This document shows positions 1 to 64,000 of a stretch of 64,000 bases of DNA, in pieces (position 1 is the first letter of the stretch; each line of letters begins with the position of its first letter). The stretch comes from Methylobacterium oryzae (GTDB lineage Bacteria; Pseudomonadota; Alphaproteobacteria; Rhizobiales; Beijerinckiaceae), in contig NZ_CP090349.1 of NCBI RefSeq assembly GCF_021398735.1, forward strand, positions 2,613,001 to 2,677,000. Reading direction: 5' to 3'. The translations under genes and the position numbers were made by a program. The notes beneath the pieces were generated by a model. That model worked only from the letters and a program-made list of their open reading frames with translations. It ran no database searches and was not told the origin of the DNA.

Positions 1-414
1 GTCGTGATCGCGCTGCGCCCCGACCTCGCCCCGGGCCACGTCGAGCGCATCAAGACGCTCGCCGCCCAGGGCTTCTACGACGGCGTGCCGTTCCACCGGG
101 TGATCGACGGGTTCATGGCCCAGACCGGCGACCCGACCGGCACCGGCTCGGGCGGCTCCGACCTGCCGGACTTGAAGGCCGAGTTCAACGCCGAGCCGCA
201 CGTGCGCGGCACCTGCTCGATGGCGCGGACGAACTTCCCGCACTCGGCGAACTCGCAGTTCTTCATCTGCTTCGACGACGCCCGCTTCCTCGACAAGCAG
301 TACACGGTGTGGGGCAAGGTCGTGGAAGGCATGGATGTGGTCGACACGATCAACAAGGGCGAGCCGCCGCGCTCGCCGGACAAGATCGTGAAGGCGACCG
401 TCGCGGCGGCCTGA
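1..414 (+). CDS. ppiB: Cyclophilin-type peptidyl-prolyl cis-trans isomerase, 5' partial
   Basis: Catalyses cis-trans isomerisation of proline peptide bonds during protein folding. The reading frame is open from base 1, so the N-terminus lies outside the window. The visible part has the cyclophilin core: FHRVIDGFMAQTGD with the catalytic Arg, the GTGSGG turn, ARTNFPHSANSQFFI and the closing FLDKQYTVWGKVVEGMDVVD. There is no signal peptide in view and the size fits the short cytoplasmic PpiB form. A strong hairpin follows the stop codon, so transcription probably ends here. Confidence 0.93.
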   Translation, partial: VVIALRPDLAPGHVERIKTLAAQGFYDGVPFHRVIDGFMAQTGDPTGTGSGGSDLPDLKAEFNAEPHVRGTCSMARTNFPHSANSQFFICFDDARFLDKQYTVWGKVVEGMDVVDTINKGEPPRSPDKIVKATVAAA

Positions 415-430
415 GCTCGGATCAAGCCTC

Positions 431-464
431 ACAGCCGAAGCCATCTCTCGATGGCTTCGGCTGT
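431..464 (+). terminator. Hairpin terminator after ppiB
   Basis: A perfect 15-bp stem (431-445 pairing with 450-464) closes a TCTC loop, 17 bases after the ppiB stop. The short tract after it (CCGTCTTTG) is only weakly T-rich and already belongs to the adjoining dispersed repeat. Confidence 0.7.
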
Positions 465-465
465 A

Positions 466-557
466 CCGTCTTTGCGAGCGGAGCGAAGCAATCCAGTAGC
501 GCCGCGTCTTCACGCGTCGCGCTGCCCTGGGTCACTTCGCTTCGCTCGTGATGACGG
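466..557. repeat. Dispersed inverted-repeat element, copy 1
   Basis: Roughly 90 bp whose ends pair: the left arm reads GCGAGCGGAGCGAAGC and the right arm is its imperfect complement, ending in TGATGACGG. Similar units stand at 4864-4956, 24961-25052 and 29002-29093, always between genes. It is likely a REP-like element; it codes for nothing. Confidence 0.75.
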
Positions 558-566
558 CGGGCCGCA

Positions 567-1181
567 TCACCCGCGGTCCAGGGCTTCCGCCGCCGCCAGA
601 TCCGCCGGCGAATTGATGTTGAGGAACGGGTCCACCGGCTCGATCGGCCAAGTCGCGACCGCGGCCCCGTGGCGCGCGATGAAGGCGCCGACGCGCCGCT
701 CGCCGCGTTCGAGATAGTCCCGAAGCGCGTCGCTCAGAGCCGTCGGCCAGAGCGCGATCGTGTAGTGCTGCCGCTCCCCTGAGGCCGCGAGCGCGATGCC
801 GGTCTCTGGTCCGGCCGCGCCGAGGCGCGCTACCAGATCCTCCGGCAGGAACGGCGCGTCGCCCGACACGCTCACCACCCGCGCGATACCCCGCGCGCCG
901 GCGTGCTCCAGCCCGGCGAGGATGCCGGCGAGCGGGCCCGGCTGATCCGGCACGGGGTCCTGCAGGACCGGACCGGGAAAGCCGGAGAACCGCGCCGGGT
1001 CGCCGTTGGCGCTGAGCGCCAGTCCCGCCCCGCATTGCGGCCCGAGCCGCTCGACCACCCGCTCCAGCAGGGTCCGCCCCCCGAGCCGCAGCAGCGGCTT
1101 GTCGCCCCCGCCCATCCGCCGCGCCCGCCCACCGGCGAGGATCAGGCCCAGGACCGGCGGCGGAAGAGGCGGGGAGGGCAC
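567..1181 (-). CDS. mobA: Molybdenum cofactor guanylyltransferase MobA
   Basis: Transfers GMP from GTP to molybdopterin to give the MGD form of the cofactor. The N-terminal nucleotide loop LILAGGRARRMGGGDKPLL is diagnostic, followed by SGDAPFLP around the metal-binding Asp and the C-terminal FLNINSPADL segment. I place the start at the GTG at 1181, which gives 204 residues, the usual family length; a longer open frame upstream has no resemblance to the family. The start is 4 bases beyond the mrp stop, so the two genes probably share a transcript. Confidence 0.88.
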   Translation of the reverse strand: MPSPPLPPPVLGLILAGGRARRMGGGDKPLLRLGGRTLLERVVERLGPQCGAGLALSANGDPARFSGFPGPVLQDPVPDQPGPLAGILAGLEHAGARGIARVVSVSGDAPFLPEDLVARLGAAGPETGIALAASGERQHYTIALWPTALSDALRDYLERGERRVGAFIARHGAAVATWPIEPVDPFLNINSPADLAAAEALDRG

Positions 1182-1185
1182 AGGA

Positions 1186-2334
1186 TCACTCGAAGACGAT
1201 CTTCGGCGCCGTCCGCCCGGCCGGAGCGCCGGACAGGTTCGCCCAGAGCTGAGCGGCGATGTCCCGGTAGACCTTGGCGTGCGGCCCCTCCGGATCGGTC
1301 GCCACCACCGGCCGACCGGCATCCGAGGTCTCGCGGATGGTCATGTTCAGCGGCACCTCGCCGAGGAACGGCACGCCGAGCCGCTGCGCCTCGTTCCGCG
1401 CGCCGCCGTGCCCGAAGATGTGCGAGGCGTGGCCGCAATTCGGGCAGACGAAGGTCGCCATGTTCTCGATCACGCCGAGGATCGGCACCGCGACCTTCTT
1501 GAACATGGTCACGCCGCGCCGCGCGTCGATCAGCGCGAGATCCTGCGGGGTGGAGACGATCACGGCGCCGGAGAGCGGCGTCGCCTGCGCCATGGTGAGC
1601 TGCGCGTCGCCGGTGCCGGGCGGCATGTCGACGAGCAGCACGTCGAGCTCGCCCCAGAGCACGTCGCGCAGCATCTGGGTGATGGCCGACTGCACCATCG
1701 GGCCGCGCCAGATCATCGCCGTCTCGGGCTCGATCAGGAAGCCGATCGACATGACCTTGAGGCCGTAGCCGACCATCGGCTCCATGGCCTTGTTGTCGAC
1801 GACGTTAGGCTTGCCCGAGAGCCCGAACAGCTTCGGCACGGAGGGGCCGTAGATGTCGGCGTCGAGGAGGCCGACCTTCAGCCCCTGCGCCTGGAGCGCC
1901 AGGGCGAGGTTGCAGGCGGTGGTCGACTTGCCGACGCCGCCCTTGCCGGAGGCGACCGCCACGATGTGGCGCACGCCCGCGATCTGCGGGCCCTGGTTCG
2001 GCGGCGCGCCGGGCCGCGGCGGCGCGACCGGCGGCGGCGTCACGGGCCGGGGAGCGGCGCCGCTCTGGGCCGGGTGGCTCTGGTTCCGCTCGGAGGTGAG
2101 GCTCGCGAACACGCCCGAGACGCCCGGCATCTTCAGGACGCGCCCCTCGGCCTGGCGCCGCACCGGCTCGAACCGCTCGGCCTCGCTGGGATCGACGAGG
2201 ATCGAGAACATCACGCGGCTGTTCGGATCGACCACGACCTGGGACAGCCGTCCCGAGCCGGGCAGGGTGGTGCCGGCGGCATCGACGGTGACGTCGGCGA
2301 GCGCCTTCAGCACGTCGTCGCGGGTGATCGCCAA
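1186..2334 (-). CDS. mrp: Mrp/ApbC/NBP35-family iron-sulfur cluster carrier ATPase
   Basis: P-loop ATPase that carries and delivers Fe-S clusters in the cytoplasm. About 382 residues: an N-terminal MIP18/DUF59-like domain (residues about 1-95), a Pro-rich linker, the deviant Walker A GKGGVGKST (about 130-138), the switch DADIYGPSVPKL, VDMPPGTGD, and the cluster-binding CPNC motif near the C-terminus. The start is taken as TTG at 2334 because GGAG lies 7 bases upstream and translation there gives the family-typical AITRDDVLKAL. The in-frame ATG at 2373 would add 13 unrelated residues. Confidence 0.92.
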   Translation of the reverse strand: MAITRDDVLKALADVTVDAAGTTLPGSGRLSQVVVDPNSRVMFSILVDPSEAERFEPVRRQAEGRVLKMPGVSGVFASLTSERNQSHPAQSGAAPRPVTPPPVAPPRPGAPPNQGPQIAGVRHIVAVASGKGGVGKSTTACNLALALQAQGLKVGLLDADIYGPSVPKLFGLSGKPNVVDNKAMEPMVGYGLKVMSIGFLIEPETAMIWRGPMVQSAITQMLRDVLWGELDVLLVDMPPGTGDAQLTMAQATPLSGAVIVSTPQDLALIDARRGVTMFKKVAVPILGVIENMATFVCPNCGHASHIFGHGGARNEAQRLGVPFLGEVPLNMTIRETSDAGRPVVATDPEGPHAKVYRDIAAQLWANLSGAPAGRTAPKIVFE

Positions 2335-2489
2335 AATCGTTCTCCACCGGGGCAAGCAGGTATGCCAGTGCATGTAACCGAGCGGGCCCAGAACACCAGA
2401 CCCCGGGCCCGAGATCGGCGCGCGCCGGTGGCCCGCGTCCCCGCGGCCATCCCGCGCCGGAGCGGGGCGCCGCCTGGACCGTGCCGGCG

Positions 2490-2777
2490 TCAGTGCGGCC
2501 GGGCGATGAGGTTGCACGCCTCCATCGGGCCGCGCACCACGGTCCCGTCGCCGCGCCGGTAGAACCCATGCCGCAGGCGACGGCAGCCGAGGGGGCCGCG
2601 CAGGCGCTTCACGCGCTCGATGTGGACGCTGCCGTAGCGGCGGTTCGAGAAGTCGTGGCCGCCGATGCGCACGCCCGGGCCGAAGCGCACCTCGGCGCCG
2701 GCCGGCCGAGCGCCGAGACAGAGCGCGCCCAGCGCCAGCGCCGCGGCCGTACGCCCCAATCTCCGAACACCTCGCAT
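2490..2777 (-). CDS. Small exported basic protein, unknown function
   Basis: 95 residues. The first 25-27 form a clear signal peptide: basic n-region MRGVRRLGR, an Ala/Leu core and a cleavage site near ARPAGA-EV. The mature part is basic and Gly/Arg-rich with two Cys (CRR, CNL) that could form a disulfide bridge. The start at 2777 is preceded by GAGGAGG at good spacing. I do not recognise a family; similar short exported proteins are common in Methylobacteriaceae. It is divergent from the PPOX-fold gene that follows. Confidence 0.6.
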   Translation of the reverse strand: MRGVRRLGRTAAALALGALCLGARPAGAEVRFGPGVRIGGHDFSNRRYGSVHIERVKRLRGPLGCRRLRHGFYRRGDGTVVRGPMEACNLIARPH

Positions 2778-2904
2778 CCGAACCTCCTCACCGCACGGGC
2801 AAGCTGAACCAACCGGAGACTGATCCGTTGTCGGGGCAGCCTTCGGGCGGGGCTCCCTCCGGAGACCCCGCCGGGACCGAAACGACGCGTAGGAGACCAC
2901 TTTC

Positions 2905-3408
2905 ATGCATCAGGGCAACCACCGCGACCACGAGGGCGCGAAGAAGCTGTTCGAGCTCATCAAGGACGTGAAGATCGCCATGATGACCACCGTCGACTCC
3001 GACGGCACGCTCAACAGCCGCCCGATGTGGAACAACGACGCCGACGAGAACGGCGACCTGTGGTTCTTCACCAAGCTGCACTCGCCCAAGACGGCCGAGA
3101 TCAGCAAGGACAATCAGATCAACCTCGCCTATTCCGACCCGTCGAGCCAGAACTACGTCTCGGTAGCCGGCAAGGCGGAGATCGTCCGCGACCAGTCGAT
3201 CATCGACGCGAAGTGGAATGAGAGCCTGAAGACCTGGTTCCCGAACGGGAAGAACGACCCGGAGGTCGCTCTGATCCGCGTCCACCCGGAGAAGGGCGAG
3301 TACTGGGACAGCCCCAACAGCACGATGCTGCACCTCTACGGCTACGTGAAGGCCTCGCTCACCGGCGAGAGCCCGAAGACCGAGATCAAGAAGGTCGACC
3401 TCGCCTGA
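2905..3408 (+). CDS. Pyridoxamine-5'-phosphate-oxidase-fold protein (general stress protein 26 type)
   Basis: 167 residues with the split-barrel flavin fold: KIAMMTTVDSDGTLNSRPM, the WFFTKLHSPKTAEI strand-helix, and NYVSVAGKAEIVRD. This resembles the YdaG/GSP26 group, which binds FMN or F420 and is linked to stress, rather than true PdxH. The C-terminal WDSPNSTMLHLYGYVKA is typical of that group. The start ATG at 2905 gives the expected N-terminal helix. The substrate is unknown. A hairpin with a T-rich tail follows. Confidence 0.85.
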   Translation: MHQGNHRDHEGAKKLFELIKDVKIAMMTTVDSDGTLNSRPMWNNDADENGDLWFFTKLHSPKTAEISKDNQINLAYSDPSSQNYVSVAGKAEIVRDQSIIDAKWNESLKTWFPNGKNDPEVALIRVHPEKGEYWDSPNSTMLHLYGYVKASLTGESPKTEIKKVDLA

Positions 3409-3437
3409 GGATCGGTCGTCAGGATCGGCGCTTTCGC

Positions 3438-3463
3438 GGGCGGTCTCCGGGCGGAGGCCGCCC
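3438..3463 (+). terminator. Rho-independent terminator
   Basis: GGGCGG.CTCC pairs with GGAG.CCGCCC in a GC stem with one internal mismatch, followed by GTCTTCTT. It sits 30 bases after the stop of the PPOX-fold gene and separates it from pncB. Confidence 0.65.
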
Positions 3464-3530
3464 GTCTTCTTGACGTGTGCGGTCCCGGCATGCGCTCTGC
3501 GCGTTCCAAGCGCGGCAGAGTGCCTGACGA

Positions 3531-4823
3531 ATGCTCGATCTGGCGAAACGGGTCTACGATCACAGTTTCCGCATCGACCCGATCGTGCGGTCGCTCCTCG
3601 ACACCGATTTCTACAAGCTCCTGATGGCGCAGACGATCCTGCGCCGGCACCCCGACATCCAGACCACCTTCGGCATCACCAACCGCACCCGCCGGATCCG
3701 GATCGCCGACGAGGTCGATGCCGGGCTGCTGCGGGAACAGCTCGACCACGCCCGAACGCTGCGCCTCAGTAAGGGCGAGATCACGTGGCTGCGGGGCAAC
3801 GTGTTCCGCGGCCAGGGACGCATCCTCGGCCCCGAATTCGTCTCCTGGTTCGAGACCTTCCAGCTCCCCGAATACGAGCTCGCCGTCCATGACGGCCAGT
3901 ACGAGCTGACTTTCCACGGCCCCTGGGTCGAGACCACCATGTGGGAGGTCCCGGCGCTCGCGATCCTGAACGAGCTGCGGGCGCGGGCCGTGCTGCGGGG
4001 CCTCGGCAAGCTCGACCTGCAGGTGCTCTACGCCCGCGCCATGACCCGGGTCTGGGAGAAGATCGAGCGGCTGCAGAGGCTTCCGGACCTGTCGGTGGCG
4101 GATTTCGGCACGCGTCGGCGCCACGGATTCCTGTGGCAGGACTGGTGCGTCCAGGCCATGGCGGAGGGCCTGGACGGCGCGTTCCTCGGCACCTCCAACT
4201 GCCTGATCGCGGCCCGGCAGGAGGTCGAGCCGGTGGGGACGAACGCCCACGAATTGCCGATGGTCTACGCGGCGCTCGCCGAGGACGACGCGGCGCTCGC
4301 CGCCGCGCCCTACGCGGTGCTCGCCGACTGGCAGGAGGATTACGGCGGCAACCTGCTGGTGATCCTGCCCGATACCTACGGAACCACCGGATTCCTGGCG
4401 AACGCCCCCGACTGGGTCAGCGACTGGACCGGCATCCGCATCGACTCGAAGGACCCGATCGAGGGCGGCGAGGAGGTCATCCGCTTCTGGCAGGATCGCG
4501 GGCACGACCCGCGGGAGAAGCTCGCGATCTTCTCGGACGGCCTCGATATCGACGAGATCGAGCGCATCCACGCCCGGTTCCACGGGCGCATGCGCATCGG
4601 CTACGGCTGGGGCACGCTGCTCACCAACGATTTCCGCGGGCTCCTGCCGGACGGCAAGCTCGACCCGGTCTCCATCGTCTGCAAGGTCACGCAGGCCGAC
4701 GGCCGGCCGACCGTGAAGCTCTCCGACAATCCCACCAAAGCGCAGGGCCCGGCCGACGAGGTCGCCCGGTACCGGCGCGTCTTCGGCGTGGGCGCGCAGG
4801 AGGCCCTCCCGGTAGTGGTGTGA
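3531..4823 (+). CDS. pncB: Nicotinate phosphoribosyltransferase
   Basis: Joins nicotinate to PRPP to form nicotinate mononucleotide, the entry step of the Preiss-Handler NAD salvage route. The 430-residue length is normal. Visible marks are the N-terminal [23 protein letters not shown] with the phospho-accepting His region, [10 protein letters not shown], the acidic loop DTYGTTGFL, and [22 protein letters not shown], which forms the phosphate-binding end of the barrel. It is a single gene between a terminator and a dispersed repeat. Confidence 0.95.
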
Positions 4824-4863
4824 AGGGGGTTCGTACCGTTTTCGGTTGATCAGATCGGTTCCG

Positions 4864-4956
4864 CCGTCCTTGCGAGCGGAGCGAAGCAATCCAGATAGCG
4901 CCACGCCCCCTGCTGTCCCGCAGCCCTGGGTTGCTTCGCTGCACTCGCAAAGACGG
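4864..4956. repeat. Dispersed inverted-repeat element, copy 2
   Basis: CCGTCCTTGCGAGCGGAGCG on the left faces GCTTCGCTGCACTCGCAAAG and a closing ACGG on the right. It shares arms with the copies at 466, 24961 and 29002 and lies just after pncB. Confidence 0.75.
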
Positions 4957-5100
4957 AGCGGGCCGCACCGACCGAAGCGTTCAACCGGAAACGGTATCAG
5001 ACCCGCCGCGGTGAAACACGGAGGCCGCCGCCCCAGGGATGAATTCATTATCATGTCCGGCAATCGGGGCGCCTCGGGCGGCCCTGTCCGGGAGAACGCC

Positions 5101-6555
5101 ATGTCGATGAATCGCCGCTCGCTCATCGGGGCCGCGGGCCTCGCCCTGACGGCGCCCGCCCTGCAGGGCGCGCAGGCGGCCGAGGCCGCGAAGCCGGCCG
5201 CGAAGGCAGCGCCGCCGCACGTCACGAAGATCCTCGCGCAGTGGATCCTGGGATCCTCCTACGACACCCTGCCGGAGCCCGTCCGCCGCGAGGGCGTGCG
5301 CAGCTTCCTCAACTGGGTCGGGGTGGCCATCGGCGGCTCGCACCACGAGACCGTCGACGTGGCGGTCTCGGCGCTGCAGCCCTTCTCCGGGCCGCCGCAG
5401 GCCGGGCTGTTCGGACGGACCGAGCGGTTCGACATCATGAACGCCGCCTTCCTCAACGGCGTGTCGAGCCACATCTTCGACTTCGACGACACCCACCTGA
5501 AGACGATCATCCACCCGGCCGGCCCGGTTGCCTCGGCGATCCTGGCCTACGCGGCGATGAAACCGGTCTCCGGCAAGGACTTCCTCGAAGCCCTGGTGGT
5601 CGGGATCGAGGCCGAATGCCGGATCGGCAACGCGGTCTACCCGAACCACTACGATGCCGGGTGGCACATCACCGGCACCGCGGGCGTGTTCGGATCGGCC
5701 GCCGCCGCCGGCAAGCTGATGGGCCTCACCGAGCAGCAGATGGTCTACGCCCTCGGGCTCGCCGCCTCGCAGCCGGTGGGCCTGCGCGAGTCGTTCGGCT
5801 CGATGAACAAGAGCTTCAACCCGGGCCGGGCCGCGTCCAACGGCCTGTTCGCCGCGATCCTGGCGGCCAAGGGCTTCACCTCGTCGGACGGCATGATCGA
5901 GGCCAAGCGCGGCTGGGCCAACACGATCTCCACCAAGCAGGACTGGTCGCAGATCACCGACGGCCTCGGCACCCGCTACGAGGCGCAGCTCAACACCTAC
6001 AAGCCCTTCGCCTGCGGGATCGTCATGCACCCGACGATCGACGCGGCGATCCAGATCCGCGACCAGGACCACGTCAGGCCGGAGGACATCCAGCGCGTCG
6101 ACCTGAAGGTCCACCCGCTCGTCCTGGAGCTGACCGGCAAGACCGCGCCGAAGACCGGCCTGGAGGGCAAGTTCAGCATCTACCACGCCGCCGCGGTGGC
6201 CTTCGTGGAGGGCGCGGGCGGCGAGAAGCAGTTCAGCGACCGGTCGGTGAACGATCCGCGGGTGGTGGCCCTGCGCCAGAAGGTGGTCCCGGTGATCACC
6301 CCCGGCGTCGATCCCGCGCAGGTCGACATGACCGTGACGCTGAACGACGGGCGGACCTTCCACCGGCATATCGAGCACGCCATCGGAAGCGTCGAGAAGC
6401 CGATGTCGGACGCGCAGCTGGAGGCGAAATTCACCGACCTCGCCGCCGGCATCCTGCCGGACGCGCAGGCCAGGAAGGTGATGCAGCTGTGCTGGTCTCT
6501 GCCCGAGCTGAAGGATGCGGGCGACGTGGCGCGGGCCGGCGTCGCGGGCGCCTAA
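5101..6555 (+). CDS. MmgE/PrpD-family protein with Tat-type signal
   Basis: 484 residues. The N-terminus has a twin-arginine stretch (MNRRSLIGAAGLAL) and an AQAAEA cleavage region, so export by Tat is likely. The rest is an MmgE/PrpD all-helical domain, as in 2-methylcitrate dehydratase: FLNGVSSHIFDFDDTH, HPAGPVASAI, GWHITGTAGVFGSAAAAGKL and NTYKPFACGIVMHPTIDA. PrpD itself is cytoplasmic, so an exported member acts on another substrate, which I cannot name. The start at 5101 follows GGGAG; the frame is open further upstream but that part runs through the dispersed repeat. Confidence 0.8.
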   Translation: MSMNRRSLIGAAGLALTAPALQGAQAAEAAKPAAKAAPPHVTKILAQWILGSSYDTLPEPVRREGVRSFLNWVGVAIGGSHHETVDVAVSALQPFSGPPQAGLFGRTERFDIMNAAFLNGVSSHIFDFDDTHLKTIIHPAGPVASAILAYAAMKPVSGKDFLEALVVGIEAECRIGNAVYPNHYDAGWHITGTAGVFGSAAAAGKLMGLTEQQMVYALGLAASQPVGLRESFGSMNKSFNPGRAASNGLFAAILAAKGFTSSDGMIEAKRGWANTISTKQDWSQITDGLGTRYEAQLNTYKPFACGIVMHPTIDAAIQIRDQDHVRPEDIQRVDLKVHPLVLELTGKTAPKTGLEGKFSIYHAAAVAFVEGAGGEKQFSDRSVNDPRVVALRQKVVPVITPGVDPAQVDMTVTLNDGRTFHRHIEHAIGSVEKPMSDAQLEAKFTDLAAGILPDAQARKVMQLCWSLPELKDAGDVARAGVAGA

Positions 6556-6657
6556 CCTGAACGCGAAACCCTCGGGATCGATTTCGCGTCCTGTGCCGTT
6601 CCCCGTCCGCGAGGCTTCCGCCGCTCCCGGCGGCCGCCCGCGCGTGGCGTTCGGGAC

Positions 6658-8757
6658 GTGGATCACGGTATGGGCACGAGAACCCCGGTCGGGGTCGAAC
6701 CGGCAGTGCGGCCCGGGACTCCCCTGATCCCGCCGCGGCCGACCCGCGTCGCCGCGGCCGAGACGCCGCGGGCCGCCATGGCGTCGCCGGTCGTGGTCGG
6801 CGCCACCATCATCGCCGCCCTGTATTTCGGCCGCGAGATCTTCATCCCGATCGCGATCGCGCTGCTGCTGTCGTTCGTGCTGACGCCGCTGGTGAACCGC
6901 CTGCGGCGGCTGCGGCTGCCGCGGCTGGTGGCGGTGGGCGTCAGCGTGCTCCTGACCGTGGGCATCGTGGCCTCCCTGGCGACGCTGATCGGCATCCAGG
7001 CGGCCGATCTCGCGGGGGACGTCCCGCGTTACCGGGCCACGATCGAGCGCAAGATCAACGGCCTGCGCGACTCGCCCGTGGGCCACGTCACGGAATACGT
7101 CGCCAATATCGGCCGGGCGCTGCACGGCGGCGCCAAGGAGGCCGGGAGCCCGGAGGCGCAGCCGGCCGCGCCACCGCCGTCAACGTCGCCGGCATCGCCG
7201 CCGTCGACGCCCTCGGCGGCTCCCGAGCCGGCCCAGGCCGCGCCCAAGCCCGTCCTCGTCGAGGTCGCCACGACCCCGCCGGGCTCCCTGGAGATGCTCT
7301 CGACCGTGCTCACGCCGGTGATGCATCCCCTGGCCACGGTCGGCATCGTCTTCGTGGTGCTGCTGTTCGTGCTGATGCAGCGCGAGGACCTGCGCGACCG
7401 CATGATCCGGCTGGCCGGATCGAGCGACCTGCACCGGACCACCGTGGCCATCGACGACGCGGCCAAGCGCCTGAGCCGCTACTTCGTGGTCCAGCTCGCC
7501 CTCAACGCCGCCTTCGGCGTGGTCATCGGCATCGGCCTCTACCTTATCGGCGTGCCGAACCCGGTGCTCTGGGCGATCTTCGCGGCCCTGATGCGCTTCG
7601 TGCCGTATCTCGGGGCGGTCCTGTCGGCGATCCTCCCGATGGCGCTCGCCGCGGCGGTCGATCCCGGCTGGAACATGATGATCGCCGTGGCGATCCTGTT
7701 CGTCGTCCTGGAGCCGCTGACCGGCCAGGTCTTCGAGCCGATCTTCTACGGGCAATCCACCGGGCTCTCGCCCTTCGCGGTCCTGGTCTCGGCCCTGTTC
7801 TGGACGTGGCTGTGGGGGCCGGTCGGCCTGCTGCTCTCGACGCCCCTGACCGTCTGCCTCGTGGTGCTCGGACGCTACGTCGAGCACCTGGAGTTCCTGG
7901 ACGTGCTGTTCGGCGACCGGCCGGCGCTGACGCCCGTCCAGAACTTCTACCAGCGCATCCTGGCGGGCGATTCCGAGGAGGTGCTGGGCCATGCCGAGCT
8001 GATCCTGCAGCAATGCTCGCTCTCGTCCTACTACGACGACGTCGTGCTCAAGGCGCTGGAACTCGCGGCCCGCGACGCGGCCCGCGGGGTGCTGACCGCG
8101 CAGCAGAAGGGCGCGATGCGCGCCGCGCTCACCGAGCTGATCGCCGACCTCTCCGACCGGAGCGACGCCGTCGCGGGGGCGACGGGCGACGGCGAGGAGA
8201 GCGCCTGCAGCCCGCTCCCGATGGGGCCGCCCGCGGAGGCGCTGCCCGCCGCCTGGACGCGCGAGGGCGCGGTGCTGTGCGTGGCGGGGCGCGGCTTCCT
8301 GGACGAGGCCGCGGCCGCGATCCTCGCGCAGATCCTGGAGAAGCGCGGCCTCGGCGTCCGCACGGTCCCGTTCGCCGAGACGGCCTCCGTGCGGATCGGC
8401 CGGTTCGAGACCGGGCCGGCGCGGATCGCCTGCGTGGTCTCCCTGGCGCTCGACGGCGAGCCGACGCACCTGCGCCGCCTGATCCGCCGGCTGCGCGGCC
8501 GGGTCCCGGGCGTTCCGGTCCTGCTCGGCCTGTGGCTCGCCCAGGACAGCGGGGCGAACCGCCTCGCCGGCGGGCCGGGGGGCGCCGAGGCCGACGCGCA
8601 GGTCGGATCGCTGCGCGAGGCCGTCGAGGCTATCCTGGCGGCCGCGCAGGAGGACGCGACCTGCGCGACCGCGACGGACGCATCGACGGACGCATCGGAG
8701 GGCACGTCGGACGCCCGCGGCCAGGCGGCGCGTCTGCCCGCGCCGGCCGGGGCGTGA
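6658..8757 (+). CDS. AI-2E/PerM-family permease with long cytoplasmic C-terminus
   Basis: 699 residues. Residues about 40-440 carry the family pattern: a first hydrophobic pair (IPIAIALLLSFVLTPLVNRL), a long soluble insert rich in Ala/Pro, then later membrane segments with NPVLWAIFAALMRFVPYLGAVL and GPVGLLLSTPLTVCLVVLG. The family exports small molecules or ions; AI-2 is only one named substrate. About 250 further residues form a soluble tail not found in the plain family. The start is GTG 6658 or, equally possible, ATG 6670; neither has a strong ribosome site. Confidence 0.8.
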   Translation: MDHGMGTRTPVGVEPAVRPGTPLIPPRPTRVAAAETPRAAMASPVVVGATIIAALYFGREIFIPIAIALLLSFVLTPLVNRLRRLRLPRLVAVGVSVLLTVGIVASLATLIGIQAADLAGDVPRYRATIERKINGLRDSPVGHVTEYVANIGRALHGGAKEAGSPEAQPAAPPPSTSPASPPSTPSAAPEPAQAAPKPVLVEVATTPPGSLEMLSTVLTPVMHPLATVGIVFVVLLFVLMQREDLRDRMIRLAGSSDLHRTTVAIDDAAKRLSRYFVVQLALNAAFGVVIGIGLYLIGVPNPVLWAIFAALMRFVPYLGAVLSAILPMALAAAVDPGWNMMIAVAILFVVLEPLTGQVFEPIFYGQSTGLSPFAVLVSALFWTWLWGPVGLLLSTPLTVCLVVLGRYVEHLEFLDVLFGDRPALTPVQNFYQRILAGDSEEVLGHAELILQQCSLSSYYDDVVLKALELAARDAARGVLTAQQKGAMRAALTELIADLSDRSDAVAGATGDGEESACSPLPMGPPAEALPAAWTREGAVLCVAGRGFLDEAAAAILAQILEKRGLGVRTVPFAETASVRIGRFETGPARIACVVSLALDGEPTHLRRLIRRLRGRVPGVPVLLGLWLAQDSGANRLAGGPGGAEADAQVGSLREAVEAILAAAQEDATCATATDASTDASEGTSDARGQAARLPAPAGA

Positions 8758-8865
8758 GTCGCGGATGCGCGGGGGCGGGGGCTTGACGGGCAGGGGCGCG
8801 CGCCGGTTTCGTCGGGACGGGCCGTTTGGCCGGGCGGCCTTCGGGCGCAACAGGGGACGGAACGG

Positions 8866-9654
8866 ATGAGCGTCGTCGAACTCGGCCGGTTCATGGACGA
8901 CCTCGCGGACGCGTCCGGGAAGGCGATCCTGCCGTTCTTCCGCGCCCAGTTCGGCCTGGACGACAAGGCCCGCGGCGGGGCGCCGTTCGATCCGGTCACC
9001 GAGGCCGACCGGGCCGCCGAGGTCGTCCTCCGGGCGATGATCGGCCAGACCTTCCCGGGCCACGGCATCCTCGGCGAGGAATTCGGCGCGGAGCGCACCG
9101 ACGCCGAGTGCGTCTGGGTCCTCGACCCGATCGACGGCACCCGCGCCTTCATCGGCGGCCTGCCGACCTGGGGAACCCTGATCGGGCTGACCCGCAACGG
9201 CGTGCCGGTGCGAGGGATGATGCACCAGCCCTATCTCGCGGAGCGGTTCACCGGGGACGGGCGCAGCGCCAAGCTCCGCGCGCCGGCGGGCGAGCGGACC
9301 CTGCGCACCCGCCGCTGCGGTGACCTCGCCCAGGCGATCCTGGCGACCACGGATCCCCGGCTGTTCGCGGCCGGCGACGAGGCCGAGCGATTCCGGGCGC
9401 TGGAAGGCCAGGTGCGGATGTCCCGCTACGGCGCGGATTGTTACGCCTACTGCATGCTGGCGGCCGGCCAGATCGACCTCGTGGTCGAGGCCGGGCTGAA
9501 GCCCTACGACATCGTCGCGCTGATCCCGATCGTCGAGGGGGCGGGGGGGCGGGTCACCGCCTGGGACGGCGGCTCGGCCGCCGGCGGCGGCCGCGTGATC
9601 GCGGCCGGCGACCCGCGGCTGCACGAGGCCGCGCTCAAGGTTCTGAACCCGTGA
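8866..9654 (+). CDS. hisN: Histidinol-phosphatase, inositol-monophosphatase fold
   Basis: 262 residues of the Mg-dependent IMPase superfamily: DPVTEADRAAE, GEEFG, WVLDPIDGTRAFIGG (metal-binding Asp-Pro-Ile-Asp-Gly-Thr) and the C-terminal GADCYAYCMLAAGQIDLVVE with KPYDIVALIPIVEGAGG. The KPYD signature and the size favour the HisN type, which removes phosphate from histidinol-phosphate in histidine synthesis, over inositol-1-phosphatase or CysQ. The start ATG follows GGGACGGAACGG. No other his gene is nearby, as is usual for hisN in this class. Confidence 0.85.
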   Translation: MSVVELGRFMDDLADASGKAILPFFRAQFGLDDKARGGAPFDPVTEADRAAEVVLRAMIGQTFPGHGILGEEFGAERTDAECVWVLDPIDGTRAFIGGLPTWGTLIGLTRNGVPVRGMMHQPYLAERFTGDGRSAKLRAPAGERTLRTRRCGDLAQAILATTDPRLFAAGDEAERFRALEGQVRMSRYGADCYAYCMLAAGQIDLVVEAGLKPYDIVALIPIVEGAGGRVTAWDGGSAAGGGRVIAAGDPRLHEAALKVLNP

Positions 9655-9700
9655 CGCGCGTCCGCATCGAGCCCGTCCGCCGCCGCGAAGGCCCGACCGC

Positions 9701-10828
9701 GTGCTGCTGAACGCGCTGATCCTGATCACGACCCTGGTGCCGAGCGCCGAGGCCGGCGCGGACGCCCTCGCGCGCGCCCTTCCGCCCCCGGCGACCGTTT
9801 CCGCTCAGGCCGGCAGCCCACCCCCGCGCTTCGACCCCGCGACCCGCTCCGTGTCCAACTGGCACGCCCAGACCGGCGCGCAGCTGACGCCGCGGGCGCT
9901 GGCGATCACCGCCTCGCTGACCGACGATCCGCCCTACGTCGCCCGCTGCGTGCGGCTCAACAACGGCTGGTGCATCAAGTCCGCCCGCTGGTCCGGCGAG
10001 ATCGGCGCCGACGGGGAGGGCCACACCGCCTTCGCCACCCTCGACGACGGCGCCGACGCCGCCGCGAGCCTGCTGCGGCGCTACTACCGCGACTACGGCC
10101 GTCGCACGGCGCTGGCCATCGTGCGCCGCTGGGCGCCGGCCGAGTGCCGCGTCGGTGCCGCGCCCGCGCGGCCGGGCCGGCCGGCGGCGGCGCCGGTCGT
10201 CTCGGCGGCCCTCGCGCCCCGCGGGCTCGGGCGGACCCTGCGGGCGCGCTACCTCGCCGCGCACCGCCCCGGCGGCGCGCCGCGGGGCCGGGCGGCCCTG
10301 CGGGTTCAGCCCTGGTCGCCGCTCGCCCGGATGGCCGGCCGCCCGACCCGACGCCCGGCCGCCATCCCGCGGGTGGCGATGCTCCAGCCGGTTCCCGACA
10401 TCGCCGCGGGCATCTCCGCCTCCACCGGCCGCCCGGCCGGGAGCGTCGCCGACCCGTCGGCGCTGCTCGACCGGAAGCCAAGTCGCGTCCCGAGTGCCGA
10501 CCGGATGGTCGCAGAATCCGCGCTGCTGCCGGCGATCGCGGCCGGCCTGCCTGTCCTCGACCTACGCCTGCCGGCTCCGCTCTGCACCGGCGACGAGGTC
10601 CGGATCCAGGCCTACGCCAACCGCATCAGCGCCAGCGTCGGCCTGAAGCCCGGCGACGACCTCGACCTGTTCGGGCCGGACGGCGCGCCGCGCGCCAATC
10701 TGGCGCCCGTGATGCTGGCGATGTCGGCGGTGGAGCTCGGCACGCTGCGCGCCGGCCCGGACCTCGTCGCCGGGGCGATCGCCCGGCTGAAGCCGCCCAC
10801 GCCGGCCGCCAGCACCGCGCCGCCCTAG
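9701..10828 (+). CDS. Exported protein with a split P5-like domain
   Basis: 375 residues from a GTG start with a short hydrophobic leader (LLNALILITTLVPSAEAG). Residues about 80-150 (RLNNGWCIK, GHTAFATLDDGADAAASLL, GRRTALAIVRRWAPAEC) and about 295-330 (DEVRIQAYANRISASVGL, KPGDDLDL) together resemble proteins annotated as phage-PRD1 structural protein P5-like. In those, NNPGNI, the RWAPP turn and the YxxxVARRLGV helix are close together. Here an Ala/Pro/Arg-rich stretch of about 150 residues separates the two parts. The function is unknown. It lies just upstream of ycjX. Confidence 0.5.
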   Translation: MLLNALILITTLVPSAEAGADALARALPPPATVSAQAGSPPPRFDPATRSVSNWHAQTGAQLTPRALAITASLTDDPPYVARCVRLNNGWCIKSARWSGEIGADGEGHTAFATLDDGADAAASLLRRYYRDYGRRTALAIVRRWAPAECRVGAAPARPGRPAAAPVVSAALAPRGLGRTLRARYLAAHRPGGAPRGRAALRVQPWSPLARMAGRPTRRPAAIPRVAMLQPVPDIAAGISASTGRPAGSVADPSALLDRKPSRVPSADRMVAESALLPAIAAGLPVLDLRLPAPLCTGDEVRIQAYANRISASVGLKPGDDLDLFGPDGAPRANLAPVMLAMSAVELGTLRAGPDLVAGAIARLKPPTPAASTAPP

Positions 10829-10915
10829 GGGCGGCTTCCCGGGCGGCAAGCCTTGCGGTTCCGGCCCGCCCGCGCCACCTCTGCCCGGCCCGTTCCCCTC
10901 ACCACGAGCCCGCCC

Positions 10916-12361
10916 GTGCCCCTGATCGACCTTGCCGCGCGCGCCGGCTCGGCCGTCAAAGCCTTCGCCGAAGCCTCGCACGACCTGCTGGTCCAGCCGA
11001 CCCTGCGGCTGGGCGTGACCGGGCTCGCGCGCTCGGGCAAGACCGTGTTCACCACGGCGCTGATCCACCACCTCGTGGAGACCCACGCGCTGCCGGCCTT
11101 CGCGCCCGCCCAGGAGGGTCGCCTGCGCCGCGCCAAGCTGGTGCCCCAGCCCGACGACGACGTGCCGCGCTTCCCCTTCGAGGAGCATTTCGCGACGCTC
11201 ACCGAGGCGCGGCGCTGGCCGCGCTCCACCGACCGGATCAGCCAGTTCCGCCTGGAGATCGCCTACGAGCGTGCCGCCGGCTGGCGCTCCGGCCCCGCGA
11301 CCCTGATGCTCGACGTGGTCGACTACCCGGGCGAATGGCTCCTCGACCTCGCGCTGATCGAGACCAGCTACACGGCGTGGTCCCGGGCCACGATCGGCGG
11401 CACCCGCCGGCCCGGCCGCGCCGCCGTGGCGGCGCCCTGGCTGGAGGCGCTCAAGGGCTTCGACCCGAACGGCCCCCTCGACGAGGTCGCGGCCGAGCGG
11501 GCGAGCGACGCCTTCAAGACCTACCTCGCGGGCCTGCGCGCCGGCCCCGAAGCCGTGGCGACGACGCCCCCGGGCCGGTTCCTGATGCCGGGCGACCTCG
11601 CGGGTTCCCCGGCGCTCACCTTCGCGCCCCTCGACCGGCTCACCGAGACGATCGCCCCCGACAGCCTCGCCGGGCTGATGGAGCGGCGCTTCGAGGCCTA
11701 CAAGGCCAAGGTCGTGACGCCGTTCTTCCGCGACCATTTCCAGCGGGTCGACCGGCAGATCGTGCTGGTGGACGTCCTGTCGGCGGTCGATGCCGGGCCG
11801 ACCGCCCTGGCGGAGCTGGAGGAGGCGCTGGACGCGGTGCTGCTCAGCCTCAACATCGGCCGCAACACGGTGCTGTCGCGGCTGTTCGCGCCACGGGCCG
11901 ACCGCGTGCTGTTCGCCGCCACCAAGGCCGACCATCTCCACCAGACGAGCCACGACCGGCTCGACGCGCTGCTGCGGCTGCTCGTGTCGCGGGCCATGCG
12001 GCGGACCGAGGCCGCGGGCGCCCGGGTCGGTACGGTGGCGCTCGCCTCGGTGCGCGCCACCCGCGAGACCACCGTCCACGACGGGTCGGAGACGCTGCGG
12101 GCGGTGGCCGGCACGCCGGAAGCCGGCGAGGTGGTTGGCGACGAGGTCTTCGACGGCAACAGCGAGGCCGCGATCTTCCCGGGCGAGCTGCCGGCCCGCG
12201 CCGAGGCGGTGCTGGAGGGGGCGGTCGAGCCGGGCTCGCTGCGCTTCCCGCGCTTCCGGCCGCCGCTGGTGCGCCCGGACGGGCTCGGCCGCGCGGGGCA
12301 CCTGCCGCAGATCCGGCTCGACCGGGCGATGCAGTTCCTGATCGGCGACCGGCTGGCGTGA
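10916..12361 (+). CDS. ycjX: YcjX-family P-loop protein
   Basis: About 481 residues. The family marks are GVTGLARSGKTVFTTALIHHL (Walker A), the DVVDYPGEWLLDLALI segment, RFLMPGDLAGSPALTF, and FAATKADHLHQTSHDRL with a TKAD-like base-specificity motif. YcjX proteins are Ras-like GTP/ATP-binding proteins that nearly always occur with YcjF and are tied to envelope stress in E. coli; the exact task is unknown. The GTG at 10916 (PLIDLAARAG follows) is preferred to a TTG 63 bases upstream, which would add an unlikely Arg-rich leader. Confidence 0.88.
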   Translation: MPLIDLAARAGSAVKAFAEASHDLLVQPTLRLGVTGLARSGKTVFTTALIHHLVETHALPAFAPAQEGRLRRAKLVPQPDDDVPRFPFEEHFATLTEARRWPRSTDRISQFRLEIAYERAAGWRSGPATLMLDVVDYPGEWLLDLALIETSYTAWSRATIGGTRRPGRAAVAAPWLEALKGFDPNGPLDEVAAERASDAFKTYLAGLRAGPEAVATTPPGRFLMPGDLAGSPALTFAPLDRLTETIAPDSLAGLMERRFEAYKAKVVTPFFRDHFQRVDRQIVLVDVLSAVDAGPTALAELEEALDAVLLSLNIGRNTVLSRLFAPRADRVLFAATKADHLHQTSHDRLDALLRLLVSRAMRRTEAAGARVGTVALASVRATRETTVHDGSETLRAVAGTPEAGEVVGDEVFDGNSEAAIFPGELPARAEAVLEGAVEPGSLRFPRFRPPLVRPDGLGRAGHLPQIRLDRAMQFLIGDRLA

Positions 12362-12389
12362 CGATGTGTGCGATGCGGAGCCCGCGACC

Positions 12390-13418
12390 ATGACCTCCGG
12401 CCAGAAACCCCGCGCCTTCCGGATCAGCCCCGAACCGGTCGGCGAGCCGAGCGTGACCACGACGCCGCTCGGACCGCGGCCGCCGCAGGCCCGGATCGTC
12501 GAGGAACCCTTCGAGATCCTCGACGCCGCCGACGGCGTCGCCGTGCCGGTGGCGCCGCGCTCGCGCTCGCCCTGGGGTGCCCTGTTCTTCTCGGCGGTGG
12601 GCGGCCTCGTCTCCCTGGGCGTCGGCCTGTCGGTCGAGCGGATGATCAGCGACCTGTTCCAGGCCGCCCCCTGGCTCGGCTGGGTCGCGCTCGCGCTGCT
12701 GGGCCTCGCCGCGCTGGCGCTGCTGGCGATCGTGGTGCGGGAACTCGCCGGCCTGCGGCGCGAGCGCAAGATCGAGCGGCTGCGCCAGTCGGCGCTGGAC
12801 GCCCTCGCCACCCGCGACCACACCGGCGCGCAGGCGGTGGTGCAGGCGCTCTCGACCTTCTACGCGGACCGCGACGCCCTGTCGGCGGGCCGCGCCCGGA
12901 TCGACGCCGCCGCCGACGCGATCCTCGACGTCGACGACCGGATCGGACTGGCCGAGCACGAACTGCTCGCCGGCCTCGACCGGCAGGCGCGCAACGCCAT
13001 CGCGACGACGGCCAAGCAGGTCTCGGCGGTGACGGCGCTGAGCCCGCGGGCGATCGTCGACGTGGCCTTCGTGGTGTTCGCGGCGGTGCGTCTGCTGCGC
13101 CGGATCGCCGCGATCTACGGCGGCCGGCCGGGCTTCCTGGGCTTCCTGCGACTGGGGCGCGCGGCGCTCGCGCATCTCACGGTCACCGGCGGCATGGCGG
13201 TGGGCGAGAGCGTGATGCAGCAGGTTCTGGGGCTCGGGATCGCCGCCCGGGTCTCCGCCAAGCTGGGGGAGGGCGTGCTCAACGGGCTGATGACCGCCCG
13301 GTTCGGGCTCGCGGCGCTCAACGTCTGCCGGCCGCTGCCGTTCGTGCGGGAGGCCCCGCCGCGGCTCGCCGACGTTGCCGGCGAGCTGCTGCGCTCGGCC
13401 GGGGCCGAGCCGAAATAG
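12390..13418 (+). CDS. ycjF: YcjF-family (TIGR01620/DUF697) inner-membrane protein
   Basis: 342 residues. After a soluble N-terminal 70 residues come two membrane spans (WGALFFSAVGGLVSLGVGL; LGWVALALLGLAALALLAIV). The DUF697 part includes TALSPRAIVDVAFVVFAAVRLLRRIA, GFLGFLRLGRAALAHLTVTGG and GEGVLNGLMTARFGLAALNVCRPLPF. It stands 28 bases after ycjX, the standard pair. ATG 12390 has GCGGAG upstream; GTG 12366 in the same frame is a weaker alternative. Confidence 0.88.
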   Translation: MTSGQKPRAFRISPEPVGEPSVTTTPLGPRPPQARIVEEPFEILDAADGVAVPVAPRSRSPWGALFFSAVGGLVSLGVGLSVERMISDLFQAAPWLGWVALALLGLAALALLAIVVRELAGLRRERKIERLRQSALDALATRDHTGAQAVVQALSTFYADRDALSAGRARIDAAADAILDVDDRIGLAEHELLAGLDRQARNAIATTAKQVSAVTALSPRAIVDVAFVVFAAVRLLRRIAAIYGGRPGFLGFLRLGRAALAHLTVTGGMAVGESVMQQVLGLGIAARVSAKLGEGVLNGLMTARFGLAALNVCRPLPFVREAPPRLADVAGELLRSAGAEPK

Positions 13419-13426
13419 GGGCGGGA

Positions 13427-13654
13427 CTACTTGGCGCCCGCGGCGGCGCGGCGGTTGGCGATGCGCGAGAACATGTTGCCGGTGTAGTCGGCGGTCTTCG
13501 GCTTCTCGGGCTCGCCGAGCTTGGCCTCGAAGGCCTCGATCCGCTTGAGCAGCGTCACGTCGTTGAACAGCGAGCTGTTGAAGTTGCTCTGGGCCCGGGG
13601 GCCGAGGGCGGTCTGCACCGCTTCGAGTCGTTCGAGAAGCTCTTTGCGCGTCAC
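13427..13654 (-). CDS. Small conserved-looking protein, unknown function
   Basis: 75 residues from a GTG start with GGAG seven bases upstream. It reads as one amphipathic helix-rich protein (MTRKELLERLEAVQTAL; DVTLLKRIEAFEAKLGEPEKP) with a Lys/Ala-rich end. It is convergent with ycjF, whose stop is 8 bases away. No signal peptide, no Cys. I recognise no family. Confidence 0.6.
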   Translation of the reverse strand: MTRKELLERLEAVQTALGPRAQSNFNSSLFNDVTLLKRIEAFEAKLGEPEKPKTADYTGNMFSRIANRRAAAGAK

Positions 13655-13808
13655 GGTGCTCTCCAGGGGCGGCTTCGGGACGAAGGACCGCCCGTGCCGC
13701 CACTGAAGAGGGCGGTGGTAAACAGCGCGTTAATACGACCCGTGCCGGTCCCATCCCGCCGAGCCCCGGGGACGCCGATCGTCCTCGCGCGCCGCAGGGC
13801 TCGCAGGC

Positions 13809-14360
13809 TCAGAGCCCCTTCAGGAACCCGGCGAGCCGCATCAGTCCCTCGGGCCAGGGGCCGTGCCCGCTCGCCACGTTGAGGTGGCCGGATTCGCCCG
13901 CGTCGACCGTGAGCGCCCCCCAGGCATGGGCGAAGTCGTCCGCCCGCTCGTAGCGGCAGTACGGGTCGGTACGGCTGGCGACCAGCAGGGCCGGGAAGGG
14001 CAGGGGATCGCGCGGCACCGGCGCGAAGGCCCGGACCGCGTCGGGCAGGCCCGGCGCCTCCTCGACGTCCGGGAGCGCCACCAGGAGGGCGCCGCGCACC
14101 ACCCCCGCGGGGAAGCGCGGCACCGCCTCGACGCACGCCACCACGCCGAGGCTGTGGGCGATCAGGATGACCGGCCGCGTCGCCGCCGCGACCGCCTCGG
14201 CGATGCGGCCGCACCACGCCTCCGGGGTCGGTTCGTGCCACTGGTCCTGCTCGACCACGCGCGCGGTAGCGAGGCGGCCCGCCCAGCGGGCCTGCCAATG
14301 GTCCTCCTCGGAGCCCCCGAGCCCCGGGACGATGAGGATGTCGCAGTCGGCGGTCTTCAT
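13809..14360 (-). CDS. RBBP9/YdeN-family serine alpha/beta hydrolase
   Basis: 183 residues, typical of this compact family. The N-terminal DILIVPGLGGSEEDHWQARW is the RBBP9/YdeN signature. The nucleophile elbow is IAHSLGVV with catalytic Ser; the acid is the Asp in LVASRTDPYCRYERAD and the His is in GESGHLNVASGHGPWPEG. It is cytoplasmic, with no signal. The physiological ester or amide substrate is unknown. It stands 46 bases downstream of the uvsE stop on the same strand, so co-transcription is possible. Confidence 0.88.
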   Translation of the reverse strand: MKTADCDILIVPGLGGSEEDHWQARWAGRLATARVVEQDQWHEPTPEAWCGRIAEAVAAATRPVILIAHSLGVVACVEAVPRFPAGVVRGALLVALPDVEEAPGLPDAVRAFAPVPRDPLPFPALLVASRTDPYCRYERADDFAHAWGALTVDAGESGHLNVASGHGPWPEGLMRLAGFLKGL

Positions 14361-14406
14361 ACCGGGATGCCTAGTGCGGACCGACGGACGCGTCGAGACC
14401 GTCCCG

Positions 14407-15480
14407 TCATTCGGCCGCGATCGGCGCCGCTCCCTCGAGGGCCAGGATGTGTCGGGCGATCTGCACGGAGGCGCGGTTCTTCGCCTTGGCCTCGATCTCG
14501 AAATCCGCCCAGGCGAGGTGCCGGGCGACGAGGTCGTTCACCGCCCGGTTCCACATCATGTCGGAATGGGCCGCGAGGTCCCGGACCGCGTGGCCGGCCG
14601 CGCGCAGGGCCGGGAAGTCGGGCAGGGCGTCCGGATCGCAGGCGGCGGAGACCGCCTCGCGCGACACGCTGATATGGGCCACGGGCCGGACGCCGCGCCA
14701 GGATTCCTGCACCCGGGCGATCCGGGCATCGTCCGGCTCGAGATACTCCCCGCCGCTCTCGACCCAGTGGTGGTGCAGGTCGAGCACCACGGGCACGAGG
14801 TCGGCGAGCCGCAGCACCGCGTCGAGGCCGAACACGTTCTCGTCGTTCTCGACCGTCACCAGGTCGCGCGCCACCCGGCTCGCCCGGGGCAGGGTCTCGC
14901 GGAAGCCCTCGACCCCCGGGTCGCCCGCGCCGACATGGATGTTGATATGGGCGCCGTGCGGATGCCAGCCGCCGCCGTAGCCCATCCGGTCGAAGATCTC
15001 GGCGTGGTAGTCGAGCTCGGACAGGCCGTTGGCGATCGCCGCCGGGTTGCGGCTCGCCAGCAGGCAGAACGGTCCCGGGTGGAAGCTCAGGCGCACCCCG
15101 AGCCGGCGGGCCAGCGCGCCGGCCTCGGCGAGGCCGCGCTCGACCAGCGCCGCCATCTCGGGCTCGGCGTAGAGCGGCTGCGCGATCGGGTGGGTGTAGC
15201 CCGGAAGGACGTTGCTCGCCATGCGCAGGAGACGCTCCAGCGGCGGCCGGGCCCCGACCCAGGCGATCTGGCGGGCGAGGGCGTCGAGGTTGTGGGCGAC
15301 GAGCCCGGTGAGCTTCACCCGCCGGGCGGCCGGCTCCAGCTTCGTGAGATGGGCCATGGTCACGCTGGTGAGGTTCATGTGCAGCGTGGCCTCCCGCTCC
15401 GCCTTGAGGGTGGCATGGGTGCCGGGCGGCTCGTCCAGGACGAACTTGCAGCAGAATCCGAGACGGGGCTGATCGCGCAT
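14407..15480 (-). CDS. uvsE: UV damage endonuclease (UVDE)
   Basis: Nicks DNA 5' of UV photoproducts and some abasic sites, an alternative to UvrABC. About 357 residues forming the TIM barrel: RLGFCCKFVL at the N-terminus, RLSFHPGPFCLL, LVTVENDENVFGLDAVL, and PVVLDLHHHWVE with the metal-binding His/Asp residues. The start ATG 15480 gives the canonical RLGFCCK; the frame extends upstream but through non-homologous Arg-rich sequence. Divergent from the YihY gene. Confidence 0.88.
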   Translation of the reverse strand: MRDQPRLGFCCKFVLDEPPGTHATLKAEREATLHMNLTSVTMAHLTKLEPAARRVKLTGLVAHNLDALARQIAWVGARPPLERLLRMASNVLPGYTHPIAQPLYAEPEMAALVERGLAEAGALARRLGVRLSFHPGPFCLLASRNPAAIANGLSELDYHAEIFDRMGYGGGWHPHGAHINIHVGAGDPGVEGFRETLPRASRVARDLVTVENDENVFGLDAVLRLADLVPVVLDLHHHWVESGGEYLEPDDARIARVQESWRGVRPVAHISVSREAVSAACDPDALPDFPALRAAGHAVRDLAAHSDMMWNRAVNDLVARHLAWADFEIEAKAKNRASVQIARHILALEGAAPIAAE

Positions 15481-15593
15481 AACGAGCACAACGCGCGGAG
15501 GGCCGCGGCGTCCCCGCGCGACGCGCGGAACGGCCGCGGCACGACGACGTTGGGAGTCCCGAGCGCGGCAGTTCCGCGCACTGGCCCCGATCC

Positions 15594-16784
15594 ATGCCCC
15601 CGTCACCGTCGCGTTCGACCGGCCCCTCGGAGGGCGGCTCGATCCTCTGGATCCTGATGCTCGGTTCGGCACTGGTCGCCCTCGCGGCGGCGCCGGCGCG
15701 GCGCCGCGTGCCGGCGGCTCTCCCCGCCGACGCGCCGCCGCTCGACCGCGATCCGTCCTGCGACGATCGGGGCCTGCGGAAGGGCGTCGCCGCGGGGGCG
15801 CGCTCGATCTCGGGGCGCGCCGCGCAGCTCACCGCCGCGACCCAGCCGGAGCGCGGCCGCGCCGCCGACAGCCCCGTCGAGATGACGCGGTCCGGCTGGA
15901 AGGACATCGTCGTCCGGGTCTACCTGGAGTTCAACAAGGACCGGGTCCTGGCGGTCGCCGCCGGGGTGACCTTCTACACGCTGCTGTCGCTGTTCCCCGC
16001 CATCGCCGCGCTGGTCTCCTGCTACGGCCTCTTCGCCGACGTGACCGTCATCAACGATCACCTCGCCCAGCTGCACGCGGTCCTGCCGTCCGGCGCGGTC
16101 GAGCTCATCGGCGACCAGGTCAAGCGCATCGCCGCCAAGGGCAGCGGCTCCCTCAGCATCACGTTCTTCTCCAGCCTGCTCCTGTCGATCTGGAGCGCCA
16201 ACGCGGCCATGAAGGCGATGTTCGACGCGCTGAACGTCGTCTACGAGGAGGAGGAGAAGCGGAACTTCTTCTGGCTCAACCTCCGCTCGCTCACTTTCAC
16301 GGTCGGCGCCCTGCTGTTCATCATCGTCGCGCTCAACGTGATCGTCGTCGTGCCGGTGATGCTGAACTTCCTGGGCCTCGGCTCGACCGCGTGGCTGCTC
16401 GCGGCCCTGCGCTGGCCGGCGATCCTGATCGTCCTGCTCGGCGGCCTGTCGGTGCTCTACCGGTTCGGGCCGAGCCGGGAGCACGCCCGCTGGCGCTGGG
16501 TCGGGTTCGGCAGCGTCGTCGCGGGCCTGCTCTGGCTCGCCGCCTCGCTCCTGTTCTCCTGGTACGTCGCCAATTTCGGCACCTACAACGAGACCTACGG
16601 GTCGCTCGGCGCCGTGATCGGCTTCATGACGTGGATCTGGATCTCCTCGACGATCGTGCTGCTCGGAGGCGAGATCAACGCGGAGCTGGAGCACCAGACC
16701 GCCCGCGACACCACCACGGGCGCGCCGCTGCCGATGGGCGCGCGCCGGGCGCGGATGGCCGACACCGTCGGCGCCGCCGCCTGA
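15594..16784 (+). CDS. YihY/BrkB-family inner-membrane protein
   Basis: 396 residues. After about 100 N-terminal residues (one hydrophobic helix ILWILMLGSALVALAAA and a polar stretch) comes the YihY core: DRVLAVAAGVTFYTLLSLFPAIAALVS, SIWSANAAMKAMFDALNVVYEEEEKRNFF, several spans, and the closing YNETYGSLGAVIGFMTWIWISSTIVLLGGEINAE. Older databases call this family ribonuclease BN, which is wrong; its role is unknown, perhaps transport. The N-terminal extension is unusual, and a shorter start near the core cannot be excluded. Confidence 0.85.
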   Translation: MPPSPSRSTGPSEGGSILWILMLGSALVALAAAPARRRVPAALPADAPPLDRDPSCDDRGLRKGVAAGARSISGRAAQLTAATQPERGRAADSPVEMTRSGWKDIVVRVYLEFNKDRVLAVAAGVTFYTLLSLFPAIAALVSCYGLFADVTVINDHLAQLHAVLPSGAVELIGDQVKRIAAKGSGSLSITFFSSLLLSIWSANAAMKAMFDALNVVYEEEEKRNFFWLNLRSLTFTVGALLFIIVALNVIVVVPVMLNFLGLGSTAWLLAALRWPAILIVLLGGLSVLYRFGPSREHARWRWVGFGSVVAGLLWLAASLLFSWYVANFGTYNETYGSLGAVIGFMTWIWISSTIVLLGGEINAELEHQTARDTTTGAPLPMGARRARMADTVGAAA

Positions 16785-16883
16785 ACGCCGCGTCTCCGAT
16801 CCCGGAGACGCCCTGCGGCATCCTCCGGGACTGCCGGATAGGGCGCGCGATCCCTATATAGCGTGGCGAGAAGGGAGATCGCC

Positions 16884-17294
16884 ATGGCCGACACGCCGAC
16901 CACTAGCCCGGAGACCCGCAGCGACGCCGAGTGGCGCTCGGCGCTGACACCGGAGCAGTACCGGGTCCTGCGCGAGCACGGCACGGAGCGGGCCGGCACG
17001 AGCTGTCTGCTCGCCGAGAAGCGGGCCGGGACCTTCACCTGCGCCGGCTGCGGTCAGCCGCTGTTCGAGCAGGGCACCAAGTTCGAGTCCGGAACGGGCT
17101 GGCCGAGCTTCTTCGAGCCCCTCGACGGCGCCGTCGAGACCACGGTGGACCGCAGCCACTGGATGGTCCGCACCGAAGTGCACTGCGCCCGCTGCAAGGG
17201 CCATCTGGGCCACGTCTTCGACGACGGCCCGGCGCCGACCGGGCTGCGCTACTGCATGAACGGCGCGGCGATGAATTTCGAGCCGGCTGAATGA
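16884..17294 (+). CDS. msrB: Peptide-methionine (R)-S-oxide reductase MsrB
   Basis: Reduces methionine-R-sulfoxide in proteins, a repair step after oxidative damage. 136 residues with two zinc CxxC pairs (CAGC, CARC), [29 protein letters not shown] and the catalytic Cys in RYCMNGAAM. No leader, so the cytoplasmic form. ATG 16884 is chosen because AAGGGAG lies 6 bases upstream; the in-frame GTG at 16863 has no such site. Confidence 0.94.
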
Positions 17295-17612
17295 ATCGCG
17301 GGGGCCGCTAACCTGGGTTCGGAAACGCGGCGCGAAAGCCGGGATATCGGGGACAGGGACCGCCGGGGCCGGATCCTCGGCCGGATCCGGTCTTGATTTC
17401 GTCGCGTTTTTGCTTAGCGCTCTATAGTCTCAGGATGTCGCTGTCCGGTGATTGGCGACGGAAGTGGTCAGGCTCTGGCGAATACGGCGTGGCAGTCAGC
17501 TTATACGCCGTGCGGGCCGGCTCCACGTGTCCTCTTCCGTGCAGCCCGGCGGCGCTGAGGGCTGTCCGCCGGATCGGCGCGCCGCCGACCAAGCGGGAGG
17601 GGTTTTGAGTTC
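17295..17612. other. Intergenic stretch without a gene
   Basis: 318 bases between msrB and the CYTH-fold gene. It holds a GC-rich inverted repeat around 17370-17392 (CCGGATCC and GGATCCGG arms) followed by TCTTGATTT, possibly the msrB terminator, and an A/T-richer stretch near 17400-17435 that could hold the next promoter. I see no coding sequence. Confidence 0.5.
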
Positions 17613-18605
17613 ATGAGCACCGTTCGCCGATTTCTGGTCGCACCATCCCTGGTCCGCCTGATCCGCAAGGAGCGGGGTGGCGCCCGCATCACCGAGGGTC
17701 ACTTCGCGCCCCAGGGCGGCCGGGCCTCCTACGTGCGCGTCGACGGCCAGGTCTGCCAGCTGGTCCTGGTGAACAAGGGGCCGGACGGCGTCCCGGTCGA
17801 GGAGCGCACCGACGTCCCGCGAGCCCACGGCGACGCCCTGCTGGACGTGTGCCCCGGCAAGGCCGCCTACGACCGCACCACGCTGAATGCCGGCGGGCGC
17901 GAGATTGCCATCGACCGCTACGTCACCCCCGGCAGCCTGGACCTGATCAGCGTCACCTTCGACGATGACGGCGAGGCCGCCGGCTTCCACGCCCCGAGCT
18001 GGTTCGGCCGCGAGGTCAGCAGCGAGCCGGCCTTCGAGCGGGCGGCCCTGGCCATCCAGGGCGTGCCGGCGGCCGAGGAGGTGGCGCTGAGCAACGCCGC
18101 GCTGGACGCGGTGCTGGACCTGATCGAGCCGCGCTTCGGCTTCGGCCGTTACGGTAGCAGCAGCAGCAGCCGGAGCACCGAGTCCGACGAGGGCGCGATG
18201 GGTGCTATGCGCCGGGCCGCGGCTCCCGCGGCGCTGGCCACCGCCGCGCCGGTCGTCGCCGCCCCGCCGCCGGCTCCTGAGCCCGCCGCGGCCGCCCCGC
18301 GCCCGCCCGAGCCGGCCCCGGAGCATCACCCCGAGCCCGAGCCGCAGCCGGAGCCCGCGCCGGAAGCGGCCGCGCACGCCGCGCCGGCCGCCGAGACGCC
18401 AGCCCCGCAATCCGGCAGCGGCGACGCCCTGCACGGGGATGCCCGCATCGACGACGTCATCGAGAGCCTGTCGCAGGCCCTCGGCGCGGCGATCCACCAG
18501 CAGCCTGATCCCGCCGCCGAGAACAAGGACGGGAAGAGCGAGGATCCCGCCTCGATGTTCGAGCGCTGGACCGTCCGCCCCCGCCGGACCCAGCAGCAGA
18601 CCTGA
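17613..18605 (+). CDS. CYTH-fold protein lacking catalytic residues, with Pro/Ala-rich tail
   Basis: 330 residues. Residues 1-155 follow the CYTH (triphosphate tunnel metalloenzyme) order: RRFLVAPSL, ITEGHFA, ASYVRVDGQ, LVLVNKG, VEERTDVP, IAIDRYV, LDLISVTFDDD and PSWFGREVSS. The acidic and basic residues that line the tunnel are mostly gone: ExExK is replaced by STVRR, the second Arg of RxR is missing, and the late ExE is SVT. It is therefore probably a binding or structural protein, not a phosphatase. The tail (about 195-280) is Pro/Glu/Ala-rich and the last 50 residues contain a helix (IDDVIESLSQALGAAI). GGGAGG precedes the ATG. Confidence 0.6.
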   Translation: MSTVRRFLVAPSLVRLIRKERGGARITEGHFAPQGGRASYVRVDGQVCQLVLVNKGPDGVPVEERTDVPRAHGDALLDVCPGKAAYDRTTLNAGGREIAIDRYVTPGSLDLISVTFDDDGEAAGFHAPSWFGREVSSEPAFERAALAIQGVPAAEEVALSNAALDAVLDLIEPRFGFGRYGSSSSSRSTESDEGAMGAMRRAAAPAALATAAPVVAAPPPAPEPAAAAPRPPEPAPEHHPEPEPQPEPAPEAAAHAAPAAETPAPQSGSGDALHGDARIDDVIESLSQALGAAIHQQPDPAAENKDGKSEDPASMFERWTVRPRRTQQQT

Positions 18606-18634
18606 CCCGCGTCGCAACGACGCGAGGCACGGCC

Positions 18635-18663
18635 GGGCCGCAGCGCAGATCGCGCTGCGGCCC
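18635..18663 (+). terminator. Rho-independent terminator
   Basis: A perfect 12-bp stem GGGCCGCAGCGC / GCGCTGCGGCCC with a 5-base loop, followed by GTCTGTTTT. It ends the CYTH-fold gene. Confidence 0.85.
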
Positions 18664-18830
18664 GTCTGTTTTCGCGGGTCCGCGGCTCTCGGATACGAGA
18701 GATCTTCGTCCGGGAATGACAGGTTTTTGTCACGGATGGTTCCGGGCGGATAAGCGTGCAGCCGTTGAGGCGCCGGGTGATAGTCGCTAGCGTGCCGGCA
18801 AATCGGGAGGGTGCGCGGTCGTCGCACGGG

Positions 18831-20210
18831 ATGGACATGGCACAGGCAATCCAGGCGACGGCTCCCGCCGCAGCGCCCCGCGAGCCCTGGTACAAGGTGC
18901 TCTACATCCAGGTGCTGATCGCCATCGCGCTCGGCGTCCTGCTCGGCTGGTACGACCCGGCCACCGGCAAGTCGATGAAGTGGCTCGGCGACGCCTTCAT
19001 CGGCCTGATCAAGATGATGATCGCGCCGATCATCTTCTGCACGATCGTCCACGGCATCGCGTCGATTGGCGACCTGAAGAAGGTCGGCCGCGTCGGCCTG
19101 AAGGCGCTGGTCTACTTCGAGGTGGTGTCCACCATCGCGCTGCTGATCGGCGTCATCGTCGGCGAGGTGATCCGGCCCGGCGCCGGCTTCAACGCCGACC
19201 CGTCGAAGCTCGACGCCAGCAAGGTCGCGACCTACGCCAGCAAGGCGGCCGCCGATTCCACCGTCGCCCACATCCTGGCGATCATCCCGAAGAGCTTCCT
19301 GGACCCCTTCGCCACCGGCGACCTGCTGCAGGTGCTGCTGATCTCGATCCTCACCGGCGTCGTGGTGACGAATCTCGGCGAGCGCGCGGCCTCGGTGAAC
19401 CACGCGATCGACACCGCCGGCCAGATCTTCTTCCGGATCATCGGCATCGTCGTGAAGCTCGCCCCCGTCGGTGCCTTCGGTGCCATGGCGTTCACGATCG
19501 GCGAGTACGGCATCCAGAAGGTCTACGACCTCGCGTGGCTGGTCGGCACCTTCTACATCACGGCGATCCTGTTCGTGCTCGTGGTGCTCGGGACGATCGC
19601 CCGGGTCGCGGGCTTCTCGATCCTGCGCTTCCTCGCCTACATCAAGGACGAGCTGCTGATCGTGGTCGGCACGTCGTCCTCCGAGACGGTGCTGCCGCAG
19701 CTCATGACCAAGATGCGCCGCCTCGGCGCCTCGGACTCGGTCGTCGGCCTCGTGGTCCCGACCGGCTACTCGTTCAACCTCGACGGCACCAACATCTACA
19801 TGACGCTGGCGACGCTGTTCCTGGCGCAGGCCGTGGGCGTGGACCTGTCGATCAGCCAGTACGCGACCATCATCCTGGTGGCGATGCTGACCTCGAAGGG
19901 CGCATCGGGCGTCACGGGTGCCGGCTTTATCACCCTGGCGGCGACGCTCTCGGCGATCCCCAACAGCCCGGTGCCGGTCGCCGCCATGACCCTGGTCCTC
20001 GGCATCGACAAGTTCATGTCCGAGTGCCGCGCGCTCACCAACCTCGTGGGCAACGGCGTCGCCTGCGTGGTGGTCAGCCGCTGGGAAGGCGAGCTCGACG
20101 TCGCCAAGCTCAACGAGGTGATGGCCCACCCGGTCGCCATCGGCACCCACATCGCCGACGAGTCGCCGCAGCCGATGGGCACCGACAGTAAGGTCGCCGC
20201 CGCCGAGTGA
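18831..20210 (+). CDS. dctA: C4-dicarboxylate/cation symporter (DAACS family)
   Basis: About 459 residues. DctA takes up succinate, fumarate and malate with protons or Na+ across the inner membrane. Family marks: [37 protein letters not shown], the serine-rich hairpin [56 protein letters not shown] loop and [19 protein letters not shown]. These fit DctA rather than the glutamate members. ATG 18831 or 18837 are both possible; the start context is weak. The ROK kinase overlaps its stop by one base. Confidence 0.9.
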
Positions 20211-21148
20211 TGGGATCGCCGACGGCGAAGAACGCGGGTCGCCCGCGCCTCGGCATCGATCTCGGCGGCACCAAGATCGCCGGGATCGTGCTCGGCCGGG
20301 ACGGGTCGACCCTGGCCGAGGCGCGGATGCCCGCCCCGCGGGGCGCCTACCGGGCCACCGTCGAGGCCGTGGCCGACCTCGTCCTGCGTCTCGAGGCCGA
20401 GGCCGGCACGCCCTGCAGCGTCGGCATCGGCATGCCCGGGAGCCTGTCCCCGGCGACGGGCCTCGTGCGCAACGCCAACTCGCACTGGCTCAACGGACAC
20501 CCGTTCGCGGCCGATCTCGGCGCGCGCCTGGAACGCCCGCTCCGGATCGAGAACGACGCCAACTGCCTGGCGGTGTCGGAGGCGATCGACGGCGCCGGCG
20601 CCGGGGCCCGCGTGGTCTGGGCGGTGATCCTGGGCACCGGCGTCGGGTCCGGCATCGCCCTCGACGGTCGGGTGCTCACGGGCCGCAACGGCATCGCGGG
20701 CGAGTGGGGCCACGGCCCCCTGCCGGCGCCCCGCGACGACGAGCGGCCGGGCGCCGCCTGCTATTGCGGCCGCCGGGGCTGCGTCGAGACCTGGCTGTCC
20801 GGTCCCGGGCTGGCCGCCGACCACGCGCGGCGGCACGGCGGCGACCTCACCGCCGAGGCGGTCGTCGCCGAGGCCCGCGCCGGAAGCCCGGCGGCGCGGG
20901 AGACGCTCGCCGTCCACCTCGAGCGCCTCGGGCGTGCGGCCGCCCAGGTGGTGAACCTCCTCGACCCGGACGTGATCGTGATCGGCGGCGGCCTGTCGCG
21001 CATCCCGGAGCTGATCGCGGGCCTGCCGGCGGCGATCGCCCCCCACGTCTTCTCCGACGCCTTCGACACGCCCGTGCGAGCGAGCCTGCACGGCGACGCG
21101 TCGGGCGTGCGCGGCGCGGCGTGGCTTTGGGAGGCGGAGACCGTCTGA
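20210..21148 (+). CDS. ROK-family sugar kinase (Mak/fructokinase-like)
   Basis: 312 residues. N-terminal ATP-binding LGIDLGGTKIAGIVL, the catalytic IENDANCLAVSEA (Asp as base), LGTGVGSGIALDGRVLTG, EWGHGPLP, and the zinc cluster CYCGRRGCVETWLSGPGL, which is the ROK signature. The CYCG..GC(V/I)ET spacing is that of E. coli Mak, so fructose or another hexose is the likely substrate; N-acetylglucosamine is the alternative. The ATG overlaps the dctA stop (TGATG), so translation of the two is coupled. Confidence 0.85.
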   Translation: MGSPTAKNAGRPRLGIDLGGTKIAGIVLGRDGSTLAEARMPAPRGAYRATVEAVADLVLRLEAEAGTPCSVGIGMPGSLSPATGLVRNANSHWLNGHPFAADLGARLERPLRIENDANCLAVSEAIDGAGAGARVVWAVILGTGVGSGIALDGRVLTGRNGIAGEWGHGPLPAPRDDERPGAACYCGRRGCVETWLSGPGLAADHARRHGGDLTAEAVVAEARAGSPAARETLAVHLERLGRAAAQVVNLLDPDVIVIGGGLSRIPELIAGLPAAIAPHVFSDAFDTPVRASLHGDASGVRGAAWLWEAETV

Positions 21149-21260
21149 GACCCGTCCGCGGCCCGGCCTTGGTCGATCGAACTGCCGAGCTCACAGAGAC
21201 GTCGGTTGCGGGACCGGAGGGCGCAGGGCAGGACGGCAGCACCGCATCGCCGAAGTCCCG

Positions 21261-22157
21261 ATGATCGTCCGCACCCGGCCCAACCTGCTGACCCTGCTGT
21301 TCACCCTGCGCGGCTCGATCGTGCCGCGGGTGGCGCCCAAGCTCGCGGGGATCGTCGCGGTCTCGTGCGCGGTGGTGTGGGCGGAATCGCGGTGGCCCGC
21401 GCTGTTCCCGGTCAGCGCGGGGGTGACGCCGTTCACCGTGGTCGGCCTCGCCCTCTCGATCTTCCTGAGCTTTCGCAACAACGCCTGCTACGAGCGCTGG
21501 TGGGAGGCCCGGAAGCACTGGGGCAACCTGATCGGCGAGGTGCGCAACCTCGCCCGCGCCCTCCCGGCCCTGCTGCCCGAGCGGGAGGCCGCGCTCCAGC
21601 TCCGGCGCCTGTCGGCCTTCGCGCACGGCCTCCACGCCCGGCTGCGCGACCTGGACGAGGCCGCCGCCGTCGACCGGACGAGCCCGGGATCGGACCTGTC
21701 CGGCCCGAACCCCACCGACTCGGTCCTGGCCGCCATCACCCGCGATCTCGCCTCGCTGACGCGCGCGGGCCGGCTCAGCGACATCCAGTTCGGCATCCTC
21801 GAGGCCCGGATCGAGGCGCTGTCGGGCGTGCACACCGCCTGCGAGCGGCTCGCCAACACGCCGCTGCCCTTCGCCTACACGTTGCTCGTGTACCGGACCG
21901 CGTGGCTCTACTGCCTGCTCCTCCCGGTGGGCCTCACCGGCGCCCTGGGCTGGGCGACTCCGATCGTGGTGGCGCTCGTGGCCTACACGTTCTTCGGACT
22001 CGACGCCCTCGGGGACGAGCTCGAGGAGCCGTTCGGCACCGAGCCCAACGACCTGCCCCTCGACGCCATGGTCCGCGCCGTGGACCGCATCGTCCACCAC
22101 GCCCTCGGCGAGCCGATGCCCCAGGCGCTGGCGCCCGACGGGTACTGGCTGCGCTAG
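21261..22157 (+). CDS. Bestrophin-family (UPF0187) membrane protein
   Basis: 298 residues. The family signature is clear: an N-terminal span, then VVGLALSIFLSFRNNACYERWWEARKHWG, a soluble helical part, PLPFAYTLLVYRTAWLYCLLLPVGL, and the C-terminal YTFFGLDALGDELEEPFGTEPNDLPLDAM with its acidic cluster. Bacterial members form pentameric ion channels, cation-selective in the one studied structurally. The regulation and ion here are unknown. Confidence 0.9.
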   Translation: MIVRTRPNLLTLLFTLRGSIVPRVAPKLAGIVAVSCAVVWAESRWPALFPVSAGVTPFTVVGLALSIFLSFRNNACYERWWEARKHWGNLIGEVRNLARALPALLPEREAALQLRRLSAFAHGLHARLRDLDEAAAVDRTSPGSDLSGPNPTDSVLAAITRDLASLTRAGRLSDIQFGILEARIEALSGVHTACERLANTPLPFAYTLLVYRTAWLYCLLLPVGLTGALGWATPIVVALVAYTFFGLDALGDELEEPFGTEPNDLPLDAMVRAVDRIVHHALGEPMPQALAPDGYWLR

Positions 22158-22160
22158 CGC

Positions 22161-22742
22161 CTACCCGTTCCAGGCGCGCAGCACCGGCTCGGTGCGGTCG
22201 TGCTCGTAGCCGAGCACCGAGACGCTCGCGGTGCCGAGGACGAGGAGCGCGCCGCACCGCGGCTCCAGGCCGATCCAGCGCGCTGCGAGCACGCGCAGAA
22301 GGTGTGCGCTGGAGAACACGATGAGGTCGGCGTCGCGGGCGCGGGCCCGGGCGATGACCCGATCCGCGCGGGCACCGACATCCGCCGCCGTCTCGCCGCC
22401 GGGGCAGCCGTCGCGGAACAGCCGCCAGTCCGGCCGCTCGGCCAGGATCGCCTTCGTGGTCCGGCCCTCGTAGGCGCCGTAATCCCATTCCGCGAGATCC
22501 GGATCGATCGCGCGGCGGTCGCCGAAGCCCGCCAGCGCGCAGGTCGTGGCCGCCCGGCCCGACGGGCTCGACCACACCTCCGCGTAGGCGCGGCGCGCCA
22601 GGCGCGGTGCGAGGGCGCGCGCCGCGTCCTCACCCTCCGGCGTCAGGGGGATGTCGCTGCGCCCGGTATGCTGACCGGACCGGCTCCAGGCGGTCTCGCC
22701 GTGGCGGACCAGCGTGATCTGCGGGAACGGGCTCTCGGCCAT
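22161..22742 (-). CDS. Histidine phosphatase (phosphoglycerate-mutase-like) protein
   Basis: 193 residues with the RHG phospho-His motif (LVRHGETAWSRSGQHTGRSDIPLT), the second Arg in SSPSGRAATTC, EWDYGAYEGRT, and the late catalytic His in VFSSAHLLRVLAARWIG. It resembles the broad-specificity phosphatase group close to SixA/CobC/yeast SHB17. The substrate is unknown. The start at 22742 follows GGGGAGG; the longer frame upstream crosses a 12-bp tandem repeat and is rejected. It is tail-to-tail with the bestrophin gene. Confidence 0.85.
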   Translation of the reverse strand: MAESPFPQITLVRHGETAWSRSGQHTGRSDIPLTPEGEDAARALAPRLARRAYAEVWSSPSGRAATTCALAGFGDRRAIDPDLAEWDYGAYEGRTTKAILAERPDWRLFRDGCPGGETAADVGARADRVIARARARDADLIVFSSAHLLRVLAARWIGLEPRCGALLVLGTASVSVLGYEHDRTEPVLRAWNG

Positions 22743-22779
22743 GCGTGCCTCCCCGGGCACGCGGTCCGCGGCCCTGTCA

Positions 22780-22815
22780 TCGATCCAGTCATCGATCCAG
22801 TCATCGACCCTGCCA
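22780..22815. repeat. Short 12-bp tandem repeat
   Basis: Three units of CATCGATCCAGT type, the last degenerate, between the divergent phosphatase and ArsR-type genes. Repeat number may vary between strains. It codes for nothing in the frames used. Confidence 0.5.
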
Positions 22816-22923
22816 TCAACGCCGCCGCCGCGCTTCGGTCTCATCGGTTCGGCAATGCCGTCGGGAGCCGTCACGCGCCGACGTGGACCCGATCAAGATC
22901 GTGCTTGCGCCCGCGGGAAAACG

Positions 22924-22945
22924 GACATAAACATATCTTTATGTC
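22924..22945. promoter_or_regulatory. Palindromic operator overlapping the ArsR-type gene start
   Basis: GACATAAA (22924-22931) and TTTATGTC (22938-22945) are perfect inverted arms around 6 bases. The right arm contains the ATG of the ArsR-methyltransferase gene. The A/T-rich arms stand out in this GC-rich sequence. A site like this is expected for autoregulation by an ArsR-family protein, and A/T-rich ATAAAGAT-type palindromes are known for methionine-cycle ArsR regulators (SahR/SamR). Confidence 0.65.
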
Positions 22946-23966
22946 TATCGAACGCAGGCAAGAAGCGGGGTCGATCCCCTTTCCGGAAGCCCTGGGCGTC
23001 CTGCGTGCCGCCGCGGAGGAGACGCGCCTGCGCATCCTGGCGCTGCTCGTCGAGGGGGAACTGTCGGTGTCCGACCTCACCGACATCCTGGGTCAGTCGC
23101 AGCCGCGGATCTCTCGCCACCTCAAGCTCTTGGTGGAGGCCGGGCTGGTCGAGCGCCACCGCGAGGGGGCCTGGGCGTTCTTCCGGCTGTCCGACGCCCG
23201 CGCCGGCCTGGCGGACCCGCTCCTGTCCGGTCTCGACCGGACCGCGCCGCCCCTGTCGGAGGACCGCGCGCGCCTCGACGCCGTCCGGGCGCAGCGGGCG
23301 GATGCCGCCACGACCTTCTTCGCCCGGCTGGCCCCCAAATGGGACGAGCTGCGCTCCCTGCACGTGCCCGAGGCGATCGTGGAGGCCGCGGTGCTCGACG
23401 CCCTGGGCGACCGCCCGATCGGCAGCCTGATCGATCTCGGCACCGGCACCGGCCGGATGCTCGGCCTGCTGGCGCCCCGGGCCGGCCGCGCCACCGGGCT
23501 CGATTCGAGCCACGCCATGCTGTCCGTCGCCCGGGCCAACCTGGAGCGCCAGGGCTTGGCAAGGGTGGACCTGCGGCAGGGCGACATCCACGCGCCGCCC
23601 TTCGCGCGGGCGAGCTTCGACCTCGTCGTGGTCCATCAGGTGCTGCACTATCTCGACGACCCGGCCCGGGCGCTCCGCGGGGCCGCGCGGCTCGTGGCGC
23701 CGGGCGGCCGCCTGCTGGTGGTGGACTTCGCGCCGCACGAGCTGGAATTCCTCCGCACCGGGCAGGCCCACCGGCGCCTCGGCTTCTCCGCCGAGCAGGT
23801 CTCCGGCTGGCTCGCCGAAGCCGGCCTCGCGACGGTCGCCACCCGCGATCTGACGCCGCGCGAGTCGGGCCAGCTCACCGTCACCCTCTGGCTGGCCCAG
23901 GACGGGCTGGCTCAGGACGGGTTGGCCGACACCGACACAGAACAGCCTCAGCGCGCCGTCGCCTGA
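22941..23966 (+). CDS. ArsR-family regulator fused to a SAM-dependent methyltransferase domain (SamR/SahR-like)
   Basis: 341 residues. Residues about 15-85 are a winged helix (ALGVLRAAAEETRLRILALL, SVSDLTDILGQSQPRISRHL, GLVERHREGAWAFFRL) without the metal-binding Cys of true ArsR. Residues about 150-310 are a class I methyltransferase fold with LIDLGTGTGRMLGLLAPRAG binding SAM or SAH. Such fusions sense SAM or SAH and control methionine-cycle genes in alphaproteobacteria. That fits its place directly before metF and metH. A palindrome covers its own start codon, suggesting autoregulation. Confidence 0.82.
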   Translation: MSIERRQEAGSIPFPEALGVLRAAAEETRLRILALLVEGELSVSDLTDILGQSQPRISRHLKLLVEAGLVERHREGAWAFFRLSDARAGLADPLLSGLDRTAPPLSEDRARLDAVRAQRADAATTFFARLAPKWDELRSLHVPEAIVEAAVLDALGDRPIGSLIDLGTGTGRMLGLLAPRAGRATGLDSSHAMLSVARANLERQGLARVDLRQGDIHAPPFARASFDLVVVHQVLHYLDDPARALRGAARLVAPGGRLLVVDFAPHELEFLRTGQAHRRLGFSAEQVSGWLAEAGLATVATRDLTPRESGQLTVTLWLAQDGLAQDGLADTDTEQPQRAVA

Positions 23967-24022
23967 GACACTGACCTCCGCAGACTTCGTCTGAACCGAC
24001 CGACATAGAGGACGAGACCCCG

Positions 24023-24943
24023 ATGCGCCGCTCCACACACCGCGCCAGCCGCGACGGCTACCACCCGATCCGCGTCTCGATCGAGTTCTTCCCCCCGAAG
24101 ACCGACGAGATGGAGAAGATCCTCTGGAACTCCATCGAGCGCCTCGCGCCGCTGCAGCCGAGCTTCGTCTCGGTGACCTACGGCGCCGGCGGCTCCACCC
24201 GCGAGCGCACCCACAACACGGTCGCCCGCATGGTCCGCGAGACCGGCCTCAAGCCCGCCGCCCACCTCACCTGCGTGGACGCCTCTCGCGACGAGATCGA
24301 CGCGGTGGTCCAGTCCTACTGGGACGCGGGCGTGCGCCACATCGTGGCGCTGCGCGGCGACCCGGCCGAGGGTGTCGGCCACGCCTACCGGCCGCACCCG
24401 GAGGGCTACGCCTCGACCGCAGAGCTGGTGAAGGGGATCAAGCGGATCGGCGACTTCAAGGTCTCGGTCTCGGCCTATCCTGAGAAGCACCCCGAGGCGG
24501 CCTCCCTCGACGCCGACATCGACGCCCTGAAGGCCAAGGTCGATGCCGGGGCCGACCAGGCGATTACCCAGTTCTTCTTCGAGAACGAGATCTACCTGCG
24601 CTACCTGGACAAGGTCCGGGCCGCCGGGATCACGATCCCGATCATCCCGGGCATCCTGCCGGTGCAGAACTTCAAGCAGGCGGCGAACTTCGCCCGCCGC
24701 ACCGGCGCCTCGGTGCCCTACTGGCTGGCCGCCCGGTTCGAGGGGCTGGAGGACGACGTCGAGACCCGCCGGCTCGTGGCCGGCGCGGTGGCGGCCGAGC
24801 AGGTGCTCGACCTCGTGGACGAGGGCGTCAACGACTTCCACTTCTACTCGATGAACCGCTCCGACTTGGTCTACGCGATCTGCCACCTGCTCGGCCTGCG
24901 CGCCCAGGCGCCGAAGCTGGCGGCCGCGAAGGCCGCGGCTTAA
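24023..24943 (+). CDS. metF: 5,10-methylenetetrahydrofolate reductase
   Basis: Reduces methylene-THF to methyl-THF, the methyl donor for MetH. 306 residues, FAD-binding TIM barrel: SIEFFPPKTDEMEKILW, PSFVSVTYGAGGSTRERT, HLTCVDASRDEID, HIVALRGDP, GADQAITQFFFENEIYLRY and PIIPGILPVQNFKQAANF. ATG 24023 follows GAGGACGAGACC. The gap to the upstream regulator is 56 bases, so one transcript is likely. Confidence 0.95.
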   Translation: MRRSTHRASRDGYHPIRVSIEFFPPKTDEMEKILWNSIERLAPLQPSFVSVTYGAGGSTRERTHNTVARMVRETGLKPAAHLTCVDASRDEIDAVVQSYWDAGVRHIVALRGDPAEGVGHAYRPHPEGYASTAELVKGIKRIGDFKVSVSAYPEKHPEAASLDADIDALKAKVDAGADQAITQFFFENEIYLRYLDKVRAAGITIPIIPGILPVQNFKQAANFARRTGASVPYWLAARFEGLEDDVETRRLVAGAVAAEQVLDLVDEGVNDFHFYSMNRSDLVYAICHLLGLRAQAPKLAAAKAAA

Positions 24944-24960
24944 ATTCTCGGGGCCGCGGT

Positions 24961-25052
24961 CCGTCATCGCGAGCGCAGCGAAGCGACCCAGGGTAGCGCG
25001 ACATCCGTGAGCGTGGCGCGGCTGGATTGCTTCGCTGCGCTCGCAAAGACGG
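24961..25052. repeat. Dispersed inverted-repeat element, copy 3
   Basis: CCGTCATCGCGAGCGCAGCG on the left pairs with CGCTGCGCTCGCAAAGACGG on the right. It fills part of the metF-metH gap. Confidence 0.8.
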
Positions 25053-25105
25053 CTTGTGTCCGAGACAGCAGCCAGGGCACGCACGAGAGACCGAAGATCC
25101 CCCTC

Positions 25106-25218
25106 CACCTCGTCCTGAGGGGCCGCGTGAGCGGCCCCGAAGGAGGGCTCCAGGGAACACCGAGATATCTGGAGGCCTCCAAGGCCTCCGCTTCGCTCCG
25201 GCACCTCAGGACGAGGTG
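25106..25218. repeat. Second inverted-repeat element
   Basis: A perfect 15-bp inverted pair, CACCTCGTCCTGAGG (25106-25120) and CCTCAGGACGAGGTG (25204-25218), bounds 113 bp, with a further internal GGGGCCGC/GCGGCCCC stem. It differs from the other repeat family. It ends 17 bases before the metH start, so an RNA copy could fold into the metH leader. Confidence 0.75.
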
Positions 25219-25235
25219 ATCTGACAGGACGCACG

Positions 25236-28988
<3,753 letters not shown>

Positions 28989-29001
28989 GGGCGGGGCACC
29001 A

Positions 29002-29093
29002 CCGTCATCGCGAGCGTAGCGAAGCGAGCCAGGGCCGCACGACATCTGTCGGCGTGACGCCCCTGGATTGCTTCGCTCCTCTCGCAAGGACGG
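29002..29093. repeat. Dispersed inverted-repeat element, copy 4
   Basis: ACCGTCATCGCGAGCGTAGCG faces GCTTCGCTCCTCTCGCAAGG and ACGG. It lies between the convergent metH and lactonase genes; the arms match the other three copies with a few changes that are partly compensating. Confidence 0.75.
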
Positions 29094-29121
29094 CAGGGCG
29101 GCGCGAGCCGCCCATCCAACC

Positions 29122-30126
29122 TCAGCAGGTCCCCGCACCCCGCGTGTTCACGTACAGTGAATAGACCGAGTGCGTGGACGTCATCAGCAGCAGGTTGCGG
29201 TTGAGTCCGCCGAAGCACAGGTTGGCGCAGCGCTCCGGCAGGCGGATCCGGCCGATCAGCTTGGCCTGAGGCGAGAGCACGATGACCCCGTCCTCGGCCT
29301 CGCTCATCCCCCAGCCGCACCAGAGATTGCCGTCGACGTCGACCTTAAAGCCGTCCGGCGTGCCGGTCCCGGCATCGTAGAAGACGCGGCCGTTGGCGGT
29401 CCTGGTGCCGTTCTCGACCACGTCGTAGACGCGGATCAGGCGGTTGGGCTTCGCCCGGGCCTCGATCACGTAGAGCTTCGACTCGTCCGGCGAGAAGCAC
29501 AGGCCGTTCGGCCCCGCCACGCCCTCAACCGCGACGCTGGCCTGTCCCGTCTTCGGATCGATCCGGTAGATGTAGCCCGGTAGCTCCGGCGCCGCCATCG
29601 ACTCGTGCGGGTTCGGCCCGAAGGCCGGATCGGTGAACCAGATCGCCCCATCGGAATGGCAGACCACGTCGTTCGGCGAGTTCAGCGGCTTGCCGTCGAA
29701 CCGGTCGAGCAGCGTGGTGATGGTGCCGTCATGCTCGGTGCGGGTGACGCTGCGGGTCCTGTGCTGGCAGGTGATCAGCCGGCCCTGCCGGTCGCGGGTG
29801 TTGCCGTTGGCGTAGTTCGACGGCTTGCGGAACACCGAGAGCGCGCCGGACGCCTCCTCCCACTTCATGATCCGGTCGTTGACCACGTCGCTGAACAGCA
29901 GCGATCCCATGTCGCCGAACCAGACCGGCCCCTCGGCCCAGCGGAAGCCCGTGGCGACCCGCTCGACCGTCGCCGAGGCGAGCCGGTACTTGGCGAAGGC
30001 CGGGTCGAGGATCTCGACGGCCGGGTCGGGCACCCGCTGCGACGGCTCCCAGCCCGCCCCGGCCGCCCGCGCGGCGCCGAGCAGGGCCGCTCCGGCGAGC
30101 AGGCCCCTGCGCGCGATCGTCACCAT
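29122..30126 (-). CDS. Exported SMP-30/gluconolactonase-like lactonase
   Basis: 334 residues. The N-terminus MVTIARRGLLAGAALLGAARAAGA looks like a Tat signal. The rest is the six-bladed SMP-30 propeller with the metal ligands in RWAEGPVWF (Glu), NSPNDVVCH (Asn) and TGTPDGFKVDVDG (Asp). These enzymes open aldonolactones to aldonic acids, the step before the IlvD-type dehydratase encoded next to it. It probably acts in the periplasm, feeding an acid to the adjacent MFS carrier. It is the last gene of the minus-strand operon starting with the RraA-like gene. Confidence 0.85.
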   Translation of the reverse strand: MVTIARRGLLAGAALLGAARAAGAGWEPSQRVPDPAVEILDPAFAKYRLASATVERVATGFRWAEGPVWFGDMGSLLFSDVVNDRIMKWEEASGALSVFRKPSNYANGNTRDRQGRLITCQHRTRSVTRTEHDGTITTLLDRFDGKPLNSPNDVVCHSDGAIWFTDPAFGPNPHESMAAPELPGYIYRIDPKTGQASVAVEGVAGPNGLCFSPDESKLYVIEARAKPNRLIRVYDVVENGTRTANGRVFYDAGTGTPDGFKVDVDGNLWCGWGMSEAEDGVIVLSPQAKLIGRIRLPERCANLCFGGLNRNLLLMTSTHSVYSLYVNTRGAGTC

Positions 30127-30177
30127 GTTACCTCCCTGTGATGGGGCCCGCCGCCTGTTGCCGACGGCTCGGGCCGG

Positions 30178-31908
<1,731 letters not shown>

Positions 31909-31924
31909 CGCTCTGTCTCCGGTC

Positions 31925-33232
31925 TCACGCGTTCGACCCGGCCGGGCGGCCCGCGACGAGCGTGATCGCCGCGGCGGCGAGCGCGCAAGCCGCCAGGAAA
32001 TAGAGGCCGGCCTCGTAGGTCCCGGTGTAATCCTTCAGCCAGCCCAGGACGTAGGGGCCGACGAAGCCGCCGAGATTGCCGATCGCGTTGATCAGCGCGA
32101 TCCCCCCGGCGGCCGCGGGCCCGGCCAGGAACTCCCCCGGCATCGCCCAGAAGGCGGGCTTGCTCCCATAGAGCCCGATCGTGGCCACCGACATCGCCGC
32201 GAGCGCCCAGAGGCTGCCGAGCATGGGGCCGGAGACGACGAGGCCGAGGGCGGCGACCAGCGCGGCGATCGCGAAGTGCCAGCGGCGCTCGTCGCGCCGG
32301 TCCGACGACCAGCTCCAGGCGATCATGCCCAGGGTCCCGACGCCGTAGGGCACCGCCGTCGCGACCCCCGTCTCCCAGTCGGTGAGGTGCAGGCTCTTCA
32401 GGATCGGCGGCAGGAAGAAGGTGATGCCGTAGGTGGCGGTACCGATGCTGAAGTACATCGCGCCCAGCGCGAGCACGCGCCGGTCGGTCAGGACCTGCCC
32501 CAGAGTGAAGGGCCCGTGGGCCCGGACCGTGCCGTCCCGCTCCGCCGCGATCGCGGTCCCGAGCCACAATCGCTCCTCGGACGTGAGCCACGCGGCCTGT
32601 TCGGGCCGGTCGGTCATCAGCGCCAGGACCGCGAAGGCCAGCAAGATCGAGGGCGCCGCCTCGAGGAGGAACAGCCACTGCCAGCCGTGCAGGCCGAGCG
32701 CCCCGTCGAGCTGGAGCAGCGCCCCCGAGATCACCGCCGTGAGGGCGTTCGAGCCCGGGACCGCGAGGAACAGCGCGGCGACCACGCGCGCCCGGTACCG
32801 CTTCGGGAACCAGTAAGTGAAGTAGAGGATCACGCCGGGGAAGAAGCCGGCCTCGGCCACGCCCAGCAGGAAGCGCAGGGCGAGGAAGCTCGCCGGGCCG
32901 GTGATGAGCGCCATGCTGCCCGCCACCAGCCCCCAGGTGACCATGATCCGGGCGATCCAGAGCCGCGCCCCGGCGCGCTCCAGGAGGACGTTGCTCGGCA
33001 CTTCGAAGATGACGTAGCCGAGGAAGAAGATGCCGGCCGCCCAGCCGTAGACCGTGGCGGAGAACCCGAACTCCCGGCTCAGCCCGAACGCCGCGAAGCC
33101 CACGTTGGTCCGGTCCATGTAGGCGACGAAGTAGATCAGGACGATCAGCGGCAGCAGACGCCGCGACACCTTGGCGACCGTCCGCCGCTCGATCTCCGGC
33201 GCCGCATCGCCCCCGCGCAACCTCGCCGCCAT
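31925..33232 (-). CDS. MFS transporter, anion:cation symporter (sugar acid/phthalate permease) type
   Basis: 435 residues, 12 predicted membrane spans. The first span and loop IVLIYFVAYMDRTNVGFAAF carry the DRtNvG signature of the ACS group (galactonate, glucarate, phthalate carriers), supported by EAGFFPGVILYFTYWFPKRYRAR. It likely brings in the acid made by the lactonase. It sits between the dehydratase and the RraA-like gene in one operon. Confidence 0.85.
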   Translation of the reverse strand: MAARLRGGDAAPEIERRTVAKVSRRLLPLIVLIYFVAYMDRTNVGFAAFGLSREFGFSATVYGWAAGIFFLGYVIFEVPSNVLLERAGARLWIARIMVTWGLVAGSMALITGPASFLALRFLLGVAEAGFFPGVILYFTYWFPKRYRARVVAALFLAVPGSNALTAVISGALLQLDGALGLHGWQWLFLLEAAPSILLAFAVLALMTDRPEQAAWLTSEERLWLGTAIAAERDGTVRAHGPFTLGQVLTDRRVLALGAMYFSIGTATYGITFFLPPILKSLHLTDWETGVATAVPYGVGTLGMIAWSWSSDRRDERRWHFAIAALVAALGLVVSGPMLGSLWALAAMSVATIGLYGSKPAFWAMPGEFLAGPAAAGGIALINAIGNLGGFVGPYVLGWLKDYTGTYEAGLYFLAACALAAAAITLVAGRPAGSNA

Positions 33233-33313
33233 GGCGTCCCCCCGAGCCGAATCCGACGCGTCCCGGCCCTTTGCCGATCGCGGGCCGGGCCGGAGCGGGC
33301 CGGTGCGGCACGC

Positions 33314-34033
33314 TCAGCGGCCGGTCCGCGTCCGCCAGGCGGCGAAATCGGCGAGGCTCTGCTCGTCGGTGGCAGGGTAGAGGCCGAGGATTGTGCGGCC
33401 CTTGCGTACCTCCTCGGTGACGAAATCCTCGTAGGCGGTCATCTCCACGGCCTCGTCGGCGACCGCGTCAGCGAGGTGGGCCGGGATCACCGCCACCCCG
33501 TCGCCGTCGCCGACGATCACGTCGCCGGGGAAGACGGGCGCGTCGCCGCAGCCGATCGGCACGTTGATGTCGATCGCCTGGTGGACCGTGAGGTTCGTCG
33601 GCGCCGACGGGCGCGCGTGGTAGCTCGGCATCTCCAGCCGGGCGATCTCGTCGGCATCGCGGAAGCCGCCGTCGGTGACGAGCCCGGCGCAGCCGCGCAC
33701 CATCAGCCGGGTCGCCAGGATCGAGCCCGCGGAGGCGGCCCGGGCGTCCTTCCGGCTGTCGATCACCATCACGGCGCCGGGCGGGCACTCCTCCACGGCC
33801 TTGCGCTGCGGGTGCGCGCGGTCGCGGAACACCGTGATCGGGTTCAGGTCCTCCCGGGCCGGGATGTAGCGCAGGGTGTAGGCCTCGCCGACCATCGTCG
33901 GGCCGCCGGCCTTCAGGGGCAGCACGCCCTGGATCATCTGGTTGCGGAAGCCGCGCTTGTAGAGGGCGGTCATCAGCGTGGCCGTGCTGACGGTCTTCAG
34001 CTTGGCGCGCGTCTCAGGGGACAACCCGGACAT
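33314..34033 (-). CDS. RraA-like / HMG-CHA aldolase-family protein
   Basis: 239 residues. The fold is shared by RNase E inhibitor RraA and class II pyruvate aldolases. The aldolase catalytic string is present: GCAGLVTDGGFRDADEI, with Arg and Asp needed for metal and pyruvate binding, and GDAPVFPGDVIVGDGDGVAVIP. In a sugar-acid operon it is better read as an aldolase or related lyase for a 2-keto-3-deoxy acid than as an RNase regulator. ATG 34033 is preceded by GGGGAGGAG. It is the first gene of the minus-strand operon. Confidence 0.78.
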   Translation of the reverse strand: MSGLSPETRAKLKTVSTATLMTALYKRGFRNQMIQGVLPLKAGGPTMVGEAYTLRYIPAREDLNPITVFRDRAHPQRKAVEECPPGAVMVIDSRKDARAASAGSILATRLMVRGCAGLVTDGGFRDADEIARLEMPSYHARPSAPTNLTVHQAIDINVPIGCGDAPVFPGDVIVGDGDGVAVIPAHLADAVADEAVEMTAYEDFVTEEVRKGRTILGLYPATDEQSLADFAAWRTRTGR

Positions 34034-34131
34034 CCGCTTCTCCTCCCCGGGCCTCGGTCTCGGCACCCGCGGACGGTGACAATCACGCGTCGCTTGCGCC
34101 GGCCTTGGCTCCCGTCCGCGCTGGGCGCGGA

Positions 34132-34143
34132 CTGATATCCCAG
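34132..34143. promoter_or_regulatory. Candidate GntR-protein site 1
   Basis: CTGATATCCCAG between the divergent RraA-like and gntR genes. Its exact reverse complement occurs at 34961-34972, before the TPP enzyme gene. A shared 12-mer at both ends of the regulator gene is expected if the GntR protein controls both operons. Confidence 0.6.
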
Positions 34144-34225
34144 CTCTTGAGTAACACGGGGCGCCGCGCCATTGTCAACCGGCGCGGGTCGCGACCGACC
34201 CGAGCGGAGATCGACGGGGAAGCCC

Positions 34226-34924
34226 TTGGCCGAATTGGACTTTGCGGGCGGCAGCGCCTCGGCGGCGGAGGCGCGCAGGCCGCGCTCGCTCGCCGAGACC
34301 GCCTACGACGCCATCGAGCAGATGATCATCAGCCGCCGCCTCGCGCCCGGCGCGATGGTCTCCGAAGGCGAACTCGGCGCGGAGCTGGGCCTCGGCCGGA
34401 CCCCGGTCCGCGAGGCCCTGGCACGGCTGAAGACGATCGGGTTCGTGGAGGTCCACCCGCGCCGCGGCGTCCTCGTCACCCAGGTCGACATCATCAGGCA
34501 CCTCGAGCTGCTGGAGGTGCGGCGGCCCCTCGACGAGACCGTGGCCCGCTGCGCCATCGCGCGGGGCACCGAGGACGACATGGCGCGGCTGCTGGATCGC
34601 GTCGGCGGGCTGCGCCGCACCGCCGAGGCCCGCGACCGGGAAGCGTATTTCCGGCACAAGCGCGCCCTGCACGAGGGGCTGGTCGGCGCCGCCTACAACC
34701 CGACGCTCGCCGGCACCATGGCGGCGCTGCACGCGCAGTCGCGACGGTTCTGGTACACCTACGAGCCGACCGCGAGCTTCCCGGACTGCGCGGCGATCCA
34801 CGCGGCGATCGTGTCGGGCATCGCGGCGCGCGACGCGGAGGCGGCCCTTGCCGGGATCGGGACGCTGTTCGACTTTCTCGACCGGATGACCCGCCGGGCC
34901 CTCGACCGGCGCCCCCTGGTCTGA
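34226..34924 (+). CDS. GntR-family regulator, FCD subfamily
   Basis: About 232 residues. Residues 18-85 form the winged helix (RSLAETAYDAIEQMIISRRL, GELGAELGLGRTPVREALARL, VHPRRGVLVTQ). The rest is the all-helical FCD sensor domain, which binds an organic acid through a metal held by Asp and His (FRHKRALHEGLVGAAYNP, AIHAAI). I take TTG 34226 as start since GGGGAAG lies just before it; a TTG at 34172 would add 18 residues. It is the probable local repressor of the sugar-acid genes. Confidence 0.82.
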   Translation: MAELDFAGGSASAAEARRPRSLAETAYDAIEQMIISRRLAPGAMVSEGELGAELGLGRTPVREALARLKTIGFVEVHPRRGVLVTQVDIIRHLELLEVRRPLDETVARCAIARGTEDDMARLLDRVGGLRRTAEARDREAYFRHKRALHEGLVGAAYNPTLAGTMAALHAQSRRFWYTYEPTASFPDCAAIHAAIVSGIAARDAEAALAGIGTLFDFLDRMTRRALDRRPLV

Positions 34925-34960
34925 CAGGTTGACCGCCCCGAACCCGCCCCTATCCTGAGA

Positions 34961-34972
34961 CTGGGATATCAG
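34961..34972. promoter_or_regulatory. Candidate GntR-protein site 2
   Basis: CTGGGATATCAG, the exact reverse complement of the site at 34132-34143, lies 82-93 bases before the TPP-enzyme start and after the gntR stop. It suggests the TPP enzyme and dehydrogenase form a second unit under the same control. Confidence 0.6.
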
Positions 34973-35053
34973 ACGCATCTCAGCGGCGGGCGGATCCACG
35001 GCCGATCCCGGCGCCATGCCCCGGACGCGGCCCGAGCGCCAGGGAGGAACGGC

Positions 35054-36724
35054 TTGAGCGGATTGCCCCCACGCACCGGCGCGCAGGTGCTCGTCGACCA
35101 GCTCCGCGCGCAGGGCGTCGAGCGCGTGACCTGCGTCCCCGGGGAGAGCTACCTCGCGGTGCTCGACGCCCTGCGCGACAGCGGCATCGACGTGCTGGTC
35201 TGCCGGCAGGAGGGCGGCGCGGCGATCATGGCCGAGGCCGCCGGCAAGCTCACGGGCCGCCCTGGCATCTGCTTCGTGACCCGGGGGCCCGGCGCCACCA
35301 ACGCCTCCGCCGGCGTGCACATCGCCCGCCAGGATTCGACGCCGATGATCCTGTTCGTCGGCCAGATCGCCCGGCGCATGCGCGACCGCGAGGCCTTCCA
35401 GGAGGTCGACTATCGCCAGATGTTCGGCGGCGTCGCCAAGTGGGCGGTGGAGATCGACGACGCGGCGCGCATCCCGGAGATCCTCGCCCGGGCCTTCCGG
35501 GTCGCGCTGCAGGGCCGCCCGGGCCCCGTCGTGGTCGCCCTGCCGGAGGACATGCTCGACGACGTCGCGGCCGTGCCGGACGCGCCGCGCGTCGTCCCGG
35601 CCGCGCCGGCCCCGTCGGGGGACGATCTCGCGCACCTGCGGGCCATGCTGGCGGAGGCGCGGCGGCCGGTGGTGCTGCTCGGCGGCTCCCGCTGGACGGA
35701 AGGCGCCGTCGCCGCCCTGGCCGCCTGGGCCGAGCGCCACGATCTGCCGGTGGCGGTCTCGTTCCGGCGGGCCCAGCTCTTCCCCGCCGACCACCCGAAC
35801 TTCGCGGGCGAGCTCGGGATCGGGCCGAACCCGGCGCTGCTCGCCCGGATCCGAGAGGCCGACCTGCTGCTGATGGTGGGCGGGCGCCTCTCCGAGATGC
35901 CGGCGCAATCCTACGGCCTGCTCGGCATCCCCGATCCCGGCCTGCCGCTGGTCCACGTCCACGCCGACGCGGCGGAACTCGGCCGGGTCTACCAGCCGGC
36001 GCTGGCGATCGAGGCGGCGCCCGAGACCTTCTGCGCGGTCCTGCCGGAGTTCGAGGCCACCGGCACCGGCCGCGCCGCCGAGGCCCATGCCGCCTACCGC
36101 GCGTGGTCCGAGACGCCTGAGCCGAAGCCCGGCGCGTTCCAGTACGGCGCGGCGATCGCGTGGCTGCGCCAGCGGCTGCCGCCGGACGCGGTGATCTGCA
36201 ACGGCGCCGGCAACTTCGCCACCTGGGTCCACCGCTATTACCGGTTCCGCGCCTTCGGCACGCAGCTCGCACCGACCTCCGGCTCGATGGGCTACGGCCT
36301 GCCCGCCGCCGTGATGGCGAAGCGCAGCCGCCCGGAACGGATCGTCGTGGCGCTGGCCGGCGACGGCGACGTGATGATGACCGTGCAGGAATTCGCGACC
36401 GCGGTTCAGTACGGGATCGCCGTCGTGGTGGTGGTGCTCGACAACGGCATGTACGGCACGATCCGGATGCACCAGGAGCGCGAGTATCCCGGCCGCGTCT
36501 CGGCGACCGAGCTGCGCAACCCCGACTTCGCGGCGCTGGCCCGCGCCTTCGGCGGCCACGGCGAACGGGTGGAGCGCACCGAGGAGTTCGCCCCCGCCTT
36601 CGAGCGCGGCCTCGCCTCCGGGCTGCCGGCCATGATCCACTGCCTCGTCGATCCCGAGGCGCTGACCCCGACCATGACCCTCGCGGCCATCCGCGAGAAG
36701 GCCCTGGCGGCGCAGCGGGGCTGA
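35054..36724 (+). CDS. Thiamine-diphosphate-dependent enzyme of the acetolactate synthase/decarboxylase family
   Basis: 556 residues from a TTG with GGGAGGA upstream. The activating Glu lies in [20 protein letters not shown], followed by [16 protein letters not shown]. The ThDP motif is [13 protein letters not shown] ending in VVVVLDN. It has the three-domain layout of IlvB-like enzymes, without a regulatory partner gene. In this operon a role on a 2-keto-3-deoxy sugar acid (decarboxylation or carboligation) is the natural guess; nothing in the sequence fixes the substrate. Confidence 0.8.
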
Positions 36725-36783
36725 CCGCCCGCGCGCGCCGTCCCGGTGCGGCCCGCCCGCACCCCCACCGAGAGGAGCAGCTC

Positions 36784-38361
36784 ATGACCCTGCGCGGCGA
36801 GAACCTGATCGGCGCCGAGGCGCGGCGCGGCACCGAGGCGGCCTTCCGGGCCGTCGAGGCGGCCACCGGACAGGCCCTGGAGCCGGATTTCCCGGGCGCG
36901 AGCCGGGGCGACCTCGACCGGGCCTGCGCGCTCGCCGAGGCCGCCTTCGACACCTTCCGCGAGACCGACCCGGAGGCGCGGGCCGGCTTCCTGGAAGCGA
37001 TCGCCGCGAACATCCTGGAGATCGGGGACGACCTCGTCACCCGCTGCATGGCCGAGACGGGGCTGCCCCGGCCGCGGATCGAGGGCGAGCGCGCCCGGAC
37101 GGTCGGCCAGCTGCGCCTGTTCGCCGGCGTCGTCCGCGAGGGCAGCTACGTCGAGGCGCGGATCGACCCGGCCCTTCCGGACCGCAAGCCGCTGCCCCGT
37201 CCGGACCTGCGCCTGCGCCGGATCGCCGTCGGCCCGGTGGCGGTGTTCGGCGCCTCGAACTTCCCGCTGGCCTTCTCGGTGGCGGGCGGCGACACCGCCT
37301 CGGCCCTGGCGGCGGGCTGCCCGGTGGTGGTCAAGGCGCATCCCGCCCATCCCGGCACCTCGGAGCTCGTCGGCCGCGCCGTCCAGAAGGCGGTTGCGTC
37401 CTGCGGCCTGCCGGAGGGGACCTTCTCGCTGCTGTTCGATGCCGGCCAGTCGATCGGGCAGGGGCTGGTGGCCGATCCCCGGATCGCGGCAGTCGGCTTC
37501 ACGGGCTCGCGCCGGGGCGGCACCGCCCTGATGGCGATCGCGGCCGGGCGCCCGTCGCCGATCCCGGTCTACGCCGAGATGAGCAGCATCAACCCGGTGC
37601 TGCTGTTCCCCGGCGCGCTCGCCGCGCGGGGTGCCGCGATCGGCAAGGCATTCGCGGCCTCGCTGACGCTCGGCGCCGGGCAGTTCTGCACCAATCCCGG
37701 CCTGCTCCTGGCGCTGCCGGGTCCGGGTCTCGACGCCTTCCTCGAGGCGGCCGGCGCGGCCCTGCGCGAGAGCCCGGCCGCGACCATGCTGACGCCCGGC
37801 ATCCAGCGCGCGTACCGCGAGGCCGTGGCGCGGGTGGCCGGCCACGCCGCCGTCACCCGCATCGCCGAGGGCACGGAGGGCGGGGCGACCCAGGGCCGGG
37901 CGACCCTGTTCGCCGCGGACTCGGACGTGTTCCTGGCGGATCCCGAGCTGCAGGAGGAGATGTTCGGCGCCTCGGGGCTCGTGGTGCGCTGCGCGGACTT
38001 CGCCGCGATGCGGGCGGTCCTGGAGCGTCTGGAGGGCCAGCTCACGGCCTCGCTGCACCTCGCGCCGGAGGATCACGCGGCCGCCCGGGACCTGCTGCCG
38101 CTCCTGGAGCGCCGCGTCGGCCGGATCCTGGTGGACGGGTTCGGAACCGGTGTCGAGGTGGCGCACGCCATGGTGCATGGCGGGCCTTACCCGGCGACCT
38201 CGGACGGGCGCACGACCTCGGTGGGCAGCCTCGCGATCGACCGGTTCCTGCGGCCGGTGAGCTACCAGGACGTCCCCGACGCCCTGCTGCCGGCGGCGCT
38301 CCAGGCCGCCAACCCGCTGGGCCTGCCCCGCCGGATCGACGGCACGCCCGAGCGCCGCTGA
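36784..38361 (+). CDS. Aldehyde dehydrogenase, 2-ketoglutarate-semialdehyde dehydrogenase type
   Basis: 525 residues. NAD(P)-binding and active-site parts are all present: [54 protein letters not shown], catalytic Glu in [11 protein letters not shown], and catalytic Cys in [16 protein letters not shown]. The [20 protein letters not shown] and FCTNPG variants mark the ketoglutarate-semialdehyde group found in pentose and hydroxyproline oxidation. It would feed 2-ketoglutarate to the TCA cycle. ATG 36784 follows GAGAGGAG, 59 bases after the TPP enzyme. Confidence 0.85.
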
Positions 38362-38443
38362 GCCGCTTCGGGCAGGGGCCGGACGGCCGCGATCCGCCGC
38401 TTGCCAGGGGCGGGCGCGGCGTCTAGACAGCCTCCGCTCACCT

Positions 38444-38518
<75 letters not shown>

Positions 38519-38634
38519 ACAATTCAGCTAAGCCCCTCAGTTCGTTAAGCTTCTCGGCCAGGCGCCCTGCAGGGTGAGCCGGTTGCTACACACTGCTGCT
38601 ACACAAGCCGCCTGCTGGGCGGTGGGGGAGCGGG

Positions 38635-40392
38635 GTGAGATACATCGCCAACGTCGTCCTGCGCGGGCGCGTCTTCCACTTCCGGCGGCGCGTGCCGGAC
38701 GACCTTCGACCCAGGCTGCGGCTTAATGAACTCGTGCGCAGCCTCGCGACCGCCAACCCCCGCACTGCCAAGCTGTGGGCCTATCGGTTATACCTCGCCT
38801 CGGAGAGCCTGTTCGTAGCCCTCCGCGCGACGCCGATGCTGACCGACGCCCAACTCGCCCACCTCGTGCAGGAGTTCTACAGCCTGATCCTCGATCAGGA
38901 TGGGCAGGGGCGCCTGACGCACGGCGCAATCACGAACGAGCTTCGACAACACCGCGTCGTCCAGTACGAAACGATGGCCGCGCGCAATCGCGAGGCACTC
39001 GCCTGTAACCGTCTCGAAGAGGCGGGTTTCGTCACCAACCACATGCTCAGCAAGCAGGGCATCGTGGGCAGCGACCTCAATCCGACCGAACTCGCCCGGG
39101 CGCGACAAGCCATGCTGCGCGCCGGCATCGACGTCGCCGAGGCGCTGAAGGCACGCCTCGAGGGCGACTTCAACTACGAGCCGCGTGACCGCCTGCTCAA
39201 GGCGCAGCTTGCCGCACGCGACGCGGCCCCGGTGCCCGCCTCACCCGAGACCGTGCCAGAACCGCGGAGGACTGAGCCGGTGGCGACGCCACCGCAGCCG
39301 TCCGAGTTTCTATCGGCGGTGGGCGTCGCCTTCCGCAACACGCAGATCGTCACTCAGACCTGGGACAAGCAGACGGCGGCCCAAGCCGGGGCGACCTTCC
39401 GCCTGTTCGTTGACGTCTGCGGGGACCGGCCACTGGCCGCCTACAGCCGCAAGGATGTCGGCCACTTCCGGGACCGGGTCGAACGGTTGCCGAACGACTA
39501 TGGCAAGCATCCCCGCTACCGCGACCTCACCGTCGAAGCGATCCTGTTACTCCACGAGGCACTGCCGGAAGCCCGGCGCGCTCGCCCCATCACGCAGCGA
39601 ACCGTGAAGCGACATTTCTCGGCGCTTTCTGCACTCTGGACCGCGGCCGTGGCGCGAGACCAGGCCGCCGCCAACATCTTCTCGGGCTTCCGCTTCGCCA
39701 GCAGCCGCAAGGCGAGTGAACAGCGGGACATGTGGGAGAGGGACGAGCTCTCTCGCCTGTTCGCCACCCCCATCTGGACAGGCTGCGCGTCTCCCGCTCG
39801 ACGCACCACCCGAGGCACGCTCGTCGTGCGCGACGAGAAGTTCTGGTTGCCGCTGATCGCCGTGTTCTCCGGCATGCGCCAGGAGGAGATCTGCCAGCTG
39901 CACGTCGAGGATATCCGGCAGGACGAGGGCGTCTGGTTCATCGACATCAACGACCGCCCCCCGCGGAAGCTCAAGAACGCAACCGCTGTGCGCCGCGTGC
40001 CGATCCACTCCGAACTGATCCGCCTCGGCTTCCTCGCCCACGTCGACAAGCAACGTCGCGTCAGGCAGGCGCGCGTATTCCCCAACCTCGAGCCGGGCGG
40101 GGCGGACGCGCGGCTCGGCCACGCCTTCACCAAATGGTTCACCCGCTACCGGCGCGACGTCGGGGTCTACCGCTCGGGCCTAGACTTCCATTCGTTCCGG
40201 CACACCGCGACGACGCTGATGCACCAAGCAGGCGTGGCCGCAGCGGTGATCGACCACGTCACGGGTCACGCCACGGCAGGCGAGACGGCGCGCTACACCA
40301 AGCGTTCAACCCTGCCGCAATTGCGGACCGCCATCGAGATGATCGCGATCGGGGTGGACCTCTCCGCCCTGCACACCGACGCGCGGGGGTAA
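38635..40392 (+). CDS. Tyrosine recombinase/integrase
   Basis: 585 residues. The N-terminal part (RYIANVVLRGRVFHFRRRVPDDLR) is the DUF6538-like start of many alphaproteobacterial integrases. The catalytic domain has Arg in VFSGMRQEEICQLHVEDI, HSFRHTATTLMHQ (His-x-x-Arg), the second His in VTGHATAGETARYTK and Tyr in ARYTK. All catalytic residues are present, so it may be active. The ATG/GTG choice at the start is unclear; the first residues fit the family. Place next to a tRNA indicates a genomic island. Confidence 0.92.
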   Translation: MRYIANVVLRGRVFHFRRRVPDDLRPRLRLNELVRSLATANPRTAKLWAYRLYLASESLFVALRATPMLTDAQLAHLVQEFYSLILDQDGQGRLTHGAITNELRQHRVVQYETMAARNREALACNRLEEAGFVTNHMLSKQGIVGSDLNPTELARARQAMLRAGIDVAEALKARLEGDFNYEPRDRLLKAQLAARDAAPVPASPETVPEPRRTEPVATPPQPSEFLSAVGVAFRNTQIVTQTWDKQTAAQAGATFRLFVDVCGDRPLAAYSRKDVGHFRDRVERLPNDYGKHPRYRDLTVEAILLLHEALPEARRARPITQRTVKRHFSALSALWTAAVARDQAAANIFSGFRFASSRKASEQRDMWERDELSRLFATPIWTGCASPARRTTRGTLVVRDEKFWLPLIAVFSGMRQEEICQLHVEDIRQDEGVWFIDINDRPPRKLKNATAVRRVPIHSELIRLGFLAHVDKQRRVRQARVFPNLEPGGADARLGHAFTKWFTRYRRDVGVYRSGLDFHSFRHTATTLMHQAGVAAAVIDHVTGHATAGETARYTKRSTLPQLRTAIEMIAIGVDLSALHTDARG

Positions 40393-40437
40393 GCCGGCGC
40401 TTGGCGAACCCGTCGTAAGGCAGCAGCGTGGTGTCGG

Positions 40438-40723
40438 TTAGCGGCGGCGTCCGCCCCGCAGCGGCGCAGGCGGCGGCGCCCCAGGCAGGGGCGCTACGAA
40501 AAGTTTCCCCATCGGCACGGCCAGCGCTTCCGCCACGCGGTCAAGCGGACGGACGGCAGCAGCGTCTCTGCGCCCACCCAATGCGGTCGTGAGTCCCACA
40601 CCAGACGCGGCTTGACGGGCCAGCCCGTATGGGTGCGACCGCCGGCCGCGGCAGAAATCTGCGTCCGGGGGTAAATTCGCAGAGGGGGCAACGGGAATCC
40701 CTATCCCCAGCTCCGCCGAGCGT
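40438..40723 (-). pseudogene. Remnant of an XRE-type regulator, cut by the IS element
   Basis: Translation of the minus strand around 40498-40638 gives LTTALGGRRDAAAV and RPLDRVAEALAVPMGKLF, which read like the end of an XRE helix-turn-helix (SALEGGRRNPTV, LDRLAEALGVP). There is no start codon or complete helix-turn-helix upstream, since the IS begins at 40724, and other parts appear shifted in frame. The protein is not functional. The family call rests on a short match. Confidence 0.4.
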
Positions 40724-40763
40724 CTGAATCGCCCCGGGTTTTCCGGAGGCCGTTTGGTTTGGC

Positions 40764-41992
<1,229 letters not shown>

Positions 41993-42043
41993 GGCTCCAG
42001 TCTCTCAAGAGTTGGAGCCTCCGAAAATCCCGGGGCGATTCAG

Positions 42044-42455
42044 GCGACTGTGTGGGGCGTTGCGCCAGTAAGCAGGAACACGCGAGTGAAGTCGTGAGAA
42101 CGCCAGCGGAGGCGGACTGCTGCTGCTATCCCTCCAGCACAGGGCGGCTCTGGATGCCTGTTAGGGTCCACCTTCGGAGAACAAGAAGCTATCTGGGCTG
42201 TAACATCAAAGGTCCCATGACTTTGCCAACTCCGACCTGTCGATCCAGCTTCCCAGGCGTCCGCATCGGAGATGTCTTCCAAGCGTGATGAATGACCGTT
42301 ATGGGCGCGAAGTCGAACGTCCGGTTCTGCGCGCGTTGGCGATCCGGCGTGGCGTAGTCTGGCCGAAAGCGGCCGGTCCGCTGCGGAGCAGGTCCGCTGT
42401 AAATGCGGACAGGCTCCTACCGTGGGTGTTAACACCGCGGTCCCGCCGCGACGTG
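42044..42455. other. Intergenic stretch without a recognisable gene
   Basis: About 410 bases between the IS right end and the FixK-type site before the ATPase gene. Short open frames on both strands show no ribosome site and no family resemblance. It may be decayed host sequence at the insertion point. Confidence 0.5.
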
Positions 42456-42469
42456 TTGATCCAGCGCAA
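42456..42469. promoter_or_regulatory. FixK/FNR-type box before the P1B ATPase
   Basis: TTGATCCAGCGCAA fits TTG(A/C)-N6-(T/G)CAA. Its centre is about 61 bases before the ATPase ATG. It is the exact reverse complement of the box at 44475. Confidence 0.7.
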
Positions 42470-42523
42470 GGCCTGCAAAGTCAGACCGGCCTCATCTCGT
42501 AGGCTCGAACGGGAGGGGCAGAC

Positions 42524-44449
42524 ATGAAGAAGTCAGCCCTAAGCTCGCCCGGGACGGATCGACCGGTGACCGCCGGATGGATGCCGGGCGTGCACGGGTG
42601 GCTTGCAGCCCTGCCGCTTGCCGGCCTCTGTGTCGGCTTGGCTGTACAGGTCCTCGGTCGGGCAGACATCGCGACGGCGGCTTGGATCCTCGCGACCCTG
42701 GCGGTCCTCGGAGCCCTGGTGTTCCAGGTCGTCACGAGCCTGACGAAGGGAGACGTTGGGCTCGACCTCGTCGCCCTGCTCTCGATGGGCGGCGCGCTCG
42801 CGCTTTCGCAGCCGCTAGCCGGCGCCGTCATCGCTCTGATGTACGCCAGCGGCCAGTCGTTGGAGGCGTACGCGTCCGGCCGCGCCGGCAGGGCGATGAC
42901 CGCGCTGATCGCGCGCCAGCCCCGGACCGCCCTGCGCGAGGACGGCGGGGTGCTGACGGAGGTGCCCCTCGCGGCACTTGTCCCGGGAGACCGTATCCTG
43001 GTGCGCGTCGGCGACGTGCTACCGGTCGACGGCCGGGTCGCCGCGGGCCGCGCCATCCTCGACCGGTCCAGTCTGACCGGCGAGGCGCTGCCCGTCACCG
43101 CCATCGCGAACGAGCTCGTGCTGAGCGGGACCGTGAACGCAGGCACGCCGTTCACCTTGGTGGCTGAGCGGCCCGCGGCCGAGAGCACGTATGCCGGGAT
43201 CGTCCGCCTCGTGGAAGCGGCGCAAGCCCGGAAGGCACCGATGGCACGCCTGGCGGACCGGTACGGGCTTGCCTTCCTCGTCCTCACGCTGCTGCTGGCC
43301 GGGGGCGCCTGGCTCGCCACCGGCGACCCGCTGCGGGCGCTGGCCGTGCTGGTCGTCGCCACCCCATGCCCGCTGATCCTGGCGGTCCCCGTCGCCCTCG
43401 TCTCCGGCCTCTCGCGCGCGGCCGGCATCGGCGTGCTGATCAAGGGTGGCGGCGCCCTTGAGATGTTGGCCAAGGTCCGCGTGCTGGTGGTCGACAAGAC
43501 CGGCACGCTCACCCACGGGAACGCCCGGTTGACCTCCGCGCGCATCCTCGGCGCCCGCGACGAAGGCGAGGTCCTGAGGCTCGCGGCGTCCCTCGAACAG
43601 GCCTCCAGCCACCCGCTGGCCCGGGCCCTGATCGAGGAGGCGGCCCGGCGCGGCCTGCCACTTGCGCAACCCGAGGGCGTCGAGGAAATGCCCGGGGAAG
43701 GCGTGTCCGGCTCGGTGGAGGGGCGCTCGGTCGCCGTCGGGGGGCCGCATCTCATGCAAATGCATGGAATCGGCTTCCCGGCACCGGCCGAGCCAGGAAG
43801 CATCTCAGCGGTCACGTCGACGGTGCTGATTGCCATCGACGGCGCCCCGGCCGCCGTGTTGGCGTTCGCCGATCCGCTGCGGGCGGACGGCGGCAACGCG
43901 CTCCGGGAACTGCGCGCGTGCGGCATCGAGCGTGTGGTGCTCGCGACCGGGGACCGACAGGCCGTCGCGGAGGCGCTCGTCGCCGGGCTGCCGGTCGACG
44001 CGGTCGTCGCCGACCTCGACCCTGTGGCCAAGACCGAGACCGTCGCAGCCGAGCGACGGAACGGACCGGTGATGATGGTCGGCGACGGGGTCAACGACGC
44101 GCCTGCCCTGGCGGCCGCCGATCTCGGCGTGGCCCTCGGAGCCCGGGGCGCGGCGGCGGCTGCCGAGGCGGCCGACATCGTCCTGCTGGTCGACAGCCTG
44201 GCGCCCCTGTCACGGGCCATCCGCATCGCCAACCGGGCCCGCGCCATCGCGCTCCAGAGCGTGTGGGTCGGTCTCGGCCTCTCGTTGGCCGGCATGGTCG
44301 CGGCGGCCCTGGGACACCTATCACCCCTGCAGGGAGCGCTCCTGCAGGAAGCCATCGACGTCGCCGTGATCCTCAACGCCATGCGCGCCCTCGGCGGCAC
44401 CGGTGACGGGCGCGCGCACGACGCATCGACTGCCCCGGACCTTCCGTAA
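42524..44449 (+). CDS. P1B-type heavy-metal ATPase with TPC motif
   Basis: 641 residues. Exports a metal ion at the cost of ATP. Present are the actuator SLTGEALPV, the membrane motif ATPCPLILAVP (about residue 280), phosphorylated DKTGTLTHG (about 324), SSHPLARALI, and the hinge GDGVNDAPAL (about 520). No N-terminal metal-binding domain and no C-terminal haemerythrin domain. TPC rather than CPC or SPC marks the P1B-5-like group, linked to Ni/Fe in rhizobia (Nia), some members FixK-controlled. GGGAGGGG precedes the ATG and a FixK-type box lies upstream. The metal is not proven. Confidence 0.85.
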   Translation: MKKSALSSPGTDRPVTAGWMPGVHGWLAALPLAGLCVGLAVQVLGRADIATAAWILATLAVLGALVFQVVTSLTKGDVGLDLVALLSMGGALALSQPLAGAVIALMYASGQSLEAYASGRAGRAMTALIARQPRTALREDGGVLTEVPLAALVPGDRILVRVGDVLPVDGRVAAGRAILDRSSLTGEALPVTAIANELVLSGTVNAGTPFTLVAERPAAESTYAGIVRLVEAAQARKAPMARLADRYGLAFLVLTLLLAGGAWLATGDPLRALAVLVVATPCPLILAVPVALVSGLSRAAGIGVLIKGGGALEMLAKVRVLVVDKTGTLTHGNARLTSARILGARDEGEVLRLAASLEQASSHPLARALIEEAARRGLPLAQPEGVEEMPGEGVSGSVEGRSVAVGGPHLMQMHGIGFPAPAEPGSISAVTSTVLIAIDGAPAAVLAFADPLRADGGNALRELRACGIERVVLATGDRQAVAEALVAGLPVDAVVADLDPVAKTETVAAERRNGPVMMVGDGVNDAPALAAADLGVALGARGAAAAAEAADIVLLVDSLAPLSRAIRIANRARAIALQSVWVGLGLSLAGMVAAALGHLSPLQGALLQEAIDVAVILNAMRALGGTGDGRAHDASTAPDLP

Positions 44450-44474
44450 GGCCCGCGGAGCGGCACCGGCGGGC

Positions 44475-44488
44475 TTGCGCTGGATCAA
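44475..44488. promoter_or_regulatory. FixK/FNR-type box before the first USP gene
   Basis: TTGCGCTGGATCAA, centred about 70 bases before ATG 44552 and 26 bases past the ATPase stop. The same 14-mer recurs at 58574. Confidence 0.75.
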
Positions 44489-44551
44489 GGTCGGTCGATC
44501 CGCCCCGGGCCAGGCTTCCCGCGCTGGGACCGGCGCACGGTGGAGGTGGCC

Positions 44552-45364
44552 ATGGACTTCGCGAACATCCTCGTTTCCGCCGACCTCGGCGACACGGCAC
44601 CGGACCGGGTGCGCCTGGCCGCAGGATTGGCGCGACGCTTCGAGGCGACCCTCACGGGCGTGGCGGCCCATCAGGTGCCGGTCCCCATCCTGGTGCGAGA
44701 CGTCTACGACGCCACTCGACAGGAAGAGCGCAACAAGGCGCTGGTCCGCGAGATCCTCGAACAGGCCCACGCCATGTTCGAGCGCAGCGCCGGGGAAGAA
44801 ATCCGCACGGAGTGGCAGGCCGCGCTCGTCGGGCCGATCACGCATCTCGTCGAACAGACGCGCGCCGCCGACCTCGTCGTGGTGGGCCGGCGCGGGCGGG
44901 GCGACGACGACCCGGGTCCGCTGGGCGTGCCGCCCGGGCCGGTGCTGATGGAGGCGGGACGGCCCGTCCTCGTCGTGCCGCCTCGGCTCGTGCACTTGCA
45001 TGCGGCCCGCATCGTCGTCGCCTGGAAAGACGGTCCGGAGGCACGGCGGGCGGTTTCGGCGGTGCTTCCCTTCCTCCACGGTGCCGACGAGGTCGCGGTC
45101 GTGACGGTCGGAGGCGACGGGCGGCACGAAGGGACGAAGGCCGTGGCCGGTCATCTCGCGCGGCACGGCGCGCATGTCACGACCCACCTCCTGGAGGCGA
45201 CCGACAGCGACGGCGCCGAGATCCTCGACTTCGCCCTACGGCAGGACGCCGACCTCATCGTCATGGGCGCCTACGGCCATTCGCGCCTGCGGGAATGGAT
45301 CTTCGGGGGCGTCACGCGCGAGGTCCTCGAACGCGCGCAGGTCTGTTGCCTGATGTGCCACTGA
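44552..45364 (+). CDS. Universal stress protein, tandem Usp domains
   Basis: About 270 residues with two Usp folds: the first (FANILVSADLGDTAPDRVRLAAGLARRF...LVVVGRRGRGDDD) and the second (ARIIVVAWKDGPEARRAV type start, ending DLIVMGAYGHSRLREWIFGGVTREVL). The second has the G2xG9G(S/T)-like nucleotide motif (MGAYGHSR..IFGGVT); the first is degenerate. Tandem Usp proteins of this kind are typical of anoxia regulons. ATG 44552 has GGAGG 5 bases upstream. It overlaps the cytochrome gene by one base. Confidence 0.88.
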   Translation: MDFANILVSADLGDTAPDRVRLAAGLARRFEATLTGVAAHQVPVPILVRDVYDATRQEERNKALVREILEQAHAMFERSAGEEIRTEWQAALVGPITHLVEQTRAADLVVVGRRGRGDDDPGPLGVPPGPVLMEAGRPVLVVPPRLVHLHAARIVVAWKDGPEARRAVSAVLPFLHGADEVAVVTVGGDGRHEGTKAVAGHLARHGAHVTTHLLEATDSDGAEILDFALRQDADLIVMGAYGHSRLREWIFGGVTREVLERAQVCCLMCH

Positions 45365-45699
45365 TGCGCTGGTCCCCTGCCATCCTCAGGGTATCGGCGC
45401 CGATCATCCTGGCCCTCGTCGCGCCCCAGGCCTCGGCCTCCCCGGCGGACCGCGGCCTGGCGTTCGCCCGGGCGCATTGCGGACGCTGCCACGCGGTCGG
45501 CCCGAGGCGGACCAGCCCGATGCGCGAGGCGCCGTCATTCCGCACCCTCGCCGAGCACTTCCCGGTCGGCGACCTCGCCGATGTGCTTGTGGAGGGCGTC
45601 GACCGCCGTCATCCCGCCATGCCCGACTTTCGGCTCGCCCCCTCCGATGCCGCCGACCTAACGGCCTATCTGGAAGGTCTGCGCCATAGACGCCCGTAA
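45364..45699 (+). CDS. Small exported c-type cytochrome
   Basis: 111 residues. A signal peptide (MRWSPAILRVSAPIILALVAPQASA) leads to the haem-attachment motif CGRCH in FARAHCGRCHAVG; the axial Met is likely the one in RHPAMPDFRLA. The C-terminal ADLTAYLEGL is the usual class I ending. It would carry electrons in the periplasm. The ATG overlaps the stop of the upstream Usp gene (TGATG), so both are made from the FixK-type promoter at 44475. Confidence 0.87.
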   Translation: MRWSPAILRVSAPIILALVAPQASASPADRGLAFARAHCGRCHAVGPRRTSPMREAPSFRTLAEHFPVGDLADVLVEGVDRRHPAMPDFRLAPSDAADLTAYLEGLRHRRP

Positions 45700-45704
45700 C
45701 AGAA

Positions 45705-45731
45705 GCCGCCGCGGATGCGGTCCGCGGCGGC
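45705..45731. terminator. Bidirectional hairpin between convergent genes
   Basis: Perfect 11-bp stem GCCGCCGCGGA / TCCGCGGCGGC with a 5-base loop, between the cytochrome gene (+) and a small minus-strand gene. No T run, so efficiency is uncertain. Confidence 0.6.
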
Positions 45732-45750
45732 CTCGATTACGACGTGCACC

Positions 45751-45960
45751 TCACTCGACGAAGCCCCAGCCAGCCTCCAGTGCGGCGCGCTCCTCCTCGT
45801 TCAGCGGGCCCGGCCATTCGATCCTGTTCGTCGCCCGCACCTGGGGTGGTGCCTCATCGGTCTTCGACTGCGCCGCAGCCGGCTCGGACAGGCGAGCGCC
45901 TTTCCGCGGCCGCAAGGTCCGGTCGGTCGCGACGCTCCGAGGAGGATCTCGCTCGGTCAT
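45751..45960 (-). CDS. Small hypothetical protein
   Basis: 69 residues: a basic N-terminal half (RTLRPRKGARL) and a C-terminal NRIEWPGPLNEEERAALEAGW reminiscent of a short amphipathic helix. The ATG has GGAGG seven bases upstream, so it is probably translated. It follows the second Usp gene by 16 bases on the same strand. No family recognised. Confidence 0.55.
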   Translation of the reverse strand: MTERDPPRSVATDRTLRPRKGARLSEPAAAQSKTDEAPPQVRATNRIEWPGPLNEEERAALEAGWGFVE

Positions 45961-45976
45961 CGTCAGCCTCCAGGCT

Positions 45977-46837
45977 TCAGCGGGACAGGAACAGGGGTGC
46001 CGGGCTGCCCCTGAGGAATGAGCGCGTCACGCCACCGAAGAAGTATTCCCGGATCGGGGCGTGCCGGTAGGCGCCCATCACGATCATGTCCGCCCGGAAC
46101 AGCCCGGCCTGGGCACGCAACGTGTCGGCGACGCTCTCCCCCCTCGGCAGGTCGTTGACGCTGACATTGACCCCATGCCGGGCGAGATGGGGCGCGAACT
46201 CGGCGCCCGGCACCGCCTCATGGATCTCCGCCTCGGTGCCGACCGAGACGATCTCGACCGCCTCGGCCGAACGCAGGAACGGCATGGCGTCATTGGCCGC
46301 CCGCGCGGCCTGCGCGCTGCCGTCCCAGGCGACGATGATCCGCCGCGCCGCGAAGGCGTCGTGTCCCGGCGGTACGGCGATGACCGGCCGGCCGCTATGG
46401 AACAGCGCCTTCTCGATCATCTCACGGTCGAGGTCGTACGTGCGCGGACCGATGTCCAGGACCGTCAGGTCGTGCAGGCGCGCACGGGCGGCGAGACGGT
46501 TCACGATCTCCGGATACGGCAGGCTCGGCGCCTCGGTCGTGCAGACGACGCCGGCCTGCGCGGCATCCCCGGCCGAGCGCTCGGCGACGGAGCGGGCTAA
46601 CGCGTCGAGCCGGCGGTCCATAACCGAGACGCCTTCGTAGTCGAACTCGCCGAGCCAGGCGTCGTCGCCCGAGAGGCGCCACGAGGCCGACTGGACGGTG
46701 AGGTGGGCGCCTGCGGCCTTGGCCAAGGTCAGGCCGTAGCCGATGGCCGACGAGGCCTCCTCGCGCTCGCCTTCCACGGCGGTCCCGACGAGGACGTCGC
46801 GGATGCCCGCCAGGTGCGAAGGGCTGAATGTGGACAT
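45977..46837 (-). CDS. Universal stress protein, tandem Usp domains (second copy)
   Basis: 286 residues, two Usp folds. The first half begins GIRDVLVGTAVEGEREEASS; the second begins [20 protein letters not shown] and ends DMIVMGAYRHAPIREYFFGGVTRSFL, with the nucleotide-binding glycines partly kept. It is only moderately like the Usp at 44552, so an old duplicate or separate arrival. A FixK-type box lies 64 bases before the start. Confidence 0.88.
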   Translation of the reverse strand: MSTFSPSHLAGIRDVLVGTAVEGEREEASSAIGYGLTLAKAAGAHLTVQSASWRLSGDDAWLGEFDYEGVSVMDRRLDALARSVAERSAGDAAQAGVVCTTEAPSLPYPEIVNRLAARARLHDLTVLDIGPRTYDLDREMIEKALFHSGRPVIAVPPGHDAFAARRIIVAWDGSAQAARAANDAMPFLRSAEAVEIVSVGTEAEIHEAVPGAEFAPHLARHGVNVSVNDLPRGESVADTLRAQAGLFRADMIVMGAYRHAPIREYFFGGVTRSFLRGSPAPLFLSR

Positions 46838-46893
46838 GGGAGTTCTCCGGGTTGAGCCGACCCAAAGGTTCCTCCCGTCGTGGCGGCACCGCG

Positions 46894-46907
46894 TTGATCC
46901 ACCTCAA
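46894..46907. promoter_or_regulatory. FixK/FNR-type box between the Usp and fixL genes
   Basis: TTGATCCACCTCAA, centred 64 bases before the minus-strand Usp start and about 200 bases before fixL. The distance fits control of the Usp gene; an effect on fixL is uncertain. Confidence 0.7.
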
Positions 46908-47099
46908 GCGGCTCGGGCGGCGCGGCATCGGCGACGGCTCGGACCAAAGAACTACTCGGCGTCGGCCGCGAATACGCACCGGCAGCTGTTCCCCGTAGCG
47001 GAATCGCAGTAATGACCGGATGCGCGATGCAGACGCCCTACGGGTGGACACAGGCGAGTTCCAAGACGGCCGCGCGCAGGACCTTTCCGGGTGCGCTCG

Positions 47100-48650
47100 A
47101 TGACGGACCCCGTCGACATGCCCAGCGCCGACCGTTGGCGTGACGCCACGCAGGCGAACGACGAACTTCGTCAGACCCTCGACGAGGTCGGCATCTGCGT
47201 CTGGTCGCTGGACATCCCCACCGGACGCGCCACCGTCTCGCCGACCTGCGCGCGCCTGTTCGGGGTGCCGCCCGAGCGGCTGACCACCTTCGCCGCCTCA
47301 CAGGCCCTCGTGCACCCGGACGACCGGCAGGGCCGGGCGGACGCCATCCAGCGGGCCTTGCGGGATGGCGGAAGCTACGAGGTCGACTACCGCGTCGTGC
47401 GCCCCGACGGCCACGTCTGCTGGCTGCGCTCGCGCGGGAGGGTGAGCCTCGACGCGGACGGTCGGCCGGCGCGCCATCGCGGGGTGGTGCTTAGCATCGA
47501 CGAGCAGAAGCGGGCCGAGGAGGACATCCGGGCGCGAGAGGCGCACCTGCGCTCGATCCTCGACACCGTGCCCGAGGCGATGGTCGTCATCGACGAGGCG
47601 GGCCTGATCCACTCGTTCAGCGCCGCCGCCGAGCGCCTGTTCGGCTACGCGGCCGACGAGGCGGTCGGGCGGAACGTCCGCATCCTGATGCCTGAGCCGA
47701 TGCAGGGCGAGCACGACGGCTACCTCGACCGCTACCGCCGGACCCGGGAACGCCGCATCATCGGCACCAATCGGGTCGTGACCGGCCGGAGGCGGGACGG
47801 CTCAACCTTCCCGATGGAGCTCGCCATCGGCGAGATGCGCTCGGGCGAACAGGTCTACTTCACCGGCTTCATCAACGACCTCACCGAGCATCAGCGCACC
47901 CAGGCCCGCCTCCAGGAACTTCAGTCCGAGCTCGCCCACGTCTCCCGCCTGAGTGCGATGGGCGAGATGGCCTCCGCGCTCGCGCACGAGCTGAACCAGC
48001 CGCTCGGCGCCATCGCGAACTACACCAAGGGCTGCCGCCGCCTGCTGGCACGCCCTGGCCCCGAGGCCATCGCCAAGACGGTGGAGGTTCTCGGCAAGGC
48101 CGCCGAGCAGGCGCTGCGGGCCGGCCAGATCATCCGGCGCCTGCGCGAGTTCGTCGCCCGCGGCGAAACCGAAAGGCGGGTCGAGCCGGTCGCGAGGCTG
48201 ATCGAAGAGGCCAGCGCGCTGGCGCTGGTCGGAGCCCGCGAGCAGGGCATCGTCGCGCTCGTCGTCGTCGACCCGCGGGTCGGCTCCGTCCTCGCCGACC
48301 GGGTGCAGGTGCAGCAGGTCTTGGTGAACCTCCTGCGCAACGCCCGCGAGGCCATGCAGCAGGGCGACAGGCGCGAACTGACCGTCGAGGCGAGGCCAAT
48401 CGGCGGGGAGACGGTCGAGATCGCCGTTTCGGATACCGGGCCCGGCATCGCCGCGGAGGTCGCCGACAGGCTGTTCCAACCGTTCGTCACCACGAAGCGG
48501 AGCGGCATGGGCGTCGGGCTCTCGATCTGCCGCACCATCGTCGAGGCGCATGGCGGCCGCCTCGACGTCGAACGCAACGGCACCGGCGGGGCGACCTTCC
48601 GGCTGAGGCTCCCGGCCGCCCGTGTGGGGGACCTGCCCGATGGCGACTGA
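47100..48650 (+). CDS. fixL: Oxygen-sensing histidine kinase FixL
   Basis: About 516 residues, no membrane span. Two PAS domains (about 25-135 and 145-265) and a HisKA-HATPase unit. The second PAS has the haem-FixL string: [19 protein letters not shown], whose His matches the proximal haem ligand, and [18 protein letters not shown] with the Arg that senses O2. The phosphorylated His is in [19 protein letters not shown] and G boxes are LLRNAREAM and [12 protein letters not shown]. Without O2 such kinases phosphorylate FixJ. ATG 47100 or GTG 47091; neither has a strong ribosome site. Confidence 0.92.
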
Positions 48651-49248
48651 CGTGGTGCACGTCGTGGACGACGACCCGGCCATGCGGGACTCCCTCGGCT
48701 TCCTGCTCGGGACCGAGGGGTTTGAGGTCCGGCTCTACGAGGCCGGGGCGGACCTGCTCGACGGGCTGAAGAAGCCGACCGCGGGATGCGTCCTGACCGA
48801 CATCCGCATGCCCGGCATCGACGGGCTGGAACTGCTGCGCCGCCTGCGGGCTGCGGGGCACGCCTTGCCGGTGGTAATGATGACGGGGCACGGCGACGTG
48901 CCCCTTGCAGTCGAGGCGATGAAGCTCGGCGCCTGCGACTTCATCGAGAAGCCTTTCGACGACGAGGCGCTCATCCAGGCGCTGAGGTCGGCCTTGGAGC
49001 GTGGCGGGATCGCCGGAGCGGTCGACCCGACGCTGCGCGAGTTCGTGCGTCGCGTCGGAACCTTGAGCGAGCGCGAGCGGCAGGTCCTGGACCACCTCGT
49101 CGCCGGCCGCACCAGCAAGGAGATCGGACGGACGCTCGACATCAGCCCGCGCACCGTCGAGATCTACCGGGCCAAGCTCATGGCCAAGACGCGGGCGGAG
49201 AGCCTGCAGGAACTGGTGCGCTGGTCGGTGCTGGGCGGGCTCGCCTGA
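48640..49248 (+). CDS. fixJ: Response regulator FixJ
   Basis: 202 residues: receiver (acid pocket [10 protein letters not shown], phosphorylated Asp in [29 protein letters not shown]) and a LuxR-type helix-turn-helix ([40 protein letters not shown]). Phospho-FixJ activates fixK-type promoters. The ATG overlaps the end of fixL, so the pair is co-translated. It is the partner of FixL. Confidence 0.93.
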
Positions 49249-49255
49249 CACCGGC

Positions 49256-49269
49256 TTGAGGCAGGTCAA
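49256..49269. promoter_or_regulatory. FixK/FNR-type box before the lone receiver gene
   Basis: TTGAGGCAGGTCAA, starting 8 bases after the fixJ stop and centred 76 bases before ATG 49338. Confidence 0.68.
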
Positions 49270-49337
49270 GGCGAGCGCCCGATCCACCCACGCATGATGG
49301 CGGCTTCAACAGCGAGCCACACCGAACGCCGACCGCC

Positions 49338-49727
49338 ATGCCATCGGCCCCTCAATACCTTATCTACGTCGTGGACGACGACCCGGCCGTCCTGCATTCC
49401 ACGCGCTTCCTGATCGAGTGCGAAGGCCACCGCGTCGAGACCTTCGCCGACGGCCGCGCGCTACTGGCGACCTTTCCCGGCCCACGCCCGGCCTTCGTAC
49501 TACTCGACCAAGTCATGGCGGGGATGGACGGCCTTGAGGTTTTCGGCCGCCTGCGCAGCCTCGACGCGCATGTTCCGGTCGTGCTGATCACCGGCCATCC
49601 CGACCCGGGTATCCGGACGCGGGCCAGGGCCGCGGGCATTCCCTTGATCGATAAGCCACTGATGTTCGACGCGCTGCTTGGCCTGCTCGCCGAAAAAGCC
49701 ACCGGTGTTTCGGTCTCCCGAGCCTGA
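49338..49727 (+). CDS. Single-domain receiver protein (FixJ-receiver-like)
   Basis: 129 residues, receiver only: YVVDDDPAVLHST, phosphorylated Asp in FVLLDQVMAGMDG, LITGHPD and IDKPL. No DNA-binding domain. In other alphaproteobacteria a lone receiver under FixK control (FixT-like in effect, though FixT has another sequence) dampens FixLJ. Here it could draw phosphate from FixL as negative feedback; this is inferred from position and the box upstream. Confidence 0.85.
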   Translation: MPSAPQYLIYVVDDDPAVLHSTRFLIECEGHRVETFADGRALLATFPGPRPAFVLLDQVMAGMDGLEVFGRLRSLDAHVPVVLITGHPDPGIRTRARAAGIPLIDKPLMFDALLGLLAEKATGVSVSRA

Positions 49728-49916
49728 GGAAGGGCGCTCGGACGGACGCCTTTCAAACAAGGCGCCGTCGAAAATTCGAATCGCCGCAGGCTGTAAAATC
49801 GCCTGACGCCCGAGCATAGGTTCCGGGCCGGGTAAGCCATCGATGTTCGAGGTTGCGCACACCGTCCTGCCCCATCGCGGCGGCACGGCGCTTGGTACGC
49901 CTGCGCGGGGCGACCC

Positions 49917-50516
49917 TCACTGCGCGGGGGCCGCTGCGCCTTCGGGCGATGGTTTTCTGGGCGTGCTGCCCGTCCGTGCACCCTTCGATGCCCATTCGGG
50001 ATCGGAGTGCGGGCCGCCGGGACCGTCGGCCGGCCCCTGGACCTGGCCGGGGACGACGTCGGCCACACGCTTCCATGATTGCGAGGCGCAGAACACCAGC
50101 ATGCAGCCTTTGACGGTCAGCGTCGACGGCTGGTCGCTCCACACCGTCACGTCGTAGGACTTGCCGTTGTCGGCGTTGTAGATCCTGCCCTCGAAGTGCC
50201 CCTCCGCGTTCGGCTTCAGGCCGAGCAACATCTGGTGGCCGAGTTGGGGTCGGGCCTGGAACGCCGGGTTCGGGTTGTACCGGTCGATTTTCGGCTTGCC
50301 GTCCTTGTCCAGCGGCTCGCGACCCCAGACCACGAAGCCGCAAAGGCGGGTCGCGTCCGACCCGCAGCGTTCGGTCCGGATGCGGGCGCGACCATCCTCC
50401 GTGAGCCAGGTCCCGTACGGTTCGGCGGCGGTGGCGGCGTTCGGCCGTCCGCACGTGACGGTCGCGACGGCGACCACCAGGGCGGCCGTGGCCAAGCGGT
50501 AGACTGGAAAAGTCAT
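49917..50516 (-). CDS. Exported DUF2147-family protein
   Basis: 199 residues. Signal peptide MTFPVYRLATAALVVAVATV with AATAAEP cleavage. The mature part is DUF2147: YGTWLTEDGRARIRTERCG, LCGFVVWGREPLDKDGKP, GRIYNADNGKSYDVTVW and LTVKGCMLVFCASQSWKRV. The C-terminal 45 residues are a Gly/Pro-rich low-complexity tail. DUF2147 proteins are periplasmic beta-barrel-like binders of unknown ligand. It follows the RND gene by 35 bases, so it may belong to that operon. Confidence 0.82.
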   Translation of the reverse strand: MTFPVYRLATAALVVAVATVTCGRPNAATAAEPYGTWLTEDGRARIRTERCGSDATRLCGFVVWGREPLDKDGKPKIDRYNPNPAFQARPQLGHQMLLGLKPNAEGHFEGRIYNADNGKSYDVTVWSDQPSTLTVKGCMLVFCASQSWKRVADVVPGQVQGPADGPGGPHSDPEWASKGARTGSTPRKPSPEGAAAPAQ

Positions 50517-50551
50517 CGGATTCCTTCTGCGGGTTTCACGAAATCGAAGTC

Positions 50552-53500
50552 TCAGGGTGCGGTCACGGCATGCCCGGCCGCGTCGTCGCTCGGTCCGACG
50601 AACCGTCCGAGCACGCGCCCGATAAGGTTGCCGAGGCTGTCCATCAGCAGGAACACGGCCGGCACGAAGACGAGGGAGAGCAAGGTCGAGACGATCAGGC
50701 CGGCGATGACCGCCACCGCCATGGGCGCCCGGAACTCGCCGCCGACCCCGAACGCCATGGCGGACGGGACCATGCCGGCGGCCATCGCGATGGTGGTCAT
50801 CACGATGGGCCGCGCCCGCTTGCGGCCGGCATCGACGATGGCGGTGACCCGGTCGACGCCGCGCCCCATCTCCTCGACTGCGAAGTCGACCAGCATGATC
50901 GCGTTCTTCGTGACCAAGCCCATCAGCATCAGGATGCCGATGACGACCGGCATCGAGATCGGCATCTGGCAAATAAGCAGGCCGAGGATGGCGCCGCCGA
51001 TGGAGAGCGGCAGCGAGAACAAGATGGTCAGCGGCTGCAGGAACGAGCCGAACAGCAGGACGAGCACGGCGTAGACCATCATGATGCCGGCGCCCATCGC
51101 CATCAGGAAGCCCGAGAACACCTCCTGCATGATCTCGGCGTCGCCGGTCTGCTTGATGGTCACCCCCGGCGGCAGGTTCTTCGCCGTCGGGGTCTGCATG
51201 GCCTCGGCGATGAGGGAGCCGAGGGCCTCCGAGCCCTCCATGTTGGCCTCGACGGCGACGCGCACGGCCCGGTCATAGCGGTCGATGGCGCCCGGGCCCT
51301 GGTCGAGCTCGACGTCCGCCACCACCGCCAGCGGCACGGCTGAGCCGTCCTTGGCGGGCACCTTCAGGTTCTCAAGCCGCGAGATCGCGCCGCGGGCGCT
51401 CTCGGGGAGCTGCACGCGGATCGGCACCTGACGGTCGACGGCGTTGAACTTCGCGAGGTTCAGGCCGATGTCGCCGATGGTGCCGACGCGGACGGTCTCC
51501 GCGATGGCGTCGGTCGAGACGCCGAGGTCGGCCGCCACGCCGGGCTTCGGCCGGATGCGGACCTCCGTCCGGTTGAGCGGCGCCGTCGACATCACCGAGA
51601 CGAGGTGCGGGATGGCGGCCATGTCACGCTGCAGGCGCGCGGCGACCTCGGTGACCACGTCGGCGTCGGGGCCGCTCACCACCAGGGCGAGGTCGCGCTG
51701 GCCGCTGTCCCGCAGCGTCCAGGAGCGAATGTCGGGCTCCTCGGCGAGAAGGGCCGCGATCTCGGCCTCGACCGTCCACTGGCGCTTGGTGCGCGAGGCC
51801 TTCGGCGTCAGGTTGACGGTCAGGGTCGCGAGCCGGGTCTCCTTCTTGCCGCCGACCTGCCGGCCGCCGTCGACGAAGACCGAAGTCACCTCGGGCAGCG
51901 CCCGGATGCGGGCGACCACGCGGTCGGACACCGCCACGGTGTCGGCGAGCTTCGCGCCCGGTGCCAGTTCGACCATGAACAGGGTGCGGGCGTTATCCTG
52001 CTTCGGGATGAAGCCCGAGGGTAGCAGGCCGGTCGACACGATGGAGGCGGCGAACAGCGCGAGGCCCGCGAACAGGGTGATCACCCGATGGCGCACCGAC
52101 CAGCCGACGAGGCGCGAGTAGGCGCGCATCACCGGCCCCTCGCGCTCCTCGGCATGGCCGTGGTCGCGCAGGAAGTAGGCGGCGAGCATCGGAGTGATCA
52201 GGCGCGCCACGAGGAGCGACATGAACACCGAGACCGCGATGGTCAGGCCGAACTGGATGAAGTAGCGCCCGGCGATGCCCGGCATGAACGAGACCGGCGC
52301 GAACACCGCGATCAGGGTCGCCGTGATGGCGATGACCGCCAGTCCGATCTCGTCGGCGCCCTCGATGGCCGCCTGGAAGGGCGACTTGCCCAGCCGCATG
52401 TGCCGGACGACGTTCTCGATCTCCACGATGGCGTCGTCGACGAGGATGCCGGTCACCAGCGTGATCGCGAGCAGGCTGATGCCGTTGAGCGTGAAGCCGA
52501 GCGCGTCCATCGCCCAGAATGTCGGGAATACCGAAAGCGGCAGCGCCACCGCCGCGATGAGCGTGGCGCGCCAGTCGCGCAGGAACAGCAGCACGACGAT
52601 GACCGCTAGGAGCGCCCCCTCGATCAGGGTGTGCATGGCGGAATCGTAGGAGCCGATGGTCGAGGAGACCGAGGAGTCGATCAGTTCGAATTGCAGGTCG
52701 GGGTAGCTCGCCTGGAACTCGGCGATCTTCCTTTCGACCCCGGCCGCGACCTCGGCGTCGCTGGCCCCCGACCCGCGCGAGACCGCGAAGGCGACGACAG
52801 GCTCGCCGTTGAAGCGGGCAAAGGTGCGCGGCTCCTCGATGCCGTCCTCGACCCTGGCGAGGTCGTCGAGCCGGACCTTGCGGCCGCCGGGCAGGACAAT
52901 GGATGTGGCCTTGAGGTCGCGCAGGGTGCGGGAAGCGGCGAGTGTGCGGATCGACTGCTCGCGCCCGCCGACCTCGCCGCGCCCGCCGGCCATGTCGGCG
53001 GAGGTGAGGCGCAGTTGCCGGTTCACGTCGGCGGCGGTGATGCCGAGCGACAGCAGCCGGTCGGGCTGGAGCACGACCCGGACCTCCCGCGCGACTCCGC
53101 CGACCCGCTCGACGCCGCCCACGCCCTTCACGCCCTGGAGCGCGCGGGCGATCTTGTCCTCGACCAGCCAGGAGAGTTCGGCAGGCGTCATCGCGGGCGC
53201 CTTCACGCCGTAGACGAGGATCGGCAGGCCGGCGACCTCGACGCGGCTGATCACCGGCTCGTCGATGGTGCGCGGCAGGTTGATGCGGATCTTCGAGACC
53301 GCATCCTTCACGTCGTTGACGGCGCGGTCGGTGTTCACCTCAAGCCGGAACTCGACCGTGGTCACCGAGGAGCCCTCGGTGATGGCCGAGGTGATGTGCT
53401 TGACGCCCCGGACGCCGGCGACCGCGTCCTCGACCCACTTTGTCACCTGGGTCTGGAGCTCGGACGGCGCTGCGCCAGACTGGGTGATGGCCACGGAGAC

Positions 53501-53638
53501 GATGGGCACGTCGACGTTCGGCATCTTCGTCACCGCGAGCCCGCGGAAGCTGACGAGGCCGAGCACGACCAGCACCAGGAACAGGACGAGGGGCGCGATG
53601 GGGTTGCGGATCGCCCATGCGGAGACGTTCAGGCGCAT
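50552..53638 (-). CDS. RND efflux permease (HAE1-type)
   Basis: 1028 residues. Proton-driven pump of the inner membrane exporting hydrophobic compounds through a tripartite channel. N-terminal span WAIRNPIAPLVLFLVLVVLG, proton-relay segment DAIVEIENVVRHM (GILVDDAIVEIEN), and the matching late GLVTKNAIMLVDFAVEE and VTAIVDAGRKRARPIVMTT. Two large periplasmic loops are intact. DD in span 4 and K in span 10 place it with drug pumps rather than heavy-metal CzcA. 50 bases after the adaptor gene. Confidence 0.9.
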   Translation of the reverse strand: MRLNVSAWAIRNPIAPLVLFLVLVVLGLVSFRGLAVTKMPNVDVPIVSVAITQSGAAPSELQTQVTKWVEDAVAGVRGVKHITSAITEGSSVTTVEFRLEVNTDRAVNDVKDAVSKIRINLPRTIDEPVISRVEVAGLPILVYGVKAPAMTPAELSWLVEDKIARALQGVKGVGGVERVGGVAREVRVVLQPDRLLSLGITAADVNRQLRLTSADMAGGRGEVGGREQSIRTLAASRTLRDLKATSIVLPGGRKVRLDDLARVEDGIEEPRTFARFNGEPVVAFAVSRGSGASDAEVAAGVERKIAEFQASYPDLQFELIDSSVSSTIGSYDSAMHTLIEGALLAVIVVLLFLRDWRATLIAAVALPLSVFPTFWAMDALGFTLNGISLLAITLVTGILVDDAIVEIENVVRHMRLGKSPFQAAIEGADEIGLAVIAITATLIAVFAPVSFMPGIAGRYFIQFGLTIAVSVFMSLLVARLITPMLAAYFLRDHGHAEEREGPVMRAYSRLVGWSVRHRVITLFAGLALFAASIVSTGLLPSGFIPKQDNARTLFMVELAPGAKLADTVAVSDRVVARIRALPEVTSVFVDGGRQVGGKKETRLATLTVNLTPKASRTKRQWTVEAEIAALLAEEPDIRSWTLRDSGQRDLALVVSGPDADVVTEVAARLQRDMAAIPHLVSVMSTAPLNRTEVRIRPKPGVAADLGVSTDAIAETVRVGTIGDIGLNLAKFNAVDRQVPIRVQLPESARGAISRLENLKVPAKDGSAVPLAVVADVELDQGPGAIDRYDRAVRVAVEANMEGSEALGSLIAEAMQTPTAKNLPPGVTIKQTGDAEIMQEVFSGFLMAMGAGIMMVYAVLVLLFGSFLQPLTILFSLPLSIGGAILGLLICQMPISMPVVIGILMLMGLVTKNAIMLVDFAVEEMGRGVDRVTAIVDAGRKRARPIVMTTIAMAAGMVPSAMAFGVGGEFRAPMAVAVIAGLIVSTLLSLVFVPAVFLLMDSLGNLIGRVLGRFVGPSDDAAGHAVTAP

Positions 53639-53688
53639 CGGTCTGCCCTGGCTTTCATGACGTCGGGGTGGTGTCGGGGTGCGACGGT

Positions 53689-54918
53689 TTAAGGCACGCC
53701 CGCTTCGGCGGTGTCCCGGGGCGCGGGCACCGCGGCGACCGCGGGCGTGGCGGGCGGGGCTTCGAGCACCGGGCGGACCCGGTCGCCGTCGCGCAGGAAC
53801 GAGCCGGCGCGGGCCACGACCCGCTCGCCTTCGTTGAGGCCCGTGCGGACCTCGACGGTGTCCTCGTCGGCGATGCCGGTGCGAACGGTGCGGTCCTCGA
53901 CACGGTCGCCGGTCACGACGAGGACGCTGCGGCGACCGCCGCCGTAGAGCACCGAAGCCTGGGGGACGCTGACGCCGCGGCTGCGGGCGAGCTCGACGGC
54001 GCCGCGGGCGAAGGTACCGATGCGCAGGCGGGGGTCGGGGTCGAGGCGCACGCGCACCTTGCCCAGGCGCGTCGCCTTGTCGACCTCGGGGTAGACGGCG
54101 CGCACGCTGCCGGCGACGCGGGTGCCCTCACCCATGTCAATCCACGCCGGGGCGCCCTCGCGCAACAGCGGCAGCTTGGTCTCGACGACCTCACCCTCCA
54201 ACTCGATCTCGCCACGCGCGATCAGGCGGAACAGCGGCTCGGAAGACGCCGAGGCGGCGAGGCCGACGCGGGCCGTGCGGCGGCTGACGATGCCGGCCTC
54301 CGGAGCCCGGATCTCGGTGCGGGCGAGCCGTAGGGACAGCTCGTCCCGCACGGCGCGGACCTGGGCGAGGTCGGCCTTGGCCATGGCAAGCCCGTTGCGG
54401 GCGAAGGCGAGCTTGCCCTCCGCCTGGCGCAGGGCGGAGGTGCGGGTCTCCATCACCACCGCCGTGGTGTTGCCGGTCGCCATGAGCGAGCGCGCCCGCT
54501 CAAGCCCCAGCCGAGCCTCGGTCTCGGCAGCCTCGGCCTGCTCGATGTTGCTCTGGGCCTGGGGCACGGCGGCCTCGGCCTTGGCCACCACCGCGTCCTG
54601 CTGCGCGATCTGACGGTCGATGAGGTCGCGCGACAGGCGCGCCAGCACCTGGCCCTTGGCGACCCGCGCGCCCTCTTCGACCAGCACCTCGGTGACCCGG
54701 TAACCGTCGATCTCGGGCGTTACCAAGATCTCGTCGCGGGGCACCAGGGTGCCGGTCACCGCCACAGTCTCCACGGTCTCGCGCCGCGTCGCCTCGACGA
54801 CGCTGACGGCGGGCGCGAGGAGCGGCTTGGTCGTCGCGGGTGCCTCGTCGCGGGCGAGGGAGGCCGAAAGGCCGAGGGTGAGCAGCGTGGTTCCGGCAAG
54901 TAGGACGGCGCGGATCAT
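53689..54918 (-). CDS. RND efflux periplasmic adaptor (membrane fusion protein)
   Basis: 409 residues. Signal peptide MIRAVLLAGTTLLTLGLSASLA, lipoyl half-motifs (VTGTLVPRDEILVTPEIDG, RVAKGQVLARL; LARTEIRAPEAGIVSRR), a coiled-coil hairpin (residues about 95-185; EAAVPQAQSNIEQAEAAETE), then beta-barrel and proximal domains. It joins the RND pump to an outer-membrane channel; no channel gene is present here. The start overlaps the tetR stop (ATGA) and has a GGAGACC upstream. Confidence 0.9.
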   Translation of the reverse strand: MIRAVLLAGTTLLTLGLSASLARDEAPATTKPLLAPAVSVVEATRRETVETVAVTGTLVPRDEILVTPEIDGYRVTEVLVEEGARVAKGQVLARLSRDLIDRQIAQQDAVVAKAEAAVPQAQSNIEQAEAAETEARLGLERARSLMATGNTTAVVMETRTSALRQAEGKLAFARNGLAMAKADLAQVRAVRDELSLRLARTEIRAPEAGIVSRRTARVGLAASASSEPLFRLIARGEIELEGEVVETKLPLLREGAPAWIDMGEGTRVAGSVRAVYPEVDKATRLGKVRVRLDPDPRLRIGTFARGAVELARSRGVSVPQASVLYGGGRRSVLVVTGDRVEDRTVRTGIADEDTVEVRTGLNEGERVVARAGSFLRDGDRVRPVLEAPPATPAVAAVPAPRDTAEAGVP

Positions 54919-55553
54919 CGGCTGGTCTCCGGAAGGGCCTCGGCCGCTCGGAGCAGCGAGCCGCGCAGGCCGGCTTCGATGAGGGCTTGAAGTTGCGCGA
55001 CCGCGGTGGAAGGGTCGTAACCGGGCAACGTCGCCCGGCTGACGATGATGCCCTTCATCAGCGGGTTGAGCGCGTCGAACATGGCCGCGGGGTCGCAATC
55101 GGGCGACGTGGCGAGCGTCGCGAACATCCCGCACAGCCACTCGCGGGCTTCCGCCTCGCCCCGTTCGATCAGCGTTGCGATGGCGGGATTACGGGTCGCT
55201 TCCGACCAGAGGTCCACGCGCAGGACCGCAGCCGAACGGGTGAGATCCGTGAAGTAGCGCGTGAGGATGCCGGTAAGGACGGCGCGCTGGCCGCCTTCCC
55301 GCTCAAGGTCGGCGAGCATGGTCGCGCCGCGCGCCCTGTCGCGCTCGGCCATCGCGAGGACGATGTCCTCCTTGGCGGCGAAGTAGCGATAGAAGTTGCC
55401 TTGGCTCATCGCGGCCTCGCGGGCGAGGTCCGCGATGGTGGTGCGGTGGAAGCCGTTTCGGACGAAGCAGGCCTCGGCGGCATCGAGGATCTCCTCGCGA
55501 CGCGAGACCTGCGCGTCGCGGACCCCGACGACGTTTCCGGCCGCGATGCTCAC
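54915..55553 (-). CDS. TetR/AcrR-family repressor
   Basis: 212 residues from a GTG. The N-terminal helix-turn-helix is plain: EEILDAAEACFVRNGFHRTT, IADLAREAAMSQGNFYRYFAAKEDIVLAM. The ligand domain has the TetR_C form (DLWSEATRNPAIATLIERGE). It is the local regulator of the pump operon; a strong palindrome 300 bases upstream is its likely operator. The GTG overlaps the stop of the small membrane-protein gene. Confidence 0.9.
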   Translation of the reverse strand: MSIAAGNVVGVRDAQVSRREEILDAAEACFVRNGFHRTTIADLAREAAMSQGNFYRYFAAKEDIVLAMAERDRARGATMLADLEREGGQRAVLTGILTRYFTDLTRSAAVLRVDLWSEATRNPAIATLIERGEAEAREWLCGMFATLATSPDCDPAAMFDALNPLMKGIIVSRATLPGYDPSTAVAQLQALIEAGLRGSLLRAAEALPETSR

Positions 55554-55813
55554 GATGCTTGCTCCGCCGTATGGGGGACGACCCGGCCGGCGTCCTTAGC
55601 CCGGGTTGCCGTGACGCAAGCGTGCGCGGACGGGGCGAGGCCGGCGCACGTGCGGGCCTGCCAGCCACCGGGGCCGTTTCCGGTCCAGGAAATCAGCGCC
55701 GCCCAGCCCAGGATCACCAAGAGGGCGGCGAGCAGGTTGGCTGGGCGCAGGAGTGAAATGGCTTCGGCGGCCACACCGGGCCGGTGCGTCGATGCCTGGA
55801 GTCCTGGTGCCAT
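55550..55813 (-). CDS. Small membrane protein heading the efflux operon
   Basis: 87 residues, with one hydrophobic helix (LLAALLVILGWAALISW) and a Cys-containing outer part (WQARTCAGLAPSAHAC). Its stop overlaps the tetR GTG start (GTGA), which argues that it is translated. ATG 55813 is preferred to an ATG at 55861, which lies inside the operator palindrome. No family recognised. Confidence 0.5.
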   Translation of the reverse strand: MAPGLQASTHRPGVAAEAISLLRPANLLAALLVILGWAALISWTGNGPGGWQARTCAGLAPSAHACVTATRAKDAGRVVPHTAEQAS

Positions 55814-55846
55814 TCTCGTTCCTCGCTGCGTTGTCAGATGTGTTAG

Positions 55847-55878
55847 TGAGCGTTCATTCACATGTCAATGAACGCTCA
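55847..55878. promoter_or_regulatory. TetR-type operator palindrome
   Basis: TGAGCGTTCATT (55847-55858) and AATGAACGCTCA (55867-55878) are perfect 12-bp inverted arms around 8 bases. GTTCATT/AATGAAC halves are typical for TetR/AcrR repressors. It sits 34 bases before the first start codon of the efflux operon, so it would block its promoter. Confidence 0.8.
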
Positions 55879-56346
55879 TTCACACCCCCCGGCGACTGGG
55901 ATTTGGCGTCGGGTGAGACACATGCGGGTGGAGCGGCCGAAGTCTTCACTGGAACCGGAAGTGGGTCCGCGTCATGGCTTGATCCTGCGTGGAGCCAGCA
56001 AACTCGGACGGCGCCGGCCGCCCCCAGCGGGGGCAGATGGCTAGCGATGCGGGAGGCAGGCCCTTCGATTTCCGCCAAGCCCGGCCGCTCCCGCAAGCCA
56101 TGCGTTCGCCGACGGCAACACCGTCACGAGCGGTGGCCCTCACAAGCTTCGTCTTGAAACGCTGACAGGATGCACGGGTTATCGCGACGGGAGCGGGAGC
56201 AAGGCCATGACCGCTTCCCGGGCGCCCCGATGAGCTGCCTGTGACCGACTTTGGTTCGGAGCGGACCCGGGCATAGGATCGAGCCGTCAGGTTTCCGCCA
56301 CGGGCATGCTCCCGGCCTGATCCACGCGCCCTCGGTGATGGTCGGC

Positions 56347-56360
56347 TTGCGTCAGATCAA
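56347..56360. promoter_or_regulatory. FixK/FNR-type box, orphan
   Basis: TTGCGTCAGATCAA fits TTG(A/C)-N6-(T/G)CAA and is followed by GG, as at 44475, 56598 and 58574. The nearest start codon to the right is 370 bases away. Confidence 0.55.
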
Positions 56361-56597
56361 GGTCGCTCGGCGGCATTTGCGTGAACCTGTTAGCCAGCCG
56401 GAACGGGGAAGGCGCACGCGGTCCCCTCTACGTGGGCCCTGGGCCGTTCCGCGTAAGCCGCCGCGCCCGCGAAGTCCCGCGGCGGGCTGCACGGGTGGAT
56501 GCCGAAAGTCTTTGGCATGATCAGGGGCGCGCCGGAACGCCGGCTTCACGCAGGTCGAGAAGCTGCGGGATGGGATGACGGACACCCCTCGCTCTCC

Positions 56598-56611
56598 TTG
56601 AGCCACATCAA
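56598..56611. promoter_or_regulatory. FixK/FNR-type box before the SPW-repeat gene
   Basis: TTGAGCCACATCAA, followed by GG, centred about 122 bases before ATG 56727. Confidence 0.65.
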
Positions 56612-56726
56612 GGCTTCGATGCGACGTTGCCGGATGCTCGGCGTCAGGAGGTGGCAGGCCGTCTGCCGCCAAGGGCCCGGCATTCGGCGTCCCCGGCTCC
56701 GGTGCCCCTGTTCCCAGGAGGCGACG

Positions 56727-57095
56727 ATGCGGACCATCGAGAACCGGATGGAGGACATGATCCCGAACGCGCTGAACGCGCTGCTGGGCGTCGCGCTCCT
56801 CATGGCGCCCTGGTACCTGGGACTCGGCAGCGAGACCGCAGCGGCGCGCAATGCCTTCGTCTGCGGCGGCGCCATCACCGTCATCGCGGCGCTCGCCCTC
56901 GCCAAGTCCTATGACTGGGAGGAATACATCAACCTCGCCGCCGGCCTCTGGGTGTCCATCGCCCCGTGGGCGCTCGGCTTCGCGGACCTGCGGTACCAAG
57001 TGTGGCTGCACGTGGGCATCGGGCTCGCGGTAGCCGTCCTAGCGGCGTTCGAGCTCTGGCGGCTCTTTGTGTCGCCCCAGGCGCGTTCGGTCTGA
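56727..57095 (+). CDS. SPW-repeat membrane protein
   Basis: 122 residues, four hydrophobic segments in two repeats. Each repeat has the SPW-type turn: ALLMAPWYLGLGSE and VSIAPWALGFADL. The first 12 residues are cytoplasmic and polar. SPW proteins are small inner-membrane proteins of unknown role, common beside stress genes. The ATG has CAGGAGGCGACG upstream. A FixK-type box lies 122 bases before. Confidence 0.85.
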   Translation: MRTIENRMEDMIPNALNALLGVALLMAPWYLGLGSETAAARNAFVCGGAITVIAALALAKSYDWEEYINLAAGLWVSIAPWALGFADLRYQVWLHVGIGLAVAVLAAFELWRLFVSPQARSV

Positions 57096-57111
57096 GGCAT
57101 CTTTCATCGCC

Positions 57112-57152
57112 GGAGGGGCCGCGGAAGCCCATCGCTTGGCCGCGGCCCCTCC
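57112..57152 (+). terminator. GC-rich hairpin after the SPW gene
   Basis: Perfect 13-bp stem GGAGGGGCCGCGG / CCGCGGCCCCTCC with a 15-base loop, 17 bases after the stop. No T run follows; it may stabilise the 3' end or act as a partial terminator before the next small gene. Confidence 0.55.
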
Positions 57153-57189
57153 CAGGACCATCGGACCAACCGCGTTCCGGAGCGGCGCG

Positions 57190-57414
57190 ATGCCTCTCGA
57201 CCACTTGGCGATCCTCGTAGCGTCGTCGTTCACCGCCGGCTGCGTCGCCATTCACGCCCTCAGGCGTCTCGCCGACTCCGTGACGCTGGTTCTGGGCGTC
57301 GTCGCCTATGGGCTTGCCACGGCCCTGTGCTCGCTGGCCGCGGGCCGCAACGGCGTCTCCGTGCTGCACGATCCCATACACGCATGGGGCCTCGTGACTG
57401 TCGCGCACCCCTGA
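57190..57414 (+). CDS. Possible small two-span membrane protein
   Basis: 74 residues: MPLDHLAILVASSFTAGCVAI and VTLVLGVVAYGLATALCSLA would be two membrane helices joined by a short basic loop. GGAG lies 7 bases before the ATG. No family recognised; the evidence is the ribosome site and hydrophobic pattern only. It sits between the SPW hairpin and fixK. Confidence 0.4.
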   Translation: MPLDHLAILVASSFTAGCVAIHALRRLADSVTLVLGVVAYGLATALCSLAAGRNGVSVLHDPIHAWGLVTVAHP

Positions 57415-57427
57415 TCGCCGAGCACGC

Positions 57428-57446
57428 ATACGTAATTGCCCTTACG
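57428..57446. promoter_or_regulatory. FixJ-box-like inverted repeat before fixK
   Basis: ATACGTAATTGCCCTTACG contains CGTAA (57431-57435) and TTACG (57442-57446) as inverted arms. GTAA..CCCTTA is reminiscent of known FixJ sites at fixK promoters. It is centred about 97 bases before the fixK ATG. The match to the FixJ consensus is from memory and needs a matrix scan. Confidence 0.5.
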
Positions 57447-57535
57447 CGGACCTGCTTAAGCGACCGACCGGAATTTTTCAGGACGCCCGGTCCCGGCAAT
57501 CTCCCGCCATCCGATTTCGGACGAGGAGAGATGCG

Positions 57536-58222
57536 ATGGCCGCCGAGATCACCCTGTCCCCGACCTCGCCCGCGACCGCGAAAGTCACTGTCGGCGGCAA
57601 ACTCGGTACCGCCCTTTTCGCGGGCTGCCCCGAGCTCATCGGCACCCCGTTCGCCTATGACCGCGAGGAAGAGATCTACGGCGAGGGCGAGGAAGCCGAG
57701 TTCGTCTACAAGGTCGTCCGCGGCGCGGTGCGCACCCACAAGGTCCTGAACGACGGGCGGCGCCAGATCACCGGCTTCCACCTGCCCGGCGACCTGTTCG
57801 GCCTGGAGCAGGGCGAGACGCATCGGCACACGGCCGAGGCCCTGTCGCACACCCAGGTGCTGATCTTCCGCCGGCGCGGGATCGAACGCGCCGCGACCCG
57901 CAGCGCCGAGGTGGCCTGCCAGCTCTGGGCCATGACGGCGAGCGGCCTTCGCTACGCCCAGGACCACATGCTGCTGCTCAGTCGGCGTTCGGCGGTGGAG
58001 CGCGTCGCGACCTTCCTGATGGAGGTCGACGAGCGTCTCGGCGGCACGGGCACCTTCGCGCTGCCGATGACCCGACGCGACATCGCGGATCACCTTGGCC
58101 TCACCATCGAGACCGTGTCGCGGACCTTCTCGCAACTGGAGGAGGACGGGGCGCTGCTTCGCGCGGGCGGGCGTCAGGTCAGCCTCCGACGCGCCCGGCT
58201 CCGACGCGTTGTCGAGGATTGA
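57536..58222 (+). CDS. fixK: Crp/Fnr-family regulator, FixK type
   Basis: 228 residues: cyclic-nucleotide-like beta roll (about 35-140; GRRQITGFHLPGDLFGLEQGE) and Crp helix-turn-helix (about 170-215; MTRRDIADHLGLTIETVSRTFSQLEEDG). The recognition helix has E..SR (IETVSRTF), the Fnr/FixK form that reads TTGA half-sites. The four-Cys Fe-S set of Fnr is absent (only two Cys), so it does not sense O2 itself; FixLJ would control its amount. It is probably the protein that binds the eight boxes listed here. GGAGAG precedes the ATG. Confidence 0.88.
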   Translation: MAAEITLSPTSPATAKVTVGGKLGTALFAGCPELIGTPFAYDREEEIYGEGEEAEFVYKVVRGAVRTHKVLNDGRRQITGFHLPGDLFGLEQGETHRHTAEALSHTQVLIFRRRGIERAATRSAEVACQLWAMTASGLRYAQDHMLLLSRRSAVERVATFLMEVDERLGGTGTFALPMTRRDIADHLGLTIETVSRTFSQLEEDGALLRAGGRQVSLRRARLRRVVED

Positions 58223-58254
58223 AGACAACCCAAGCCGGTATCGGGGAGGAGACC

Positions 58255-58602
58255 ATGGCCACGACATTCGACGAGCGCGAGCGGGCCTACGAGCAACGTT
58301 TCGTCCTGGAGGAGGAGGCGCGCTTCCACGCCCGCAACAGGCGCAACCGGCTCCTGGCCACCTGGGCCTGCGAACGGATGGCCCTGAGCGGGCCGGCGGC
58401 CGAAGCGTACGTCACCGCCTTTACGGATTGTGCCGTCGTGGCCGACGACGAGACGATGGTCGCGCGGCTCCAATCGGACCTGGCGGCCGCGGGCATCGGG
58501 GCGACGCTTCCGCACCTGCGGAAGGAGACGGAGCGCTGCGCCGCACTGGCGAGGGCCGAGCGCCGCGTGGGTGTTGCGCTGGATCAAGGCTCCTCCGTCT
58601 AG
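58255..58602 (+). CDS. DUF1476 protein, F1-ATPase zeta-inhibitor-like
   Basis: 115 residues. It matches the alphaproteobacterial zeta subunit family: N-terminal MATTFDERERAYEQRFVLEEEARFHARNRRN, RLLATWACERMALSG, and the ending LAAAGI. Zeta binds inside the F1 catalytic sector through its N-terminal helix and blocks ATP hydrolysis. This copy has a longer C-terminus (AERRVGVALDQGSSV) and extra Cys, and lies 32 bases after fixK rather than with housekeeping genes. It is probably a stress-induced paralogue. GGGGAGGAGACC precedes the ATG. Confidence 0.75.
   Translation: MATTFDERERAYEQRFVLEEEARFHARNRRNRLLATWACERMALSGPAAEAYVTAFTDCAVVADDETMVARLQSDLAAAGIGATLPHLRKETERCAALARAERRVGVALDQGSSV
58574..58587. 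promoter_or_regulatory. FixK/FNR-type box before the BON-domain gene
   Basis: TTGCGCTGGATCAA, the same 14-mer as at 44475, lies in the last codons of the DUF1476 gene and is centred 98 bases before ATG 58679. Confidence 0.65.
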
Positions 58603-58678
58603 GCCGGGCAGGATCACCCGGCCGCTGCCCACCACGCCATCCGGCATGAACGGGAGAGAGGCCATGAGGAGAAGCGCC

Positions 58679-59329
58679 ATGACCGACAAGGACCTGCGCC
58701 GCGACGTTCTCGACGAGCTCGACTTCGACCCCAGCCTCGACGCGGGCGACATCGGCGTCGCCGTCTCGGACGGCGTCGTGACGCTCACCGGCCACGTCGG
58801 CAGCTACGCCGAGAAGGTCGAGGCCGAGCGCGCCGTCCGGCGCGTCCGGGGCGTGCGCGCCATCGCCCAGGAGATCCAGGTCCGATACGCGGACGCGAAG
58901 AAGGTCGCCGACGACCAGATCGCCGCGCGGGCGCTGGCCATCATCGACTGGTCCGTCCACCTGCCGAAGCGGGCCATCCAGGTGACGGTCGCCGGTGGCT
59001 GGGTCACCCTCACCGGCGCGGTTCACTGGCAGTACCAGTCGGCGGGCGCCGAGGCGGCGGTCCGCAAGCTCACCGGTGTGCACGGGGTGACGAACCACAT
59101 CGAGGTCAGGCCCGAGGCCCGCCCGGATGCGGTCAAGGACAAGATCCTGGAGGCGTTCCGGCGCAGCGTCATGTTCGAGGCGGACGGGATCAAGGTCACC
59201 GTCACGGGCGACAAGGTCACGCTGGAGGGGGCGGTGTCGGCCTGGACGGAGCGCGACGCCGCCGAGCGCGCGGCCTGGTCGGTGCCGGGCGTCCGCGCCG
59301 TCGAGGACCGCATCGTCGCCCTGAGTTGA
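58679..59329 (+). CDS. Triple BON-domain protein
   Basis: 216 residues with three BON repeats: DIGVAVSDGVVTLTGHVGSYAEK, AIQVTVAGGWVTLTGAVHWQYQ and GIKVTVTGDKVTLEGAVSAWTER, each ending in V.GV..V or similar. No signal peptide, so unlike OsmY it is probably cytoplasmic. BON domains bind membranes or small ligands. ATG 58679 (AGGAGAAG upstream) or ATG 58664 (GGGAGAGAG upstream) are both plausible. First gene of a three-gene unit with a FixK-type box. Confidence 0.85.
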   Translation: MTDKDLRRDVLDELDFDPSLDAGDIGVAVSDGVVTLTGHVGSYAEKVEAERAVRRVRGVRAIAQEIQVRYADAKKVADDQIAARALAIIDWSVHLPKRAIQVTVAGGWVTLTGAVHWQYQSAGAEAAVRKLTGVHGVTNHIEVRPEARPDAVKDKILEAFRRSVMFEADGIKVTVTGDKVTLEGAVSAWTERDAAERAAWSVPGVRAVEDRIVALS

Positions 59330-59340
59330 GGAGGACCACC

Positions 59341-59811
59341 ATGTCCGTAGAGATGCACGGGTCCGATGCAGTCGCACCGCCGCTCGGGCCGCGGCCCGAG
59401 ACCGGGGCTGCCCCGGCCGCGATGTTCCGCGTGACCCTGACGCTGGCGCGCTGCCCGGAGCATCCGGACGGCAGCGTAGGGCGGGGATACCAGATCGTTG
59501 CTCCGCTCGGACCGGACGGGCGCCTCGACGCGGCGCTCTGGCGCGAGATCCGGGATCACTGCCGGGTGCGACGGTTCTGGGTCGGCGAGCGCGACCGCCA
59601 TGGCCGGCTCGTCCACCGCGCCGGCGGAGAGGGCGGGGCGACCTGGCTGATCGACTATGCCGACTGGACGAACGAGGACGACGAGCCCGGTTACCACCTC
59701 GGCACACACGCCTTCGTCGAGGGCGAGTACGTCTCGATCCGCGATGCCGGCGACGAGACCTACCGCACCTTCAGGGTCTCCCACGTCAGCCGCGTCGAGG
59801 CGGGGGCTTAG
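59341..59811 (+). CDS. Hypothetical protein in the BON operon
   Basis: 156 residues. About 30 disordered N-terminal residues precede a compact domain with RVTLTLARCPEHPDGSVGRGY, WLIDYADWTNEDDEPGYHLGTHAFVEGEYVSI and TFRVSHV. The last part looks like an all-beta domain. No membrane segment or leader. GAGGAGG precedes the ATG, 11 bases after the BON stop. No family recognised by me; similar proteins occur in stress clusters of this order. Confidence 0.7.
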   Translation: MSVEMHGSDAVAPPLGPRPETGAAPAAMFRVTLTLARCPEHPDGSVGRGYQIVAPLGPDGRLDAALWREIRDHCRVRRFWVGERDRHGRLVHRAGGEGGATWLIDYADWTNEDDEPGYHLGTHAFVEGEYVSIRDAGDETYRTFRVSHVSRVEAGA

Positions 59812-59814
59812 GCC

Positions 59815-60066
59815 ATGAGGCAGGCATCGACGACCCTTCCGTCCCACCCTCCGCGCTCGGATTTCGAGCTCGCGGAGAATGCCCTGCTGACGCTGTGGCG
59901 CACCTTCTGGCTCGACCTCCCGCTCGCCTGGGCGGGCGAGGTCGACCGGCTCCTGTATCGATGGGCGCAGCCGGTCGATATGGGTGACTGCCTCTTCGGC
60001 CTCGACGTCGGTCACGGGGACGGCGAGCGCGAACGGGCGCCGGGTCGGAGCCAGGACACGGTTTAG
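59815..60066 (+). CDS. Small hypothetical protein
   Basis: 83 residues, 3 bases after the preceding stop, so very likely co-translated. The core FELAENALLTLWRTFWLDLPLAWAGEVDRLLYRW is amphipathic helical with many aromatic residues, as in small membrane-associated proteins; the C-terminus is polar. No family recognised. Confidence 0.6.
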   Translation: MRQASTTLPSHPPRSDFELAENALLTLWRTFWLDLPLAWAGEVDRLLYRWAQPVDMGDCLFGLDVGHGDGERERAPGRSQDTV

Positions 60067-60162
60067 GCGCCCTTCCGCCGCCGACCGTCAGGCCGGCCTG
60101 CGGGGAATGCCGCCGAACCGGGTTCGGGCCAGGCAGGGCGGACGGTGGTCCGGACCGATTTT

Positions 60163-60176
60163 TTGATTCACCGCAA
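60163..60176. promoter_or_regulatory. FixK/FNR-type box before the second Crp/Fnr gene
   Basis: TTGATTCACCGCAA, centred 66 bases before ATG 60236, fits TTG(A/C)-N6-(T/G)CAA. It lies in an A/T-richer patch. Confidence 0.68.
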
Positions 60177-60235
60177 AGCGGGGTCGCATCGAGTCGGCAA
60201 CCTGTCTTCCGTTCCGTGGAACTAGGGGGCGCATC

Positions 60236-61117
60236 ATGTCCATGGCCGACGGGGAGATACGTTCGAGGACGAACCAACCGAATGCCTACGACCGGCGCGA
60301 GCCACCTCCCGGCCCGACGTATCCGTCGACGCCGCCGCGAGGGCCGCAACCGGGCAATGGGAAGACCGTTCGCGGTCCGATCCATGCGTCAGGCGTGGAC
60401 TGGACCTTAACCCTCAGGCGCAAGCTGGATCGGTCCGGTGTTCCGGCCCACGAGGCCGATGCCCTCGCCGCGTCCGTGTCACGGGTCGTCACGGTAGAGG
60501 CCGACCGGGAGATCGTGCGCGAGGACGACGAACCGGCCGAATGCCGGCTTCTCCTGGATGGCTGGACCTGCCGGTACATCCCCTTGGAGACCGCCCGGCC
60601 CCAGATCCTCGCGCTGCAGCTTCCCGGGGACTTCCTGGACCTGCAGGGCCTCGTCCGTCGGCGGGTGGACCACGTGGTCGCCTCGCTCACGCCCTGTCGC
60701 GTCGCGGTCATCCCGCACGATGCCTTGCGGGACCTCACGGAGCGGCATTCCGGCATCGGCCGCATGGTGCATTTCGAAACGGCGGTCGAGCTGGCCACCG
60801 CCCGCCGCTGGCTCCTGAACGCAGCCCACCGCCCAGCGTACGAAGGGTTCGCGCACCTGATTTGCGAACTCTTCACGCGGGCGGCGGCCGCCGGCATCGC
60901 CGAGGCGTCCCGGTTTCCCATGCCGTTGACGCAGGCGGAATTCGGCAGCGCCATGGGCCTGACGTCGGTCCACGCGAACCGCACCCTGAAGAGGCTTCGC
61001 CAGGCCGGGCTAATCTCGTGGCGATGCCGGTGGATGACCATCGAGGATTGGGACGGGCTGGCCGAGGTCGCCGAGTTCGATCCCGCTTACCTGAAGGGCG
61101 AACACCCGACGTCCTGA
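60236..61117 (+). CDS. Crp/Fnr-family regulator with altered recognition helix
   Basis: 293 residues. A Pro-rich N-terminal extension (about 1-60) precedes the beta-roll sensor domain (CRLLLDGWTCRYIPLETARPQILALQLPGDFLDLQG) and a helix-turn-helix (LTQAEFGSAMGLTSVHANRTLKRLRQAGLI). The recognition helix reads SVHANRTL, lacking the E..SR of FixK/Fnr, so it should read another DNA site. It is itself preceded by a FixK-type box. Its signal and targets are unknown. Confidence 0.85.
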   Translation: MSMADGEIRSRTNQPNAYDRREPPPGPTYPSTPPRGPQPGNGKTVRGPIHASGVDWTLTLRRKLDRSGVPAHEADALAASVSRVVTVEADREIVREDDEPAECRLLLDGWTCRYIPLETARPQILALQLPGDFLDLQGLVRRRVDHVVASLTPCRVAVIPHDALRDLTERHSGIGRMVHFETAVELATARRWLLNAAHRPAYEGFAHLICELFTRAAAAGIAEASRFPMPLTQAEFGSAMGLTSVHANRTLKRLRQAGLISWRCRWMTIEDWDGLAEVAEFDPAYLKGEHPTS

Positions 61118-61157
61118 CCGGGAAGTCTCGCAGTGGCTTGCCCGGCGACAGGCGCGC

Positions 61158-62273
61158 TCACGTCAGGGCGAGCGCTTCGGTCACCGACAGGGCGATCTCG
61201 CGCTCCTCGTTCGCGGGCACGATGCGGATCGTGACCGCCGAGCCGGGCGCCTCGATCCTCGCCTCGCCGCCGGCATTGGCCACGTCGTCGAGCGCGACGC
61301 CCGCGAACGCAAGCCCGCGACAGACCGCGACGCGGACCTGCGCGGAATGCTCGCCGATGCCGCCGGTGAAGACGACGGTGTCGACCCCGCCGAGTGCGGC
61401 GATGAGGGAGCCCGCTTCCCGCACGATCCGGTAAGCGAACAGGTCCAGGGCCTCACGCGCTCCCGGCGCGTCGCTCGCCTCCAGGACCCGCACGTCGTCA
61501 CTGATGCCGGAGACGCCGAGAAGGCCCGACCGCTCGTTCAGGAGCTCGGCCACCGCGTCGGGCGACAGGCCACGCTCCCGGATCAGGTGCAGCACGAGGC
61601 CGGGGTCGACCGCCCCGCTGCGGGTGCCCATCATCACCCCGTCGAGCGTCGTGAAGCCCATCGTCGTGGCGACGCTGCGCCCGTCCCGGATCGCGCACAG
61701 GCTCGCCCCGTGCCCGAGATGGGCGGCCAGTACCCGCCCTGTTGGATAACTTCGGGCGAGATGGGCGTAGGACAGCCCGTGGAAGCCGAAGCGCACGAGC
61801 CCCTCATCGATGAGGGCGCGCGGCAGCGGGTAGAGTTGGGCGAGCCGATCCTGCGTCCTGTGGAAGGCCGTATCGAAACAGGCGACCTGCGGCAGGCGCG
61901 GCCACGTCTCCCCGACCGCCCGGATGCAGGCCAGGGCCTGCGGCTGGTGCGCCGGTGCCAGCGGCACCAGTCCCTCCAACGTGACCATGACGTCCGCATC
62001 GAGGCGGACCGGCGCCGCGTGGCGCAAGCCGCCATGGACGACGCGGTGACCGGCCGCCGTCGGCGCGTAGGGCAGTCGGTCGAACAGCCAGCGGGCGACG
62101 GTCGCGTGGTCACCCTGTGGTGGCCGTTCGCCGACCACCGGCTCGCCATCGACCGACAGCTTCGGGTGCGTCCCGGTGCCGGCGACGTGGGTGCGCCAGA
62201 CCGGTGCGTCGACGCCGGGCCGGAACAGGGCACAGCGCAGGCTGGACGATCCGGCGTTGAGAACGAGGATCAT
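61158..62273 (-). CDS. ackA: Acetate kinase
   Basis: 371 residues. Makes ATP from acetyl phosphate. Motifs: ILVLNAGSSSLRCAL, GHRVVHGGLRHA, VRFGFHGLSYAHLAR, AAHLGHGASLCAI, MMGTRSGAVDPGLVL and VFTGGIGEHSAQVRVAV. It is about 25 residues shorter than the E. coli enzyme, with the loss spread over loops. It begins 9 bases after the phosphoketolase stop, so the two form one operon converting sugar phosphate to acetate plus ATP. Confidence 0.93.
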   Translation of the reverse strand: MILVLNAGSSSLRCALFRPGVDAPVWRTHVAGTGTHPKLSVDGEPVVGERPPQGDHATVARWLFDRLPYAPTAAGHRVVHGGLRHAAPVRLDADVMVTLEGLVPLAPAHQPQALACIRAVGETWPRLPQVACFDTAFHRTQDRLAQLYPLPRALIDEGLVRFGFHGLSYAHLARSYPTGRVLAAHLGHGASLCAIRDGRSVATTMGFTTLDGVMMGTRSGAVDPGLVLHLIRERGLSPDAVAELLNERSGLLGVSGISDDVRVLEASDAPGAREALDLFAYRIVREAGSLIAALGGVDTVVFTGGIGEHSAQVRVAVCRGLAFAGVALDDVANAGGEARIEAPGSAVTIRIVPANEEREIALSVTEALALT

Positions 62274-62282
62274 CGTGCGCTC

Positions 62283-64000
62283 TCAGGTGACGACCGTCCA
62301 ACCGTCCACGGTGCCCGACCGGCCGGGCTCGTCCGCGTCGGTCGGGCCGCACTGCATGATGTCACCCTCGATCCGGCGGTCGTGGTCCTCGGGCGCGTGC
62401 CGTCCCGACCAGGTCCAGTCCCGCACCTCCGGCAGGTCGTCGCCTGTCCGGCGGACGTGCTCGCGATGGGCGGCCAACGCGTCCCGGAGCGCCTCCTCGG
62501 CATGCGCGGCGCGGGCGCCCAGTCGTGCCACGGACCGGATCGCGGCCTGGGCGAGGTGGAACCGGTCGAGCCGGTTCAGCACGCACATGTCGAAGGGCGT
62601 AGTCGTCGTGCCCTCCTCGATGAAGCCGTGGACGTGGAAGTTGCCGTGGTTCGTCCGCTTGTATGTCAGCCTGTGGATCAGCCACGGATAGCCGTGGTAG
62701 GCGAACACCACCGGCCGGTCGCGCGTGAACAGGCTGTCGAAGGTCGGGTCGTCGAGCCCGTGCGGGTGCGTCCCGGGCGCCGGCAGCGTCATCAGGTCGA
62801 CCACGTTGACGACCCGGACCCGCATCTCCGGGACGTGTAGGCGCAGCCAGTCCACCGCGGCGAGCGTCTCCTGGGTCGGGACGTCGCCAGCGCAGGCCAT
62901 CACCACGTCGGGCTCCGCCTCGCCCTCGTTCGAGGCCCATTCCCAGGTCCCGACGCCGGCGGCGCAGTGCCGGACGGCCTCGTCCAGGCTCAGCCACTGC
63001 AGGGCGGGCTGCTTACCGGCCACGACGACGTTGATGCGGTCGTGGGTCCGCAGGCAGTGGTCCATGGCGCAGAGAAGCGTGTTCGCGTCCGGCGGCAGGT
63101 AGATCCGCGCCGTGTCCCCGCGCTTGTTCGCCACGAAGTCGATGAAGCCCGGGTCCTGGTGGCTGAAGCCGTTGTGGTCCTGCCGCCAGACGTGGGACGA
63201 GAGTAGGATGTTCAGGGACGGGACCGGCCGGCGCCAGGGCAGGTCGCGCGAGGACTTCAGCCACTTGGCGTGCTGGTTCACCATGGAATCGACGACGTGG
63301 GCGAAGGCCTCGTAGGTGGCGAACAGGCCGTGCCGCCCGGTCAGCACGTAACCCTCCAGCCAGCCCTCGCAGAGATGTTCGCTCAGCACCTCCATGACTC
63401 GGCCGTCGCGCCGGAGGTGGTCGTCGCCGGGGACGATCTCCTCCTGCCAGGCCCGGCCGGTCACCTCGAAGACCGCGTCGAGGCGGTTCGAGGCGGTCTC
63501 GTCCGGCCCCATCAGGCGGAAGTTCCGGCTCCGCGCGTTCAGCGTCATCACCTCCCGAAGGTAGGTCCCGAGCGCGCGGGTGGCCTCGCCCCTGGTGCGG
63601 CCGGGTTCCGGCACGGCAACGGCGACGCGGCCTAGGTCCGGTAGGCGTAGCGGGGCGCTCCCGTGCGCGTTGGCGTGCGGGTTGGCCGATATGCGCCGCG
63701 CTCCTTTGGGCGGAAGTGTCGCGAGGTCGGGTACGAGCGAGCCGTCCTCGGCGAACAACTCCTCCGGCCTGTAGGAGCGCAGCCAAGCCTCCAGGATCGC
63801 GCGGTGCTCCGCGTCATCCCGCACGGCCGCCACGGGCACTTGGTGCGAGCGCCAGGTGCCCTCGACGGGCTTGCCGTCCACCCGGTCCGGCCCCGTCCAG
63901 CCCTTGGGGCTGCGCAGCACGATCATGGGCCACCGCGGACGCCCTGGCTCGCCGCGGACGGCGCGCCTGCGGATCTCCGCGATGGCGTCGAAGGACGCAT
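62283..64000 (-). CDS. xfp: Xylulose-5-/fructose-6-phosphate phosphoketolase, N-terminus outside window
   Basis: The last 571 residues are present; the frame runs off at base 64000 and a full enzyme has about 790. It splits xylulose-5-P or fructose-6-P with phosphate into acetyl phosphate and an aldose phosphate, using ThDP. Seen are [87 protein letters not shown] and the C-terminal [18 protein letters not shown]. ackA follows directly. Confidence 0.95.

Follow-up and report, generated by a model that had tools for sequence, protein, structure and literature searches.

The locus

The window analysed here is a stretch of 64,000 nucleotides from Methylobacterium oryzae (positions 2,613,001 to 2,677,000 of contig NZ_CP090349.1, called C1 below). 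Its features are listed by window position and strand, with box centres in bases before the start codon.

38444..38518, +, tRNA-Gln, anticodon TTG (ARAGORN, L001:15445-15519), with the left attachment site of the island at the 3' end
38502..38519, +, attL core, 18 bp: the last 17 tRNA bases plus one
38635..40392, +, tyrosine-recombinase integrase, 585 aa (PF00589, PF20172); open frame, no stops
40764..41992, -, IS3-type transposase genes, two ORFs (rve and HTH_21 on 40764-41669, the first ORF, which was the one scanned)
41666..41992, -, second IS3-type transposase ORF (from the ORF listing)
42456..42469, +, predicted FixK box, P-type ATPase promoter, centre at 61.5
42524..44449, +, P-type ATPase (Pfam matches only to PF00122, E1-E2_ATPase, and PF00702, Hydrolase; P1B was the earlier note's label)
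44475..44488, +, predicted FixK box, Usp promoter, centre at 71.5
44553..45364, +, universal stress protein, Usp (PF00582 on 44540-45364; the ORF opens at 44540 and the start was chosen)
45364..45699, +, small cytochrome c (PF00034, above cut-off)
45977..46837, -, universal stress protein, second Usp (PF00582)
46894..46907, -, predicted FixK box between Usp (-) and fixL (+), 63.5 before the second Usp
47091..48650, +, FixL (PAS, heme-type PAS, HisKA, HATPase)
48622..49248, +, FixJ response regulator (PF00072, PF00196)
49256..49269, +, predicted FixK box, lone receiver promoter, centre at 75.5
49338..49727, +, lone receiver-domain protein (PF00072)
56347..56360, +, predicted FixK box with directional G and -10-like GAACCT, centre 373.5 before SPW
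56598..56611, +, predicted FixK box, SPW promoter, centre at 122.5
56727..57095, +, SPW repeat protein (PF03779)
57429..57446, +, predicted FixJ site TACGTAATTGCCCTTACG before fixK, compared with the S. meliloti site
57536..58222, +, FixK, a FixK2-type Crp/Fnr protein (PF13545, Crp helix-turn-helix; PF00027, cNMP-binding domain)
58255..58602, +, ATPase inhibitor subunit zeta (PF07345), 32 bases after fixK
58574..58587, +, predicted FixK box, BON promoter, within the last part of the zeta gene
58664..59329, +, triple BON-domain protein (PF04972, 3 stretches)
60163..60176, +, predicted FixK box, second Crp/Fnr promoter, centre at 66.5
60236..61117, +, second Crp/Fnr protein (recognition helix TSVHANR, unlike that of FixK)
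61158..62273, -, acetate kinase (PF00871)
62283..64000 and past the window end, -, phosphoketolase (PF09364, PF03894, PF09363)

Boxes in the window and the genome

A pattern scan of the window for TTG(A/C)-N6-(T/G)CAA returned all eight boxes that an earlier note on this DNA had located, together with a ninth match at 55606. These nine compare with 0.90 expected, close to the single chance match that the note had estimated, and none of 100 shuffles reached nine. Sites 44475 and 58574 are identical, as had been noticed, and 42456 is the exact reverse complement of both, so that three sites are one sequence. The count of boxes followed by GG needed correction, from four to six of the eight. Five boxes do lie 60-80 bases before start codons (measured centres 61.5, 71.5, 63.5, 75.5 and 66.5); the BON box is centred at 83.5 and the SPW box at 122.5 bases, and 56347 is centred 373.5 bases before the SPW start.

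Seven further boxes follow just past the window end (C1:2677888-2685983), the one at C1:2677888 being that of phosphoketolase. Within 30.5 kb lie 16 of the genome's 112 loose (published-type) FixK boxes, about 0.44 being expected there from the density in the rest of the genome, and 15 of its 20 strict boxes, the strict pattern having been derived from these very sites. A similar density elsewhere, which the earlier note had said would count against its reading, was not found in this check, made with patterns and not with a matrix.

The match at 55606 is probably due to chance. As a ninth operator it was thought unlikely: it has no directional G (see below) on either strand, the stretch does not align with M. 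gregans or with five further named loci, and it falls in a block of RND-efflux genes, of which those for AcrB, HlyD and DUF2147 are unmatched in the 15 named loci. In its favour, its centre stands 59.5 bases ahead of a TetR start, and passages of PMC9104804 describe a boxed RND adaptor gene of B. diazoefficiens as FixK2-dependent.

Conservation and promoter geometry

For nine box-bearing genes in the named loci, the box is kept before 50 of 52 orthologues and lost upstream of two genes, in one relative each; to be counted, an orthologue had to reach an identity limit set gene by gene (55-75%), one fixK row was cut by a contig end, and L041 and L047 are one strain. Phosphoketolase has its box in 9 of 9 relatives.

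Read gene-wards, the second base after the box is G in all 15 island boxes, provided that 56347 points towards SPW. There is A at -11 in 9 of the 15 (59 of 100 when relatives are counted in, over 15 sequence sets), and T at -7 in only 7, making the -10 match partial. In the class II layout of Crp/Fnr promoters, the box is centred at -41.5. The -10 signal implies box centres 41.5 bases before the start, a placement that would fit class II activation with the start taken from this -10-like signal. We rejected the GG as part of a palindromic operator because the G is one-sided: over the same sets, 98 of 100 have it towards the gene, and the opposite side shows it only weakly. A consensus ending in CAANG has already been published (in passages of PMC4999443).

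FixL, FixJ and FixK

The heme-type PAS domain of FixL matches the solved FixL 8js5 (E 5.2e-57) and retains the aligned His and Arg, residues that have a heme role. FixK does carry the E..SR helix that the earlier note had read among the boxes, as ETVSR. Its best structure match is FixK2, PDB 4i2o (E 3.1e-68; next best 5.3e-22), with the recognition helix LGLTIETVSR against LGLTLETVSR, Leu195 of FixK2 being Ile here. Thr occupies the position of Cys183, the redox-sensitive residue described for B. diazoefficiens FixK2 (passages of PMC9104804); we do not take this Cys as defining every FixK protein. Among 13 Crp/Fnr matches in the genome, the ETVSR helix occurs in two, the island FixK and a second FixK on contig C2, which is 73% identical to it and could read the same boxes.

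The predicted FixJ site before fixK agrees at 14 of 16 bases with the site of S. meliloti given in PMC4999443. With a consensus written after viewing the window and a few relatives, 24 of the 31 usable regions upstream of fixK (33 rows less L031 and L048, which start at a contig end) have a FixJ-like site of at least 15 of 18 bases, and shuffles gave at most 13.

In our sample of 99 genomes, strict boxes are common with close FixK and scarce without: the median is 21 in the 33 genomes with FixK of at least 64% identity, 11 in 11 genomes with FixK at 46-56%, and 4 in the remaining 55. This correlation may merely reflect boxes travelling with the block.

The cydAB copy at C1:4696909 carries two boxes; the analysis covered this copy, and the genome holds three further cydA matches. 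Among 30 genomes examined, cydAB boxes were found in three without close FixK (G087, G045 and G082) and were missing in nine with it, or ten with G026, which has one weak match. We do not accept cydAB as proof of a distant FixK-dependent target, since box presence there does not go with FixK presence, a weak point of the FixK reading.

The island

Islands borne on tRNA genes have the tRNA 3' end as att core, an adjoining tyrosine integrase, a direct repeat at the far end and an empty site in a relative. All of these are found here. The integrase stands beside tRNA-Gln, the attL core is repeated exactly at C1:2691989-2692006, 40487 bp onward, and the att site is empty in the near relative G087, which has no close FixK. 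In G002 the site is nearly empty, and the block of that genome is at another place on the contig. The boxed block, about 31.6 kb, lies within a 40.5-kb island. Repeats at the block ends themselves came to an 11-bp match, taken as chance, the att repeat being instead at the tRNA. No conjugation gene was identified, the scan of the island's right end comprising three ORFs.

Known systems compared

The island resembles the FixLJ-FixK2 regulon of B. diazoefficiens in its FixL, FixJ and FixK relatives and its box pattern. According to passages of PMC9104804, the 14-mers TTGATCCAGCGCAA and TTGACCTGCCTCAA, identical to island boxes, are boxes of FixK2-dependent genes there, and a phosphoketolase-acetate kinase unit and a Usp, both also present in the island, are FixK2-dependent. 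By contrast, the whole genome here gave no match to ccoN of the cbb3 oxidase (fixNOQP) that a FixLJ-FixK cascade controls, one cydAB copy has its two boxes, FixK has Thr at Cys183, no FixK box was found within 260 bases before fixK, and most strict boxes lie in one block.

The lxa locus of Burkholderia cenocepacia, as given in passages of PMC6127331, likewise brings together six Usps, a BON protein and a cytochrome c in one contiguous cluster, for which a FixK homologue was proposed as regulator. It belongs to another bacterial class and has 50 genes (BCAM0275-BCAM0323), and its proposed regulator BCAM0049 and FixLJ (BCAL2210/2211) are tagged outside it, whereas FixL, FixJ and FixK are inside here; the same passages leave att sites unmentioned. 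The alphaproteobacterial FixK regulon of Dufour 2010, predicted for a group to which Bradyrhizobium and Methylobacterium belong, has FixJ, FixL, phosphoketolase and cytochrome c among its listed members, and the cited passages (PMC2908626) describe no island or clustering. Among the literature matches listed, which include few subscription journals, we found no account of such a Methylobacterium island. It differs from tRNA-borne islands generally in its cargo, which combines an oxygen sensor with the associated regulators and the predicted targets of these.

Interpretation

The boxes very probably serve as operators for FixK in a low-oxygen regulon that is complete in itself and is carried in the island at tRNA-Gln. 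The kind of system suggested, FixLJ-FixK2, is already known; what is new is its location in a 40.5-kb island. The assignment draws on box conservation, polarity and geometry, the FixL, FixJ and FixK2 relatives, and the FixJ-like site before fixK. The earlier note's FixK reading gains from this conservation and geometry, from the FixK2-type helix and from the Bradyrhizobium-identical 14-mers, and is extended by a regulon that runs past the window, the FixJ-like site and the inserted island. From the sequence we infer oxygen control, FixK binding, a physiological benefit and present mobility.

Loss of oxygen from the FixL heme would lead FixL to phosphorylate FixJ, and phosphorylated FixJ would bind the predicted site upstream of fixK. 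A FixK dimer on the boxes, centred 41.5 bases ahead of the transcription start, would then recruit RNA polymerase in class II fashion. FixK is predicted to act on the P-type ATPase, the Usps and receivers, the SPW and BON proteins, the phosphoketolase-acetate kinase pair, an ion channel and the other Crp/Fnr protein.

That the boxes are a by-product of chance or base composition has a negligible probability. The loose pattern is indeed rarer genome-wide (112) than its reversed control (160), but the clustering (P about 7e-20), conservation, polarity and -10 signal contradict this for the box set, where chance is refuted; 55606 alone is still compatible with it. It is improbable, with rather more to be said for it, that another Crp/Fnr protein (an oxygen-sensing FNR, DNR or the C2 FixK) mainly reads the boxes and the island fixK is secondary. 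FnrN and FixK sites are very similar (passages of PMC4999443), C2 carries its own FixK, and cydAB boxes occur in genomes without close FixK; yet the ETVSR helix is confined to the two FixKs, and the boxes surround fixK and accompany it across the genus.

A more serious alternative, still doubtful in our view, is that the block has long been a chromosomal cluster and is no mobile unit, the tRNA island having merely captured it in this lineage. A close FixK occurs in 33 of 99 genomes, integrase and ArdC matches are found in this genome's stretch only, with none in the stretches of four other species or the 15 named loci, and no tRNA was found in the eight outer stretches of those four genomes (the scan took in these, not the four middle ones). 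However, these four species retain most of the block, in largely kept order, between unrelated 10-kb flanks. Homology ends at the block ends, the flanks being covered 0% (13% on one side in G019, an IS3 copy), unlike the rpoB regions, covered 41-98%. The empty site in G087, and the nearly empty one in G002 with its block elsewhere, also speak against an immobile cluster.

Under the preferred reading of an inserted regulon, sensor, switch and most predicted targets sit together on a tRNA-gene island, so that a low-oxygen response may pass between species as one package. We are evenly divided on the fuller proposal, that the complete response passes from one Methylobacterium species to another as a single mobile unit. 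Such a unit would comprise the sensor, the two-step regulators, the effectors and about 14 boxed promoters; it would bring its own operators and link up with boxes already standing at the resident cytochrome bd genes. In the usual picture, the sites of a regulon are scattered and evolve singly after the regulator has arrived; in this island, regulator and operators appear to arrive together. The near relative with an empty site would offer a natural before-and-after comparison for the gain of a hypoxia response.

Boxes in the window and the genome

An earlier note listed eight FixK/FNR-type boxes, from 42456 to 60163, as one regulon. The FixK2 box TTG(A/C)-N6-(T/G)CAA, as published in PMC9104804 (the "loose" box), has nine matches in the window, these eight among them, all confined to 42.4-60.2 kb; dinucleotide shuffles give 0.90. 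Across the genome (6.65 Mb, five contigs), in which the window spans C1:2613001-2677000, there are 112 loose boxes and 160 matches to the reversed control. C1:2655456-2685983 holds 16 of the 112, with 0.44 expected from the rest of the genome (P ~7e-20), so a similar density is not seen elsewhere. The cluster extends 9.0 kb past the window end; the note's finding holds, on a larger scale than it gave. A strict box, drawn from these same block sites, occurs at 20 places (controls 3 and 2).

Strict boxes by place
31.6-kb block: 15
Before cydAB: 2
Contig C2: 2
Contig C5: 1

Genes of the block

Pfam assigns to the block a P-type ATPase, Usps, small cytochromes c, FixL, FixJ, a lone receiver, SPW, FixK, ATPase inhibitor zeta, BON proteins, a second Crp/Fnr and acetate kinase; across or past the window end follow phosphoketolase, further BON, Usp and cytochrome c genes, an NRAMP protein and an ion channel. 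The last Usp lies in two reading frames here (C1:2686046-2686864; L003:18047-18865), and its first part has matches in two relatives (77% and 81%). Between receiver and SPW (49917-55553) are DUF2147, AcrB-type RND pump, HlyD and TetR genes; 15 named loci contain no match to the first three and a single weak one (42%) to TetR. In M. gregans about 1.2 kb at this position stays unaligned.

The second PAS domain of FixL aligns to solved FixL heme-PAS domains (8js5, E 5.2e-57), and the best solved relative of FixK is FixK2 (4i2o, E 3.1e-68); close named relatives of FixK are from Methylobacterium, Methylorubrum and one Enterovirga. Only two of the 13 Crp/Fnr matches in the genome carry the ETVSR helix, block FixK and a 73% identical copy on C2. 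Block FixK has Thr at the position of Bradyrhizobium Cys183, so no redox control of that kind is expected there. The C2 copy (C2:253028-257065; L007:5029-9066) adjoins SPW, chemotaxis receptor and receiver genes, with two strict boxes.

Promoter layout and a predicted FixJ-FixK cascade

All 15 island boxes are followed, in the direction of the gene, by a G at the second position (P 2e-7). If the centre of the box is placed at -41.5, nine of the 15 have A at position -11 (P 7e-5) and seven have T at -7 (P 0.003), the arrangement expected of class II Crp/Fnr activators. In 100 boxes drawn from 15 sequence sets, relatives included and not independent of each other, these three features are seen 98, 59 and 42 times. 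The GG that the earlier note saw after some boxes is explained by this directional G and marks polarity. By the polarity/-10 test, the box at 56347, 373.5 bases before SPW, looks like a rightward promoter; the ninth match, at 55606, was considered as an operator and does not look like a site. No transcript is assigned to this promoter-like box in the interval 56347-56727, and in L042 and L044 a second box also lies upstream of SPW (223 and 229 bases).

Within 260 bases upstream of fixK there is no FixK box; a predicted FixJ site, TACGTAATTGCCCTTACG, lies at 57429-57446. Among 31 usable, distinct fixK upstreams, 24 have a FixJ-like site with at least 15/18 consensus bases, located 93-156 bases ahead of the start; no shuffled sequence exceeds 13/18. 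The S. meliloti FixJ site is TAAGTAATTTCCCTTA (PMC4999443), and the R. palustris fixK promoter, carrying GTACGTAG, is bound by FixJ (PMC13327599).

Conservation of the boxes

For nine box-bearing genes in 15 named loci, the box is kept in 50/52 orthologue upstreams (300-base regions; only orthologues above identity limits), mostly at a similar distance; the misses are one Usp each in L047 and L045. The phosphoketolase box is present in 9/9 relatives. For genes that lack a box of their own in the window, relatives' upstreams have one as follows: acetate kinase 0/4, downstream Usp 0/5, fixK 2/14 and zeta 3/5. For fixL (5/12) and the second BON gene (6/7), the box is common with the divergent neighbour. 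Four relatives keep most of the block, in largely the same order.

Strict boxes per 60-kb stretch
G026: 15
G010: 14
G002: 17
G019: 12

The G019 stretch has no match to zeta, the first BON gene, the second Crp/Fnr or acetate kinase. The gap between fixK and zeta is about 10 kb longer in G026 and G002 and carries boxes there.

FixK is present at ≥64% identity in 33/99 genomes of the genus, with a median of 21 strict boxes; the median is 11 in the 11 genomes whose best match is 46-56% and 4 in the other 55 (32 vs 55 genomes, own genome left out: Mann-Whitney p 4.7e-14). This association alone is no proof of binding, since joint inheritance of the block would produce it as well. Other results tell against a simple picture. 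Two boxes precede a cydAB copy far off on C1; ccoN was not found in the genome, which has three other heme-copper oxidase genes. Of 30 cydA upstreams examined, out of 88 genomes with a match, 11 carry strong boxes, and three of these belong to genomes that lack a close FixK (G087, G045, G082). Nine FixK-bearing genomes have no cydA box, or ten counting a weak match in G026. The cydAB boxes are probably used by another regulator too.

An island at tRNA-Gln

tRNA-Gln: 3' end at 38518
Integrase: start 38635, open 585-aa frame

The 18-base repeat TCCTGGCGCCCCAGCCAA comprises the last 17 tRNA-Gln bases plus one more; its second copy, found once in the 84 kb examined, lies at C1:2691989, 40487 bp away. 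Between the repeats are the integrase, an IS3 element, the 31.6-kb block and an ArdC-type gene. The end parts of the island have a G+C of 0.669 and 0.651, and the flanks are higher (0.714 and 0.741).

Relatives have the tRNA-Gln plus left flank. G087, 98% identical there and with a best FixK match of 49%, lacks the insertion: the right flank directly follows the tRNA, in an alignment of 1516 bases (88%) that starts at base 1. In G002 the right flank comes after the tRNA as three pieces (82%/141, 90%/887 and 90%/247 bases), and this genome's own FixK block is on the same contig, 1.8 Mb from the tRNA site. The remaining 17 of the 19 loci tested have it in short stretches (≤57 bases) or not at all. 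Block coverage against G002, G010, G019 and G026 is 53-70% (rpoB regions, 41-98%); the 10-kb flanks give 0%, except that an IS3 copy brings the left flank to 13% in G019, and two short G019 matches lie further out on the right. Just left of the G019 block (C1 ~4913470-4914372) is an IS3 transposase 92% identical to 40764-41669; the integrase has no match in the G019 60-kb stretch.

Relation to known systems

TTGATCCAGCGCAA and TTGACCTGCCTCAA, boxes here, are also listed for FixK2-dependent B. diazoefficiens genes (PMC9104804); in that species a Usp and phosphoketolase-acetate kinase (bll2518-bll2517) likewise depend on FixK2. A FixK regulon was predicted for a group including Methylobacterium (PMC2908626), and the Burkholderia lxa locus brings six Usps and a BON protein together in one physical cluster (PMC6127331). 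With these precedents, the regulator, the box and the kind of gene set are already known. Literature searches that covered few subscription journals showed no such regulon described as one tRNA-borne island in Methylobacterium. What the sequence offers is a predicted FixK regulon on an island, with a putative oxygen response, predicted FixK binding and possible transfer. The regulon is of a known kind; its packaging as an island is the new part.
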